A DNA stretch of 55,690 nucleotides from Chlamydiia bacterium (GTDB taxonomy: Bacteria > Chlamydiota > Chlamydiia > Chlamydiales > Rhabdochlamydiaceae). Both the position numbers and the translations under genes were made by a program. The notes below the pieces were generated by a model that saw only the letters and a program-made list of their open reading frames with translations, ran no database searches and was not told the origin of the DNA. Numbering within the stretch: position 1 is the first letter of the stretch; every line of letters starts with the position of its first letter. The DNA is taken from NCBI GenBank assembly GCA_021324995.1, contig JAJPIB010000016.1:1-55690 (forward strand). The letters run 5' to 3'. Shown in pieces: positions 1-55,690 of this stretch.

Positions 1-381
1 GGAAACCAGTCTGTTGTAGTTAAGGGGCCGTTTTAACAACCTCGAGATCTTAACTCTTGTCGGGGGGCGACTGCCCCCCAGCGCCCCCCGCTCCCGCCTT
101 CGGCGTCCTGGGGCCCCTGCCCCAGACACCTCAGTTTGGGCTCTATAAGGTCATATCTGAGGTTGCTATGAGGGGTAAACCCCTCAAACTCCCCTTGAAA
201 TCCAAATGCAGATCTGATAAACTTATTTTTATAAATCAAAAACATGTCACTAATTTTGAAGAAAAGGTGACATTTCTAAAAAACTCGAAAGAGTGACATT
301 TCTATTTAACGCTAACATGTTATTAATTATGATTAATTAAGTGCTTTAAAATAAGAAAAATAGGAAAGAAAGCCCGCGGAC
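1..381. other. Gene-free left edge with a GC-rich hairpin and a possible IS end
   Basis: I see no convincing gene here; the two short opposing frames look like non-coding composition. Bases about 60-126 are unusually G+C rich and contain a strong hairpin near 109-126 (CTGGGGC paired with GCCCCAG), quite unlike the AT-rich DNA around it. Bases 244-304 contain TGTCAC followed by two copies of GTGACATTTCTA about 25 bp apart, an arrangement reminiscent of the repeated ends of some insertion sequences. Bases 305-350 are AT-rich and resemble the leaders of accessory genes elsewhere in this window, but no open frame follows. Confidence 0.4.
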
Positions 382-551
382 TTTATACCCAAATGCATTC
401 AAGAGTTGGTTTTTGGCTGCGTCGGCTTCGCGGTAAATTTTTGGTCTTCATTCGTGCCTTGCCTCCTCGGCAATGGTCACTCACTCCAGATACAAAAATT
501 TGCGCGGCCTTCTTGCCAAATTCCCAACTTTTGAATGCATTTGGGTATAAA
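382..551. repeat. Palindromic element 1 (type C arms)
   Basis: A 170-bp element with terminal inverted arms of 28 bp (382-409 and 524-551, one mismatch). Both ends read TTTATACCC outward to inward. The interior is itself partly self-complementary (GCGTCGGCTTCGCGG on the left against GCGCGGCCTTCTTGC on the right), so the single strand could form a long hairpin. It shares the TATACCC terminus with elements 3 and 4, but the rest of the arm is different. The 61-codon frame inside it looks like a by-product. Best read as a non-autonomous palindromic repeat, lying end to end with element 2. Confidence 0.8.
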
Positions 552-573
552 GAAGGACTAATTTTTTTATATG

Positions 574-711
574 CCTGAATCGACCATAGACTTGGATTTT
601 ATGCCACGCATTTTTTCGTATAACGAAGCGCGGAGCTCAGACCGCCATCTTCCTGCCAGCTGGAGAGCGAATAATGCATGACATAAAATCCAAGTCTATG
701 GTCGATTCAGG
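574..711. repeat. Palindromic element 2 (type B arms)
   Basis: A 138-bp element with 30-bp arms (574-603 and 682-711) that are perfectly complementary. TATA lies just outside both ends. The interior holds a block around GCCAGCTGG and GAGCTC that recurs in elements 5 and 6. A short frame at 601-681 (+) encodes 26 residues beginning MPRIFSYNEARSS; the same first residues are encoded by elements 5 and 6. The right arm begins two bases after the stop codon of the leftward gene 713-2137, so on the minus strand it could act as a 3' transcript hairpin. Confidence 0.85.
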
Positions 712-712
712 T

Positions 713-2137
713 CTATAAAATAGAGGCGATGGAAAGAGACTCGGCTTTAAGAAAATAGCGCCATTCCTCTTCAAAAAAGGGAGCTATAGTGGAACAGCGA
801 ATCAGTAAAGCATCCATTCTTTCGTGGCCAAAATGCTGAATAAATTCTGCAAGTACACCTGCTTTTTGAAGCTTCAGTAAGCATTCAGCGAGTTCCGAGT
901 CCTCGCGTAAAAATTTTTTTTCGAATGACTGTTTCCAGTCTTCCATTTTGCTGAACCCAATGTAGGCAGAGGGAAGCAAGATTCTCCAAGAATTTACCAA
1001 GTCATCGAGAAAGCGTTTTGTGTTTGGATGTTCGCACATTTTTTCAATGTGAAGAGCAGTACATGTGTTGAGTTTTTTCAGATCGCCTTTCATGTCCACG
1101 GGCTCAAAGCCAGGAATTGTAATCACATTTTTTGCGAGATAATCGCGCAACAAAGGGATTGTTTTGCGGGAATAGATCGACCCACTGCTGATATTAAATG
1201 GATCAGCTACATTACATTCTGCGCACCTGAGCGCTCGACTCGCAGCCTTTTGATTCCCATAGCATGAAACTAAAGTGTCAAAGAGCTGATTAAATTCGAT
1301 CGTTTCCCCTTCAGAAAAGGGAACGTGAATACAGGAATAGAACTCCGTCGGATGGCCCATTTCTGTTACGATGAGGCGCGTGGGGGAACTTAGTCCTTGA
1401 ATGTTTAGGGGAATGTAATTCCAGATATTGGAAGTGTCTACAGCGGAGACTTTGAATTTCTTTAAAAAAAACAAATCATTAATAGATCCAATTGTAGAAA
1501 TCATACTTCCCGATTTAGCGTATTCCTGTAGTTTTAAAAACTGAGACTCGTTTTCATGAAAATGCAATGCTTTGAAAGCTGAGTTATTGCGCCATGCGTG
1601 CTTTTGTGACAAATAGATAGAAGCAAAGTGGTGAAGGTACTTTTTGTAATATTGATATTGTCTGGTGTTGTCTTTTATACTGCTGTTTTTAAGCTTCTTC
1701 GAAAGGATTTCTATTCTTTTAGGGAAAAGATGAGTGTGAGCGATTGCAGCCACTCTTTCCAATAAGGGCATCTCGTAGCAGCAAGGGATAGGGGCGGATA
1801 ATTCTTGATATTCCTTTAGGCCTTCAGAAAGCTTAAGTAGCAGAATGTCAAAGTCGTTGTAAGCCTTTGTTCGATGATTGATATCTCTCATTACCACAGC
1901 CTCAAATCTTCCTAAAAGCGGGCCAGTCTTACATCTCTGCGTTCCTGTGGAGACGATGATCCCCCCTTCTTCAGCTAAGTCGAGATGCTCTTTAATCCCT
2001 TCGGGCTTCTCTTCATTGGGTTCTAAGTAATCCTCGAAACCACAGTCATAATGAATGTCGACATTGACCATCCACTCATCTGCAAGCACGTCCTCTAAAT
2101 TTATAAAAGGGGTTAAAGCTGTATTAATAGGGTTCAT
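713..2137 (-). CDS. Hypothetical accessory protein, 474 aa
   Basis: I do not recognise this protein. It is a soluble, mixed-charge 474-residue sequence with no signal peptide or membrane segment. It has scattered cysteines (a pair in IPCCYEM near residue 118, and CAEC in the middle). The start is well supported: AAGGTG lies about 6 nt upstream of the ATG. The 80 bases before that are extremely AT-rich (runs of TTAATAAT and AATTATAATT), as they are upstream of the PARG-like gene and the 1044-residue gene. The stop abuts palindromic element 2. It lies outside the conserved rho-polA block, which suggests a lineage-specific, possibly secreted, protein, but that is inference. Confidence 0.75.
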   Translation of the reverse strand: MNPINTALTPFINLEDVLADEWMVNVDIHYDCGFEDYLEPNEEKPEGIKEHLDLAEEGGIIVSTGTQRCKTGPLLGRFEAVVMRDINHRTKAYNDFDILLLKLSEGLKEYQELSAPIPCCYEMPLLERVAAIAHTHLFPKRIEILSKKLKNSSIKDNTRQYQYYKKYLHHFASIYLSQKHAWRNNSAFKALHFHENESQFLKLQEYAKSGSMISTIGSINDLFFLKKFKVSAVDTSNIWNYIPLNIQGLSSPTRLIVTEMGHPTEFYSCIHVPFSEGETIEFNQLFDTLVSCYGNQKAASRALRCAECNVADPFNISSGSIYSRKTIPLLRDYLAKNVITIPGFEPVDMKGDLKKLNTCTALHIEKMCEHPNTKRFLDDLVNSWRILLPSAYIGFSKMEDWKQSFEKKFLREDSELAECLLKLQKAGVLAEFIQHFGHERMDALLIRCSTIAPFFEEEWRYFLKAESLSIASIL

Positions 2138-2272
2138 TTATTTCACCTTAATTATAATTATTATTAATATGTTAAACAAAAATATAATTAATTTCAATTG
2201 TTATTAAATTAAATATTAATAACTAATTAAGGCATTGATAATAAGGGAAATAGATTGAAAACTGCGGGCCTC
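2138..2272. promoter_or_regulatory. AT-rich leader of the 474-aa gene
   Basis: About 130 bases of almost pure A+T separate palindromic element 3 from the leftward gene starting at 2137. On the minus strand this stretch offers many TAATAT/TATAAT-like hexamers, so no single promoter can be assigned. The ribosome-binding site AAGGTG just before the ATG is clear. Confidence 0.4.
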
Positions 2273-2436
2273 TATACCCAACGTGACTGAAAATTTGGTT
2301 TAGGACCGAAGCGAAAGCTTCCGCGATTGGTGCGATTGAATCGTCGTCCCTATTAGAAATAGGGGCTAGATTCGATCGTCCAATCCCGGGGCTTTGGCTC
2401 GGTCTTAAATCCAAATTTTCAATCACGTTGGGTATA
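2273..2436. repeat. Palindromic element 3 (type A arms, long form)
   Basis: A 164-bp near-complete palindrome. The outer arms of 26 bp (2273-2298 and 2411-2436) have one mismatch. Complementarity continues inward through GACCGA, ATTGG, GAATC and CCCTATT to a small loop near 2350, so the whole element could fold into one hairpin. Both ends are TATACCC. It sits 25 bases beyond the rho stop codon on the side where rho transcription ends, so it may terminate the rho operon. Element 4 is a shortened relative lacking about 66 internal bases. Confidence 0.85.
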
Positions 2437-2461
2437 TAGAAACCCGCGGTAAAAGGAGGGA

Positions 2462-3790
2462 CTAATCTTTCATCGTGAGGAGGAACTCGACGTTGCTGTT
2501 CGTCTTTTTCAGACGGCCCAGCAGCAAGTTCATGGCATCGAGAGGGGCGAGATCCGCAAGTGCCTGGCGCATGATGTAGATCTTATCGAGCTCATCCGGA
2601 TGGTAAAGGAGCTCTTCTTTGCGCGTTCCGCTCTTGACGATATCGATGGCAGGATAGACTCTGCGATCGGCGAGCCTGCGATCGAGGACAAGCTCCATGT
2701 TGCCGGTACCTTTAAACTCCTCAAAAATCACTTCGTCCATACGCGAGCCGGTGTCGATCAGCGCGGTAGCGATGATCGTGAGCGAGCCGCCCTCTTCAAC
2801 ATTGCGTGCGGCGCCGAAAAAGCGTTTTGGCTTGTGCAGGGCATTAGCGTCGATACCGCCTGTAAGGATTTTTCCTGAATGCGGCTGAACCGTATTATAA
2901 GCTCTAGCCAAACGTGTGAGCGAGTCGAGCAAGATGACGACATCGTGGCCGTATTCAACCAGACGGCGCGCTTTTTCGATTGCCATTTCTGCGACTTGGA
3001 CGTGTCTCTCTGGAGGTTCGTCGAAAGTTGAAGATACTACTTCGCCCTTGACGCTGCGGATCATATCCGTGACTTCTTCAGGGCGCTCATCGATCAAAAG
3101 AACGATTAGCACCACTTCGGGGTGATTTGCAGCGATAGAGTTAGCAATATTTTGAAGAATGATCGTTTTACCTGTACGGGGAGGTGCAACGATGAGAGAG
3201 CGTTGTCCCTTACCGATCGGAGAGGTTAAATCGATCACGCGCGATGTCATTTTCTCTTTGGTCGTTTCCATGACAAGGCGGGAATTCGGATAGAGCGGTG
3301 TGAGGTTTTCAAAAAGGACGCGGTCTCTCGCTTTTTCTGGGGGCTTGTTATTTATTTTTTCAACTTTGAGGAGAGCAAAATATTTTTCTTTTTCTTTTGG
3401 GGAACGGATAGTTCCATAAACGGTGTCCCCCTTTTTAAGATCAAATCTGCGGATCTGTGCGGGAGAAACATAGATGTCTTCTGCAGAAGGAAGATAGTTG
3501 TAGTTGGGGGAACGTAAAAAACCAAACCCATCGGGTAAGACTTCCAAAACGCCTTCGCCGACGAGAATTTCACCGGGTTTTTCAGAAATATATTTTACGA
3601 TTTCAAAGACGATTTGTGACTTCGCCAAGGCGCCAAGGCCTTTTAGGCCGATGGCTCTTGCGAAATGATTGAGTTGTTCGACGTTCATCCGCTGCAAGTC
3701 AGCGATCTTTGTGACAGATTCCGTGTATTCCTTTTGAGATTTATCGTTTTCTGGTTCCTGAATGTCTTGAACAGTATCTTCTGGGTTCAT
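2462..3790 (-). CDS. rho: Transcription termination factor Rho
   Basis: Rho is the hexameric RNA-dependent ATPase that ends transcription at factor-dependent sites. The 442-residue protein has the expected layout. An N-terminal helical segment (about 30-75) is followed by the cold-shock-type RNA-binding domain ([17 protein letters not shown] and following). The ATPase core has Walker A APPRTGKT near residue 200, Walker [17 protein letters not shown] near 285 and the C-terminal [24 protein letters not shown] lies about 11 nt before the ATG. It is last in the leftward run sppA-polA-coaE-rho, an order I recall from Chlamydia. Palindromic element 3 follows its stop. Confidence 0.97.
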
Positions 3791-3863
3791 TGAAAATCAG
3801 ACTCCTCAATTTGAAAATCCGATTCATCGCAGGGGCTCTTTTGCGCCGGGATGGGATGAAAGG

Positions 3864-4469
3864 CTAATCTTGGGTTAATTGTAAATAGATGGTTTTGACT
3901 TCTTTTTTGAGTTCGTTGAAAGACCCATTGTTTGGGATGACGTAATGAGCCTTTTTAGCTTTGTGCTCCGGAGAAATTTGCCTCAACATGCGTTTGTCGA
4001 ATTCCTCATCCGTAGAGTGCGTTTTTTCGACATAGCGCTTGCGACAAGTGTCTTGGGAAGCGTTAACGGTAATAATAACATCAAAAGCCTGCTCTTCTTC
4101 GGCTTCGTAGAGTAATGGGATTTCAGCGACGAAGAGAGAGTGCTTTTTTTCTCGGGATATCTTTTTATACTTTCGTTCAATTTCATTAAATACTGCTGGG
4201 TGTATAATCTTTTCCAACGCATCTAGAAGGTTCGGTTGAGAGAACACTTGTGCAGCAATTTTTTTTCGATCGAGTTCATTTCCATGGATGACATCAGAAC
4301 CGAGCAAGTTGACGATCTTCTGGGCAGTAGGTGTTCCTGGAGATAATAACTGGTGAGTGATTTTGTCAGCACTTACGACGTAGGCACCGAGCTCTTTAAA
4401 GATTTCGCAGACAGTCGATTTACCTGCTGACAGCCCACCTGTTACAGCAATTTTCTTTAATTTTAACAT
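3864..4469 (-). CDS. coaE: Dephospho-CoA kinase
   Basis: CoaE phosphorylates the 3'-hydroxyl of dephospho-CoA with ATP, the last step of coenzyme A synthesis, in the cytoplasm. The 201-residue length is typical. The P-loop is GGLSAGKST near residues 11-19. It is followed by the family's VSADKITHQLLSPGT substrate region, the HPAVFNEIE segment and the LLYEAEEEQAFDVIITV lid region. The ATG overlaps the polA stop by 7 nt, so translation is probably coupled to polA. Confidence 0.95.
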   Translation of the reverse strand: MLKLKKIAVTGGLSAGKSTVCEIFKELGAYVVSADKITHQLLSPGTPTAQKIVNLLGSDVIHGNELDRKKIAAQVFSQPNLLDALEKIIHPAVFNEIERKYKKISREKKHSLFVAEIPLLYEAEEEQAFDVIITVNASQDTCRKRYVEKTHSTDEEFDKRMLRQISPEHKAKKAHYVIPNNGSFNELKKEVKTIYLQLTQD

Positions 4470-7138
4470 TCAGCCCAATTTTCTCCAATGGAATTATCAA
4501 CAACGAGCGGGACGCTTAATTCAAATATTTTTTCCATAATATCTTTTACTTTAGCCGCAAGAAAAGGAGCTTCCTCCTCGGGTGTCTCGAACACAAGTTC
4601 ATCATGAATCTGAAGGATCATCATCCCCTTTTCAGGAGTTTGCTTTAAAAAGGCATCGACTTGGATCATCGCCATCTTAATGAGATCTGCGGCCGTGCCT
4701 TGCAAGGGGGTATTGATCGCCAGCCGCTCCGCTGCTGCGCGGATACTGGGATTTTTGTTGTGGATTTCTGGAATGGGCCGCTGCCTTCCGGTTAATGTGA
4801 CTGCCCTTCCGGTATTTCTCACACTTTCTTTGCAGAAGTGCAGAAAATCTTTCACGCGGTCGTAGCGCTCAAAGTAGGCTTGAATAAAAGACTCAGCTTC
4901 TTGGAAGCTGATGCCCAGCTGCTGGGAAAGACCGAAAGCTTGTTGGCCGTAGATGATTCCAAAATTCACCGATTTGGCCAAGTCGCGCATCTTGGGTGTC
5001 ACCTCATTTTGAGGAACTTGGAAAACAAGTGCCGCAGTGAATGTGTGGATATCTTGATTCTCGCGAAACGCCTTAACTAGGGTTGGATCTTCGGAGAGAT
5101 GGGCGAGGAGCCTGAGTTCGATCTGCGAATAGTCGGCGGCGACAAACTTCCATCCCGGTTTTTGGGGCCTAAAGGCTTCTCGGATTTTGTTTCCTTCTTC
5201 AGAGCGCACAGGGATGTTTTGCAAGTTGGGGTTTTGACAGGAAAGTCTGCCGGTTGCTGCGACAGATTGATTGAATGTGCAATGGATACGATGCGTATGT
5301 GGGTTGATTTGCTCCGGTAAAGAGTCAACATAAGTAGAACGCAATTTTTCAAGCGTTCTGTAAGCGAGAATTTCGCCAATAATGGGGGATTCCTCTTTTA
5401 AAGACTCAAGGACATCCGCTGCGGTGGAGTAGCCGGTTGCCGTTTTTTTAGGGGCAGGGATTTTCATCTTTTCGAAGAGGATAGTGCTGAGTTGTTTCGG
5501 AGAATTGAGATTAAATTTTTCTCCGGCGATTCGATAAATCGTATCTTCCAATGTCTCAAGCTTCATTTTAAGCATTTCCGACATAGTTCCGAGTTTTTTG
5601 ACATCTGCAAAGATTCCATTTCTCTCCATATGAGTAAGGATAGATATGAGAGGGATTTCGATGTGTTGGAAAAGCGGTTTAAGGTTGAGTTTATCAAGCT
5701 TGGATTCGAAAATTTCTTTCAGTCTGAGGGTACAATCGATATCTTCGCAGCAATAGGCCGTGATTTTATCCAAGGGCACTGCTTCCATGGAAATCTGTTT
5801 TTTCCCTTTGCCGATGAGGTCTTCGATCGGAATTTTTCTGTGGCTAAAATTTTCAAAAGAGAGATCGTCGAGGTTGTGCCGCTGTGTTTGGGGATTGACG
5901 AGGTAAGAGGCAAGAATTGTATCGAATGCGATGGTTTTTAGTGAGATTCCTTCATTGAGAAGAACGTGAAGGTCGTACTTGATGTTATGACCGACAAATC
6001 CAATGCGTGTATTTTCAAGAAGAGGTTTAAGGATAGAAAGGACTTTGGATTTTCCAACTTTTCCATTGCAAGGGATGTACCAGGCTTCGCCGGGCTGAAG
6101 GCCAAGGCCGATGCCGACTACGCGCGCAAGCATAGGCTGGATGTCTGTCGTTTCTGTATCGATACAAATTTCTTTTTCTATTTGGAGCCGTTTGACAAGC
6201 TCGCGAAGCATTTCTTCATCATCGATGAGGTGATAGTTTTGCGGAAGGACGATAGGGTGATGGATGATCTCAGGAGGAGCTTCTTCATCGATATCGAGCA
6301 ATTTTAAAAGAGAGAGAAAGTTCATCTCTTGATAGAACTCCTTTACCCGGCTCATTTCAGGAGTTTTGATATGAAAAAAAGCCTCTTCGCAAGGGAATTC
6401 GACGCCTGTGTGAATCGTTGCGAGTCTTTTGCTGATCAAGGCGATCTCTTTTCCGTTGATCACGGTCTCTTTTTTCTTGCCGCTCAGTTTATCGGGATTG
6501 GCAAGGATGTTTTCAAGGGTTCCGAATTCTTCTAGGAGTGCTGCAGCAGTTTTAGGACCAAACCCTTCAAGGCCGGGGATATTATCCGAGGCGTCACCCA
6601 TGATGGCCAAATAGTCGATCATTTGTTCAGGAAAAACATTAAAAAGTTCTTTGACTTTTGTTCTATCGATGAGCAGGTTGTCTTTTGCAGGATTGATGAC
6701 AAATACTTTGTCGGTGACGAGCTGGCAGAGGTCTTTGTCCCCTGAACAGACAAAAACGTCCACGCCTCTTTTTTCCATCCATTTGGCAATGCTTCCAATG
6801 GTGTCATCCGCTTCCACCCCTGGAATCGAGAGGTAGGGAATGCCTGCAATCTGACAGAATTCCAGAGCTCTCATGAGTTGAGGAACAAGGTCATCAGGCA
6901 TCCCTTCTCTATGGCTTTTATACTCGCTATAAATTTCAGTTCGCGACTTTTTGTTGTCGGGACCATCAAAAATGGCGATGAAGTAATCCGGAGAAAATTC
7001 ATTGATGAGCTTATAAATGGAACGGATGAAGCCGTATAATGCATTTGTCGATTCTCCTTTGGCGTTGGTCATTGGACCGATCGCATAGTAGGAGCGGAAC
7101 AGGAAATTCACGGCATCGACGATAAAGATTTTTTTCAT
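4463..7138 (-). CDS. polA: DNA polymerase I
   Basis: An 891-residue repair and Okazaki-fragment polymerase with all three classical domains. Residues about 1-290 form the 5'-3' exonuclease (VDAVNFLFRSYYA, GVEADDTIG, GDASDNIPG). Next is a 3'-5' exonuclease domain that keeps the metal-binding acidic residues (IDTETTD, GHNIKYD, CCEDIDCTL), so proofreading is probably active. The polymerase domain has motif A DYSQIELRLLAHLSED, motif B LAKSVNFGIIYG and motif C QIHDELVFE. The start ATG follows a short leader that can form two competing hairpins covering the only good Shine-Dalgarno sequence. It lies between sppA (upstream) and coaE (overlapping). Confidence 0.97.
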   Translation of the reverse strand: MKKIFIVDAVNFLFRSYYAIGPMTNAKGESTNALYGFIRSIYKLINEFSPDYFIAIFDGPDNKKSRTEIYSEYKSHREGMPDDLVPQLMRALEFCQIAGIPYLSIPGVEADDTIGSIAKWMEKRGVDVFVCSGDKDLCQLVTDKVFVINPAKDNLLIDRTKVKELFNVFPEQMIDYLAIMGDASDNIPGLEGFGPKTAAALLEEFGTLENILANPDKLSGKKKETVINGKEIALISKRLATIHTGVEFPCEEAFFHIKTPEMSRVKEFYQEMNFLSLLKLLDIDEEAPPEIIHHPIVLPQNYHLIDDEEMLRELVKRLQIEKEICIDTETTDIQPMLARVVGIGLGLQPGEAWYIPCNGKVGKSKVLSILKPLLENTRIGFVGHNIKYDLHVLLNEGISLKTIAFDTILASYLVNPQTQRHNLDDLSFENFSHRKIPIEDLIGKGKKQISMEAVPLDKITAYCCEDIDCTLRLKEIFESKLDKLNLKPLFQHIEIPLISILTHMERNGIFADVKKLGTMSEMLKMKLETLEDTIYRIAGEKFNLNSPKQLSTILFEKMKIPAPKKTATGYSTAADVLESLKEESPIIGEILAYRTLEKLRSTYVDSLPEQINPHTHRIHCTFNQSVAATGRLSCQNPNLQNIPVRSEEGNKIREAFRPQKPGWKFVAADYSQIELRLLAHLSEDPTLVKAFRENQDIHTFTAALVFQVPQNEVTPKMRDLAKSVNFGIIYGQQAFGLSQQLGISFQEAESFIQAYFERYDRVKDFLHFCKESVRNTGRAVTLTGRQRPIPEIHNKNPSIRAAAERLAINTPLQGTAADLIKMAMIQVDAFLKQTPEKGMMILQIHDELVFETPEEEAPFLAAKVKDIMEKIFELSVPLVVDNSIGENWAEC

Positions 7139-7185
7139 GAAGGAGGACCATTCCTCCCTCTGAGCGAGGGAGGCATTGTAGATGA
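7139..7185 (-). promoter_or_regulatory. sppA-polA spacer with competing hairpins over the polA ribosome site
   Basis: Read on the minus strand, the spacer contains CCTCCCTC, a 5-base loop and GAGGGAGG (7153-7173), a perfect 8-bp hairpin. The 3' arm GGAGGA can instead pair with TCCTCC just before the polA ATG through a 4-base loop. The only strong Shine-Dalgarno sequence (AGGGAGG) lies in both stems, so one fold or the other would occlude it. This could be an RNA switch or just a processing or termination hairpin. Confidence 0.4.
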
Positions 7186-8229
7186 TTAGGGTTGGTACAG
7201 GTAAAGAAACTTGCCGCTCAGGTCAGAATCCATGTAAGAGTTGATTTGGAATTTGTGAGTGATTTTACCTGAAAGTAGGGACAGCTTTCCTTCTGTCAAA
7301 TCGGAAAGGAACGGGCGGGCAGGTTGGATCGTCATGACTTGATACGGCTTGTCATCGGAAAGTTGAGCCGCTTGTGAGAGCGCATTGACAGCTGTGCTGT
7401 AATCGGAGTCTGAAACATCGATATATCCAAGTTCTTGCGCTCTTTTGGAGACGAAGACTTGGGCTCCGTATTCGTTAATGAGTTTCTCTGTGTCAAGCTC
7501 TTGACGAGCGGATGTGACGATGGAGATGAAGCGCATATAGAGATCCGCTGTGATGTTTCGCAAAGAGTTATCTTCACCCGGAACCCATGGGCGGAAAGGA
7601 TTGAGCATATCTTTGTCTTTGCCTTGGGTAATGGTCAGGGAGCTTACGCCGTATCTGTCCATCAATCCGCTAAAGTTGAAAGTTGGTCCAAGGAGCACGC
7701 CCACGGATCCAATCACACTTGAAGGGGCGGCAAACACTTTATCCGCGGCGGAGGCGATGTACATTCCTCCTGAAGCGCACATCCCATCGACGTAAGCGTA
7801 GATCGGTACTTGGTATTTTTCTTTATAATCCAACAAATTTCTGTAGATTCCATCTGAGTCGTCGACAGTTCCTCCCGGCGTGTTAATGTAAAGGAGGATC
7901 GCCTTAACGCGGTTGCCAGCAAGCATTCCGGTGCGAGAATCCAGAAGCGAGTTCTTAATTTTCTCTGTAGTGAGGTCGCGTGTTCCAATCACTCCGACAA
8001 TATCGATTTTCAAAATGACAGGACTTACCGGAGAGAGAAGTTCGCGATTGCCATCGGCGTCGGGAGAAATAACCAGAGAGCTTTTAGGGGGGAAGATATC
8101 AGGAGAGGAAAACATCATTAGACAAATAAAAGCCACGCCGAGGCCGATCGCTATTCCGATGATGGCAGCAAAGGATCTGCAAAATGTGCGTACCGCTGAA
8201 ACGATGATGGATTCTCTAGAATACTCCAT
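7186..8229 (-). CDS. sppA: Signal peptide peptidase SppA/SohB-type (S49) serine protease
   Basis: A membrane-anchored S49 protease that degrades cleaved signal peptides on the outer face of the inner membrane. The 347-residue protein is the short, single-domain form. An N-terminal transmembrane helix (IIGIAIGLGVAFICLMMF, about 20-38) precedes the fold. The nucleophile lies in CASGGMYIAS, followed by PSSVIGSVGVL, and the likely general-base lysine lies in TQGKDKDMLNPF, as in bacterial SppA. I chose the ATG at 8229 because GGAG lies 5 nt upstream; the frame extends to a TTG at 8265 with no ribosome site. First gene of the leftward polA-coaE-rho run. Confidence 0.9.
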   Translation of the reverse strand: MEYSRESIIVSAVRTFCRSFAAIIGIAIGLGVAFICLMMFSSPDIFPPKSSLVISPDADGNRELLSPVSPVILKIDIVGVIGTRDLTTEKIKNSLLDSRTGMLAGNRVKAILLYINTPGGTVDDSDGIYRNLLDYKEKYQVPIYAYVDGMCASGGMYIASAADKVFAAPSSVIGSVGVLLGPTFNFSGLMDRYGVSSLTITQGKDKDMLNPFRPWVPGEDNSLRNITADLYMRFISIVTSARQELDTEKLINEYGAQVFVSKRAQELGYIDVSDSDYSTAVNALSQAAQLSDDKPYQVMTIQPARPFLSDLTEGKLSLLSGKITHKFQINSYMDSDLSGKFLYLYQP

Positions 8230-8333
8230 ATATCTCCAAAAATAGTCTATAAATGAAATCCCCAATCTAAGATAATCCGAGGTTTCTAGGTGAATGTTAA
8301 AAGAGTGAAAGATTTTCAGCTACAGTCAATTCT

Positions 8334-9233
8334 ATGAAATTACAGTCACTTTCTTTGCATCCGTATCAATTCTTAATTGTAGATGGGCTAAAACGGTTTG
8401 GGGTATTAGTCCAGCTGATTGATGAGAATGAAAGGGTTGGTTGGGGGGACATTGCGCCGCTTCCTGTCCGAAGCTGCGAAACTCTCGAAGAGGCTTTTTT
8501 TCAATTAAATTTAAATATGCAGAAAATCCTTTCCATGGAGTGGTTGGAATCCACTTGCCTCCAAGAGCTTGCTGCGCTTAAGCTCTTTCCCTCCGTATTA
8601 TTCGGATTGGAATCGGCCCTTTTTTCGCTCCTGACTCCGATTTCCAAATTTACAATACCTGTGAGCGCTTTTTTGATGGGCACTCCTCAAGACATTCTTA
8701 AGCAAGCGGCGTTGAGGAGCGCTGAGGGTTACACCACTGCGAAACTTAAAGTGAGTGGATTGTCGTTTGCAGAAGCCGAAAAAGTGGTTCATGCACTGAA
8801 AGATCAATTCTGTTTACGCATCGATGTGAATAGAGCTTGGAGCGTCGAGGATGCCCTTGCATTTTTTGCACAATTTCCTTTCGATGCATTTGATTATGTC
8901 GAAGAGCCATTTAACAATCCCCAAGATCTAGAAAAATTCCCTCTTCCCCTTGCTGTGGATGAGTCTTTCCCCGAAGCTCTTTCATTGCAACAATTAGAGT
9001 CGCTTCCCACTTTAAAAGCGCTGATTTATAAGCCATCGATTCAGGGAGGAACAGTTGGCTATGCTCCCCTTCAGCAATGGGCGAATCAGAGAGGCATTTC
9101 TATTGTTTTGAGCAGCAGCTTCGAAAGTGCGATCGGTCACATCCAGTTGGCGCATTTAGCGCACCGTCTACAACTGACTGAACCCATAGGCATTGGAACC
9201 TATCATTTCAATCACTCTTTCAAATTAGTGTGA
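8334..9233 (+). CDS. menC: o-Succinylbenzoate synthase-like enolase-superfamily enzyme
   Basis: A 299-residue enolase-superfamily protein, most like MenC, which dehydrates SHCHC to o-succinylbenzoate in classical menaquinone synthesis. Visible hallmarks are the KLKVSG lysine motif, metal ligands in RIDVNRAW, VEEPF and AVDESF, and the second catalytic lysine in LIYKPSIQGG. It ends with SSSFESAIGHIQLAHLA, typical of MenC. A dipeptide epimerase is the main alternative, but the short length and C-terminal motif favour MenC. It is divergent from sppA, and its 3' end overlaps the convergent neighbour by 14 nt. No other men genes are in the window. Confidence 0.8.
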   Translation: MKLQSLSLHPYQFLIVDGLKRFGVLVQLIDENERVGWGDIAPLPVRSCETLEEAFFQLNLNMQKILSMEWLESTCLQELAALKLFPSVLFGLESALFSLLTPISKFTIPVSAFLMGTPQDILKQAALRSAEGYTTAKLKVSGLSFAEAEKVVHALKDQFCLRIDVNRAWSVEDALAFFAQFPFDAFDYVEEPFNNPQDLEKFPLPLAVDESFPEALSLQQLESLPTLKALIYKPSIQGGTVGYAPLQQWANQRGISIVLSSSFESAIGHIQLAHLAHRLQLTEPIGIGTYHFNHSFKLV

Positions 9234-10113
9234 TCTCGCTGAGGCATTTTTCGAAATGTTCGCTCAGGTCGGAATAGTTGGCGGCGAGCCAAGTTTTGAA
9301 GCTATAGGTGATGCTAACAACTTCGTCTTTGTAAGCTAAATTCTTTTGGCGCTCGGGATCGATGCGCAATTTGCCGATATCGATCTGGACAGCGATATCA
9401 TCGATCAAACCAAAGTTTTTACGGAGAATAGGGTCGTTGTCGACAACGCCTTTTTTGCCCAAGAAGTCGATAAGGGAAAAAACAGTCGAAATGATGTTTT
9501 TTGCTCCTTCGACATCTCCGTTGTGCATGAGTTCGGAAATGCGAGAATAGATCAGCTGGGCGCGTTTTTGCACATAAAAACTTGTTTGGCTGACATCGAC
9601 GACATGCCGTTTCCCATTTTTATCAAAGAGGGTGACTTTCTTATTCCAATTGCGGGATTTGTTGATGTGAACGTAAAGAAGGCCGGTTTCTTTCTTTAGC
9701 TCATTATAAGCAGTGGTGCACGCTGAAAATGTAGCGCATCCTTTCTTAGCCTTGATCAGGCGTTCTCGATAATAAGGATTAAAAGAAATGGGAATGTAGG
9801 CGAGCCAGCTGTGAGTACGGAGCTTGTCTTGTTTCAGAAATTTTAGGATATACTTCTTGTCTTCAGAAAGGAAAACATAGGCTTGCGATCCTTTATTGTA
9901 ATAGGTGAATTTCTGATTTAAAATCTGATCGAGTTCTTTATGTTCATCGGCAGAAAGAGCCGCGATGTCCCATTCCGAAGAGGGCTTATGTGTGCTTGTG
10001 ATTTTGTTTGTAGAAAAGTGTGAGGATTTGTGATGCACGAACCGATCTGTGATAAGAAAAAGGCTCGCAAAAAAAAGTAAAAAAGCAATTCCAACGAAAA
10101 ATTTCTTCAGCAT
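9220..10113 (-). CDS. Membrane-anchored protein with a distant kinase-like fold
   Basis: A 297-residue protein with one N-terminal transmembrane helix (FFVGIAFLLFFASLFLIT, about 5-22) and a large domain probably on the far side of the membrane. Two stretches resemble a protein or sugar kinase fold. The segment GSQAYVFLSEDKKYILKF (about 77-94) looks like a nucleotide loop with an invariant-type lysine. The segment VDNDPILRKNFGLIDD, followed by VQIDIG (about 220-245), looks like a catalytic and metal-binding region. The match is weak and it may be a pseudokinase. It lies 6 nt downstream of pcnB on the same strand and is likely co-transcribed with it. Confidence 0.65.
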   Translation of the reverse strand: MLKKFFVGIAFLLFFASLFLITDRFVHHKSSHFSTNKITSTHKPSSEWDIAALSADEHKELDQILNQKFTYYNKGSQAYVFLSEDKKYILKFLKQDKLRTHSWLAYIPISFNPYYRERLIKAKKGCATFSACTTAYNELKKETGLLYVHINKSRNWNKKVTLFDKNGKRHVVDVSQTSFYVQKRAQLIYSRISELMHNGDVEGAKNIISTVFSLIDFLGKKGVVDNDPILRKNFGLIDDIAVQIDIGKLRIDPERQKNLAYKDEVVSITYSFKTWLAANYSDLSEHFEKCLSEITLI

Positions 10114-10119
10114 AGAGGA

Positions 10120-11361
10120 TCAAGTATTCCACAGTGAAGAATTTTTAAGAAACGGAATTATTGCATCAGGATCTTCAATCCCTTGATTAACGCTGATTCT
10201 TTCGGCTTCTTTTAGCAAAATTCCCATCTTTTTTCCCGGAGAAATCCCTTGTTTCATTAAATGGTCTGCTCGAACGACAGGAGTGTGCGCTTGAATGCGA
10301 CCAATGGCTTTTTCCAAACTTTCGAATCTTTCTTTGTGAACTTGGATAAATGGACCTCGTTTTTCTTTCGGTAAATGAGCTGAAGTGATTTGGATACTCA
10401 TCGAAGAATGGGGGTTAGCATAAAATTGCGCCCATTCGATCTTTTCCAGCTTTGATTGCCAATCATCTGGCATTTGGAGCAACTGTTTAGCGTGATGAAA
10501 AAAGCGCACGCTATCGCGTTCGTCTCGGGATAGTTTGAGGTAATCGCATAGATTGAAGAGATCTTCGAGCGAGTGGTCGGGAAAAAGTTCGATCAGCTCG
10601 GCGATCGTAGGGGCTTCTTTTGGGTAAGCGGAAAGAGGTAAAAGGCGTCTTTCAATTTCTTGGACGGAAACTCCTGTAAGCTGTGGGAAAATAGTGGGCA
10701 AAAGGTTGAGTTGATGCAGCGTGACAAGACCTCTATCGAAATGGGCAAATTGTGACATTTTTTTAAACTCTTGCCAGACGCGCTCCATCGCGACAGCGGG
10801 AAGAAGGCCTTCAGCGTGGTCTAAAATGGCTTGTAATGTGGAGGGTTCGATAGGAAAATTAAATCGCGTGGAGTAACGCACAGCGCGCATCATCCGGAGG
10901 CGGTCGTCGAGAAAACGCTCGTGCGGATTGCCGATCGCGCGAATCACGCCTTTTTTTAAATCTTCCTGTCCACCCACGTAGTCATACAGTTTTTGTTCCA
11001 GAGGATCCCAAAACATTCCGTTGATGGTGAAATCTCTGCGGTGGGCGTCGATTTCAGGCGAAGCGCTTTCTACGCTCGTCGGCCGTCGTCCATCGAGATA
11101 GCCACTTTCTTTACGGAAGGTTGCTACTTCAAAATGGTGGCCCTCTTCGACGACGATAACGATGCCGAAAGCAATTCCAACGGGAATCGTTTTTGGAAAA
11201 ATAGCTTGAATTTCCCGAATCGATGCCGATGTGGCAATATCGATGTCGTCGGAAGGGTGCTTAAGCAAAAAATCGCGCACCCACCCCCCTGCAAAATAGG
11301 CGATGTGGCCCGCTGCAGCCAGCTTTCGAACAACAGATGTGGCGAATGGGCGTGCTGGCAT
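10120..11361 (-). CDS. pcnB: Poly(A) polymerase / tRNA nucleotidyltransferase family protein
   Basis: A class II nucleotidyltransferase, 413 residues. The N-terminal catalytic head has GGWVRDFLL with the metal-binding DDIDIATSA, then RRDFTINGMFWDP and the family's PHERFLDDRLRMMRAVRYSTRF segment. This is the signature shared by CCA-adding enzymes and bacterial poly(A) polymerase. Sequence reading alone does not separate the two activities. The length and C-terminal half (LMKQGISPGKKMGILLKEAE) fit a CCA-type tail. It shares a 47-nt divergent promoter region with mutL. I see no strong ribosome site before the ATG. Confidence 0.9.
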   Translation of the reverse strand: MPARPFATSVVRKLAAAGHIAYFAGGWVRDFLLKHPSDDIDIATSASIREIQAIFPKTIPVGIAFGIVIVVEEGHHFEVATFRKESGYLDGRRPTSVESASPEIDAHRRDFTINGMFWDPLEQKLYDYVGGQEDLKKGVIRAIGNPHERFLDDRLRMMRAVRYSTRFNFPIEPSTLQAILDHAEGLLPAVAMERVWQEFKKMSQFAHFDRGLVTLHQLNLLPTIFPQLTGVSVQEIERRLLPLSAYPKEAPTIAELIELFPDHSLEDLFNLCDYLKLSRDERDSVRFFHHAKQLLQMPDDWQSKLEKIEWAQFYANPHSSMSIQITSAHLPKEKRGPFIQVHKERFESLEKAIGRIQAHTPVVRADHLMKQGISPGKKMGILLKEAERISVNQGIEDPDAIIPFLKNSSLWNT

Positions 11362-11408
11362 ATAGCATCTTGTGTTATGAAGTACAAATATTATCAGAAA
11401 GGTGATTG

Positions 11409-13145
11409 ATGTCTCGCAAAATTCGCGTTCTCTCCGATTTGACGATCAATCAAATTGCAGCCGGTGAGGTGATCGAAAACCCGGCTTCAGTTGTGAAAGA
11501 ATTGGTTGAAAATGCGATTGACGCAGGGGCGAGGCGCGTGAAGATAGAGACGCTAGGGGGAGGCTTTCAACTTCTCAAGATAAGCGATGACGGAACAGGG
11601 ATGTCGCCTGATGATGCCGCTCTTTCCTTAGAGCGCCACGCCACTTCAAAAATTAGCGATGCAGATGACTTGAATTCTCTGGCGACAATGGGTTTTCGCG
11701 GAGAAGCTTTAGCGTCGATCGCCGCTATTTCAAAGTTGCGGCTGCTGACCGCTACAGATAGCAGTCCAGCTGTGGAACTAGAGGCGGAGGGTGGGAAAAT
11801 CAGCCACGCAGGTCCTAGTAGCAGATCTCGAGGGACGACGCTCGAGGTGCGTTCTTTATTTTTTAATGTCCCCGCCCGAAAAAAATTTCAAAAAAGTCCG
11901 GCGGCTAGCAGCGCCGAGATCACGAAAATGGTGACACAGCTCGCACTGGCCCATCCTGAAGTAGGATTCGAGCTCATGCAGCAAGGACGCTCTCATTTTT
12001 CTTTGCCCGCTGCTGCCGGTGAAAGTTTGACAGCTTTATTAAAGAGACGCGCTGAAGCATTGCTCGGGATGGAGTTTCTTCCCTCTTGCAGGGATTTAAG
12101 CTTTAAAGAAATGGACTACGAGGGACAGGGCTTGATCGCCTCGCCTGAGTTTTCCCGTCCTAATCGTTCTGGTCAGTATCTTTTTGTGAATCAACGGCCG
12201 GTTTATTGTCCTGCGATTTCTTACGCAGTTCGCGATGCCTATGGAACCCGTCTGAGCTCCGATCGCCATCCCATTTACCTTCTTCATCTCTCTATTCCTC
12301 CCCCCCTTGTCGATGTTAATGTGCATCCTCAGAAAAAAGAAATCCGTTTGCGTGAAGAGAGTCAATTCAAGTTTATTTTAAGCGATGCAGTGAATGCCAC
12401 TTTAGGGAACAATGCACCTCTTGAAGAAGAAAATGTTTCTTTTTCCTCTTTCTTTGAGAAACCTGACCTTCCCGACTTTTCTTCTGCTTTTGTCTTCAAA
12501 GAAGAGCGGGAGGATCCCTCTCCCGCAACACTTCCTATCGAGCATGCTATTTCTTTGATCGGCCTGCACGGCCCTTACTTGCTCGTCGATGCGGAAAGTT
12601 TGCCCACATCGATCTTATCGCAGCAGCAGCGGAATTTGCGAGGAGTCGTCTGGATCGATCTTCCGGCGGCAGAAGCGCGAATTACCTTTGACAGTTTAAT
12701 CCGTTGCTCAGAGGGTGTGCCTATCTCTCAAGGGCTTTTACTCCCCCTTTCTTTAAGCTTTTCCAAAGCAGAAGCAGAACTGCTCCTGGCTCACCTTGGA
12801 GTGATCCAAAAACTTGGTCTTGTGATGAGACAAGTGAGCGACAACGCCCTTCTTATCGAAGGGATTCCTCCCTTTTTGAAGGACGAGGACGTTCATCCTG
12901 TTCTGATAGAAATGATCGCAGAATTGCAGGGTATAGAAAGGGAAAGAATGCAGAGCGAGGCTGCGCTGCGCAAGCTTGCAGCAAATGTAAGTCGTAAATG
13001 CCGCTTTCAGCGCCGCTTCTACTCGCACGAGGAGGCGCGATTGATTTTGAAAAGGCTAGTCAAGGCAAGCGATCCCTTACATTGCCCTCAAGGAAAGCGC
13101 GTACTGTTTCAAATCAGGGAGAAAGACATTGAAAACTACTTTTGA
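11409..13145 (+). CDS. mutL: DNA mismatch repair protein MutL
   Basis: MutL couples mismatch recognition by MutS to strand incision. The 578-residue protein has the full GHKL ATPase head: NQIAAGEVIENPASVVKE, the DDGTGMS ATP-binding loop, TMGFRGEALASI, and the GTTLEVRSLFFNVPARKKF region. The C-terminal dimerisation domain lacks the metal-binding DQHAxxE endonuclease motif; the aligned stretch reads IDLPAAEARI. Start: ATG at 11409 with AAAGGTG a few bases upstream; the frame also has a TTG immediately before it. pepP overlaps its 3' end by 17 nt. The mutL-pepP pairing is familiar from Chlamydia. Confidence 0.96.
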   Translation: MSRKIRVLSDLTINQIAAGEVIENPASVVKELVENAIDAGARRVKIETLGGGFQLLKISDDGTGMSPDDAALSLERHATSKISDADDLNSLATMGFRGEALASIAAISKLRLLTATDSSPAVELEAEGGKISHAGPSSRSRGTTLEVRSLFFNVPARKKFQKSPAASSAEITKMVTQLALAHPEVGFELMQQGRSHFSLPAAAGESLTALLKRRAEALLGMEFLPSCRDLSFKEMDYEGQGLIASPEFSRPNRSGQYLFVNQRPVYCPAISYAVRDAYGTRLSSDRHPIYLLHLSIPPPLVDVNVHPQKKEIRLREESQFKFILSDAVNATLGNNAPLEEENVSFSSFFEKPDLPDFSSAFVFKEEREDPSPATLPIEHAISLIGLHGPYLLVDAESLPTSILSQQQRNLRGVVWIDLPAAEARITFDSLIRCSEGVPISQGLLLPLSLSFSKAEAELLLAHLGVIQKLGLVMRQVSDNALLIEGIPPFLKDEDVHPVLIEMIAELQGIERERMQSEAALRKLAANVSRKCRFQRRFYSHEEARLILKRLVKASDPLHCPQGKRVLFQIREKDIENYF

Positions 13146-14199
13146 CGCACGGATTCAGCGGTTGCAGAAAAAGTTCAAGCACTCAGGATGGGATGCTTTT
13201 TTAATCGAGCGTCCTCTCGATCTTTTTTATTTTACAGGAATTAAGCTCTCAGCAGGTAAATTGCTCGTTGGATCCAAAGAGTGCCGTTTGTTTGTCGATG
13301 GCAGATACCTTCAAATCGCCAAGGAAAAATCTCCATTTCCATGTATTCTCGATAGTTCTCATGAATTTTTGCAGTGTTGTCAAGCTCAAACGATCAAGAA
13401 AGTGGGATTCGATGCTGCGTATACTTCCTATCACCGCTTTTTACAGTTAGAGAAACTCGAAGGGCTTAGCTTTATACCGGACAGTACAATTTGTAGAAGC
13501 ATTCGTGCAGTGAAAGACCGGGAAGAAATTGAGGAAATGAAAAAAAGCGCCTCACTTTTATGGGAAGGATTTAACTTTATCCGTTCCCAGCTCAAAGAGG
13601 GAATTTCTGAAAAAGCTGTCACCAAAGCATTTGAAGTGTTTTGCTTGCAAAAAGGAGCGGATGGACTTTCTTTTGAACCCATCATCGCTTTTGGGGCAAG
13701 TGGAGCGATGCCGCACTACCATTCGCAAGATGTTCCTCTTAAAGAAGGGGATGCTGTCCTGATCGACATCGGCGTTGTCGTCGATAGCTATCATTCAGAC
13801 ATGACCCGCGTTGTCTTCTTTGGAAAAGAAGATCCCCGCTTGCAACGGCTTTACGAGATTGTCAAGCGCGCCCAGCGTGCTGCACTCGATCTGTGCCGAC
13901 CCGGAGTCCGTTGCAAAGAGCTCGACAATGCGTCGCGAAAGGTCATGCGCGAAGAAAATGTGGAGGAACTTTTTGTGCACAGCTTAGGCCATGGTATTGG
14001 TCTTGAGACGCATGAGTTTCCCAAAATTCGCTTCGACGGCGAGGATAAAGATGTGGTGCTAGAAGCGGGAATGGTATTCACTGTTGAGCCTGGACTCTAT
14101 ATGCCTGGGATTGGCGGGGTCCGCTATGAAGACACGATTGTCATCACTTCCGAAGGCTACGAGAATTTCTATCCTCAATCATCCTTCAAGACGTTTTAA
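13129..14199 (+). CDS. pepP: Xaa-Pro aminopeptidase (M24 family)
   Basis: A 356-residue M24 'pita-bread' metallopeptidase that removes N-terminal residues before proline. All five metal ligands are visible: two aspartates in LIDIGVVVDSYHSDMTR, the histidine in HSLGHGIGLETHE, and glutamates in FTVEPGLY and RYEDTIVIT. The N-terminal creatinase-like domain (FLIERPLDLFYFTGI) precedes them. The start is a TTG inside the end of mutL with AGGGAG about 9 nt upstream, so it is translationally coupled. The 3' end overlaps the convergent protease-like gene by 21 nt. Confidence 0.93.
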   Translation: MKTTFDARIQRLQKKFKHSGWDAFLIERPLDLFYFTGIKLSAGKLLVGSKECRLFVDGRYLQIAKEKSPFPCILDSSHEFLQCCQAQTIKKVGFDAAYTSYHRFLQLEKLEGLSFIPDSTICRSIRAVKDREEIEEMKKSASLLWEGFNFIRSQLKEGISEKAVTKAFEVFCLQKGADGLSFEPIIAFGASGAMPHYHSQDVPLKEGDAVLIDIGVVVDSYHSDMTRVVFFGKEDPRLQRLYEIVKRAQRAALDLCRPGVRCKELDNASRKVMREENVEELFVHSLGHGIGLETHEFPKIRFDGEDKDVVLEAGMVFTVEPGLYMPGIGGVRYEDTIVITSEGYENFYPQSSFKTF

Positions 14200-14829
14200 G
14201 TAATCAGTGCCCCTTGTGATAAATATATTTGTTGCTTCATGTTCCTTTATCACTGCATTAATTTTGCTGCGAAGCGAAGAGGTAGATAACCCGCGATATT
14301 CGCCGTGATTGGGATCAAAAAAGACATATTGATCGTTATCTATTTTTTTTATTAACAAGGAATGGCCTTCAAGATTAAACCAGCCTTGGTGGAACACCCC
14401 AAGCTTTAATACTTCTCCATTCTCAATATTTCTTAACCCTTTTTTGAAAATTTGAGGATTCACAGAGTATGTCCAGTCCACTAGTCTCCATTGGTCCCAA
14501 AATGAAAAAATATTGTCAGGAAATATTCTAAATAAATAGGCAATCGCTTTGTGAAAAATAGAGAATACATTTAATAGGTGACTGCTTGTGATCATTTCTT
14601 GATTCAAGCTTTCAATTGTTATGCGATTTTTTAAATAATTCTCATGGTTTCCGCGTCCTAGGTCGTTATCTATCAAAATGCGATTGCAGATGAGCTCACA
14701 CAGGCCATCATACCTATTAGAAATATCTAAAAGAGTGCTGTGGATAGCAGGATTTAATTTTTCAATGATGTCAAAGCCTTGATGGAAAGGAATAAACGTA
14801 ATAGATTGATCATTTGATACTGTTGACAT
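14179..14829 (-). CDS. Candidate YopT/C58-type cysteine protease
   Basis: A 216-residue protein with an apparent cysteine-histidine-aspartate triad in the order and context of the C58 (YopT-like) papain fold. The cysteine is in YDGLCELICNR (C44 or C48), the histidine in LEGHSLLIKK (H156) and the aspartate in YVFFDPNHGEYRG (D172). FFDPN-x-GE is the part most typical of that family. Members act inside host cells as secreted effectors or toxins, which would suit an intracellular bacterium. Overall similarity elsewhere is not evident. I take the ATG at 14829; a GTG 39 nt upstream is the alternative. It is AT-richer than the pepP gene it converges on. Confidence 0.6.
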   Translation of the reverse strand: MSTVSNDQSITFIPFHQGFDIIEKLNPAIHSTLLDISNRYDGLCELICNRILIDNDLGRGNHENYLKNRITIESLNQEMITSSHLLNVFSIFHKAIAYLFRIFPDNIFSFWDQWRLVDWTYSVNPQIFKKGLRNIENGEVLKLGVFHQGWFNLEGHSLLIKKIDNDQYVFFDPNHGEYRGLSTSSLRSKINAVIKEHEATNIFITRGTDYLKRLEG

Positions 14830-14924
14830 GTTTATTTTCTTATAAAGAAGTTGGTTTTGTATTATCACAAATAATACGCTCGTGATGAATAAAATGCAAT
14901 TACAGATATTTTTCTTAAGAGCCT

Positions 14925-14988
14925 GTCGTTCGCAGACAAGGCATGGACATTATAAAATTTTATAATGTCTTGTGCCTTGTGTCGTTCG
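14925..14988. repeat. Small palindrome flanked by 8-bp direct repeats
   Basis: Bases 14946-14969 are a perfect 24-base palindrome (GACATTATAAAA and its complement). ACAAGGCA lies outside it on the left and TGCCTTGT on the right, giving a 45-base hairpin. Identical octamers GTCGTTCG sit on both sides (14925-14932 and 14981-14988), like a target duplication. It lies in the divergent promoter region between the protease-like gene and the cyclase gene, so a regulator binding site is also possible. Confidence 0.5.
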
Positions 14989-15057
14989 AAGCAAAGCTTT
15001 ACAGACTATTAGCAATGAAGTAAGGTGGCGATTCAAAGAAAAGGCTTAAGGCATCTA

Positions 15058-17511
15058 ATGAGCTTGCGCTATCGCTTATTTCTCTGGGTCAGCGGGCTGT
15101 TTGTCGTAATCTCAGTTTGTGCCTATTTCATGGAAAATGCAATCACGCAACATGAGCTGACAAAAGCGCAGAAAGGATTTGCTCAGGAAATTCTGGACAA
15201 CAGCGAAAAGCGGCGCCTTGACTTTCAAAATGTTTTAACTACTTCCATTGCCGAAAGTGTCATCCGGCTCGATGCCATTTTAAACAACATTACTAGCTTT
15301 TCCCCTCAAGCGCTTCGTTTTGCTCCGACGCAAATCAATGACAGAAATGGGACATGGGGAGATGCTTCTGATCTTCTCCTCGAGTATAAATGGATCGATT
15401 TTATTCAGAATACAAATCAAGGAAAAATCACAGCAGCTCTAATTCCTCAGGAGTCGGCGATGAGGTCATCCTACCGCGAACCGATCGATGAAGATTTAGC
15501 ATGGGTCTTTATAGAAGAGGAATCCAAACCCTATTTGGCTGTCAAAGCGCCATACTCCTCTGTAACGGATTCTTCTTTTCAGGTGGGACCAGAGATTGTT
15601 GAAAAAGTATCAGGTGTTGTTCCGGAAGCATTCTTTGTTTTTGATTTGGACGACCTTAAGAAGATCAGTGCTGCACCCATTTTTGATGTCAATCGTTCAT
15701 GGGCTCCGATTCCAGTAAAATGGACAGAAGGATACGAACTCGATGTTGAGCCCTTTGTGAAAGCCTTTCATCGGGCAAGAGATCTACTGTTAACAAAAAA
15801 AATAGAGCCGCCAAAATATACCTCAGCGGAAATGAAGGGAAAAATGGCCGATGCTGCTGCCTCACAAGAGGGAGTGCTCAGTGCAGTTCCCACGCATCTG
15901 TTGTTTTCCGCGATCCCAGGAGATCATTTGATGCAAAGAAAAGTCGAGCAAGTTGCTCAACGGTACACGCAAATCAGCATGATGTGGGTGTTGATTGCGT
16001 TATTTGAGAGCGGCTTATTCGGAAAGGATATTCTTTCTTTTCCCACGCCCTATGCTACGACAGTTTTTCCTTTAAAAAACGCAATGGGTGTGAGTGTAGA
16101 TACGAAAAATGTGTTATTTCCCGATCGCCTCTTTGACGATGCTGCTTATTATCAAGCAAACGCCTCTCCAAATATTCATTCCAATCTCGCCACTTCCCTT
16201 GCCATCATTCCTTCATCGACGACTGATCGCGTTTTCTTTGGAAATACGGCACAGCTGATTGTAAAAACTCCTCAAGGAGATAGAAAGGGTTATCTCACTT
16301 TAGGGATTGACGCGGATTCGATTTTGCAAAGACTTGTCCTCGCGATTCGTCGTCCAACCATCCTTGTTTATAAGGGTCAGCCTCTCACTGCTTTTGGCGA
16401 GGCCGGAGAAAAAATTGGCATTCAGCAGACATGTGATCTTCCTTTTTCCGAGATGCTCAAAGAAACGTCGGGGCTTGTGACTTGGAATGGCGAAAATTAT
16501 TTCTACATGCGTGTTCAGCCTTTTCCTGAAGTGGACCTTGACTTTTTCATTATGAATCTAGAATCGAGAGAATTCGCTCTGCTCCGCGATCTGCAAACCG
16601 CGAGTCAGCAAGTCATCGACTCCATCCGGCTGAACATCCATCTCGCAGGATTCATCGCTCTATTTATTGCCATTGTGGTCTTGCACAATATCTCGCGCAA
16701 TATCACAAAGCCGATCATCCAACTCGCCAATGCGACGAAGGACGTTGCACAAGGGCGATTAGAAGACGTTAAGCTTTCCTTGCCTCCTCTCAAGCACAAT
16801 GATGAAATCGCTGTCCTATGTCATTCCTTTGATGAGATGGTGAAGGGTCTTATCGAGAGGGAAAAAGTAAAAGGTGTTCTCAATAAGGTGGTCTCCAACG
16901 AAATTGCACAGGAAATTTTAAAAGGATCGGTCCATCTCGGTGGAGAAGAGAAAAAAGTGACAGTTCTCTTTGCGGATATTCGCGATTTTACAAAGATAAC
17001 GCAGTCGATGCAACCGCAAGCTGTAATCGATCTTCTAAATACTTGCATGACAAAAATTTCTCAAGTGATCGACAAGAATCATGGGGTGATCGACAAATAT
17101 GTCGGAGATGAAGCGATGGCTCTTTTTGGAGCGCCGGTAACGCATGGGGAAGATGCTTTCAATGCTATTCTAAGCGCCTGGCAGATTTTGCAGGCTATAC
17201 GAGAATGGAATATGTCGCGCACTGCCCAAGGAGAACCTGCGATCGAGATCGGCGTTGGAGTGCATACAGGTCCAATGCTTGCCGGAAACATGGGAGCGGA
17301 AAACAGACTGAATTATACAGTTATAGGAAGTCATGTGAATTTGGCAGCTCGTCTTTGCAGCGCTGCGAAAAGAATGGAAATTTTGATTTCACAGGACACG
17401 CTAGACGAGCCGTTTGTTAAAGATCACATTATTTATGAGATACTTCCTCCAATGCAATTCAAAGGATTTGATAGCCCTATTGATGTCTTCAAAGTGATAG
17501 GAATAAGATGA
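15058..17511 (+). CDS. Membrane class III adenylate/guanylate cyclase with HAMP domain
   Basis: An 817-residue receptor-type cyclase that would make cAMP (or cGMP) in response to a signal outside the inner membrane. It has a first membrane helix (LFLWVSGLFVVISVCAYF, about 5-22), a long extracytoplasmic sensor of about 500 residues and a second helix near 528-548. A HAMP linker (ITKPIIQLANATKDVAQGRL) leads to the catalytic domain. That domain has both metal aspartates (LFADIRDFT and YVGDEAMALFGAP), the preceding lysine in IDKYVGDE and the NLAARL transition-state motif. I favour the ATG at 15058, which has AAGG upstream; a GTG at 15025 is in frame. It overlaps the next gene by 4 nt. Confidence 0.9.
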   Translation: MSLRYRLFLWVSGLFVVISVCAYFMENAITQHELTKAQKGFAQEILDNSEKRRLDFQNVLTTSIAESVIRLDAILNNITSFSPQALRFAPTQINDRNGTWGDASDLLLEYKWIDFIQNTNQGKITAALIPQESAMRSSYREPIDEDLAWVFIEEESKPYLAVKAPYSSVTDSSFQVGPEIVEKVSGVVPEAFFVFDLDDLKKISAAPIFDVNRSWAPIPVKWTEGYELDVEPFVKAFHRARDLLLTKKIEPPKYTSAEMKGKMADAAASQEGVLSAVPTHLLFSAIPGDHLMQRKVEQVAQRYTQISMMWVLIALFESGLFGKDILSFPTPYATTVFPLKNAMGVSVDTKNVLFPDRLFDDAAYYQANASPNIHSNLATSLAIIPSSTTDRVFFGNTAQLIVKTPQGDRKGYLTLGIDADSILQRLVLAIRRPTILVYKGQPLTAFGEAGEKIGIQQTCDLPFSEMLKETSGLVTWNGENYFYMRVQPFPEVDLDFFIMNLESREFALLRDLQTASQQVIDSIRLNIHLAGFIALFIAIVVLHNISRNITKPIIQLANATKDVAQGRLEDVKLSLPPLKHNDEIAVLCHSFDEMVKGLIEREKVKGVLNKVVSNEIAQEILKGSVHLGGEEKKVTVLFADIRDFTKITQSMQPQAVIDLLNTCMTKISQVIDKNHGVIDKYVGDEAMALFGAPVTHGEDAFNAILSAWQILQAIREWNMSRTAQGEPAIEIGVGVHTGPMLAGNMGAENRLNYTVIGSHVNLAARLCSAAKRMEILISQDTLDEPFVKDHIIYEILPPMQFKGFDSPIDVFKVIGIR

Positions 17512-19292
17512 TTAAGACGGGTCTAAACTTCCGACAGAAGATCACTTTAGGCCATCTGCTTCTTTTTGTTATATTTAGCCTCTTAGCTTTCTCTTTCATC
17601 GACAAGGCTGTCAGTAAAATCGTCTTAAATAATCTTTTGGAAAGCTCAAGAAATCTAGTCCAGATTTTACAGACGTCTAAAAATAAAAGTCAGATGATTA
17701 AGCATCTGAAAGAAGCGCAGGGATATCTTTTTTTTCGCGTTTCCCTTTTTAACGATCAAGGGATCATGCTATATGACTCCACTTTAGGTGAAATCGGGAA
17801 GGAACAGAGAGCTGTCCACATGCCAATGGCAGATTCCGACGTCTCTGCTGCGATTGAAAATAAGACGTTTTTTTCTTCGGGAGATTCTGAAATTTTTCAA
17901 ACAAAACTCAGCTATGCGAATCTCTCTTTTAGCTTGAATGGGAAGACATACATTTTGCGAACAGCAATTCCTGTTTCGCAGGTTGAGGCGCTCACAAAAG
18001 AATTCAGAAACTGGTTCTTCATCTTTTGCGCCATCGCCCTGATGTTTTTTGGTGCTATCGCTTGGCTGATGTTTCATCGAATCAACTTTCCAGTCAGGCA
18101 GATCATCAAGGCGATCAAACCTTATCAGAGCGGGCAACAAGAGGCAATTCCCGAGATTGTTTTAAGCAAATCGATCGATTTAGGAGATGATTTCTACAAA
18201 TTGGCACAAATTCTTAACTCTCTTTCGGATAGGATCCGCCTTCAAATTAAGCGAATCACAGATGAGCGTAATGAGAAAGAAGCGATTCTTGAATCACTGG
18301 GAGAAGGAGTCATTGCAGTCGATGCGGAAATGCAGGTACTCTATATCAACTTTATCGGATCGAAAATGGTCGGCATCCCGCGCCAACTCATTCTAGGGAA
18401 AAAATTTTCTGAGATCGATGCTAAATCTTATCCCGCACTTTTAAAAAAATGCCTGTTTTTATTGGAGGCCTGTCAAGATAAATTGAGCGTTCTCACCGAT
18501 TCTATCCTCATCGAAGAAGGCAAAAAAGTTTATCTCGATTTAATCGCAGTGCCGAAGGCTCAGCGCACGGGCGCGATTTTGGTCCTTCAAGATAAATCAA
18601 GTCATTATAAAGTCCTCGAGATGGGAAAAGACTTTGTCGCCAATGCCTCGCATGAGCTCAGAACGCCGATCACAATTATCAAAGGGTTTGCGGAGACCCT
18701 GCAAGATCTACCGGAGCTGCCGCGCGATATGGTCGTCGACATCACGGAAAAAATTGTCCGTAATTGCCAACGGATGGATACACTAGTAAAAAACCTATTG
18801 ACCTTAGCGGATTTGGAGAATTTACCCGATTCACGATTTCAAGAGTGCGACCTAGTTGCCTTGGCAGAGATTTGCCGCCAGGTGGTGCAGTCGGTGTATG
18901 AAAGCGCGCAAATTACCCTTGAAAAGAGTCATGAGGCAATCATCATTGCAGCAGATCCAGATATCCTAGAGCTCGCTATCATCAATTTGCTCGACAACGC
19001 GGCTAAATATTCCAACCCTCCTGCACAAATTACTATTCGCCTTATTCAGGACGGCGATCATGTGACCATTTCGATTACAGATAAGGGAATTGGGATTTCG
19101 TCTGCTGATCAGGAATTGATCTTTGAGAGATTTTATACGGTAGATAAAGCCCGCTCGCGCCGTTTTGGCGGAGCGGGTCTTGGTCTTTCAATCGCAAGGA
19201 CAATCATTGAAAAGCACTATGGCACAATCTCCGTGCAATCAGAACCGGGCAAAGGAACGACTTTCTCTATCCGTTTGCCCGTTCAGCACTAG
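17508..19292 (+). CDS. Sensor histidine kinase (PhoR/WalK-like)
   Basis: A 594-residue two-component sensor. Two membrane helices (near 17-35 and 168-190) flank a periplasmic sensor. They are followed by a HAMP-like segment, a PAS-like region (ILESLGEGVIAVDAEMQVLYIN) and the kinase core. The core has the H-box FVANASHELRTP (histidine near 380), N-box NLLDNAAKYS, G1 ITDKGIGIS and G2 GGAGLGLSIA, so it looks fully active. The ATG overlaps the cyclase stop (ATGA). No response regulator is encoded nearby, so its partner must be elsewhere. Its stop directly abuts the convergent PARG-like gene. Confidence 0.92.
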   Translation: MIKTGLNFRQKITLGHLLLFVIFSLLAFSFIDKAVSKIVLNNLLESSRNLVQILQTSKNKSQMIKHLKEAQGYLFFRVSLFNDQGIMLYDSTLGEIGKEQRAVHMPMADSDVSAAIENKTFFSSGDSEIFQTKLSYANLSFSLNGKTYILRTAIPVSQVEALTKEFRNWFFIFCAIALMFFGAIAWLMFHRINFPVRQIIKAIKPYQSGQQEAIPEIVLSKSIDLGDDFYKLAQILNSLSDRIRLQIKRITDERNEKEAILESLGEGVIAVDAEMQVLYINFIGSKMVGIPRQLILGKKFSEIDAKSYPALLKKCLFLLEACQDKLSVLTDSILIEEGKKVYLDLIAVPKAQRTGAILVLQDKSSHYKVLEMGKDFVANASHELRTPITIIKGFAETLQDLPELPRDMVVDITEKIVRNCQRMDTLVKNLLTLADLENLPDSRFQECDLVALAEICRQVVQSVYESAQITLEKSHEAIIIAADPDILELAIINLLDNAAKYSNPPAQITIRLIQDGDHVTISITDKGIGISSADQELIFERFYTVDKARSRRFGGAGLGLSIARTIIEKHYGTISVQSEPGKGTTFSIRLPVQH

Positions 19293-21605
19293 TTATTTAT
19301 TTTCAATGAACGTCATGCCTACTTTCTGCATTGGCTCGGTGAAATAGCCAATCATCCGTTTAAAGGGCGTGTAATTGCCCTCGGGATTATGCGCTTGCCC
19401 TGTGTTGTGATCATCGATGATCGAGAAGTGAATCTCTTTGAAAGAGTTGGGGAACTCTTGGACGATTACTTGCATGATCAGGTCACACATGTGAAGCGGG
19501 GGTGTGCAGAAAGCTCCGCAGCCTAAAGCAACGAAGATAGGGACGTCGTGTCCCTTGGCTTCAGCCATCGTTAAAAACGTGCGAATCTTTGCTTTTGTTC
19601 CTTCGATTTGAGCGTCAGGGATGCGTAGCTCGTTGTTCTTTTTTGTGAGTTCAAGCGGATTTTGAACTCCATTTTTTCTCTGATGCTCTGTGTTGAAGTT
19701 ATAGGCGGCGATGATGCCCACTGCTGTTTCAAAAGGCTGATCGCGGTAAGGATACCCTTGATTTTCCTCTCCGCGGAAAACAGGAACATGAGCAACGTAG
19801 AGGCCTGCTTCATCTCCATTTTTATCGAGAGGATAGAAATCCTTCTGCTGTTTGTTTTGCGTTGGATCCGCAGCGATGCACAGACCAGACGCTCTGCACA
19901 TGTATTCCTCTTGGGCGCCTGCGCCATCTTTGTATCCGCCGCCAAACTTATTGTTGCTAGCAGCATCCAAAACAATTGGATTTAATCCGCGCTCCGCACA
20001 ATCTCGTGCAACGCTCAAGCAATCTTTGTTATCCAAAAACAGCTGGGTTTTGTAGGAGCCGGGATGTTGGCCAATTTGGCAATTTGCCTTGGTAAAGAGT
20101 TCGAGCGACTGGATGGAAGGATCGAGATTGAGAGTGACTTTGTTCCCTTGTGAGTTGATATAGTATCCCTTTTGAAGGGTGTCTAAAGTATCATTCATGA
20201 TATTGAGGCGGTATTGCTTGCGCTCATCAAAGTTCATAACATTAAGCTGAGGATCTTTCTGGACTGAAGATTTTCTGCTTTCTTGTGCAGATTGAGGAAG
20301 ATTCGGTAGCTTTTCACCATCAAAGTGCAAAGTATTTTCGAGCTGAAGAAGAAACGGCTTAAGGAAGGGGTAACTTGCTACATACGCCGCTGCTAGAGCT
20401 TTACAGCTATCATGCGTCACATTAGGGATTTTGATTTCCGCTTTTTCTCCGAAGAAAGCTCGGATGATTTTTGCTGAAAAAGCATGGATAGATGCTTTTT
20501 TGGCCTCATTTTTTTGTTGACCGGCCTGACGGCTGAAATCAATTCCCTTCCACGATTCAATTTCTGTAGGAACTAATTCTTGTGCAATGGCGGAGCTTTT
20601 CAAAAGCTCTGGCAAATAAGCGTTAAGAGCCTCTGCTCTTTTTTCGCAAGAAACATCGCAGCGTTGCTCTTCTTTTAAGAAAGAAACTTTTCCGAAATCA
20701 TTGTGATGCATCGGATGGCCTCTTCCCGGTTTTCCACACACTTCCCAATGCTTACCATAAATGGAGCCCTGTATTTGAGATGGAAGAGTTAAGAAGATCG
20801 CCTTCGCCTCTTCAAACTTATCTTGTTTCAAAAGAGAGATCATTTCACGGATGCTATTCTCGGTTGTTACAAATTCTACGGCGCATGCTTTTTGTTGCGA
20901 TGTAGAGGAGCATTGTGATTTAAGGTTGAAAAATGAAACTTCTCCGAAGTTGCTATCCGCGATGGGGTTGCCCGGCATCGGTTTGCCGCGAACTGTCCAT
21001 AATGCAGAAAAAATAGATTGTTTCACGTCATGGGGAAGGGTTTGGAATTCTTTCAGAGCTTGTTGCTCATTATTGTTTCTTAAAAGAAAAGAAATGCGGT
21101 TGAGTGTTAAAGAAACGGATGGCGCACTTTGCGCCACAGGGACAGGTGACGGCTCTTGGACTTGGGAGATGTTGAAAGAGATGTTGCGCTTTGCAAGAGG
21201 TTGGGGCTGTACAATCGGCTGAGTGGGAGACGTACTTGTAGGAAGGCCTCTTGGTAGGATTTCTCCAGCTTTTACGGCTTGAAAGAAAGCTACCTGTAAA
21301 GAAGATTGAACAGATGAAGAGCTGATGTTGTATTTGGTTTTTAAGCGGTTGATTTTGGTATTCAGGTGATCAAGGGAAGAATCGGATGCCAAAGGGCCTT
21401 TATTTTCCTTAAGATTCCCAATTAGGTATTGGTATTCAGATTCAGCATGTGAAATGGTTTTTTTGAATAACTCTTGAGTTTGTTGGCTAACTGGGCCACG
21501 TGTGACATCGCTCATTGCCCAATCTGCCTCATCTAGCGCCATGATTTGAGCGAGTACACGACTTGCGGTATCTGGGTTATAATTTATTTGTGAAGGGTAA
21601 GCCAT
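19293..21605 (-). CDS. Large protein with a poly(ADP-ribose) glycohydrolase (TIGR02452-type) domain
   Basis: A 770-residue protein. The C-terminal third (about 490-760) matches microbial PARG/macrodomain proteins: NPIVLDAASNNKFGGG leads into GGGYKDGAGAQEE (near 550-563), the exact GGG-x7-QEE signature of poly(ADP-ribose) glycohydrolase with both catalytic glutamates. HVPVFRGEE and ALGCGAFCTPP follow. The enzyme would remove ADP-ribose chains. The N-terminal part has a proline-rich linker and two copies of a roughly 75-residue module (about 173-245 and 253-330) sharing GKP-x2-G-x-P, DFG/NFG and VSF. No signal peptide. The start has AAAGG about 9 nt upstream and an AT-rich leader. A host-directed effector is plausible but inferred. 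Confidence 0.85.
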   Translation of the reverse strand: MAYPSQINYNPDTASRVLAQIMALDEADWAMSDVTRGPVSQQTQELFKKTISHAESEYQYLIGNLKENKGPLASDSSLDHLNTKINRLKTKYNISSSSVQSSLQVAFFQAVKAGEILPRGLPTSTSPTQPIVQPQPLAKRNISFNISQVQEPSPVPVAQSAPSVSLTLNRISFLLRNNNEQQALKEFQTLPHDVKQSIFSALWTVRGKPMPGNPIADSNFGEVSFFNLKSQCSSTSQQKACAVEFVTTENSIREMISLLKQDKFEEAKAIFLTLPSQIQGSIYGKHWEVCGKPGRGHPMHHNDFGKVSFLKEEQRCDVSCEKRAEALNAYLPELLKSSAIAQELVPTEIESWKGIDFSRQAGQQKNEAKKASIHAFSAKIIRAFFGEKAEIKIPNVTHDSCKALAAAYVASYPFLKPFLLQLENTLHFDGEKLPNLPQSAQESRKSSVQKDPQLNVMNFDERKQYRLNIMNDTLDTLQKGYYINSQGNKVTLNLDPSIQSLELFTKANCQIGQHPGSYKTQLFLDNKDCLSVARDCAERGLNPIVLDAASNNKFGGGYKDGAGAQEEYMCRASGLCIAADPTQNKQQKDFYPLDKNGDEAGLYVAHVPVFRGEENQGYPYRDQPFETAVGIIAAYNFNTEHQRKNGVQNPLELTKKNNELRIPDAQIEGTKAKIRTFLTMAEAKGHDVPIFVALGCGAFCTPPLHMCDLIMQVIVQEFPNSFKEIHFSIIDDHNTGQAHNPEGNYTPFKRMIGYFTEPMQKVGMTFIENK

Positions 21606-21687
21606 ATTTTTATATCCTTTTTTTTGGAATGATTTATAATTACATTTAATTATATTGAATATTTATCTTTATTTCAATTCGTTTAAA

Positions 21688-22575
21688 TTATTTTAATCTT
21701 AATTCAACAGCGATGCCTGTAATATCGTCTCTTGCCCCAAGGATGTCTCTCGGGGATAATTGTTTAGAATAATCAAGAAAAGGGTCGAGAACAGTAAAAA
21801 GAGCCACCTTTTCAGGAAATTTAATAATTATATTTTGAATATCTTCTTTCGACGCGATATATTTATTCTTTGATTCCTCCCATTTGGAGCATTCGAGTTT
21901 TAAAATTTCTGCAGCGATTTCCTCGCCGAAAAGCGCCTCCAGTAGGGAAGGAGAGGCAAAACAGGGCGAAATCGCTTTTTCCTGTTTGCTGAGCGTAAGA
22001 AGGCTTCTGAGAGGAGTAATGCCTCTGGCGCTCGAATAGTTGTTAGTCCCTTTAAGCATTTTGTAAAAAAGTTTTTTTAGAGATGGATCATCCGGATAAA
22101 GCTCGGATAAGCTTTCTGCTTCGGGGAATTTTTGTGCTTTTTTTATCAGTTCGTCGATCAGCTTATATTCGATTTTTTCCGCTTGGACCTCTTTCTTAAA
22201 CACCTGTTTTTCATAATGCTGACGAAGCAAGTTAGCTAGAGGCTCATAGAGAGGATGCAGTTTAATCGGACCCTGGTGCTTGAGAAGTGGAGTAAGATTG
22301 AACTTTGAATTGTCAAGAGGAGGGAACAGACTTCTTCTCGAGGTGTATTTTTGATTCTTCTTTTCTTTTGTTTTTTTTTCAGTGGATGTCGAGGCATCTA
22401 CTTTGATTTTTCCATAGGTTTTTCTGAGAATCTTGTTGCTTAGAGATCTCTCTGCGCGATTATACCCATGGATCGCTGTTTCCATCAGAGAGAAACTTTT
22501 TACTTCCTTTAGAAATGTAAAAGCAATGCATGAGAAAATGATGAGAAATGTGAAAACAAGGGGTAAAATATTCAC
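21688..22575 (-). CDS. Membrane-anchored protein of a pseudopilin gene cluster
   Basis: A 295-residue protein with one N-terminal transmembrane helix (ILPLVFTFLIIFSCIAFTF), a lysine-rich linker (about 60-80) and a helical domain. It resembles nothing I can name. The context is informative: its start overlaps a pseudopilin-like gene by 4 nt, so the two are translated together. In Chlamydia a comparable group of unnamed small membrane genes lies near mutL-pepP and the general secretion genes. It is therefore likely an accessory piece of a type II secretion-like machine, but this rests on position alone. Confidence 0.65.
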   Translation of the reverse strand: MNILPLVFTFLIIFSCIAFTFLKEVKSFSLMETAIHGYNRAERSLSNKILRKTYGKIKVDASTSTEKKTKEKKNQKYTSRRSLFPPLDNSKFNLTPLLKHQGPIKLHPLYEPLANLLRQHYEKQVFKKEVQAEKIEYKLIDELIKKAQKFPEAESLSELYPDDPSLKKLFYKMLKGTNNYSSARGITPLRSLLTLSKQEKAISPCFASPSLLEALFGEEIAAEILKLECSKWEESKNKYIASKEDIQNIIIKFPEKVALFTVLDPFLDYSKQLSPRDILGARDDITGIAVELRLK

Positions 22576-23162
22576 AAGCTCCCTGTGTAAAAAATCTTTT
22601 CCTCAGAGGCTTTTAAAAAGAAAACAAACGGAATTTCTTTTTTGTTGCAGGTGAGCGTTATCTTAACCATGGCGGGGATCTCTTCTCCTTTTTTTTGGGA
22701 ATTGGTTTTCCATTCTTTCTTTTTCGCGTCAAAGAGTTGGCAAGTAAATGCATCCACCTCGTCAAGAAGTATTTCTGTCCTTGTTTTGTCGGTTTCCGAC
22801 CAAAAGACAAGACTGAGCTCTTTTTTTGCATTGAGAAAAAGCATGCCTTGCATTTCTCCGCACATTTCAAAATCGGGATCGACATCTTGATGAAAATCAA
22901 AAAAAAGTGAGGGTCCCTTGGCTTGGGGATGGTTGCTAATCCATATTCCGTTTTCACGTGAAAAAAGAGTTTTCATCTTTTTCTGGAAAAGCTCGAGCTG
23001 AAGAACATTTTGTTTCAACTCTCTTGCGGTCATATTTTTTTGGAGGCTCTGACGGAAGACGTTGAAGAGTCCTGTGAGCAAACACCCTAGGAGAACCATG
23101 GCAATGGTGACTTCTAATAGTGTGAGAGCACGCTTTTTCCTAATCATAATGAGAAAAAGCAT
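22572..23162 (-). CDS. Prepilin-like (type II secretion minor pseudopilin) protein
   Basis: A 196-residue protein with a type IV prepilin N-terminus: basic leader MIRKKRA, then LTLLEVTIAMVLLGCLLTGL, where the glutamate is at mature position 5. The residue before the predicted cut is alanine rather than glycine. The remainder is a small globular domain with cysteines. Such proteins are cut by prepilin peptidase and assemble in the inner membrane as part of type II secretion pseudopili. Translation may start at 23162 or at the ATG at 23147; neither has a good ribosome site. It overlaps the next gene by 4 nt. Confidence 0.75.
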   Translation of the reverse strand: MLFLIMIRKKRALTLLEVTIAMVLLGCLLTGLFNVFRQSLQKNMTARELKQNVLQLELFQKKMKTLFSRENGIWISNHPQAKGPSLFFDFHQDVDPDFEMCGEMQGMLFLNAKKELSLVFWSETDKTRTEILLDEVDAFTCQLFDAKKKEWKTNSQKKGEEIPAMVKITLTCNKKEIPFVFFLKASEEKIFYTGSL

Positions 23163-23168
23163 GGAGAA

Positions 23169-23192
23169 ATCCCCCTTTTTTGGAAAGGGGGG
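23169..23192 (-). terminator. Hairpin after the OPT transporter gene
   Basis: CCCCCTTTT and AAAGGGGGG form a stable stem in the 43-nt gap between the OPT gene stop and the pseudopilin gene. In the direction of transcription only a few T residues follow, so termination may be partial. Confidence 0.45.
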
Positions 23193-23205
23193 CGCTGATT
23201 AAAGC

Positions 23206-25071
23206 TTATTTTTTGGAAGCGAAATAGGCATTCGGTTTGAGGGCAAACCAGCCTAAGGCAATGGCCATGATTCCATAGATAGCAAGGCTTGACCAATCAG
23301 GCAGGTATCCTGTGCCATCTGCAGCGACGAATCCGCCTACTGTAAGAAGGGCGATGATGACGCCCGTGCAGGCATCTCCAGCGACAAGCCCTGAGGCAGC
23401 AAGGACCCCACGGTCGTTCGCGCTAGAATTTTTTTCTTTTCTTTTAACCCATGCAGAGACGACACCCCCGACCATTGTTCCTGTGCTTAAGGAGAGAGGC
23501 AAATAGAGGCCTATCGCAAAAGGCAAAATCGGTAATTTGAGCATTTCGAGTAAAAGTCCCAGAATCACGCCGACAATCACGAGTGTTGTTGGAATACTGC
23601 CTTGCATGACACCTTTTGCGATGAGCGCCATCATGGTTCCTTGAGGCGCAGGCATTTGAGCGGACCCAAAGCCATACGCTTTATCTAGAAGGTAGAGAGT
23701 GCCTCCTATTGTTAATGCGGGAAGAAGAATGCCAATGATTTCACCAATTTGCTGCAGTCGTGGCGTCGCTCCGAGTAGAAATCCTGTTTTTAAGTCTTGT
23801 GAGGTGGTACAGGCGAGTGCAATGGCAACATTGGCAACGACACTCATGGTGAGCGCCGCAATCAGGTAAATTCGCTCTGTCCAACCTAGCAACACAAATA
23901 CAAGACAAGTAATAAGAAGTGTTGTGATGGTCATTCCAGAAACCGGATTAGACGTGCTGCCGACAATTCCTACGGTGAGTGACGTGACCGCGACAAAGAA
24001 AAAGCCTAAGAGAACGAGCAAGAGAATCGTTAAAAAGTTCATCGGGAGTCCAGGGAAGAGCCACAAGGTGAGTATGACAGCAACTGACCCCAAAAGCAGC
24101 CAGCGCAGAGAAATATCCCGATCCGTGCGTAAAGTGGGTTTATTGAAGGTGAATCCTTGAAATAATTCATCAAACCCCACTTTAAGGGTTTTACCGATCA
24201 ACGGTGCAATTTTAAACAGACTTAGGATTCCTCCCGTTGCAATCGTTCCTGCACCGATGTAGCGGATGTAATCGGACCAGATGTCATCGCTCGACATTTG
24301 GGCAATCGGCACTGTACCGGGATAGATTGTCACATCGCCGGAGCCGAATAGACGGATAAGAGGAATGATCACCCACCACCCTAGAGCACCCCCTGCAAAC
24401 AGCAGCGCAGAGATCCGGGCACCGATAATGTAGCCGACACCGAGCAGCGCAGGTGTACAGTCCATACTGAACTCCGTTTTTTGAAAAGGAGCGATGATCC
24501 AGGAAGGGGCTTCTTTGAAAAAGTAAAAAGCACTTGAGCATGCTTTGTGAATACCCCCAACGATGATACCAATAAACGCAAGCATCGCTTTTGAATGAGA
24601 GGATTCGCCTGACTTTAAAATTTCAGCGCACGCGGTTCCTTCGGGAAAAGGAAGTTTACCATGTTCCTGGACAATGATATAGCGTCGCATAGGAATCATG
24701 AATAAAACACCCAAAATACCGCCGAGGGCGGCGAGAAGAAAAATGCGCGAGGGTTCCGGTTTTTCACCGAGCAAAAAGAGAGCTGGGACAGTAAAGATGA
24801 CCCCAGCGGCAAGGCCTTCGCCCACCGAGGCGATCGTTTGCACCATGTTATTTTCGAGAATCGACACCCGTTTAAAAAATGTTCTCAGAATAGCCATAGA
24901 GAGAACAGCAGCGGGAATGGACGCGGAAACCGTTGTTCCAATTTTCAAGCCTAAGTAAGTGTTTCCCACGCCGAATACGAGACCGAGAATCACGCCCAGT
25001 ACGATGGCGCGGAAGGTAAACTCGCGCGTTTTCACATCTTTTGCTGCAATATAAGGCTTAAAGGTTGCCAT
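23206..25071 (-). CDS. OPT-family oligopeptide transporter
   Basis: A 621-residue, very hydrophobic inner-membrane protein of the oligopeptide transporter (OPT/YSL) family, which imports peptides or metal chelates with protons. Supporting features are the family-like start FTFRAIVLGVILGLVFGVGN with TYLGLKIGTTVSASIPAA, the conserved KLPFPEGTACAEILKSGE loop near residue 138, and about 14-16 predicted helices with the repeated glycine/proline pattern. Peptide import suits an intracellular parasite. It sits between two pseudopilin-like genes on the same strand, apparently inserted into an older cluster. A G+C-rich hairpin follows its stop. Confidence 0.88.
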   Translation of the reverse strand: MATFKPYIAAKDVKTREFTFRAIVLGVILGLVFGVGNTYLGLKIGTTVSASIPAAVLSMAILRTFFKRVSILENNMVQTIASVGEGLAAGVIFTVPALFLLGEKPEPSRIFLLAALGGILGVLFMIPMRRYIIVQEHGKLPFPEGTACAEILKSGESSHSKAMLAFIGIIVGGIHKACSSAFYFFKEAPSWIIAPFQKTEFSMDCTPALLGVGYIIGARISALLFAGGALGWWVIIPLIRLFGSGDVTIYPGTVPIAQMSSDDIWSDYIRYIGAGTIATGGILSLFKIAPLIGKTLKVGFDELFQGFTFNKPTLRTDRDISLRWLLLGSVAVILTLWLFPGLPMNFLTILLLVLLGFFFVAVTSLTVGIVGSTSNPVSGMTITTLLITCLVFVLLGWTERIYLIAALTMSVVANVAIALACTTSQDLKTGFLLGATPRLQQIGEIIGILLPALTIGGTLYLLDKAYGFGSAQMPAPQGTMMALIAKGVMQGSIPTTLVIVGVILGLLLEMLKLPILPFAIGLYLPLSLSTGTMVGGVVSAWVKRKEKNSSANDRGVLAASGLVAGDACTGVIIALLTVGGFVAADGTGYLPDWSSLAIYGIMAIALGWFALKPNAYFASKK

Positions 25072-25128
25072 TGAGTACCTAACCCTGTTGATTCGCTTAT
25101 TTTAGACTAATGCAACAAAGTGTTTTTT

Positions 25129-25782
25129 TTAGCCAGAAGGAGTTTCTATGGGGGGAGTGTTTTCTGGGGCTGATGTCTGTGCAGATGGGGCCGCCTGTTT
25201 GCAGAGGAGGGTTTGATAGGTGTAGATCCGTGAGCTAACCGGATGTTTTTTGTTGCGGAAAAGTTTAAAGGTTTTATCCTTTGGAGTCACTTTGACGCGG
25301 TAAGTGGCTAATCGGTATTCATCCCCTTCTTTTGTCTTCTTGCCTACCGAGTAAAGAGTTTTTTCAAGCAAAAATTCCTTTTTCCCGATTGGGTGAAGAA
25401 AAACCTCAACGTTTTCATTGGGAAGGACTTTTTTTTCTGCTCGGGTTTTTAAAATCTCTTTCCAGGGAATTTCTTGCTTGTACAGGTTTTCCTTGAGTTC
25501 AGCAAAGCTTAGGTCAGCAATCCTCTGCGCCTGCAATCCATAGGCGCTATTGTACTCCTGCTTAACAGCCCTCATGGGAAATTGTGCGAGCGGTAGAGCA
25601 AATGTCCCAACGAGAAATAAGGCGATCAATAGCTCGAGCATCAGGAAGCTATACTGCGTCCGCTTAGATTGTGCGAATTTATGCAGCCCCCTTTTTCCGC
25701 CTGGCTTTGCGTTCGCTCTCGCAAGCTGGCAAGAAGATTGCTTCGAGCTCCACGCTTCGCCAGACAAAAAAATGCGGGGCAT
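25129..25782 (-). CDS. Pseudopilin-like protein whose leader is encoded by a palindromic element
   Basis: The body encodes a prepilin-like protein: SFLMLELLIALFLVGTFALP has the hydrophobic helix with glutamate at mature position 5, followed by a globular domain ending in a proline-rich tail. If cleavage is before FLML, the leader must lie upstream, and there the DNA is palindromic element 6. The in-frame ATG at 25782 lies inside the element and gives a leader ending SKRTQYS (217 residues in all). Starting at the ATG at 25641 would give 170 residues with no leader. Neither ATG has a clear ribosome site. The gene may therefore be a working fusion or damaged. The cluster continues with 22572-23162. 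Confidence 0.6.
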   Translation of the reverse strand: MPRIFLSGEAWSSKQSSCQLARANAKPGGKRGLHKFAQSKRTQYSFLMLELLIALFLVGTFALPLAQFPMRAVKQEYNSAYGLQAQRIADLSFAELKENLYKQEIPWKEILKTRAEKKVLPNENVEVFLHPIGKKEFLLEKTLYSVGKKTKEGDEYRLATYRVKVTPKDKTFKLFRNKKHPVSSRIYTYQTLLCKQAAPSAQTSAPENTPPIETPSG

Positions 25783-25812
25783 AAATTCACACAATCTAAG
25801 CGGGCGCGGTAT
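25650..25812. repeat. Palindromic element 6 (type D arms) at the pseudopilin 5' end
   Basis: A 163-bp element with arms of about 34 bp (25650-25684 and 25779-25812). The arms match at 31 of 34 positions and each mismatch is a C/T difference that could form a G-U pair in RNA. The left end reads TATAC. The interior shares the GAGCTC and CAGCTTGCGAGAGCG-like block with elements 2 and 5. On the minus strand it encodes an in-frame peptide beginning MPRIF that runs directly into the pseudopilin reading frame. Confidence 0.8.
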
Positions 25813-25882
25813 CTGTTGACGGCATATACTTTTCGAGCTAATCTCTTTATTAATTCGCGATAATTTTTTGTGTGATTTGGAT

Positions 25883-26872
25883 ATGGAAATCAAGGGAAAA
25901 GCACTTTTTAATCTTCTCAGGATGAACTGTCTGGAGGATCCCAATAGCGATGCGAAGGAATGGCAAGTTGAGGATTTGCGAGATCTAAGCATGGAAGAGT
26001 TATATTCCCGTTTAAAAGCGCTGGGCGTTATTTTAAACGACGAGAGTTTTTCTCTCTACGCCGAAAACTGTGAAAGCCCTGAAGACCTTGCCGATTGCGT
26101 ATGGTTTGAAGAGGAAGATCTTGAAGGACACGATAAAGCTTACCTTCTTCTTTTTGAACTGTGGAGACGCCTGCTTCCTGATAAACTTTCTCTTTCTGTT
26201 TTTTGTGATGAGCTCGATCAACTGATCAACCTTTACGATCAGGGGACTTTAGAAGATGAAGACCCTTTGCAAAGCGCGCTTTCTATTCTCGAAGACATTT
26301 TAGACGATGCCTATGATGAAAAAGGCTCTCCTCAAGGGGTCTTCAATGAGGTCGCCAATTACTGTGCCCACGATCTCGAGCATTTCATCATCGATTACAT
26401 CTCTGACCAAATCGCTGAAGGAAATGAGACTTACGCTTCCGAACTCATCGATGCCTTTTATGATTACTCCTCAGACCGCCGTCATTTTGATTTGCTCCGC
26501 GCCCGTCTTTTTTCTAGCGCCGATCTGGAAGAATCCAACATCTTGTATGGGCGTATCCTTGAAGATCTTACGGATCATCCCGACCTCGAATTGCTACTGC
26601 TTTTCGCAGAAAGCCTTATCCATCGCGGCGATGTGCGGTTATTCATGAAAGCGGTCAAACTCGCGCTTCCTCTGCTTAAAACAGAAGAAGAGTTCCAGGA
26701 TCTGTTGGGAATGGTGGCAGAATATTACCGCTGTCTCGATAGAGAGGCAGAAGAGCATACCGTGAAGGGACTCCTCGCCGAGCGTACGATGCATACTCGA
26801 CAGAAAAATCTAGATCCCTCGGACAAGGCCGTGGCGCATCTCTCCCAAATCATCTCTCTCCACACGGAGTAG
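25883..26872 (+). CDS. Conserved-type acidic hypothetical protein, 329 aa
   Basis: A strongly acidic, leucine-rich, soluble protein that looks all-helical and may form TPR-like helical pairs in its C-terminal half (SNILYGRILEDLTDHPDLE, then LLLLFAESLIHRGDVRLF). I do not recognise a named family. I use the ATG at 25883; the frame opens at a TTG 15 nt earlier. It is divergent from the pseudopilin gene, with palindromic element 6 between the two bodies, and convergent with the 1044-residue gene 11 nt away. Composition resembles housekeeping genes rather than the AT-rich accessory genes. Confidence 0.75.
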   Translation: MEIKGKALFNLLRMNCLEDPNSDAKEWQVEDLRDLSMEELYSRLKALGVILNDESFSLYAENCESPEDLADCVWFEEEDLEGHDKAYLLLFELWRRLLPDKLSLSVFCDELDQLINLYDQGTLEDEDPLQSALSILEDILDDAYDEKGSPQGVFNEVANYCAHDLEHFIIDYISDQIAEGNETYASELIDAFYDYSSDRRHFDLLRARLFSSADLEESNILYGRILEDLTDHPDLELLLLFAESLIHRGDVRLFMKAVKLALPLLKTEEEFQDLLGMVAEYYRCLDREAEEHTVKGLLAERTMHTRQKNLDPSDKAVAHLSQIISLHTE

Positions 26873-26883
26873 GGTCGGAGATG

Positions 26884-29800
26884 TCAGGAGAGAATTTTCT
26901 CGCTCATTTCCTTAAGCTTCTTGGGATCGGAGATAATGGCGTTAGCCATCAGTTCATTTCCTTGTTCAAGAAATGCAACACCAATAAGCAAAGGAACAAT
27001 CTCAGGGGCTTTGATTTTTTGAATGAGTTCTAAAGCTTTCGGCAACACCGCGTTTTCTTTTTGGGTTTCAAGAGAAAAAATGGGTTTAATAATATCTTGA
27101 TATAAAGTCTTTGGGTTTGAAAAATCTGCGTCGGATAAAATGAGATTGAAGGGATTTAGAAAGTCTTCTTCATAAATGACATATCCATTGCACAGAGTGA
27201 TAAAATAATTAGAACATTTAGTGCGTCTCATTATCTTAGCTAAAGGAGTTTTATCAGATGCTTCAAGTTGATGGGCCATGTCCTTAAGCTTGTAGCTACC
27301 TTCAACAATAACGGATAGTGACTCAGCATCCATTGCGTCGAAAACAGGGCGGACCTCAGATAATAATTTATTTTTGGGAAAGGTGAAAATAAACTCCCAA
27401 ACAAGATTAATAATATTAAATTCGGAATCAAAGTAGCTTACCCATTCCTCTTGATTTTCTATTAAAAATCTTAATAAGAAAAAAAGAGTTTCATATCCTA
27501 AGCCAGACCAATTAACAATTGTAGCTTTTCGGTCTTTTGCATTTTCTAAATAGGCTTTAAGGATGGTTCCCGCCAACGTTTTATCCGCTTCATCATTTGC
27601 GAATTTGAAGAGGCTGTGAGAAAGGATTAAGGCAAAATTTGCACAAGGGGATTCTTTGAGAAGGTCGATTCCATCAGCGCAATTTTTAGTGTTAAATGAA
27701 ATCAGGAAGTCTTCAAGAGTATATCGTGATATTTTTCTTTTCTCCATAGGGAGTTTTTTTATTTCTTGAACTAAGCCTTTTTGGCAGAGCTCGGAAAGAG
27801 TACATTCGTCCAAAATAGCTGTTAGTCCTGGAACATTAAATGTGCTGCTTTTTTCTCTTAAGTCAGGATTTTTTTCTAAAGATTCACGAATCCCTAAAAG
27901 GGCGTCTTTAAGAAAATGGATCTCGGAAGGCTCAGTTTTTTCAAGGCTGCTTTTTTTCTGAATTTCTTGGTGCAAGGATTGCAGTGTCGACAGGACATCC
28001 AAAACTTGGTTTTCAGGAATAGCAAGATAACTAAAACATATATGCTTAACAGGCATAGCACTTCCAGATCGATTGACAAAGTTAAAAAACTCTGAAAATT
28101 CTTTATTGTTGATAGCTCTCTCAGCTATAATGACAAACAACTTCTTCGCCAATGGAGAATGAGGATATTGCTGTATAAAAATTTTCACTGCTTCAGGGTT
28201 TTTCAACATAGGCTTTTTCCCGAAGATGCGTTCACACAATTCATGAAAAGTGCGCTGATCTTTTTCAGGCAGTCCTTCCAAGATTTTCATCACTTGTTCA
28301 ACCTTTCCAAAAGACACACCGTGAAGCAATACCATTTGAAAGCAGGGGGTTTGTTCAAAAATGCTAAGCCATTCTGGATGGCTCTCGAAAAGAGCAAGCA
28401 GCTCGCATACCTTTTTCTGCTCCATAGGAACAAAGTTGGCAGCGCTGGGGGCCTCATTCCATCGAATCCGATCTCGTGAAACACCTAGAGATTGTGAAAA
28501 CTTAGAAATCTTATTATCTAGTTTATCTAACACCCAACAAGCGCGTTGTTTTAAGATTTCGCCATAGAGAGAAAAGTCAGAGGTAACTGAGTCGAGTTCT
28601 TTCTCCAATTGTGCATGGAATTCTTCTTGACGTTTTGTAAAACGCTTCTTAAAAATTTCAAATGTATTGTGAATCCAAGGGTTGTCGAACTGATTCACCA
28701 TCGAAAACACTTCGTCAGGAGAGAAAAAAGATGTCTCTAAACATGTTAAAAGTTGTGTTTCGGCGTTTCTTAACTCTTGGACCTGTTCATAAGTTGCTTT
28801 TTTTTCAAAAGTCTCATTTCCTGAATTCCCTGAAAAGAAGCGCCAAATCTTTTCGTAAATTTCTAGAGTTTCTTGGGCTTTTCCTTCTTGAACACAGGTA
28901 TGAAAATTCTTGACACTTCGTGAGGTATCAGAACGCTTTGCTTGCTGTAGCTTCGAGAAATAGCGTAAATCCTCATCTTTAAGATGTGGATTTTCGAGCA
29001 AAAACTGGCCAAAGCTTTCCTTAAAAAGATTCCATTCGATGTAAGCCTCGCTTAAATCTGAATGAGAAGACATGATTTCATATTTTAAGACACTTAAGTG
29101 GCATCGCAAATGGCAAGTGTTTTTGCATTGAGGACGAATTTCAAAAGGACATTTTCGCTGAGGTTTTTCTAACTCCTTAAAATGCTCGCCTAGTGTCGCC
29201 TGGACTAATGAAGAATTTGTAGAAAACTTTAATTGAGGACGAATTTCAAAAGGACATTTTTGCTGAGGTTTTTCTAACTCCTTAAAATGCTCGCCTAGTG
29301 TCGCCTGGACTAATGAAGAATTTGTAGAAAACTTTAAGCGATATATCTTGCTCCAAAAAGACTCTTGGAATAGAAAATCATGAGCGATATAAGAATGTAC
29401 AAGATCGGCTGAATCATGGTAGCGGACGAAAAATGTATTTGGGCTGTCTTTTTCTACAACGAGCAATGTTTCATGAAGAACGGAGCCCGTCAAGAAAATG
29501 GCTTTTTCTCCAACTTGTAGAGCTTTGACCTTTTCTAGGGCGAGGTGCGTGAAGCGAGAAAGTTGTTGATCCTCTATTTCAAGTGGACGATTAGCGTTTT
29601 CTGCTCCCTGCCCTGACGCCGCTAAAAGAATTAATCGCAACTCAGCGGATCTGAGAAGATCAATCTCCTCGCTCAGATTTTGAGATGACTCTAGAAGTTG
29701 TATATATTTTTCAATGACTTGACGTGAATTTTTGCTCAAAGGGCTGGAAAAAGAAGATTCAAGAAAGCTGCATAATTCGTGTTTTAATCGATCTGAGGTG

Positions 29801-30018
29801 ATGGAGCCTGCGAAATACTCATATTTCGAAAAAGAATTCTTGCAAAGTGGATTGTTTCGATCAGGCGAACCAGCAAAATCTAAAAAAAAAGCGTATGCCA
29901 ATTTGCTGACTTCTCTTTCTTCACCCACGCCGAAAATATGTTTCTTAATTTCTAATTTATTTTTTGTGGTAAATGGATCTGAAAATAAAGAATTAATATA
30001 GTTCATTACTCTTCTCAT
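26884..30018 (-). CDS. Large hypothetical protein, 1044 aa, with an internal 35-residue tandem duplication
   Basis: I do not recognise this protein. It is soluble, mainly helical, with no signal peptide or membrane helix. Around residues 228-297 a 35-residue block starting LKFSTNSSLVQATLGEHFKE is repeated exactly except for one Q/R change. Directly after it comes QCKNTCHLRCHLSVLKYEIM, which faintly resembles the catalytic-cysteine helix of papain-like proteases; that is speculative. The long C-terminal part may form helical repeats. Start at 30018, or at the ATG at 30006 with AGAAGAG just upstream. A long AT-rich leader resembles those of the 474-residue and PARG-like genes. A secreted host-interaction protein is a reasonable guess only. 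Confidence 0.75.
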   Translation of the reverse strand: MRRVMNYINSLFSDPFTTKNKLEIKKHIFGVGEEREVSKLAYAFFLDFAGSPDRNNPLCKNSFSKYEYFAGSITSDRLKHELCSFLESSFSSPLSKNSRQVIEKYIQLLESSQNLSEEIDLLRSAELRLILLAASGQGAENANRPLEIEDQQLSRFTHLALEKVKALQVGEKAIFLTGSVLHETLLVVEKDSPNTFFVRYHDSADLVHSYIAHDFLFQESFWSKIYRLKFSTNSSLVQATLGEHFKELEKPQQKCPFEIRPQLKFSTNSSLVQATLGEHFKELEKPQRKCPFEIRPQCKNTCHLRCHLSVLKYEIMSSHSDLSEAYIEWNLFKESFGQFLLENPHLKDEDLRYFSKLQQAKRSDTSRSVKNFHTCVQEGKAQETLEIYEKIWRFFSGNSGNETFEKKATYEQVQELRNAETQLLTCLETSFFSPDEVFSMVNQFDNPWIHNTFEIFKKRFTKRQEEFHAQLEKELDSVTSDFSLYGEILKQRACWVLDKLDNKISKFSQSLGVSRDRIRWNEAPSAANFVPMEQKKVCELLALFESHPEWLSIFEQTPCFQMVLLHGVSFGKVEQVMKILEGLPEKDQRTFHELCERIFGKKPMLKNPEAVKIFIQQYPHSPLAKKLFVIIAERAINNKEFSEFFNFVNRSGSAMPVKHICFSYLAIPENQVLDVLSTLQSLHQEIQKKSSLEKTEPSEIHFLKDALLGIRESLEKNPDLREKSSTFNVPGLTAILDECTLSELCQKGLVQEIKKLPMEKRKISRYTLEDFLISFNTKNCADGIDLLKESPCANFALILSHSLFKFANDEADKTLAGTILKAYLENAKDRKATIVNWSGLGYETLFFLLRFLIENQEEWVSYFDSEFNIINLVWEFIFTFPKNKLLSEVRPVFDAMDAESLSVIVEGSYKLKDMAHQLEASDKTPLAKIMRRTKCSNYFITLCNGYVIYEEDFLNPFNLILSDADFSNPKTLYQDIIKPIFSLETQKENAVLPKALELIQKIKAPEIVPLLIGVAFLEQGNELMANAIISDPKKLKEMSEKILS
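29128..29337 (-). repeat. 105-bp tandem duplication inside a coding region
   Basis: Two adjacent 105-bp units (29128-29232 and 29233-29337) differ at a single base, which changes Q to R. The unit is a multiple of three, so the frame is kept. Such identity implies a recent duplication or ongoing copy-number variation. Confidence 0.95.
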
Positions 30019-30128
30019 GTAAAATTGTTTAATATTAATTTTATCAATTAAATTAAATAATTACAATAAAGAAGTGCGGGATTGATTAAATTAGTTATTA
30101 TTAACCGAAATTAATGTGGGATAAGACT

Positions 30129-30884
30129 TTAGAACAATTTAAGGGGGGTGAAATCGAGATAGTCACAGGAGGAAAACACATAATCGACTCCCCGCGCTTT
30201 GCCGAAGGGAAGACTGCCTTTGCGGACGTTGTGCAGGTGGCCAAAGGCGCAAATAGCGATGTCAAAGGCTTCAAGAATCTCTGAGGCGCGCGAGGGGGCG
30301 AGGTCTGCTCCGACTGGGGGATAATGGGTCATGGCGATCTTAACCTTCGCATTGGGCGGGATTTGTGCCAGGCTAAGCTTTAAACGCTCGAGTTCTCTTG
30401 CGAAGATCCTTTCTTCTTCCTCTTTTTCCTTGGCGAGCTCTTCGGGGGTTTTAACCTTGGCTCGCGCGTTCTCCTGAAATTCGATGTAGGCGCTGAAGTT
30501 GTATTCTGGAGTATCCCATAACCTACTGCCACCAATGGCAATGTCATTCCAAATAAAGACGTTGTTATGGATGAAGTGGATCGAGGGAGGCATGACTTTG
30601 GCAAGCTTCGAGGATGAGCTCCACCAATAATCGTGGTTGCCGCGCAGGATCACTTTTGTGCCCGGAAGGGCGTCGATCCAGTTGAGATCGACGAGAGCTT
30701 GTTCTAGATGCATTGCCCAGGAAATGTCGCCGGGAATGAGGACGAGATCATGTGGAGACACGAGCTGCTTCCAATGAGAGGCGATTTTTTCAGCATAGTT
30801 ATGCCAAGCAGGACCAAACGCTTCCATGGTTTTCTCGGGAACGCCAAAGGCGAGGTGGGGGTCGGAAAGGGTCCAAACTGACAT
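30129..30884 (-). CDS. Calcineurin-like metallophosphoesterase
   Basis: A 251-residue phosphoesterase with the complete metal-binding set: SDPHLAFG (where D-x-H is the first motif), PGDISWAM, LRGNHDYWW, MTHYPP and CAFGHLHN. Its substrate is unknown; nucleotide or phosphoprotein hydrolysis is typical of the fold. The frame extends 32 codons upstream into glgC, but the ATG at 30884 matches the start of the fold and lies 13 nt after the glgC stop, so the two form an operon. I recall the same pairing in Chlamydia. Confidence 0.88.
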   Translation of the reverse strand: MSVWTLSDPHLAFGVPEKTMEAFGPAWHNYAEKIASHWKQLVSPHDLVLIPGDISWAMHLEQALVDLNWIDALPGTKVILRGNHDYWWSSSSKLAKVMPPSIHFIHNNVFIWNDIAIGGSRLWDTPEYNFSAYIEFQENARAKVKTPEELAKEKEEEERIFARELERLKLSLAQIPPNAKVKIAMTHYPPVGADLAPSRASEILEAFDIAICAFGHLHNVRKGSLPFGKARGVDYVFSSCDYLDFTPLKLF

Positions 30885-30897
30885 CGAGGAATGCTCT

Positions 30898-32085
30898 TTA
30901 GAGGATGAAGTTATCGGGGACTTTTGTCCCAGAAGTAACGATAATAATCCCATCGCGAATAAAAATGCCATCCCCTTCAAATTTTTCCAAATTCTCGCGG
31001 TTCGTCAGTTTGACGTTATTGCCAATGCTGCTGTTTTCATCGAGGATGACTTTTTCAAGTAGGCAGTTTTCACCGATGGTATAAGCGGGCAGAGTAGTTT
31101 CAAGGAGGATGCTGTGGCGAATGATCGTGCCTTTGTTGATTTTGAGACGCATGCCTACGATGCTGTTAGAGATTTCTTTAGCTTCGATCACCGCGCCTTG
31201 TCCAATGATCGATTGATTGATAGTGGTGTCTGTAATGAGGGGGTTGGGTAAGTGATGAGCCTTAGTAAAAATGGGGTTGAGCTCATCGTAGGTGTTGAGA
31301 CAGTTTTTTTGTTTGGTGAGAGCGATATTGGCGGCGTAGTAAGATCCGATGGTCCCGATGTCTTCCCAATAGCCTTTATAGATATAGGCGGAAGTTTTCC
31401 CCTTCTTTAATTGAATGGGGATGAGATCTTTGCCGAAATCGTCACCCGTTTCCTCTAAAAGTGCAAAGAGAGCAGCGCGTTTGAAAATATAGATCCCCAT
31501 CGAGCCTAAGTAGTGGTCTTCATCTTTATAAAGATATTCTTTAGGAGGTGATGAAGGTTTTTCGACGAAGTTTTGGACAGTATTGCTGGCGTCAATCTTG
31601 AGGATACCCATTCTTTTTGTTTCCTTTGCATTCACGGGAAGACAAGCGATGGTCAAATCGGCGTCTTCGGCGAGGCTGAAATTAAACATCTCTGAGAAAT
31701 CGAAGTTGTAAAGCTGATCACCCGATAAGATCAGGAAGTACTCTGCCGTTGTTCTTTTAAAAGACTCTATATTTTTCCGAATCGCATCCGCAGTTCCTTT
31801 GAAATAGATTTGTTCCAGCCAGGGCTCTTGGGGACAGAGTGTCTTAATTTTGGAATTTTGAAAGTAGTGGTAAGTGTTTTCGATATGTTGGTGCAGGGGC
31901 GTGGTAAAATATTGAGAGATGATAAAGATTTGCTGGATTTTAGCATTGAGCGAGTTAGAGATGGGAATATCGATCAGTCGATACTTGCCTCCGTAGCTAA
32001 CAGAGGGTTTGCAGCGGTTTTTGGTAAGCGGATGTAACCGCGTTCCTTGTCCGCCTGCAAGGATAATACTTGCGACGCGTTTCAT
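30898..32085 (-). CDS. glgC: Glucose-1-phosphate adenylyltransferase (ADP-glucose pyrophosphorylase)
   Basis: GlgC makes ADP-glucose from ATP and glucose-1-phosphate, the committed step in glycogen synthesis. The 395-residue protein shows the nucleotidyltransferase head SIILAGGQGTRLHPLTKNRCKP, the sugar-binding FKGTADAIRKN, the ILSGDQLYNFD metal site, FVEKPS and GYWEDIGTIGSYYAAN. A left-handed beta-helix follows (repeated I/V-G hexapeptides). Start at 32085, where AGAAGG lies about 5 nt upstream, rather than the longer frame to 32112. It is followed by the metallophosphoesterase gene. Glycogen metabolism is a known chlamydial trait. Confidence 0.95.
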   Translation of the reverse strand: MKRVASIILAGGQGTRLHPLTKNRCKPSVSYGGKYRLIDIPISNSLNAKIQQIFIISQYFTTPLHQHIENTYHYFQNSKIKTLCPQEPWLEQIYFKGTADAIRKNIESFKRTTAEYFLILSGDQLYNFDFSEMFNFSLAEDADLTIACLPVNAKETKRMGILKIDASNTVQNFVEKPSSPPKEYLYKDEDHYLGSMGIYIFKRAALFALLEETGDDFGKDLIPIQLKKGKTSAYIYKGYWEDIGTIGSYYAANIALTKQKNCLNTYDELNPIFTKAHHLPNPLITDTTINQSIIGQGAVIEAKEISNSIVGMRLKINKGTIIRHSILLETTLPAYTIGENCLLEKVILDENSSIGNNVKLTNRENLEKFEGDGIFIRDGIIIVTSGTKVPDNFIL

Positions 32086-32181
32086 ATTTTCCTTCTGTGC
32101 GCCTGAAGGCATGGAATCCTGTCATACTCTTTAAAATCATATTAATAGCATTTGTTTTATTTGTTAAAAATATTTTTTAAA

Positions 32182-33084
32182 TCATTTCTTTTGAAGAAAG
32201 GAGTGGCTGATGCCTTTTAGAGCAGCGCGATGGAGCTTGGCAGTGTCTTTAGAAGTCTTAGGATGTGCAAGAATGAAGAGAATTTGCCCCAGTTCTTTGA
32301 GGAAACGGGATAAATAGAAGCGGTAGCGCTGAGCCCAAGGGATGTTTCTCTTGAGAAAGAGCAACCGATTTCTAAAGTAGTAATAGTTCCATAAAGGTCC
32401 GCGATTTCCCCCTTCAAAAGATTGGGAGATCTTATGCCAGACCCGCGCTTCTGGGATATACAGACACTCATAACCAGCTTTGCGGATGCGCCAGCACCAG
32501 TCGATCTCTTCCCACAAAAGAAAGAAGCGCGGCTCCATCAGTCCAACCTTCACTAAGACCTCTTTTCGGATAAAAAGAGCACAGCCGCAGGCGTACCCGA
32601 CGGCGCGTGCCTCTTCCCATTTTTTGTCGAGATCTGAGTCTCCGCAGCCATAGTGAAAGCATCGGAGGGATTGAGGGTGGACATCTCCGCCGGCATGCCA
32701 GATGACGGTAGGATTATCGTAGAAAAAAATCTTGGCGCCAAATGCTCCCCCATGAGGGTAGAGAGTTGCCGCGCGGGCAAAAGCGGTTAAGAGATTGGGA
32801 GAGGAAACGGTGTCGTTATTAAGCAGCAGTACGGCCTCTGCCCCTCTTTCTAACGCGTAATCGATTCCTGTGTTATTCCCTTCCGCAAATCCTAAGTTAG
32901 TTTCATTGCGAATGAGATAAAGGTGTGGATAATTTTTAGTTTTGAGGGAGAGATCAGAGTCGTTAGAAGCGTTATCGACGAGAATGACTTCGAAGTTAGG
33001 GTAATCTTGCGCTTTCAGAGATTCAAGACATTCGATGGTATCTGCAAGGTTCTGGTAGTGCAGAACAATGACAGCAATTTTCAT
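32182..33084 (-). CDS. Family 2 glycosyltransferase (rhamnosyltransferase-like)
   Basis: A 300-residue GT2 enzyme of the WbbL/RfbN type. It shows VIVLHYQNLADTIECLESL, VILVDNASNDSD, LGFAEGNNTGIDYA, the metal-binding LLLNNDT, and WEEIDWCWRIRKAGYE. It would transfer a sugar from a nucleotide donor to an envelope or surface glycan at the inner face of the membrane. Its acceptor is unknown. The ATG overlaps the lipA stop by 4 nt, so it is translated with lipA and lpdA although it has no obvious metabolic tie to them. Confidence 0.9.
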   Translation of the reverse strand: MKIAVIVLHYQNLADTIECLESLKAQDYPNFEVILVDNASNDSDLSLKTKNYPHLYLIRNETNLGFAEGNNTGIDYALERGAEAVLLLNNDTVSSPNLLTAFARAATLYPHGGAFGAKIFFYDNPTVIWHAGGDVHPQSLRCFHYGCGDSDLDKKWEEARAVGYACGCALFIRKEVLVKVGLMEPRFFLLWEEIDWCWRIRKAGYECLYIPEARVWHKISQSFEGGNRGPLWNYYYFRNRLLFLKRNIPWAQRYRFYLSRFLKELGQILFILAHPKTSKDTAKLHRAALKGISHSFLQKK

Positions 33085-34043
33085 CGCGTGGCAAGTTTTT
33101 TGACTTCATGGGCATTGTAGCTGGATCTCACGAAGGGTCCGCAATACATCTGAGTTACCCCTAGTAGGTAGCCAAACTCTTCATAGCGTTTGAACTGCTC
33201 AGGGGTGACGAATTCTTTCACTAGGAGTTTGCGATGATCGGCTTGCAGGTACTGACCAATCGTAATGATGTTGCAACCCGCTTCGTAAAGATCGGAGATC
33301 GTTTGCTCGACTTGAGCGGGAGATTCCCCGAGGCCGACCATGATTCCCGATTTGACATGCCCTGCTAGGCCGGAGGCTTTCACGTATTTTAAAACCGATA
33401 GTGTCCTGTCATAGGTGGCTTTATGCCTGACCCGTGGCGAGAGTTCTCTGACGGTTTCGATGTTGTGGTTGAAAATATCGGGTCTTTCTTGAAGAAGGAT
33501 ATCGAGGGAGGCGGTCTCGCCGCAGAAATCGGATGTGAGCACTTCGATGGAGACGCCGTGGCACTCCTTGCGAATAGTGCGAATGATTTGAGCAAGATGT
33601 GTGGCGCCGCCGTCGGAAAGATCGTCTCGAGCTACCATTGTGATAACGACGTGTTGTAAGCCCAGATCCTTCACAGATCCGGCGATGCGCATCGGTTCAT
33701 CGGCTTCTAAAGCTTTGGGAGTTTTTGAAAAGTCGATGTCGCAAAACCCACAATTACGCGTACATTCTTTTCCCATCGCCAAAAAGGTGGCTGTTTTATT
33801 GGAGTAGCACTCAAAACGGTTGGGACATTTTGCCTCTTCGCAAACGGTGTTTAAGCGGTATTTGGCTAAAATTGCGTTTGTCTTGAAGAGGTTTTGCCCT
33901 CGCGGCAGGTTGCGATGCAGCCAGGAGGGAAACCTACCCCGGGCTGGGGCATTGCCGCCTTCATAAGATTCAGGGTTGATTGGAAGCTTGTTGCGTTTTA
34001 CTTGGGGAGTAATGTCGAACAGCTTTTCATCATCGTTGGTCAT
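33081..34043 (-). CDS. lipA: Lipoyl synthase
   Basis: A radical-SAM enzyme that inserts two sulfurs into octanoylated protein to make lipoate. The 320-residue protein has both iron-sulfur sites. The auxiliary cluster cysteines are in CEEAKCPNRFECY. The radical-SAM CxxxCxxC is in CTRNCGFCDID. FNHNIETV and KSGIMVGLGES are also conserved. It sits between lpdA and a glycosyltransferase with 4-nt overlaps on each side. Lipoylated E2 subunits of the 2-oxoacid dehydrogenases are its natural substrates, and LpdA is the E3 of those complexes. Confidence 0.97.
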   Translation of the reverse strand: MTNDDEKLFDITPQVKRNKLPINPESYEGGNAPARGRFPSWLHRNLPRGQNLFKTNAILAKYRLNTVCEEAKCPNRFECYSNKTATFLAMGKECTRNCGFCDIDFSKTPKALEADEPMRIAGSVKDLGLQHVVITMVARDDLSDGGATHLAQIIRTIRKECHGVSIEVLTSDFCGETASLDILLQERPDIFNHNIETVRELSPRVRHKATYDRTLSVLKYVKASGLAGHVKSGIMVGLGESPAQVEQTISDLYEAGCNIITIGQYLQADHRKLLVKEFVTPEQFKRYEEFGYLLGVTQMYCGPFVRSSYNAHEVKKLATR

Positions 34044-35437
34044 CTTTTCACTTTAGGTGGAAAATGAATGGGCGTGTCGTTTGCCATGAGGGCAGCTTCC
34101 AGCCATGCTTCTGCAACAGTGGGGTGAGCGTGGATGGTATCGGTGATGCAATCGAGGGTGAGTTCGTTCGCGATGGCAACACCCATTTCAGCAATCAGAG
34201 TAGACGCTTCGCTGCCGACCACTTGCGCGCCAAGGATTTGGCCATTTTTGCGGTCGACGACGACTTGTGCAAATCCATCGGTTTCTATGGCAGCGACAGA
34301 CTTCCCAAGGGCTAAGAAGGGGAATTTACCGATGGTAGCGTTATAGCCCGCTTCTTGAGCTTGCTCGAGCGTCATGCCGACAGTCGCGATCTCTGGGTTG
34401 GTAAAAATCACAGCGGGAACAGCGTTGTAGTGCATTCTTGCTGGCTTATTCGCCGCGTTAGCAGCAGCAACGATTCCTTGGTGGGAGGCTACGTGCGCCA
34501 ACATGAATTTTCCTGTGACATCGCCAATGGCATAAATGCCAGGAACATTTGTTTCCATCTTATCGTTGGTATCGATCATTCCTCTTTCAGAAACGGCAAC
34601 TCCTGCTTTTTCCAGGCCAAGTCCCGAAGAGATGATCTTTCTTCCAATAGACACAAGTGCCATATCGCACGTGACCGGAGGTTTGTCTTTGAGGCGAATG
34701 CTAAGATTGTTAGCATGGTCGATCCCTTCCACCATGACCCCTGTTTGAATCTCGATCCCTTTTTTGACAAAAGCGCGCGTTAGAGATTCTGCAACTGTTT
34801 TTCCTTGCAGACTGACAATCGAGGATAGCGCTTCAAGAATGATCACTTTGACACCGAGGTCGGAAAAGAGAGATGCAAACTCGCAGCCGATGTATCCTCC
34901 GCCGATGATCGCAAGCGTTTTTGGAAGTGTAGTCAGCTCTAGAATGGAAGAGGAGTTGAAGACGCGCTTGTGGTCGCAAGGAAAAGCGGGAATGTCGAGC
35001 GGTTCTGATCCTGTAGCAATGATTGTTTTTCCTGCAGTGACGATAACGTTATCGTGTCCTTTCACTTTGATTTCGCGAGGAGACAGGAATTCTGCATGGC
35101 CTCTGAAGATCGTGATGCCGTTGGATTGGATCAATCCTTCGAGACTTCTTCTCATTTTTTCGACCACACTATCTTTGCGCGTTTTCATCTTGCCATAATC
35201 GAAGGAGATAGGTCCTGTGGTGATGCCATAATCGGCGGCGTGGTGGATTTTATGCAGAACATGAGCATTGGCAAGCAATGTCTTTGTCGGAATGCAGCCC
35301 ACGTTGAGGCAAGTTCCCCCCAAAAAGTTCTTTTCAATGAGACAGACCTTGAGACCGACTTGCGCGCCTTTAATGGCTGCAACGTAGCCTCCCGGGCCTG
35401 CGCCGATGACTACCAGATCAAAATTTTGTTTTTCCAT
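34040..35437 (-). CDS. lpdA: Dihydrolipoamide dehydrogenase (E3)
   Basis: The flavoprotein E3 of pyruvate and related dehydrogenase complexes reoxidises dihydrolipoamide with NAD. The 465-residue protein has the FAD loop VVIGAGPGGYVAAIKGA, the redox disulfide GGTCLNVGCIPTK, the NAD loop AIIGGGYIGCEFAS, YAIGDVTG and the C-terminal IHAHPTVAEAW with the catalytic histidine-glutamate. The frame opens 45 codons earlier, but the ATG at 35437 matches the family N-terminus. It is first in the lpdA-lipA-glycosyltransferase operon. The zinc-ribbon gene at 35591 is divergent. Confidence 0.97.
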   Translation of the reverse strand: MEKQNFDLVVIGAGPGGYVAAIKGAQVGLKVCLIEKNFLGGTCLNVGCIPTKTLLANAHVLHKIHHAADYGITTGPISFDYGKMKTRKDSVVEKMRRSLEGLIQSNGITIFRGHAEFLSPREIKVKGHDNVIVTAGKTIIATGSEPLDIPAFPCDHKRVFNSSSILELTTLPKTLAIIGGGYIGCEFASLFSDLGVKVIILEALSSIVSLQGKTVAESLTRAFVKKGIEIQTGVMVEGIDHANNLSIRLKDKPPVTCDMALVSIGRKIISSGLGLEKAGVAVSERGMIDTNDKMETNVPGIYAIGDVTGKFMLAHVASHQGIVAAANAANKPARMHYNAVPAVIFTNPEIATVGMTLEQAQEAGYNATIGKFPFLALGKSVAAIETDGFAQVVVDRKNGQILGAQVVGSEASTLIAEMGVAIANELTLDCITDTIHAHPTVAEAWLEAALMANDTPIHFPPKVKR

Positions 35438-35590
35438 TATCTGCATACTCCATTTTTGAATCGATTTTACACCATTTGGCCAAAAGCCGCTAGGTTTTTG
35501 GCAAAACGAGTTCGCCTTCAAATTCCTGCTGGTTTTTTTGCCATTTCTATGACAAGATGGATTGAAGAGCACTTAATTGAATCATCGCCT

Positions 35591-36139
35591 ATGAATCCAA
35601 AAGACCGCCAAAAAATGTGCACAAATTGCGATGGCCGCATTCCTTACGATATTGATGTTTGTCCCTATTGCACCTCTGAGCAAAAAGGGTCCTTTGTTCC
35701 GGTGAGCCCTGCAAAAGAACTTCACCATCAATCTTTGCAAGATAGCTTGACTTCGCTTTATAGTCCGCCCTATAAAGGAGCAAACTCAAGCGCATTTGCA
35801 GAAAAAAAAGGCATTCCTAGCACACACCCATTCGAACCGTTGAAAGAACCCATGGCAGAAAAAAGATTTAATCACTCTCATTCCCCATTAGGAATTCCCT
35901 CTATTCCTACAGAAGTAGCCGAAGACCAGCGCGCTACTGAAGATAGAAGCAGCTTTTGGCCTATCCTGATGCTCTCCATCGGCGCAAACTTGCTCACGCT
36001 GGGATTGATCCAGCTTTTCTTTTCAGACAATGGCATTCTTCGCCTCGAGTGGAATAGCAGCTATTGGTTTGTCTACTGCTTAGCCGCTGTCCCTTTATTC
36101 TTCTTAGGTTTCAGAAAAGTCAACACGATGAAAAATTAA
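35591..36139 (+). CDS. Zinc-ribbon membrane protein
   Basis: A 182-residue protein with an N-terminal zinc ribbon (CTNCDGRIPYDIDVCPYC, two CxxC pairs), a central low-complexity linker rich in proline, serine and histidine, and two C-terminal membrane helices (ILMLSIGANLLTLGLIQLFF and YWFVYCLAAVPLFFLGF). I know of no assigned function; a similarly placed unnamed gene next to lpdA is familiar in Chlamydia. The longer in-frame extension runs antisense through lpdA and is not credible. I therefore use the ATG at 35591, although an ATG at 35551 is also possible. Confidence 0.72.
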   Translation: MNPKDRQKMCTNCDGRIPYDIDVCPYCTSEQKGSFVPVSPAKELHHQSLQDSLTSLYSPPYKGANSSAFAEKKGIPSTHPFEPLKEPMAEKRFNHSHSPLGIPSIPTEVAEDQRATEDRSSFWPILMLSIGANLLTLGLIQLFFSDNGILRLEWNSSYWFVYCLAAVPLFFLGFRKVNTMKN

Positions 36140-36388
36140 TTTTAAGTCATTTTTCGCGGAGTGTATCCTGCTTTTTTAGATCTTCTGTGGGTTTGCATTA
36201 TTATGAGCAAGTGCTTCTGATTCTGCATTACTGCCCCCCAGCAGCAGTTTCTTATGAGAAATGTCAAGACGCAAAAGGATTAATAATCAAATCCTTGCAT
36301 CTTAGCATTCCCCAAATCTTGGTATTTTTAATTTATTGAAAATACTATCAGTGTGTATAATATTGTTTTTTATATTGAAGGTATTTTA
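36140..36388 (+). promoter_or_regulatory. AT-rich intergenic region with a candidate -10 box
   Basis: This gap holds TATAAT at 36356-36361, 28 nt before the ATG of the next gene, but no good -35 at normal spacing. AAGG at 36378-36381 is the ribosome site. I see nothing else in it. Confidence 0.35.
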
Positions 36389-37258
36389 ATGAGCATAAAA
36401 TCTTATTTTGATGTCTATTCTATAGATTTTTCAAAAGTAGCTGAATTTCAAAGCAGAATTCAATCTTTTGAAAATACTCCTTTGAAAACAAGTATTGAAG
36501 AAGCTATAGAGGCAAAACTATTTAAAAGTGATCTCGAAAAAGAAAAAAGAATGCAAAGCATTTTTGCTTTAGCAGGTGATGAATTGCCTGAATTAACTGA
36601 GTGTATTACTAGCAAAGAAAAGGGGCTGAAAGAATTCGGCGGCGCGGATCCGTTTAAAGTACAAGAGTTAGTTCACCATATTTTAGGGGTTCCAACAGCG
36701 TCAGTTTCTAAAACATCCCTAGAGGAAAGAGAGTATTACTTTCAGGCGATGAGAGAAACCCAGTTTTTGGCAACTTCACTCTCTTCATTAAGCGAGTGCT
36801 TTGCTGTTGATATACGCGCTCAAGTTTTGGAGTTGTTTAAAAACAACCCGAATATTAATGAATTGAATATGGGTTGTGGATTTGCGAATAACTACTACTT
36901 AGGTTCCTGCAAATTTAGGAGATCGGATAGTCATGGGGACAACTGCTTAAGAATTGACTTTTCTGCAGCTGCAGGCCCACATCTTGTTGTGGATATGCAC
37001 AATCCAGCTTTCTGGGAATCTATTTCAGATGGCTGCTTTAATAAGATCTCAGATCACACCTATGGATGTTTTCTTTTTGAGGATCCCTCTTCTGAAAAGA
37101 CGTTACAAAGTATTCACAGAACCCTTGCTAAGGGCGGCTGCTTAGAAATGGATCATTGTTTCAATCCAGATCATGTTTCTCTACTAAGGAAATGTGGATT
37201 TGAAGCACAGGTGGAAGAGAAAGTTGCTAAAAAGATTGCTATCATCGATGAAAGTTAG
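36389..37258 (+). CDS. Methyltransferase-fold hypothetical protein
   Basis: A 289-residue soluble protein. The C-terminal half has the spacing of a class I SAM-dependent methyltransferase: NINELNMGCGFANNYY at the SAM-loop position, LRIDFSA and VVDMHNPAFW as the second and third strands, and LAKGGCLEMDH as the usual post-motif. The glycine loop is imperfect (MGCGFAN), so activity is uncertain. The N-terminal 130 residues are unlike anything I know. Start: ATG at 36389 with AAGG 7 nt upstream; the frame opens 36 nt earlier. A hairpin and palindromic element 4 follow. AT-rich composition suggests an accessory gene. Confidence 0.65.
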   Translation: MSIKSYFDVYSIDFSKVAEFQSRIQSFENTPLKTSIEEAIEAKLFKSDLEKEKRMQSIFALAGDELPELTECITSKEKGLKEFGGADPFKVQELVHHILGVPTASVSKTSLEEREYYFQAMRETQFLATSLSSLSECFAVDIRAQVLELFKNNPNINELNMGCGFANNYYLGSCKFRRSDSHGDNCLRIDFSAAAGPHLVVDMHNPAFWESISDGCFNKISDHTYGCFLFEDPSSEKTLQSIHRTLAKGGCLEMDHCFNPDHVSLLRKCGFEAQVEEKVAKKIAIIDES

Positions 37259-37269
37259 TTCTGCTAAGC

Positions 37270-37292
37270 GAAGCTTATTAAATGTAAGCTTC
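37270..37292 (+). terminator. Weak hairpin after the methyltransferase-like gene
   Basis: GAAGCTTA and TAAGCTTC form a perfect 8-bp stem around a 7-base loop, 12 nt after the stop codon. There is no T-run, so intrinsic termination is doubtful. Confidence 0.35.
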
Positions 37293-37309
37293 ACTGCGGA
37301 TAGACTCGA

Positions 37310-37408
37310 TTATACCCAATGCGACTGAAAATTTGGTTTAGGACCGAAGCGAAAGCTCCCGCGATTGGCTCGGTCTTAAATCCAAATTTTCAGTCGCATT
37401 GGGTATAA
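37310..37408. repeat. Palindromic element 4 (type A arms, short form)
   Basis: A 99-bp element with 27-bp arms that are perfectly complementary (37310-37336 and 37382-37408) and TTATACCC at both ends. It matches element 3 but lacks about 66 internal bases. Two arm positions differ from element 3 (AACGTGA there, AATGCGA here), and both arms carry the matching change, so each copy stays self-complementary. It truncates, or forms the 3' end of, a short gene remnant on the minus strand. Confidence 0.85.
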
Positions 37409-37509
37409 CCCATTCCAGGTGCAATTTTCTCAACGATGACAAAATCATGGCGTGCTTTTTTTACTACAGATTGAAACTCAGCTTTAGAAGGTCCGCGCAT
37501 TTTGCTCAT
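37390..37509 (-). pseudogene. Gene remnant ending inside palindromic element 4
   Basis: A 39-codon frame starting MSKMRGPSKAEFQSVVKK reads into the arm of element 4 and stops there (final residues YTQCD). The first 33 codons have the look of a real protein N-terminus, but the remainder is missing. I take it as the 5' piece of a gene cut off by the element, though a genuine tiny gene cannot be excluded. Confidence 0.45.
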
Positions 37510-37570
37510 TGCCCCATTTCAAAAATGCGTTATCAGTGATCAATCCGATACTTTTTACAGGAGTTCGATG

Positions 37571-38032
37571 TTAAAATGAGTCACTTTCTTTCATGAGAAG
37601 GCCGAAGTACATCATTAAATTGGGGTTTGTTTTATCCGGAGGATAAAAGTTTTTGTTGTTTATTAAATCTTTTAAGAAGAGTTTGTAGACTTTTTCAACA
37701 GGGTAATATGTTTCCTCTTCTAATTTTGAAAAGTTTTCTAAAAGACCTATCAGATTAGTGGTATCTTCCCCTTCTACTTTTCTTTCTTCAATCCTTATTT
37801 GCACCAGACGTTTCAAGTCGGCCGCTTTTTGATTTTGAGTTGCAAAGGCATCTCTGATATTTTTTCCAATTTCTTTATGCATCATGACTCGGTTTGCAAA
37901 AGCTGCTGTGATGACATCGATCTCTTGAAAGCAACGTGGCAGTGCCTTGATGCATTTCTGTAAAGGATGGCTTTCGATGTAATTCCTAATTGTTTGCTGA
38001 TCGGGAAAGGAGACATTTGCGAGAACAGCCAT
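37571..38032 (-). CDS. Hypothetical helical protein, 153 aa
   Basis: A small, probably all-helical soluble protein of unknown function, with no signal peptide or membrane segment. The C-terminus NPNLMMYFGLLMKESDSF is moderately hydrophobic. It begins 9 nt after the stop of the 2OG oxygenase gene on the same strand, so the two are probably co-transcribed. I do not recognise the family. Confidence 0.6.
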   Translation of the reverse strand: MAVLANVSFPDQQTIRNYIESHPLQKCIKALPRCFQEIDVITAAFANRVMMHKEIGKNIRDAFATQNQKAADLKRLVQIRIEERKVEGEDTTNLIGLLENFSKLEEETYYPVEKVYKLFLKDLINNKNFYPPDKTNPNLMMYFGLLMKESDSF

Positions 38033-38041
38033 AAATACCCC

Positions 38042-39088
38042 TTAATTTTGAGAAGGTGTTTCTTCTACGATATAGCGCTTAAAAGATTCTTCAAACCAAT
38101 GGCGATAGGAACAGGGACTTCCTGCTTTTCCTCCGTAACGACTGTCTTCTGTCAGCTCTGATGTCGAATAAATCACTGTGTCCATGGGTGCGTCGGTAAA
38201 AAGTGCAAGCGTGTAGCGCTCTACGGCGCCCTTCGCTTTATGGACGCGATGCTCTGTGGCTCTAATGGCATCATTTGTTGCCAGCTGTCCAAATTCTCCT
38301 ACTTGAAAGAGAAGAATGTCGGGGTCATTTGCGATGACTTTTTTAAACACGCCGTCTTGTGTTGTTTTTACAAATAGACCCGCTTCAAGGGGTTCCACGA
38401 TCTCTTCTCCGTTGAGAAAGTAGAAAGCAGGAAGCAAAGTGGTCAATATAGAGAGGTCAAAATGGGAACCGCACCAATATGGGTTATCGGACAGGTCTTC
38501 TGTAGGTTTGCGGTAATGCAGCGCGCGCCCGACGCGCGGGATGCCATTGATGTAGATCCCTGTGTTTGGCCCGGTGAGTCCAATTTTATGCATGACAGCT
38601 TCCCCTACAGAAGCCATCAAGGCGGCGATGGCTAGGAAAGAAGTTTTTAAGTCGACTTCTGTGGGCCACATATTTTCAGGGCAATCCGGCACAAATGCGT
38701 AATAAGACACTTTCTGGTCATCAATGACCCATTTTCCATCGGGCCGCTTGAATTTTTCTTTACCTCTTTCATAACCCAGAAAAAGATCTCCCCGTTCTCG
38801 ATTGGGTGCGTAGGCTTCTTTGACGTTTTCAGGAAGGGAGGAAAAACGGCGGGCGGCGTCGATGTAGTTAAGCACTTTTTCCTTATAAGTAGGGATGCCG
38901 CGCATACCGACGATGCCTTTTTCGTGCAGCGCTTTGTCGAGAAGCCGTAGGGTTGTAGGATCTTCATTCATGAAGTCTTCGTAGGAGATGACATCGAGAT
39001 CAAGGATGGGGATAGAATCACTCTCAGAAGCACTTGTAGAGCAAAAGGCAGCGGATAGAAAAAGCGTTTGTAGCAAGCGTTTAAGCAT
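38042..39088 (-). CDS. Exported 2-oxoglutarate/Fe(II) oxygenase (isopenicillin N synthase-like)
   Basis: A 348-residue protein of the 2OG-Fe(II) oxygenase superfamily, IPNS type. Iron ligands are visible as HFD in WCGSHFDLSILTTLL and the distal histidine in ATEHRVHKA. RYTLALF carries the arginine expected to bind 2-oxoglutarate. The N-terminus MLKRLLQTLFLSAAFCSTSASES looks like a cleavable signal peptide, unusual for this normally cytoplasmic family. I use the ATG at 39088 (GAGG just upstream) rather than the TTG 9 nt earlier. It is followed closely by the 153-residue gene. Confidence 0.82.
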   Translation of the reverse strand: MLKRLLQTLFLSAAFCSTSASESDSIPILDLDVISYEDFMNEDPTTLRLLDKALHEKGIVGMRGIPTYKEKVLNYIDAARRFSSLPENVKEAYAPNRERGDLFLGYERGKEKFKRPDGKWVIDDQKVSYYAFVPDCPENMWPTEVDLKTSFLAIAALMASVGEAVMHKIGLTGPNTGIYINGIPRVGRALHYRKPTEDLSDNPYWCGSHFDLSILTTLLPAFYFLNGEEIVEPLEAGLFVKTTQDGVFKKVIANDPDILLFQVGEFGQLATNDAIRATEHRVHKAKGAVERYTLALFTDAPMDTVIYSTSELTEDSRYGGKAGSPCSYRHWFEESFKRYIVEETPSQN

Positions 39089-39166
39089 TGTCCTCAAAGT
39101 CAGAGTTAAAAACTTCCAATGAGAGAGGATTTATAGAAGAAGAGATTGTTTTCTTGCAAGTGGAAT

Positions 39167-39196
39167 GCCCAAACTTTTTTTGCAAAAAGTTTGGGC
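39167..39196 (-). terminator. Perfect hairpin downstream of secA
   Basis: GCCCAAACTTTTT and its exact complement form a 13-bp stem around TTGC, 6 nt after the secA stop. The stem carries A/T tracts next to its loop but no T-run follows, so it may stabilise or terminate the secA transcript. Confidence 0.55.
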
Positions 39197-39202
39197 GCTG
39201 AC

Positions 39203-42172
39203 TCAAGTTAAAGTAGGCTGAATGCTTGTATCTTCTTCTGCCGAATTCATTTTCTCAAGTTCTGGCATGAGAGAGAGATCGATGAGAGGTCTGAGGCGCG
39301 GCTGAATGCGCGGCGGCTGCGGCTCGGGCGCTTCGGGAAGAACCATCTCAAATTTGAACAGCGCATGTGCAATTTCCTGCTTGATTCTCAGAGAGAGGGA
39401 GTCGAACAGCGCAAAGGCTTCGTGCTTAAACTCGAGGAGAGGATCTTTCTGACCCACAGAGCGGATGTGCACTTCTGTGCGCAAATGATCGATGTTGAGC
39501 AGATGCTCTTGCCAGATGCGATCGATGTTGCGGATGAGCAAGCTGCGGATCACTTCATAGAGGACTTGCTCTGGACTCATCGCCTGAGGAGAGTTTACGA
39601 ATAGGCTTTGTGCTTTCGCAATTTTTTCCGCCTCGTGAGACAGCTTATGGTCAAAAGAGGATAAGATTTTTTTCGAGGCCATGCGCTCAATATCTTCGAT
39701 CTTTAAATAATCGTTATCAAACTCTTGTGGATCAAAGGCAATGGGAAAATGGCTTGTGAGCCATTCACAATAACCTGCAGGATCTCTGTCGTGCTGGCCG
39801 CTTCCAGGGAAGTACTTATGGCACATTTCCAGGCAAATCTCTTCGAGAATCTCATTCGCGAGGGGGATTGTGTTCTCTATATGGAGAACTTCATTGCGGA
39901 AAGAGTAAATCTCTGCTCTTTGCTTGTTCATGACATCGTCGTATTCAAGAGTGTGCTTGCGGATCGTGTAGTTGCGCTGTTCGACGCGCTTTTGCGCGGT
40001 TTCGATCGATTTGTTTAAAATGTTCGCAGAAATTGCTTCGCCTTCAGGAGGGCGGAAGCGTTGCAGGAAGGCCGTGATGCGTGGAGAGGTGAAAAGTCGC
40101 ATTAACTGATCTTCAAAAGAGACATAGAACTTAGAGGTTCCTGGATCGCCTTGGCGCGCGGATCTTCCGCGAAGCTGCCTGTCGATGCGGCGCGATTGGT
40201 GGCGTGTTGTCCCAATGACGTGCAGCCCACCAACGTCAGCAACGCCCGGTTTGAGCTTAATGTCAGTTCCGCGTCCCGCCATGTTAGTAGCGACCGTGAT
40301 TGCTCCGGGAGAGCCCGCTTCGGCGATGATTTCTGCTTCGTGTGCGTGGTTTTTAGCGTTGAGGACGGTGTGTTCGAGTTTGTTTTGCTTAAGGATGCGA
40401 GAAAGTTTTTCCGAGACTTCAACAGATTCAGTCCCGATCAGAATAGGACGCCCTTTTGCGTGGGCTTCCTGAATGTCTTTTAAGATCGCGTTGTATTTTT
40501 CGCGCTCTGTCATGTAGATCTCATCGTCTGCATCTTTGCGCTGGCATTTGCGGTGCGTCGGGATGGCGAGAACTTCGAGCTTATAGATTTCTTTAAACTC
40601 ATTGGCTTCCGTCATTGCGGTGCCTGTCATTCCAGCAAGCTTGGTATAAAGGCGGAAGTAGTTCTGAAGCGTGATGGTCGCATAGGTTTGGGTTTCTCCT
40701 TGGATGGTCACCCCTTCTTTGGCTTCTATCGCTTGGTGCAGTCCATCGGAGAATCGACGCCCGGGTTGGGGGCGGCCTGTGTTCTCATCGATGATAACGA
40801 TTTTCTCTTCGGAGACGATGTAGTCGATGTCTTTTTCCATCATGAGATGGGCTCTGAGCATCTGTCTTAAGTTATGCGTGCGTTCTTTACGCCGGGAATC
40901 TTCTTCTCGGAGTTGCACTTTATGATGGAGCTTATCCTGCTCGCTAAAATCGGGGTTCTGGTCGATTTTTGCATATTCATCGCCTAGGTCGAGCATAACG
41001 AAGTCATCGGATGTCGCTTTTTCCTTATTGTCTTCGAGCCATTGATGAATCCCTTTGTCGGTGAGTTCGAATTCGCTGGCGCGTTCATCGACGATGATGA
41101 AGAGTTCTGCTAGTGTTTTTGCGCGCTCTTCCTTATTGGCATCACCGTAATAATAGGTGTCCCATTTCTCGATTTGAGCTCTTAAAGCGGGGTTTTCGCG
41201 AATCCTTTTTAAAATCTTGTTCTGAGGAGTTCCCTTGCTGACAAGCCAAAGTTTGCGGAGGGCTTCTCTCTCTTCAGCCTCTTGCTCTTTAGTCAGCTTG
41301 CGCTCTTGAGGGCTTTCGCTGAGATTTCCATATTTCTCAAGGATTTTGCGCGCATCGGTAGCGAGCTTATTGCATAAATCGCGCTGGTGTCGAACGAGAT
41401 TGGCGACATCGTCCTTAAGAGTGTCGTACATTTGACGCGATCCCGATGAGGGGCCAGAAATAATCAAAGGTGTTCGCGCTTCATCGATAAGGATCGAATC
41501 GATTTCATCGACGATAGCAAAGTAGTGGCCGCGCTGGCATTGATCTTCTTTGCTGTGGGCCATTGAGTTGTCTCTCAGGTAGTCGAATCCAAATTCAGAA
41601 GCTGTGCCATAAAGAATATCCGCTGCATAGACAGCTTTGCGCTTGTGAGGAGGTGTGGCATTTGTGAGCGAAGCGACGGTGAGGCCGAGATAGCGGAAAA
41701 TCGTGCCGATCCATTCGCCGTCTCTTTGAACGAGGTAGTCGTTGACTGTGACGAGGTGAACGGGTTTTCCGGTGAGAGCATTCAGGTAAAGGGGCATGGA
41801 AGCAGTAAGCGTTTTTCCTTCGCCCGTCTGCATTTCAGAGATGGCTCCGTAATGCATCGCAATTCCGCCCAGAATTTGGACATCATAGGGGATCATGTCC
41901 CACTTTTGGTCATATCCGGAGACATGAACGTCTGTTCCACAGAGCCTACGACAGGCATTTTTGACGGTGGCGTAAGCTTCCGGCAGGAGCTCATCGAGGG
42001 TGGCTCCTTGGCTTAACCTTTCGCGGAATTCCTGTGTTTTGGCTCGGATTTCGTCGTCGGAAAGGGATTGGAATTTCTCTTCCCAGCGGTTGACTTCAGC
42101 GACAATCTTTCCATATTTGCTGATAAGGCGGCTTTGCGCTGTCCCAAAAATTCTTTTAACAAATCCGAACAT
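39203..42172 (-). CDS. secA: Preprotein translocase ATPase SecA
   Basis: SecA drives export of unfolded proteins through SecYEG. The 989-residue protein has the first nucleotide-binding fold (MQTGEGKTLTASMPLYLNA), the DEAD-like IVDEIDSILIDEARTPL, the preprotein-binding region, and the second fold with GTESVEVSEKLS, VATNMAGRGTDIKL and GRSARQGDPG. The C-terminus is a proline-rich, then acidic tail without the usual zinc-binding cysteine motif. A stretch of about 100 residues after DEART is longer than in Escherichia coli. Start at 42172 with GGAAAC upstream; the frame opens 54 nt earlier. The order secA-small gene-psd-nth-mnmE is familiar from Chlamydia. Confidence 0.97.
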   Translation of the reverse strand: MFGFVKRIFGTAQSRLISKYGKIVAEVNRWEEKFQSLSDDEIRAKTQEFRERLSQGATLDELLPEAYATVKNACRRLCGTDVHVSGYDQKWDMIPYDVQILGGIAMHYGAISEMQTGEGKTLTASMPLYLNALTGKPVHLVTVNDYLVQRDGEWIGTIFRYLGLTVASLTNATPPHKRKAVYAADILYGTASEFGFDYLRDNSMAHSKEDQCQRGHYFAIVDEIDSILIDEARTPLIISGPSSGSRQMYDTLKDDVANLVRHQRDLCNKLATDARKILEKYGNLSESPQERKLTKEQEAEEREALRKLWLVSKGTPQNKILKRIRENPALRAQIEKWDTYYYGDANKEERAKTLAELFIIVDERASEFELTDKGIHQWLEDNKEKATSDDFVMLDLGDEYAKIDQNPDFSEQDKLHHKVQLREEDSRRKERTHNLRQMLRAHLMMEKDIDYIVSEEKIVIIDENTGRPQPGRRFSDGLHQAIEAKEGVTIQGETQTYATITLQNYFRLYTKLAGMTGTAMTEANEFKEIYKLEVLAIPTHRKCQRKDADDEIYMTEREKYNAILKDIQEAHAKGRPILIGTESVEVSEKLSRILKQNKLEHTVLNAKNHAHEAEIIAEAGSPGAITVATNMAGRGTDIKLKPGVADVGGLHVIGTTRHQSRRIDRQLRGRSARQGDPGTSKFYVSFEDQLMRLFTSPRITAFLQRFRPPEGEAISANILNKSIETAQKRVEQRNYTIRKHTLEYDDVMNKQRAEIYSFRNEVLHIENTIPLANEILEEICLEMCHKYFPGSGQHDRDPAGYCEWLTSHFPIAFDPQEFDNDYLKIEDIERMASKKILSSFDHKLSHEAEKIAKAQSLFVNSPQAMSPEQVLYEVIRSLLIRNIDRIWQEHLLNIDHLRTEVHIRSVGQKDPLLEFKHEAFALFDSLSLRIKQEIAHALFKFEMVLPEAPEPQPPRIQPRLRPLIDLSLMPELEKMNSAEEDTSIQPTLT

Positions 42173-42615
42173 AGCGGTTTCCTGTGGATTACATTCAATA
42201 AGAGTTTGATTATATTGCCTTTGCAATTTTTAGAACAGGGTTGATATGGGCTCTGGATAAAGAGTCTTGGAGGTTTTTCCTCAAGCAGCAAATATTGAGT
42301 GGGTTAAAAATGGGAATATCTCTAATTCAATTAAAATTATTTCTATATCTATGCCTAGAAATAGGAAGATTTGTTAGGTTGAAGTCAGGACCCGCAACTC
42401 TAACCCGGTGTTCCTAAGCGAGGGTGGTTTGTCATTAAGCCTGATTCTCATCTTAATCAAAAAGTCTCTTTCTCAAAGAAAATCGCAAGCGCGCAAAAAT
42501 AGGAAAGAAAAGATACCTTCCCATTCGCTAAAGTGAGCCTTTTGCGAAACTTTGACAACAAACGGATTTTTGCCGTATTTTCAGTAGACGTCTTGCATAA
42601 CTATTATCGTGCATT
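42173..42615. promoter_or_regulatory. Intergenic region upstream of secA, with an unexplained structured-looking stretch
   Basis: This divergent gap carries the secA leader and the promoter region of the 135-residue gene. TTGACA at 42552-42557, followed at 18 nt by TATTTT, is a weak candidate promoter for the rightward gene. Bases about 42377-42445 are G+C-richer than their surroundings and contain GGACCCGCAACTCTAACC and AGCGAGGGTGGT, which look like RNA-element motifs but match no class I can confirm. No gene is visible. Confidence 0.35.
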
Positions 42616-43023
42616 ATGAAAAAAAATATTTTTTTTGCGCCTTTATTCTTGTTGATATCTTCGCTTGCCTGGGCTGAAAACCCTACTCTTCTTATCCCTC
42701 AATCCTCTCTGCTAGAAGCGAGTCTTCCTTTGAGCGAGAAAGATGAAGTGAAGATCATCGATCAATTAATTATTGCGACAACAACGCAGCTAGAAAAGCA
42801 GAAGCAGATGAAGGACTTGATGTTGCAATTTAAAAAGCAGCGAGAGGCTTTTATTCAGGGAGACCAGAGTAAAGCGCATGCAGGGCGCATGCTGCGCACA
42901 GCGAGACAAATCTATGAAATGATTGCGGCTAGCCATCTTGAACATCTCTTTGCAAAAGATTATCTAGATGAGTTAACATTCTTTGCTTCTATCGCAGGGA
43001 AAACCGCAGTCACTAGGCCATGA
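42616..43023 (+). CDS. Small exported protein, 135 aa
   Basis: A 135-residue protein with a clear signal peptide (MKKNIFFAPLFLLISSLAWA, cut after AWA) and a helical, charged mature domain (TQLEKQKQMKDLMLQFKKQ). It is probably periplasmic. No family recognised. Its stop overlaps the psd start (ATGA), so the two are translated together, which hints at an envelope-related role. Confidence 0.7.
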   Translation: MKKNIFFAPLFLLISSLAWAENPTLLIPQSSLLEASLPLSEKDEVKIIDQLIIATTTQLEKQKQMKDLMLQFKKQREAFIQGDQSKAHAGRMLRTARQIYEMIAASHLEHLFAKDYLDELTFFASIAGKTAVTRP

Positions 43024-43928
43024 AAGAGATTATTTACTACGATCGGGTGAAAAAAAGGGAAGAGAGGGAAAAAGTCTACGGGCTTTATTTTCTCGAGCTT
43101 CTTTATGGGAAAGGATTGCTTTCACGCTGTTTTTCTTTTTTGTTGAGGCCTTTCTTTGCAAGCGTACCATTTTTATCTCATTTTTATGGATATATTCAAA
43201 AGACCCGCGCGAGCCGATCCAAAGTCAAGCCATTCATTCGAGATTTTGCAGTCGATTCTTCGGAATTCCTGGATCCGGTTGAGTCCTATCGGTCATTCAA
43301 CGATTTTTTTATTCGAAAGTTGAAACCGGAAAGTCGGCCCATTGATGAGAAAAGCGATGTCGTGATTCTGCCTGCTGACGCGCGTTATCTGGTTTTTCCT
43401 AATATTGAGAAAGCGGACGGTTTTTGGGTGAAAGGAAAGAAATTTTCTTTAAAGGATCTTTTGCAAGACGATGTGCTTGCCGCACGTTACGCACAAGGGG
43501 CGCTGGCCATGGCGCGCCTTTGCCCTGTGGATTACCACCGCTTTCATTTCCCACTTGATTGCGTGCCTGGAAAAGCGCGCCTCATTAATGGTCCTCTATA
43601 CTCAGTGAACCCCATCGCTCTCAAACGAAATATTGCCTACTTAAGCCAAAATAAACGGATGATCACGGAGCTTGAGACAGAAAAATTCGGTAAAGTGCTT
43701 TACGTCGAAGTGGGGGCGACTTATGTGGGAAGCATCCATCAAACTTACACGCCTAGCAAAGTGTATCCTAAGGGAGAAGAAAAAGGGTATTTTTCTTTTG
43801 GAGGCTCTTGTCTCCTTGTTCTCTTTGATCCCGATACGATTGTCTTCGATGACGATCTCGTTCGCTTTTCCGCAAAAAAAATGGAAGTCCGCGGACTTCT
43901 TGGGCAATCCCTTGGACGTGCTTCTTAG
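43020..43928 (+). CDS. psd: Phosphatidylserine decarboxylase proenzyme
   Basis: Psd makes phosphatidylethanolamine and self-cleaves to create a pyruvoyl group. The 302-residue protein shows SYRSFNDFFIRKLKPESRPI, the DYHRFHFP catalytic region, VEVGATYVGSI and, near the C-terminus, FSFGGSCLLVLF. There the GGS is the self-cleavage site (most family members have L/G-G-S-T; here cysteine follows the serine). Start overlaps the upstream gene by 4 nt. The 3' end overlaps the convergent nth gene by 4 nt. Confidence 0.95.
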   Translation: MKEIIYYDRVKKREEREKVYGLYFLELLYGKGLLSRCFSFLLRPFFASVPFLSHFYGYIQKTRASRSKVKPFIRDFAVDSSEFLDPVESYRSFNDFFIRKLKPESRPIDEKSDVVILPADARYLVFPNIEKADGFWVKGKKFSLKDLLQDDVLAARYAQGALAMARLCPVDYHRFHFPLDCVPGKARLINGPLYSVNPIALKRNIAYLSQNKRMITELETEKFGKVLYVEVGATYVGSIHQTYTPSKVYPKGEEKGYFSFGGSCLLVLFDPDTIVFDDDLVRFSAKKMEVRGLLGQSLGRAS

Positions 43929-44530
43929 AGAATTTTACAGATTGGACACTTTTGTGGATCATGGCCCTTGGCTGGGCAGTACTTTCTGGCGAAGTAGATG
44001 ATTTGCAGATGCAGTTTGTTCCAGGATTTCTTTGGGAAAAGACTCTTTAAATCTTTTTCCGTCTGTTCCACGCTTTTACCTGAGCTCAGTCCCCAACGCT
44101 TAGCGCAGCGATGGATGTGTGTGTCGACCGGGAATGCGGGTTGGTGAAAGGCTTGCGACATCACGACGGAAGCTGTTTTATGGCCAACGCCCGGAAGTTG
44201 TTCGAGATGGGAAAAGGATGCAGGAACTTTGCCATGATGTTTATCGATGAGGATTTTTGAGAGGTTCCAAATGGCTTTAGCTTTAGTATTGCTTAGGCCG
44301 CAGGTGCGGATGAGCGTAGTAATCTCTTCGACAGAAAGTTTGACCATTTCTTCAGGGGTGCAGGCCCTAGCAAATAATACGGGAGTCACCAGATTGACTC
44401 TAGCATCGGTACATTGCGCGGAGAGAAGGACGGCGATGAGTAAAGTGTAGGGATCGGTGTGCTCTAGGGGAATCGATGGATCGGGAAAAAGTTCATCGAG
44501 GATGTGCTGAATTTGTTTTGTCTTCGTCAT
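43925..44530 (-). CDS. nth: Endonuclease III
   Basis: A DNA glycosylase/AP lyase for oxidised pyrimidines. The 201-residue protein has the helix-hairpin-helix LEQLPGVGHKTASVVM with the catalytic lysine, and the catalytic aspartate in AFPVDTHIHRCAKRWGL. The C-terminal iron-sulfur loop reads YCPAKGHDPQKCPICKIL. The cysteine spacing is wider than in E. coli and the fourth C-terminal cysteine is absent, so the cluster may be bound differently. It overlaps mnmE by 4 nt on the same strand. Confidence 0.94.
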   Translation of the reverse strand: MTKTKQIQHILDELFPDPSIPLEHTDPYTLLIAVLLSAQCTDARVNLVTPVLFARACTPEEMVKLSVEEITTLIRTCGLSNTKAKAIWNLSKILIDKHHGKVPASFSHLEQLPGVGHKTASVVMSQAFHQPAFPVDTHIHRCAKRWGLSSGKSVEQTEKDLKSLFPKKSWNKLHLQIIYFARKYCPAKGHDPQKCPICKIL

Positions 44531-45903
44531 TTTCCAATACAGAACTTAGAAAAGATTGCGGAGAGAACGTCTTCTGTGATGTTGGTTCCGATGATCGTGC
44601 CGAGTTCGGAAAGCACTTTGCGCATATCAGAGGCTACAAATTCTGGAGAAACTCCTGTTTTAAGTCCATCAATGAGAGTTTGCAAAGCTTCGATGGCATT
44701 CGCAAGTGCCTGCTTATGCCTTAGGGAAGTGATGACGATCTCATCTTTGGCAGGTGGACCCTTGTGCCAAATGAGTTTGTCGATCTGCGCATGCAAATCT
44801 TCGAGACCTAATCCTTGTTGTGCAGAGACTTTTGCTGTAAAGGGAAGATCAGTGGAAGGAATATCGGGATGAGGCAAATCCATTTTATTCCAAACAAGGA
44901 GTGTTTTCTCTTTAGGCGCAGAGGCGATGAGTGCAGAGGCTTCCTGGCAGATACCGCGGGAAACATCTAGAACGAGGAGAATGAGATCGGCGTGCTGCAT
45001 CGCTTCTTTAGAGCGACGAATCCCTTCTTTTTCGATGATTTCAGAAGTGTCGCGAATGCCAGCGGTGTCGATCAGTCTAAAGTGAAGGTTGCCAAGCTTC
45101 ATCTCTTCCTCGAGAAGATCGCGAGTCGTTCCAGCAATTTCTGTGACGATGGCCCTATCTTTTCCGAGAAGAGCATTCATCAAGGAGGATTTTCCAACGT
45201 TCGGCGGTCCTGCGAGGCAGAGAGAAATGCCGTGGCTCGCGATTTTGCCGTCGTGAAATGTACCAAGCAGTTTTTCCATGGGCTGTTTGATCGTATTTAA
45301 GTATGTGATGATCTCTTCCATACTCGCGAACTCCAGATCCTCTTCGGGAAAGTCGACCCAAGCTTCGAGAATGGCTGCCGTATCGACGAGGCTCTTTTGA
45401 AAATGGAGAATTTGTTTAGAGATTCTTCCCTGCAGCTGCTCTTTGGCCATTTGCATCGCGAGAGTGTTTTTTGCTCCGATCAATTGTTGGACGGCTTCTG
45501 CCTGAGCGAGGTCGAGTTTTCCATTAATAAAGGCTTTGAATGTAAACTCTCCTGGCTGAGCCGGGCGCGCGCCTGCGTTTAAGATGATATTTAATACTTT
45601 TTGACTGATCAAGCTTCCGCCGTGGCAATGAATCTCAACGGTGTCTTCTCCTGTATAGGAGCGCGGAGAGATCATTACCAGGGCCAGCACCTCATCAACG
45701 ATCGTACCATCGATATCGACCACTTTGCCGAAGTGTGCCGTGTGGGTTTTGTAAGTGCGAATAGGTCCCGAGAAAATTTTTTCTGCAACGCAAAGCGCAT
45801 CGTTTCCTGAGATTCGGATGACTGCTACGCCCCCTTCTCCAGGAGGAGTTGCGATTGCGGCAATTGTTTCCCCTTTTTGGTAGGGGCGGTGCACATATTC
45901 CAT
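44527..45903 (-). CDS. mnmE: tRNA modification GTPase MnmE
   Basis: MnmE, with MnmG, modifies the wobble uridine of certain tRNAs. The 458-residue protein has the folate-binding N-terminal domain (TIAAIATPPGEGGVAVIRISG), the central helical domain, the G domain (GPPNVGKSSLMNALLG, IDTAGIRDT, VWNKMD) and the C-terminal catalytic FCIGK. It is translationally coupled to nth. Confidence 0.97.
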   Translation of the reverse strand: MEYVHRPYQKGETIAAIATPPGEGGVAVIRISGNDALCVAEKIFSGPIRTYKTHTAHFGKVVDIDGTIVDEVLALVMISPRSYTGEDTVEIHCHGGSLISQKVLNIILNAGARPAQPGEFTFKAFINGKLDLAQAEAVQQLIGAKNTLAMQMAKEQLQGRISKQILHFQKSLVDTAAILEAWVDFPEEDLEFASMEEIITYLNTIKQPMEKLLGTFHDGKIASHGISLCLAGPPNVGKSSLMNALLGKDRAIVTEIAGTTRDLLEEEMKLGNLHFRLIDTAGIRDTSEIIEKEGIRRSKEAMQHADLILLVLDVSRGICQEASALIASAPKEKTLLVWNKMDLPHPDIPSTDLPFTAKVSAQQGLGLEDLHAQIDKLIWHKGPPAKDEIVITSLRHKQALANAIEALQTLIDGLKTGVSPEFVASDMRKVLSELGTIIGTNITEDVLSAIFSKFCIGK

Positions 45904-46026
45904 TGTGGGGATTGCTCTTTAAATTGTGGAATAATCATACCCAAAAACGAGGCCGATGACAACAATCAAACGTTGTAGTAAAAAAAAATTTAATTATATT
46001 TCAGGTAGGTATTAATACTCAAAGAA

Positions 46027-48675
46027 ATGGCTTCTTCTATGCAAACACAAGAGCACTTAAGACTTGCGGAAAAGGTCATTGATGAGGTCCCGCATTGGTT
46101 TAAATGGGGCCCTTATGTTTCAGAAAGGGCGTGGGGTACCGTGCGAGAAGATTATAGTGCTGATGGTGATGCTTGGGCTTATTTCCCTTTTGATAAAGCG
46201 AATATGAAGGTCTATCGTTGGGGTGAGGATGGAATTGCAGGTTGGTGCGACCGCTATCAGGTACTTGTTTTTGCCCCGGTATTTTGGAATGGCAAGGATC
46301 CTTTTCTAAAAGAGCGCCTTTTTGGGCTGGCATCCGTCGAAGGCAACCACGGCGAAGACGTTAAGGAATGTTACTATTATATTGATGGGACGCCCACGCA
46401 TTCCTACATGAAATTTCTTTATAAGTACCCCCATGAGGCATTTCCCTATGAACAACTCTTGGGTGAAAATCGCAAAAGGGGCACTCATGATTCTGAGTAT
46501 GAGTTGATCGATACGGGGATTTTCGATGACAGTCGCTACTTTGATATTTTTATTGAGTACGCGAAAGAAACTCCTGAAGATATTTGCATTCGTATCGAGG
46601 CGTTCAATCGCAGCGAGGAGCCGGCAGATTTACACCTCCTGCCACACCTTTGGTTTCGCAATCAATGGGGTTGGGAAGATAAGCGTCAACCTGAACCAGA
46701 GATCGTCAATTTTACACAGAATGGCTCACTTTGTTTGAGAGCGGATGATACGCGTATGAATTCGCTGTCCAACTTGCAATTCGATTATCATTTGGGCAAG
46801 CGTTATTTATACGGTTCCGAGGGAGCTAGACTTTTGTTTACGGACAATGAGGACAAACCGGGACATCCGTTCACTAAAGATGCCTTCCATCGCACCGTTG
46901 TCGACAATGAGAATTGCACAAACCCAAAGCAAACAGGGACTAAAGCCTGTTTTCATTACCAATACGAGAAAATTCCAGGAAAGGGTTCCATCGTCATTTA
47001 TTTGCGGCTTTCCAACCAAGCGCTCGAGTGTCCCTTAGATGATATTAAAGATATTTTTGACAAGAGAAAGAAAGAAGCGGATGAGTTTTACTCAACGATC
47101 CATCCCAAAAATGCAAGTGAGGATGAACGTTTGATCCAAAGGCAGGCGCTTGCTGGAATGCTATGGAGTAAGCAGATTTACCTTTTCGATGTCGATTTGT
47201 GGCTAACGGGAGATCATTCTGAGCTAAAGCCTCCGCAGACACGCTACCAAATTCGAAATATCCATTGGCGTCATCTCAACTCAATGCGGATTTTATCGAT
47301 GCCGGACAAATGGGAATATCCTTGGTTTGCGGCGTGGGACCTCGCTTTTCATTGCATCACTTTAGCGCTTGTCGATATCGAGTTTGCCAAGGAACAGCTG
47401 TGGTTGCTTCTCTTCGATCAGTTCCAACACCCTAATGGAGCGATCCCTGCCTATGAATGGGAATTTTCCGATTTGAATCCTCCGGTGCAAGCGTGGGCTG
47501 CTTATCGCATTTATGAGATGGAGCGCAAGCAAGGCGAAAAAGGAGATATCGAATTTCTGAGAAAATGTTTTTTAAAACTTCTCATGAACTTTGCTTGGTG
47601 GGTCAACAAGGTCGATAGCTCGGGAAATAACGTCTTTGAAGGGGGATTCCTGGGACTGGATAACATCACCTTAATCGACCGTTCACAAACGTATTTTGCC
47701 GGAGCTACGCTGCGTCAATCAGATGGTACGGGATGGATGGCGATGTTTTGTCTCAATCTCATGCGGATTTCCCTTGAGCTCTCGACAGCGATGCCCGGTT
47801 ATGAAGCCATGGCAACAAAATTTTTCCAGCACTTTGTCTACATCGCAGATGCGATGAAGAAAATGGGAAACAAAAATTATGGCCTCTGGAGCGAAAAAGA
47901 CCATTTCTTTTACGATGTGCTCTCTTATCCCAATGGGCAATTTTCTGAATTCCGAGTCCGCTCTCTCGTCGGTTTAATCCCTCTGTTCGCGGTAGAGATT
48001 CTTGATGAAGATGAGCTATCGCTTTTCCCGGAATTTAAGAAGAATTTCGAATGGTTTGTCATCCATAGAAAAATTCTATCTGAGGACTGTGTCATTCCTC
48101 TTAAAGACCAAGATAAAAAAGGATATATCCTGACGCTTGTTAGCGAAGACCATCTCAGAGGAATTTTGCAATATGTATGGAGTCCTGAGGAATTTCGCTC
48201 CGATTATGGATTGCGCAGCTTGTCCAAGTTTCATAAGGAACATCCCTTTTTCTATCAGGATAGAAAGGTAGGATATGAGCCGGGCGAATCCCTAGAGCGC
48301 GTCAAAGGAGGGAACTCTAATTGGCGGGGTCCCATTTGGACCGTTCCTACGTTCATGCTGACACAATCGCTAGAGAAGTTTGCAAGCGCATTTGGAGAGG
48401 GGGTTAAGGTCTCCTATAGAGATGAGCCTCCTGCAAACCTTCATGAGATGGCACAATCTTTTGCCAATGGAATCATCCGCATTTTTGCATTGGATACCTC
48501 GGGCAATCGGCCTGTTTTTGGAGAGCATTTTCCCTACGCCAAAGACCCTTACTGGAATTGTTACCCTTTATTTCACGAATACTATCACGGCGAAACGGGA
48601 AAAGGCTTAGGCGCTTCCCACCAAACCGGATGGAGTGGTCTTGTCGCTAACTTTATTGATTTATACCGCTGCTAA
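46027..48675 (+). CDS. GH63/MGH-type glucosidase-like glycoside hydrolase
   Basis: An 882-residue (alpha/alpha)6-barrel protein resembling family 63 processing alpha-glucosidases and bacterial MGH1-like relatives. The N-terminal sandwich (about 1-370) has many aromatic residues. The barrel has PWFAAWDLAFHCITLALVD, HPNGAIPAYEWEFSDLNPP, DGTGWMAMFCLNL and the C-terminal GGNSNWRGPIWTVPTFM. No signal peptide, so it probably acts on cytoplasmic glucose-containing sugars, perhaps linked to glycogen or trehalose. The substrate is unknown. No strong ribosome site. The stop overlaps that of ruvA on the other strand. Confidence 0.85.
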   Translation: MASSMQTQEHLRLAEKVIDEVPHWFKWGPYVSERAWGTVREDYSADGDAWAYFPFDKANMKVYRWGEDGIAGWCDRYQVLVFAPVFWNGKDPFLKERLFGLASVEGNHGEDVKECYYYIDGTPTHSYMKFLYKYPHEAFPYEQLLGENRKRGTHDSEYELIDTGIFDDSRYFDIFIEYAKETPEDICIRIEAFNRSEEPADLHLLPHLWFRNQWGWEDKRQPEPEIVNFTQNGSLCLRADDTRMNSLSNLQFDYHLGKRYLYGSEGARLLFTDNEDKPGHPFTKDAFHRTVVDNENCTNPKQTGTKACFHYQYEKIPGKGSIVIYLRLSNQALECPLDDIKDIFDKRKKEADEFYSTIHPKNASEDERLIQRQALAGMLWSKQIYLFDVDLWLTGDHSELKPPQTRYQIRNIHWRHLNSMRILSMPDKWEYPWFAAWDLAFHCITLALVDIEFAKEQLWLLLFDQFQHPNGAIPAYEWEFSDLNPPVQAWAAYRIYEMERKQGEKGDIEFLRKCFLKLLMNFAWWVNKVDSSGNNVFEGGFLGLDNITLIDRSQTYFAGATLRQSDGTGWMAMFCLNLMRISLELSTAMPGYEAMATKFFQHFVYIADAMKKMGNKNYGLWSEKDHFFYDVLSYPNGQFSEFRVRSLVGLIPLFAVEILDEDELSLFPEFKKNFEWFVIHRKILSEDCVIPLKDQDKKGYILTLVSEDHLRGILQYVWSPEEFRSDYGLRSLSKFHKEHPFFYQDRKVGYEPGESLERVKGGNSNWRGPIWTVPTFMLTQSLEKFASAFGEGVKVSYRDEPPANLHEMAQSFANGIIRIFALDTSGNRPVFGEHFPYAKDPYWNCYPLFHEYYHGETGKGLGASHQTGWSGLVANFIDLYRC

Positions 48676-49274
48676 ATACTCCGTAGCGCTGATGTAATGA
48701 GCCGGGCCAACTCGGGCTCACCTTCTGTTTTTGAAAGAGCGACCTTGATCGCCTTTTGAGATTGGGCGTTATTGTAGCCCAGATGCATTAAAGCAGAGAT
48801 TGCATCGGAGACAACACCTTGCTCTTGATTCTGTCCTTGAAAAGATTGCAGCTCGCCGCTGCTGTTCATTCCTTTCTTCACTTTATCCCGCATATCGACG
48901 ACAAGCCTTTCCGCTGTCTTCTTGCCAATGCCCGGAATTTTGCAAATGACTGAAATGTTTCCCTGACTAAGCGCTGCCTGTAGATCATTCACTTCCATAT
49001 GTCCTACTAAAGACAGTCCTGTTTTTGGGCCTACTCCGGAAACTTCAATCAAGCTTTCAAAAAGATCTCTCTCGTGTCGCGTCAGAAAGCCAAATAACTT
49101 TTGAGAATCCTCTCGTACGATGAAAGAGGTAAAAAGTGTGACCGATGTCCCTATAGCAGGGAGTTTCGAAAAGTTGTTAAAGGGGATCTGGAGGCAAAAT
49201 CCAATCCCTTGCGTCTCAACGATCGCTTTACAAGGGGTCGCTTCGACTAATATGCCTTTGATGAACTCGTACAT
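48672..49274 (-). CDS. ruvA: Holliday junction DNA helicase subunit RuvA
   Basis: RuvA binds four-way DNA junctions and loads the RuvB motor. The 200-residue protein has the N-terminal OB fold starting MYEFIKGILVEATP, two helix-hairpin-helix motifs (LIEVSGVGPKTGLSLVG and ICKIPGIGKKTAERLVV) and a C-terminal domain that would regulate RuvB (AISALMHLGYNNAQSQKAI). Start at 49274 with AAAGGT 7 nt upstream, inside the 3' end of ruvC (28-nt overlap). The frame's longer opening at 49316 is not needed. ruvB is not in the window. Confidence 0.96.
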   Translation of the reverse strand: MYEFIKGILVEATPCKAIVETQGIGFCLQIPFNNFSKLPAIGTSVTLFTSFIVREDSQKLFGFLTRHERDLFESLIEVSGVGPKTGLSLVGHMEVNDLQAALSQGNISVICKIPGIGKKTAERLVVDMRDKVKKGMNSSGELQSFQGQNQEQGVVSDAISALMHLGYNNAQSQKAIKVALSKTEGEPELARLITSALRSI

Positions 49275-49825
49275 TTTTGTAACCTTTCCAAATAGTTTAC
49301 GGAATGCGCATGACAAATGGCAAGAGCAAGCGCATCGGCGGCGTCTTCAGGTTCGGGAAGCACAGGCAGTTCCAAAAGAAGTTGGATCATCTTCTGTACT
49401 TGCTCTTTACTCGCCGAGCCGTTGCCCACGACGGCGAGCTTCGCTTTTTTAGGGGCATATTCAAAAATCGGTATACCTCTTCTTGCTGCCGCAATCATCA
49501 CGACGCCGCGAGCCATCCCCAGTTTGAGAGCGCTTTGCACATTTTTATAAACGAATTGCGTTTCAACGGCCACAGCATCGGGAGAGTACTCATTGAGAAG
49601 TTTTTCCAAACTGTTGAAAAGAGCGAGATAACGCGCAGGAAGATCCTGATTTGTTGGCGGGCGAATGCATCCAAAATCGACAGGTTCGATGCGGGGATGG
49701 CGAACTTTGATCACCCCATACCCTGTGACGCGCGTTCCCGGATCAATCCCTAAAATGATTTGCTGTCGCTGCTGCCCCTTCAACGCAAAAATCCCCGCTT
49801 TTTGCTTTTTGCCCAATATACTCAT
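49247..49825 (-). CDS. ruvC: Holliday junction resolvase RuvC
   Basis: RuvC cuts Holliday junctions. The 192-residue protein has all four catalytic acids: ILGIDPGTRVTGYGV, VAVETQFVYKN and the pair in PEPEDAADALALAI. The SASKEQVQKMI loop is also typical. I use the ATG at 49825; the frame extends further through the intergenic palindrome, which is not credible. The first 20 residues are a basic extension before the fold, and a TTG closer to the fold is possible. It is upstream of, and overlaps, ruvA. Confidence 0.94.
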   Translation of the reverse strand: MSILGKKQKAGIFALKGQQRQQIILGIDPGTRVTGYGVIKVRHPRIEPVDFGCIRPPTNQDLPARYLALFNSLEKLLNEYSPDAVAVETQFVYKNVQSALKLGMARGVVMIAAARRGIPIFEYAPKKAKLAVVGNGSASKEQVQKMIQLLLELPVLPEPEDAADALALAICHAHSVNYLERLQKCTSSSKAY

Positions 49826-49899
49826 GCCTAAAGTTTTTCCCCATTGAGAAAAGATCCATTTACAACCTTTTGATTTTAAATATTTTACGAAACAAATAA

Positions 49900-49940
49900 A
49901 ATAATATGTCGAAAAAAAACTGTTTTTTCGACATATTATT
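49900..49940. promoter_or_regulatory. Perfect 18-bp inverted repeat between ruvC and fic
   Basis: AATAATATGTCGAAAAAA and its exact complement flank a 5-base spacer (AACTG). It lies in the 139-nt divergent region between the ruvC and fic starts, 24 nt before the fic ATG. It could be an operator for a dimeric regulator or a bidirectional hairpin. Unlike the six palindromic elements, it has no TATACC ends. Confidence 0.55.
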
Positions 49941-49964
49941 CGTATCTGTCGATTCCGTAAACAT

Positions 49965-51062
49965 ATGAGGCTTATCGCTATGTCCTTTGATCGAAACACC
50001 CCTTATAACCATTTACCAGAGTTGCCTCCAAGAATGGATTTGGAAACTGTCCCTATTCTAAAAATGACTGTTCGAGCAAATAAAGCGATTGCCGAGCTTA
50101 AAATTTCAGGTCACCTAATTCCGAACCAAGCTGTTCTGATCCAGGCCTTGGGGCTCTCTGAAGCTAAACTTTCTTCAGAAATTGAAAACATTGTTACAAC
50201 AAATGACGAATTATATAAAGCTTTTGTTAATGCTAACTTATTGATTGAGCCTGAGACAAAAGAGGTTCTTTATTACAAAGATGCGCTTTGGCATGGATTT
50301 CGTTCCTTAACTCAAAAGAAAAGGCTATTGACGACTCCTCTTTTCATAGAGTTAGTTCAAATATTAAAGAACTCAACACAGGGAATTCGAAATCTGCGAG
50401 GCACAAAGTTAATCAACCCTGCAGGAGAAGTAAAGTATACTCCTCCTGAAGGGGAGGACGTTATTCGAAATAAATTATCGAATTTAGAAACTTTTATGCA
50501 CTCTGAAACTTCTTTGGATCCTCTCATTAAAATGGCGGTGATGCATTATCAGTTCGAGGCTATTCATCCTTTTTCAGATGGAAATGGTAGGGCAGGAAGG
50601 ATTTTAAACATTTTATATTTGGTTGATAAGGGATTACTAGATCTTCCCGTCCTCTATTTATCCCGATATATCATTGAGAATAAAGCTGCATATTATAATG
50701 GATTACAAAACGTGACTGAATCAGGCGCGTGGGAATGTTGGATTCTTTACATGTTACAAGGACTTGAGGAGACTGCTATTGCTACAAGAAAACGGATTTT
50801 AAATATCTATCACTTAATTCAAGAAACAGCAGAAAAAGTCCGTACTAAATTGCCAAGAATTTATTCGAAAGATTTAATTGAAGTGTTATTTAGATCTCCT
50901 TATTGTAAAATTAAATTTCTCGAAGAAAGCGGTATAGCAAAAAGGCAGACCGCTTCTGTTTATCTTAAAGAGCTTGAGCGGATTGACGTGCTTCGAAGCT
51001 TTAAAATGGGCCGCGATGTTTACTATCTGAACGACCTTTTTCTAAAGACACTCACAATGTAG
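49965..51062 (+). CDS. Fic-domain (AMPylase-type) protein with N-terminal inhibitory motif and C-terminal winged helix
   Basis: A 365-residue Fic protein, which typically transfers AMP from ATP to a target hydroxyl. The catalytic motif HPFSDGNGRAGR starts at H201 and is complete. Upstream, S70-SEI-E74-N75 matches the class II inhibitory motif (S/T)xxxE(G/N), so the enzyme is probably held off by its own glutamate. The C-terminal SGIAKRQTASVYLKELERI region looks like a winged-helix domain, common in stand-alone bacterial Fic proteins that control themselves. No separate antitoxin gene is present. A second ATG lies 15 nt in. Divergent from ruvC; palindromic element 5 follows its stop. Confidence 0.92.
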   Translation: MRLIAMSFDRNTPYNHLPELPPRMDLETVPILKMTVRANKAIAELKISGHLIPNQAVLIQALGLSEAKLSSEIENIVTTNDELYKAFVNANLLIEPETKEVLYYKDALWHGFRSLTQKKRLLTTPLFIELVQILKNSTQGIRNLRGTKLINPAGEVKYTPPEGEDVIRNKLSNLETFMHSETSLDPLIKMAVMHYQFEAIHPFSDGNGRAGRILNILYLVDKGLLDLPVLYLSRYIIENKAAYYNGLQNVTESGAWECWILYMLQGLEETAIATRKRILNIYHLIQETAEKVRTKLPRIYSKDLIEVLFRSPYCKIKFLEESGIAKRQTASVYLKELERIDVLRSFKMGRDVYYLNDLFLKTLTM

Positions 51063-51067
51063 GATTT

Positions 51068-51251
51068 TATACCTGAATCGGCCATATACTCAACGTGATT
51101 GAAAATTTGGATTTTCTGGCCTTGCCTTTTTCCGTCTAATTTCGCGCTCGCTCTCGCCAGCTGGCAGGGAGATAGCTTCCCGCGAGCTCCGGACTTTGTT
51201 ATACGAAAAAATGCGTGGCATAAATCCAAGTCTATGGCCGATTCGCGTATA
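51068..51251. repeat. Palindromic element 5 (chimeric type B/type A)
   Basis: A 184-bp element with 19-bp outer arms of type B (51068-51086 and 51233-51251, two mismatches) and TATAC at both ends. Inside the left arm, 51085-51110 is instead a type A arm (25 of 26 bases match one arm of element 3), starting at a TATA. The rest is type B and shares the GCCAGCTGGCAG and GAGCTCC block with elements 2 and 6. It encodes a minus-strand peptide beginning MPRIFSYNKVRSS (ATG at 51221). It begins 6 nt after the fic stop and could act as a transcript hairpin. Confidence 0.85.
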
Positions 51252-51347
51252 AATGCAATACAGGGTGTACAAAATCCTGATCCCTTGGTATTTTTCTAGG
51301 TCGGAGGGAAGTTCCCCTGTGCTTTTTTGACTGATTACAGTTATTTG

Positions 51348-51376
51348 TTGACAAGCGTTGTTGCTAGGGCTAGTTT
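51348..51376 (+). promoter_or_regulatory. Candidate promoter of the envelope-sugar operon
   Basis: A perfect TTGACA (51348-51353) is followed after 17 nt by TAGTTT (51371-51376), a poor -10 box. It lies 45 nt before the heptosyltransferase ATG and is the only good -35 in the gap. No other gene lies between element 5 and this point. Confidence 0.35.
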
Positions 51377-51420
51377 AAGAGTGTCAGGTGAGAGAGTAAA
51401 AATTATTTTAGAGAATGTAG

Positions 51421-52488
51421 ATGGAATCTCTTCGCAGCTTTAAGCCGCGGAACATTATAGTGCGAATGCCCAATTGGATTGGGGATCTTGTGATGGCGAC
51501 GCCGATCCTCTCGGATTTGAGAAAAGCCTATCCAGAGGCGCGTATCACAGCGATGTGCCGTTCCCCGATTTGCGAGCTCCTTAAAGAAGATCCCGAAATC
51601 GATGAGTTGTTTTGCTTTAGTAAAACAAATGGTTTTGGGCGTCGATCGGGCAGGCGCAGCGTGATTGAAAAATTGCGTAAAGGCGAATACGACCTCGGAA
51701 TTCTTTTGACCCACTCTCTTTCTTCGGCGTGGTGGTTTTGGCTTGGAAATGTAAAAAACCGGATTGGTTATCAGGGAAACGGAAGAAGCCTTCTTTTAAA
51801 CCACAGCCTTCCTTTTCCTAGCAACATTCAAAATCAGCATCTTGTCGTTACTTATAAAACCCTTCTAGAGCCTTTGGGCATTCCTGTTTCAGAAACGCCG
51901 CCGCATCTTTACCTCAGCGCTAAAGAGATTAGCGACTCGCGCGCCTTGCTAAGACAGCATGGCATTCCCGAGGGTGCGGTCGTGGTGGGGATTAATCCGG
52001 GGGCTACTTATGGCTCTGCTAAGTGCTGGCTTCCCGAAAGATTTCGAGAAGTGACAGAGAAACTTCTTAGAGATAAAAACATTTACATTGTGTATTTCGG
52101 CGATTTAGCAACTGCAGGCGTTGTCAAGCAGATTTGCAACGCACTGCCCTCACGCGTTGTCAACTTGGCAGGTTTAACAACGCTTCGAGAATTGACGGGC
52201 TTGATCAGCAATTGCGACGTTATTCTCACCAATGATAGCGGACCGATGCATATTGCGGATGCAATTGGGACTCCAATGGTCGCCCTATTCGGTTCTACCA
52301 GCGAGGTTGTCACAGGTCCTTATCGCTCGGGAACTGTTATCCATAAACATGTCGAATGCTCTCCTTGCTATCAGCGCACCTGCCATATCGATTTTCGCTG
52401 TATGAAACGAATCGAGGCAGGGGAAGTGTATGAAGCGGTCATCAAAAATTTAGGGATCAAGCGTTCAAAATTACACATCACTGCTTAA
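51421..52488 (+). CDS. waaF: ADP-heptose:LPS heptosyltransferase (GT9, WaaF-like)
   Basis: A 355-residue GT9 enzyme that adds heptose to the lipopolysaccharide core on the inner-membrane face. Key stretches: RMPNWIGDLVMATPILSDLR, GINPGATYGSAKCWLPERF (donor phosphate loop), TNDSGPMHIADAIGTPMVA (ADP-heptose binding) and the C-terminal CSPCYQRTCHIDFRCM, typical of WaaF. Chlamydia LPS is generally described as lacking heptose, so a heptosyltransferase here may mark an environmental lineage or a different sugar. First gene of a three-gene run. Confidence 0.9.
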   Translation: MESLRSFKPRNIIVRMPNWIGDLVMATPILSDLRKAYPEARITAMCRSPICELLKEDPEIDELFCFSKTNGFGRRSGRRSVIEKLRKGEYDLGILLTHSLSSAWWFWLGNVKNRIGYQGNGRSLLLNHSLPFPSNIQNQHLVVTYKTLLEPLGIPVSETPPHLYLSAKEISDSRALLRQHGIPEGAVVVGINPGATYGSAKCWLPERFREVTEKLLRDKNIYIVYFGDLATAGVVKQICNALPSRVVNLAGLTTLRELTGLISNCDVILTNDSGPMHIADAIGTPMVALFGSTSEVVTGPYRSGTVIHKHVECSPCYQRTCHIDFRCMKRIEAGEVYEAVIKNLGIKRSKLHITA

Positions 52489-52491
52489 ATT

Positions 52492-53400
52492 ATGTTTAAA
52501 AAGTTATGGGGAAAGTACGGAATTAACCCTTTGGATTCCCTTTTAAAGCGCGCAGCGCGCAAAGGGAGTTATCGATTTTTGATCTGCTGGAATCGCGGAC
52601 TTGGCGACATTCCTCTTGGGCTTTATGCACTTTCTCATCGGATACGGCAATTCATCCCGCATGCCCAAATCACATTTATGACGCGTTCAGATCTTCTCGA
52701 TGGGTTTAAGATGCTAGATGGAGTGAAAGCTGTTGCAGACGCTGAGTGGAAAAGAGGAGTGCCATTCGATTTGAACCAAGCTCTCATGAATACGGGTCTT
52801 CGGCGCGTGGATTTTGATATCGTTTTAGAGAGTCCCGATCCGACGCGTTGGTTGATGTGGCAGCTAGGAAAGCTGGTGCCGAAGCTCAGCTGGGATGTTT
52901 CTTGGGATGATCTTTGTGAGCGGTTCTTGCTCGATCCCCGTAAAAGATACATCGGTGTCCATGTTCAAACAGAGACAGCCTATGCTTATGAAAAAAATTG
53001 GCCACTAGAGTACTGGAAAGAATGCTTAAAAAAAGTGTATTCAGAGTACGGCATTGAGGTGATTCTGTTTGGTTTTTCCCCACACCCACCTATTGAGGGG
53101 AAGGGAATTGTCGATCTTCGCGGGCGCACCTCTTTATTTGAGATGCTTTCCATCATTAAAAATCGGTGCAACTACCTTCTCGTTCCAGACTCGGGAGTTC
53201 TTTCGATCGCGTATTATCTCGATGTCGCATTTCCCATCGATATTGTTTCCCTTTGGGCTGATCCTAAACAGGGGGTGCTCAAACAGAATGTCCTTTCGCC
53301 AAATCCACTTCTACGTCACTGCGCTCTGATCGCTAAAAATAAGGACTTGCGCACTGTCAGTGTTGAAAGCGCGATACAATCGTTATTTGCGGGTGTGTGA
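52492..53400 (+). CDS. GT9-like glycosyltransferase family protein
   Basis: A 302-residue protein, a divergent relative of the upstream heptosyltransferase. It has an N-terminal NRGLGDIPLGLYALSHRI segment equivalent to the acceptor-side loop, IGVHVQTETAYAYEKNWPLE at the donor loop and VPDSGVLSIAYYLDVAFP at the usual nucleotide-sugar site. The aspartate-serine-glycine is kept but the following histidine is replaced, so donor specificity or activity may differ. It starts 3 nt after the heptosyltransferase stop and is followed after 1 nt by the pyrophosphorylase gene. Confidence 0.75.
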   Translation: MFKKLWGKYGINPLDSLLKRAARKGSYRFLICWNRGLGDIPLGLYALSHRIRQFIPHAQITFMTRSDLLDGFKMLDGVKAVADAEWKRGVPFDLNQALMNTGLRRVDFDIVLESPDPTRWLMWQLGKLVPKLSWDVSWDDLCERFLLDPRKRYIGVHVQTETAYAYEKNWPLEYWKECLKKVYSEYGIEVILFGFSPHPPIEGKGIVDLRGRTSLFEMLSIIKNRCNYLLVPDSGVLSIAYYLDVAFPIDIVSLWADPKQGVLKQNVLSPNPLLRHCALIAKNKDLRTVSVESAIQSLFAGV

Positions 53401-53401
53401 G

Positions 53402-54583
53402 ATGGAAAAAGAAATTCGCGAAATCGTTCATCAAATGCAACAGCCCCATCTCCTAGCAGGACTTGAGTCTCTTTCTCCCATGGAACGTCACATTTTCTTG
53501 CAGCAGTTGCAAAAGTATGATTCTCAATTGCTTTCCCTGCAGCAAGAGCTCGTCAATCGAGACAAGTCGACCCCTATGGAATTTTCTCCGTGCGCCACGT
53601 TTGAAAGAAGTGGCAATGAAGAAGATCGCTTAAGGGGCGAGCGTTTGCTTCGCGAGGGAAAAGTAGGTTGTTTAATCTTAGCGGGAGGACAGGGTACACG
53701 CCTAGGATTCGATGGGCCTAAGGGCGCCGTGCCAGTGACGCCCATTAGCAAAAAAAGCCTTTTTCAGATTTTCTGCGAGCGCACAAAAACAGCGGGAAGA
53801 AAGCTGCCTGTCTGCATCATGACCTCTCCGCTCAATCACGAACAAACGATCGATTTTTTTAAGGCCCACGATTTTTTTGGGCTCGTCTCTTCCCAGCTTT
53901 CTTTTTTTGAGCAGGAGATGCTCCCCTTTCTGGATGATTCAGGCCGCTGGCGATTAGAAAAGCCTGGGAAAATTGCAGAAGGTCCCGATGGCAACGGACA
54001 TGCTTTGCGCCTTTTTTTTGAGAAGGGAATTTGGAAAAAATGGAAAGAGCAAGGGATCGAGTATCTGAATGTGATCTTTGTCGACAATCCTTTAGCCGAT
54101 CCCTTTGATGCTGAGTTTATCGGGCTTGCAGCAAGAATGGGTGCTGATGCAGCGTTAAAAGCGGTAGAACGCATTTCTCCGGATGAAAAAATGGGCGCCC
54201 TTGCAGAAATTCAAGGAAAGCTCAGGGTGATCGAATACTTTGAGATTCCTGAAGGTAGGTCTGACTTTACGCTATCGAGCACGGGCATGTTTTGTATTTC
54301 GATGCCTTTCATAGAGCGTCTTTGCGCACAAACACCAATGCCTTTGCATCTATCGCGCAAAACTGCCCACCTCCTACCGATCGATCAATTGACTTCTCAG
54401 CATACCCATATTTGGAAGTGCGAGCGGTTTATCTTTGACCTTCTCGATCACGTGCGCTCCAGCGCAGTTCTTGTTTATCCTCGGGAAAAGATCTATGCCC
54501 CATTAAAAAACGCGATCGGTGACAAGAGTCTTGAAACGGTTCAAAAAGCTCTCCTATCCCACGACTGTGAAATCTACCACTAA
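53402..54583 (+). CDS. UDP-N-acetylhexosamine pyrophosphorylase, eukaryotic UAP1/UDPGP type
   Basis: A 393-residue enzyme that forms UDP-GlcNAc (or UDP-GalNAc) from UTP and the sugar-1-phosphate. It is of the eukaryote-like UDPGP fold, not bacterial GlmU: CLILAGGQGTRLGFDGPKGA is the nucleotide loop, with MTSPLNHEQT, PDGNGHALRLFFE and NVIFVDNPLADPFDAEFIG following. It is shorter than eukaryotic enzymes (about 500 residues). A UAP-like gene is known in Chlamydia. I use the ATG at 53402; the frame opens inside the previous gene. It supplies activated amino sugar for peptidoglycan precursors or LPS. Confidence 0.92.
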   Translation: MEKEIREIVHQMQQPHLLAGLESLSPMERHIFLQQLQKYDSQLLSLQQELVNRDKSTPMEFSPCATFERSGNEEDRLRGERLLREGKVGCLILAGGQGTRLGFDGPKGAVPVTPISKKSLFQIFCERTKTAGRKLPVCIMTSPLNHEQTIDFFKAHDFFGLVSSQLSFFEQEMLPFLDDSGRWRLEKPGKIAEGPDGNGHALRLFFEKGIWKKWKEQGIEYLNVIFVDNPLADPFDAEFIGLAARMGADAALKAVERISPDEKMGALAEIQGKLRVIEYFEIPEGRSDFTLSSTGMFCISMPFIERLCAQTPMPLHLSRKTAHLLPIDQLTSQHTHIWKCERFIFDLLDHVRSSAVLVYPREKIYAPLKNAIGDKSLETVQKALLSHDCEIYH

Positions 54584-54605
54584 GAGGGGTTTGGTGAGGA
54601 AGTAA

Positions 54606-55481
54606 TCACTTGTTCTTAGGCTCGTTATTTTCCTGAGGAGAAACAAATCTGTAGACACCTCCTGAACCATAGTTATCCATCCCACGATAATTATGCACGC
54701 AGCGGTCAAACTCAACATAACATCCATTTGTTTTCTTTGTACTTATTCCAACTGAAAATGTCCCATCTGGTGTGTTTTGTGTAGAGGAATTTAGGGTAAA
54801 TTCGTGTTTGTCAAGGGTGCGATGTACATTTATATCGAAAATAGCAAAATGGAATGAAAAAAGAGTGAAATACTCTTGAGCAGTAGGCAACTCGCATCCG
54901 AGTGTTGCTACGAATTTCTCTTGGGCAATCCTTGAGATGCCGGTCTTTTCCTCGCTTATAGTGTTTGAAAAAACAGAATTTGTTATTAAAATCCGGCACG
55001 GTTGAAGAGCAACAGGGTCTTGTAATTGTTTCTCATATGAAAAAAAAGTCTGGCCGGTCGTAATGTTTTTTTGCATGAAAACGGCAAGTTCACAAAGCGA
55101 TGGAATAGTTTGTCCTGGAGGTGCTGTAATAAGTGAGCAGCCTTTTTCTTGATATACATGAGGTGCGATACGTTCAAATGCTTTTAACATTTTAAATGAG
55201 AGCTTTGGTTCAACGGGGATATTTAGGCCTATTTTTTCTTTTATGAGCTTTGCGTCTAAAATGGTGAGCCCTTTAGCTCTGCATTTATTTGCGAAAAGAG
55301 TGATAAAATCGTCGGACTGCATGACTTGCTGTGCCCACAGATTCCATTGTTGATTTACGCCGCATAAAGTGCCTGAAGGGGTTTTTTCTCGGAGGTTCAT
55401 TGAAATAAAATGTTGCGCTAGATTGATATCATTGAAAAATGTTTGTACAGCCATTTTTTTTCTGGGTTGTATGTTTTTCAT
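54606..55481 (-). CDS. Hypothetical accessory protein, 291 aa
   Basis: A soluble 291-residue protein I do not recognise. The N-terminal half is helical and the C-terminal third (FTLNSSTQNTPDGTFSVGIS, then YGSGGVYRFVSPQENN) looks beta-rich. There is no signal peptide. A second ATG nine codons in is possible. The start codon lies within a small inverted repeat (TTTTCAT and ATGAAAA). It lies between the envelope-sugar operon and a transposase fragment, so it may be laterally acquired or lineage-specific. Confidence 0.65.
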   Translation of the reverse strand: MKNIQPRKKMAVQTFFNDINLAQHFISMNLREKTPSGTLCGVNQQWNLWAQQVMQSDDFITLFANKCRAKGLTILDAKLIKEKIGLNIPVEPKLSFKMLKAFERIAPHVYQEKGCSLITAPPGQTIPSLCELAVFMQKNITTGQTFFSYEKQLQDPVALQPCRILITNSVFSNTISEEKTGISRIAQEKFVATLGCELPTAQEYFTLFSFHFAIFDINVHRTLDKHEFTLNSSTQNTPDGTFSVGISTKKTNGCYVEFDRCVHNYRGMDNYGSGGVYRFVSPQENNEPKNK

Positions 55482-55526
55482 TTATGAAAACAGATCTAGT
55501 TATCACTTTATTGTGGTTTTTTGCAA

Positions 55527-55690
55527 ATGTATTTTAGCGAGGCATTCCCAATGTATATACCTCTCGTGAATCAAGAAACCGTTTTTTTCCGAAAAATAGA
55601 GGCAGCGTATCCAGGAAAAAAAAGGATTCATGTTTTTTGCGATAATGCCAGGTATTACAAGAATAAGGCTGTGACAGAATACCTTAGGAC
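55527..55690 (+). mobile_element. IS630-type transposase fragment, running off the window
   Basis: The open frame from 55527 encodes the C-terminal part of a DDE transposase: KRIHVFCDNARYYKNKAVTEYLR matches the second-aspartate region of IS630/Tc1-mariner enzymes (V-x-DNA-x-x-H/Y-K). The N-terminal DNA-binding half and first aspartate are not found upstream, where the 291-residue gene begins. It is therefore either a 5'-truncated remnant or the second frame of a frameshifted element. The frame is open to the window edge. IS630-family elements insert at TA dinucleotides. Confidence 0.75.

Follow-up and report, generated by a model that had tools for sequence, protein, structure and literature searches.

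Six palindromes of a chlamydial contig are MITEs bounded by TA, with IS630/Tc1-like ends and interiors of three families

Rickettsia palindromic elements, in the part of the published account available to us, are repeats of about 150 bp that fall into several families and lie in frame within unrelated genes of an obligate intracellular bacterium; the same text presents such in-frame elements as unusually frequent in Rickettsia and their effects on proteins as unexplored (PMC10969869). QMITE1 and QMITE2 of Coxiella are MITEs of another intracellular bacterium that overlap ORFs; they have direct repeats of 2-3 or 7-11 nt, as against the TA found here, and the accessible portion of their description speaks of no exchange of ends (PMC5896051). 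GTAG repeats have been reported from the PVC superphylum in the section available of a further source (PMC3733652), and REPs are characterized as sequences of 20-40 bp that carry GTAG or CGTC as a tag.

We analyzed a window of 55,690 nt and found that its six long palindromes are TA-bounded MITEs of three interior families (F1, F2, and F3), with ends like those of IS630/Tc1 transposons. As far as the partial description of the Rickettsia elements goes, F1 is like them in palindromic form, size, and insertion into genes, and their characteristic trait, a palindromic repeat in frame in protein genes, was found here too. The elements studied here differ in belonging to another phylum and in having their ends, their TA site, and a candidate transposase class identified, and F1 differs further in that one core, with its mismatches conserved, carries dozens of end types. 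To our knowledge, the mover of the Rickettsia elements has not been identified. Behavior like that of the Rickettsia elements appears here in a second intracellular phylum, with recognizable ends and a candidate transposase class. With the IS630/Tc1-mariner MITEs, such as RUP of pneumococcus, which is linked to IS630, and the Correia element of Neisseria, which is compared by its ends, the elements share the TA target, the TIRs, the lack of a gene of their own, and a size of 100-200 bp, whereas F1 is frequently inserted in frame within genes of some lineages. Ordinary MITEs are conserved at their ends; F1 instead has a conserved interior and variable ends, so that an exchange of ends around a conserved core would be the reverse of the usual pattern. 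REPs and REPINs are also repeated palindromes, but the present elements are about 164 bp long with TA-bounded terminal repeats, and those of the window measured 97-184 bp with TATA ends, unlike the 20-40 bp and the GTAG or CGTC tag of REPs. A search of titles and abstract openings in the open-access literature found no paper describing chlamydial palindromic or MITE elements.

The six elements were the top six (I1-I6) of 13 inverted repeats with spans below 400 bp listed for the window, which confirmed that the palindromes of a preliminary description are real. Its boundaries were right to within two bases for five of them; the element it placed at 574-711 was off by six bases at each end and actually spans 568-717. 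All six are given on the + strand, with limits running from TATA to TATA. The F2 element (384-549, 166 bp) has the arms TATACCCAAATGCATTCAAGAGTTGG, and its interior recurred with other arms in about 30 further places. Next to it lies the F3 element (568-717, 150 bp; arms TATAxxCCTGAATCGACCATAGACTTGGATTTTATG), to which 14 places of the genome, itself included, were related. A full-length F1 element of 164 bp (2273-2436) is separated by 26 bp from the 3' end of a gene that Pfam assigns as rho. The left half of its core (2313-2324) holds the G of a G.G mismatch at 2313, AAAGC at 2314-2318, a bulged T at 2319, and the C of a C.C mismatch at 2324, and the right half (2386-2396) holds the C of the C.C mismatch at 2386, CGGGGCTTT, and the G of the G.G mismatch at 2396. 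The element at 25650-25813 has an F3 interior, the arms TATACTGCGTCCGCTTAGATTGTGCG, and a right TATA decayed to TATC; it is enclosed by an ORF on the minus strand (25129-25992), whose prepilin-like hydrophobic start, as read by eye, comes directly after the element. The F1 element at 37311-37407 (97 bp) has lost its apical hairpin. The last element (51068-51251, 184 bp), with an F3 interior, begins 5 bases after a Fic-domain ORF (Pfam), and by eye its left arm contains an F1-arm-like stretch, TATACTCAACGTGATTGAAAATTTGG. The four arm types reported earlier (TATACCCAAATGCATTC, TATAxxCCTGAATCGACC, TATACCCAACGTGACTG, and TATACTGCGTCCGC) were all present, as was the interior common to three elements (568-717, 25650-25813, and 51068-51251).

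This genome held at least 41 near-full-length copies of the F1 element at 2273-2436, a lower bound in that 40 of 244 candidates were scored. A de novo palindrome census covered 456 kb, about 23% of the genome, in contigs chosen for their length. It yielded 47 palindromes, and a count by eye gave TATAC or GTATA at an arm end in 29 of them; the palindromes of the window are therefore not due to chance. Relatives were found to carry the family as well. A model of the F1 interior matched 101 of 232 genomes of the phylum and 76 of 145 genera, with 81, 99, and 120 matches (both strands counted) in the genomes G228, G193, and G124, and the mismatched core was kept across 16 family labels of one order. 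A scan of viral contigs with one host protein found no relative.

Insertion at TA was supported by two kinds of evidence. The joined flanks of one element (L116:13905-14068) matched an element-free paralogous site (L116:16136-16087) at 94% over 50 bp and a second element-free site (L116:15959-16010) at 85% over 55 bp, the one clear paralogous case in an empty-site test of 115 elements; the other six queries with hits were set aside as self or repeat-edge matches. A nested copy in L007 showed the host sequence GGGGC-TA-GATT around TATACC...GGTATA. The TA duplication and empty site that had been looked for were thus found, and the TA boundaries were shared among the 91 extracted F1 copies (best-scoring matches, not a random draw), two of which (L213 and L283) had no TA pair and two (L224 and L271) aligned poorly unless shifted. 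Five copies (L208, L221, L224, L252, and L271) had ends other than the TATAC kind. F1 therefore shows the features of a MITE: many dispersed copies, a short length (164 bp) with no gene of its own, terminal inverted repeats (at least 20 of 24 arm positions matched in 87 of the 91 copies), and a TA target-site duplication with an empty-site counterpart.

We further compared arms within and between copies. Among 55 non-redundant F1 arm types, ten variable positions agreed in 91% of cases within copies and in 28% between copies, and the observed sum of 502 stood against a largest value of 201 in 1000 permutations; element boundaries were set to maximize arm matching, by which within-copy agreement was somewhat favored. 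The proposal that arms are replaced as pairs was upheld by this difference. The claim that the two arms match almost perfectly in each copy held for F1 but failed for many F2 copies. F2 occupied 30 loci in this genome, of which 18 could be scored over 24 positions: five TATACCC-ended copies scored 21-23, three of eleven TATACTG-ended copies scored 21-24 and the other eight 16-19, and two copies that adjoin a contig end or another element scored 10 and 12. By eye, L037 and L049 were recognized as hybrids that combine arms of two kinds.

In sequence comparison, the arms look like TIRs of different IS630/Tc1-type transposons. A locus of the same genus (L135, genome G003) has a DDE_3 transposase within perfect 27-bp TIRs, TATACTGCCGTCGGCCTGAAACTTTGA, with which the F1 arms of L204, from another genus, agreed at 24/27 and 25/27. 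Full-length transposase frames of 353 and 351 codons (L346 and L329) lay between MITE-arm-like ends, one end of each matching an F1 arm of another genome at 23/24 and 21/24, respectively. The best matches (25/27, 23/24, and 21/24) thus lay between genomes; the best within one genome was 19/24, from L334, whose ends matched arms of its own genome at 19/24 and 18/24, and poor TIR candidates in the same scan mostly reached 12-16 of 24. MITE-arm-like TIRs were present in only about 5 of the 29 IS630 loci scanned, and most arm types had no transposon counterpart with such ends among these loci. No intact IS630 transposase was found in the draft of this genome, which held one fragment, nor was a DDE_3 match found in the F1-carrying drafts G012, G016, and G005. 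One end shared at 24/24 (G077) was discarded, as it sits in a left-truncated F1 copy fused to a transposase gene and is not the transposon's own end. An autonomous copy was sought here by TATAC-type arms 250-4500 bp apart, which gave 12 pairs; the two long-frame pairs inspected (L023 and L016) turned out to be neighboring MITEs around host genes. Because a transposase needs two like ends, the resemblance of the arms to IS630/Tc1 TIRs offers one plain reason for the match within copies.

We consider it highly probable that the palindromes are miniature TA-bounded mobile elements with paired IS630/Tc1-mariner-like ends, likely moved by the enzymes of those transposons. A transposase supplied in trans would bind two like arms and paste the element at a TA. 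The core might move between end kinds via recombination between copies or, alternatively, change its ends when one arm is copied onto the other at a replication fork; by passing from one end kind to another, it would keep finding a working transposase. The mismatches of the core probably mark a feature that spread requires, for recognition or for folding. Copies with a stop-free net insert of 162 bp would survive inside genes because only a 54-residue loop is added, and the remaining copies would settle between genes. A bolder version, which we put forward tentatively and on balance doubt, makes the conserved hairpin core itself the selfish element: a hyperparasite found throughout the phylum that takes over the end of any active IS630-type transposon, copies it to its other side so that the two ends match, and by its stop-free 54-codon length can hide as a translated loop in essential enzymes.

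The palindromes might instead act mainly as RNA, that is, as terminators, stabilizers, or RNase III sites at gene ends, with the fold under transcript selection. The copies examined were predicted to form very stable RNA hairpins of about -77 to -135 kcal/mol, double changes occurred in 27 of 49 pairs among 20 F1 sequences, with unpaired positions conserved, and 65 of 81 facing 3' ends lay within 50 bp of a locus. However, the nearness to gene 3' ends reported earlier, while true in the window, was unspecific over the 141 loci examined: 38 of 71 facing 5' ends also lay within 50 bases, 29 of the 141 loci were inside ORFs, and in G029, stop-free frames of at least 238 codons contained 12 of the 16 places that matched over at least 55 residues. 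The suggested role in ending transcripts was therefore not supported. Moreover, mispairs in the non-redundant arms were G.U in 27 cases and A.C in 22, so that there was no sign of selection on an RNA strand of the arms, which the preliminary description had entertained, and over all 148 copies A.C was even commoner than G.U (80 versus 51). Rfam gave no match in the window at the gathering score, and in positions 300-2500 only plant miRNA and one K10_TLS hit below the cut-off. We regard a mainly RNA role as unlikely.

A match of arms within copies, whatever their sequence, is also what neutral concerted evolution would give if arms corrected each other by template switching and drifted freely, without exchange or selection, and the match extends to apical stems that transposon ends leave unexplained (L174 and L176). 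Such correction would, however, erase the unpaired positions of the core, which were kept between covarying stems on both sides: G.G in 115, the bulged T in 108, and C.C in 102 of the 125 copies having both motifs (23 of 148 dropped; AAAGC and GCTTT are at 100% by selection, as reading was confined to copies with both, 51 of 55). The closeness of some arms to IS630 ends, the existence of hybrids, and the uncorrected state of F2 copies with unlike arms also speak against it, and we take neutral correction as the sole process to be quite improbable. A conserved extrahelical base and mismatches within a variable stem might also point to a substrate of folded single-stranded DNA, comparable to an integron attC site or an IS200/IS605 end, in which the bulged T and the mismatches mark the strand cut by a HUH or tyrosine enzyme; the core hairpin presumably resembles the attC and IS200/IS605 hairpins. 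We give this little credence, since a cut-and-paste DDE enzyme would account for the full-length TIRs, the TA duplication, and the resemblance of the ends to those of DDE_3 transposons.

Under the preferred reading of transposase-moved MITEs, copies inside genes are of particular interest. F1 copies were in frame in conserved genes: those of glycyl-tRNA synthetase, UppP, NagZ, and an MbnB-like enzyme, in each of which the insert split the Pfam domain (GlyRS beta in the synthetase) into two stretches, and that of a glycosyltransferase of this genome. The insert was absent in 4 of 4 GlyRS relatives having both halves, in 9 of 9 UppP homologues with a match, and in 6 of 6 aligned homologues of the glycosyltransferase. 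Translation of these copies is predicted to add about 54 amino acids to the protein, in one case to the product of an essential gene; such natural 54-residue insertions in conserved enzymes, given their predicted translation, offer material for studying the tolerance of proteins to added sequence. Pantothenate kinase, MutL, RecC, and phosphofructokinase had looked interrupted to the eye but were not counted as proven, because the insert falls next to a Pfam domain or between two, or Pfam finds none. The 29 loci inside ORFs correspond to 26 distinct places, since L140/L203, L149/L199, and L160/L198 are duplicate pairs (the 141 loci also contain duplicates), with 21 opposite and 5 same in orientation; several are at gene ends and may owe their ORF to an artefact of calling, and those at gene starts (L008, L016, L163, and L166) were left aside because they may be 5' extensions. 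Open frames per copy averaged 0.93, compared with 0.44 in shuffles and 0.48 in shuffled palindromes. Outside G000, G016, and G029, the net length was divisible by 3 in 31 of 84 copies, no more often than by chance, and these counts are not independent because copies within one genome are close relatives. The strand bearing the bulged T leaned against the neighboring genes, with 97 opposite and 55 same, perhaps in part because ORF calls extend into the open frame of the element.

The six palindromes singled out in the preliminary description were the six top-listed short-range inverted repeats in the window, and the TATA-type ends ascribed to them were seen in the sequence. Grouped by interior, they fell into three families: F1, with a full-length 164-bp member at 2273-2436 and a copy at 37311-37407 whose apex is deleted; F2, at 384-549; and F3, at 568-717, 25650-25813, and 51068-51251. 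The genome from which the window comes, 1.94 Mb in 86 contigs, contains 41 or more F1 copies close to full length, a lower bound with 40 of 244 candidates scored, together with F2 interiors at more than 30 places and F3-related sequence at 14, to which another search added the window's element at 25650. The host was accepted as an environmental chlamydia; PolA was 49% identical to two records titled Chlamydia trachomatis MAG, and one host protein had homologues in records labelled Chlamydiae, Chlamydiia, and Parachlamydiaceae as well as in Verrucomicrobia and other groups. A de novo census of 456 kb gave 47 palindromes, of which 29, as counted by eye, had an arm terminus with TATAC or GTATA. 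Since several elements lay at or near contig ends (C20, C34, C53, and C75 of this genome), counts from the draft assembly are probably too low.

A covariance model of the F1 interior alone, from which the outermost 16 bases of either arm were excluded, matched 101 of 232 genomes; these represented 76 of 145 genera and, within one order, 16 family labels. When 91 F1 copies were taken from among its better-scoring matches, 89 of them had TA at both ends, which bears out the common boundaries expected for these elements. TA on both sides together with an empty site is the signature of Tc1/mariner-IS630 insertion. The flanks of 115 elements were joined at one TA and compared with all sequence collected; seven of the joined flanks gave matches, and the search for empty sites that had been proposed yielded one clear paralogous case among the 115 elements, present twice in the same contig. 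Moreover, one F1 copy (L007) was nested within another element, with host sequence GGGGC-TA-GATT around it and TA on both sides.

The preliminary description had also held that the arms differ among copies but match almost perfectly within each. For F1 this was correct, as the arms agreed at 20 or more of 24 positions in 87 of 91 copies, whereas it failed for TATACTG-ended F2 copies, 8 of 11 of which had unlike arms when scored. At arm positions 7-16 of 55 non-redundant arm types, agreement was 91% within versus 28% between copies, and the observed pairing sum (502) exceeded the largest of 1000 permutations (201), so that F1 arms do behave as pairs. Several arm types were found on one core within single genomes (G012 and G114), and F2 interiors were approximately 80-89% alike among copies with differing arms, the match ending at the arms. 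In genome G016 an F2 arm was found as short separate matches, which we read as the arm sitting on other interiors, and two loci (L037 and L049) were by eye hybrids that carried a different kind of arm on each side.

Mid-stem, F1 carried a mismatched core (G.G, AAAGC/GCTTT, a bulged T, CCCG/CGGG, and C.C) that recurred in seven genomes. After 23 of 148 copies were dropped, the 125 having both motifs retained G.G in 115, the bulged T in 108, and C.C in 102. With the letters used for finding it set aside, core positions were mostly 80-98% identical, a few lower, in contrast to 29-47% at arm positions 7-16. The persistence of these mismatches between covarying stems speaks against simple arm-to-arm correction; in an interior alignment of 20 sequences, 27 of 49 pairs had double changes. 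G.U and A.C mispairs numbered 27 and 22 in non-redundant arms and 51 and 80 in all copies, so these counts give no sign of selection on this RNA strand. In L174 (G005) and L176 (G030), the apical stem was an unrelated, nearly perfectly paired hairpin of another length on an unchanged core. F2, matched in 13 of 31 near genomes including the window's, had its own conserved apex, CACTCGCGCCTTGCC-TCTC-GGCAATGGTCGCTCGCTCC, with middle stems changing yet paired (L180-L197).

IS630-type transposases (DDE_3) were matched in 8 of the 31 near genomes, the window's included, and in 77 of the 232 genomes of the phylum. A same-genus IS630 has perfect 27-bp ends, TATACTGCCGTCGGCCTGAAACTTTGA, which the two arms of an F1 copy from another genus (L204) matched at 24/27 and 25/27. 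At three further loci (L329, L334, and L346), ends of this design enclosed a transposase frame of full length (351-353 codons), and these ends matched MITE arms from other genomes at 21/24, 20/24, and 23/24 respectively; the best arms in its own genome matched the L334 ends at 19/24 and 18/24. The window's genome retains a transposase fragment roughly 50 bases away from an F2-type end, but the fragment has decayed too far to prove that it and the end are parts of one unit. Most arm types had no partner among the IS630 loci examined, and a perfect end match in G077 was rejected as a truncated F1 copy joined to a transposase gene. The transposon link, drawn from sequence comparison, is therefore likely but not proven. 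At that G077 locus (L330:32-833), the transposase frame runs directly into the right half of the F1 element, as though this element had either been truncated at that point or come to serve as the transposon's end. F1 cores also occurred with non-TATAC ends in L208, L221, L224, L252, and L271 (TAGTACTCTG, TAGTGCTCTG, TAGGGTGTGTGCAAC, TACGCTATC, and TAATGGTCC), and the TAGTGCTCTG end resembles the inverted repeat flanking an IS630 gene in L130. We conclude that the palindromes are best read as IS630/Tc1-like MITEs with a conserved core, which may have a role of its own, and exchangeable ends; a transposase probably moves them in trans.

By mechanical ORF calling (minimum 360 bases), 29 of 141 F1 loci, representing 26 distinct places, lay inside ORFs, where the element gives a stretch of about 54 codons free of stops. 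In GlyRS beta, NagZ, an MbnB-like enzyme, and UppP, Pfam recognized a single domain in two separate segments. The GlyRS of G029 had matches in 5 of 10 other genomes searched; four contained both parts and placed residues 1-487/493 and 549/552 onward side by side with no insert, and the fifth match was cut short. For UppP of G193, matched in 9 of 13 other genomes, the insert was absent in all nine. An F1 copy in the window's genome (G000:C26:10457-10620) interrupts a glycosyltransferase, and was absent in 6/6 aligned homologues chosen from 219 matches. In G029, 16 places matched the element's peptide over at least 55 residues, 12 of them within frames that run 238 to 1044 codons without a stop, some at gene ends. 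Stop-free frames averaged 0.93 per copy, versus 0.44 in shuffles and 0.48 in shuffled palindromes. The net length was divisible by three in 41 of the 48 copies from G000, G016, and G029, versus 31/84 in a wider set, 3/10 in G012, 1/3 in G005, 0/2 in G030, and 1/1 in G009, and the coding-compatible form is therefore a property of some lineages. These lineages, we conclude, are adapted to, or filtered for, residence in reading frames, where the insert would be translated within the host protein.

Two points are new here: throughout a phylum, ends are swapped while the core stays conserved, and copies sit in frame within conserved genes in bacteria other than Rickettsia. Searches of the open-access literature listed no earlier description of either. 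F1 works like the Rickettsia palindromic element (PMC10969869), but the likeness is one of function, and it was not filed as one.

Within the window, the element at 25650-25813 leads directly into a prepilin-like hydrophobic start in the ORF at 25129-25992 on the reverse strand, as if supplying a leader; Pfam gave no domain for this ORF. The stretch at 61-120, at the contig start, is very G+C-rich. Elsewhere, L108:2954-3431 is a 478-bp palindrome with 164-bp arms, composed of two F1 copies face to face.
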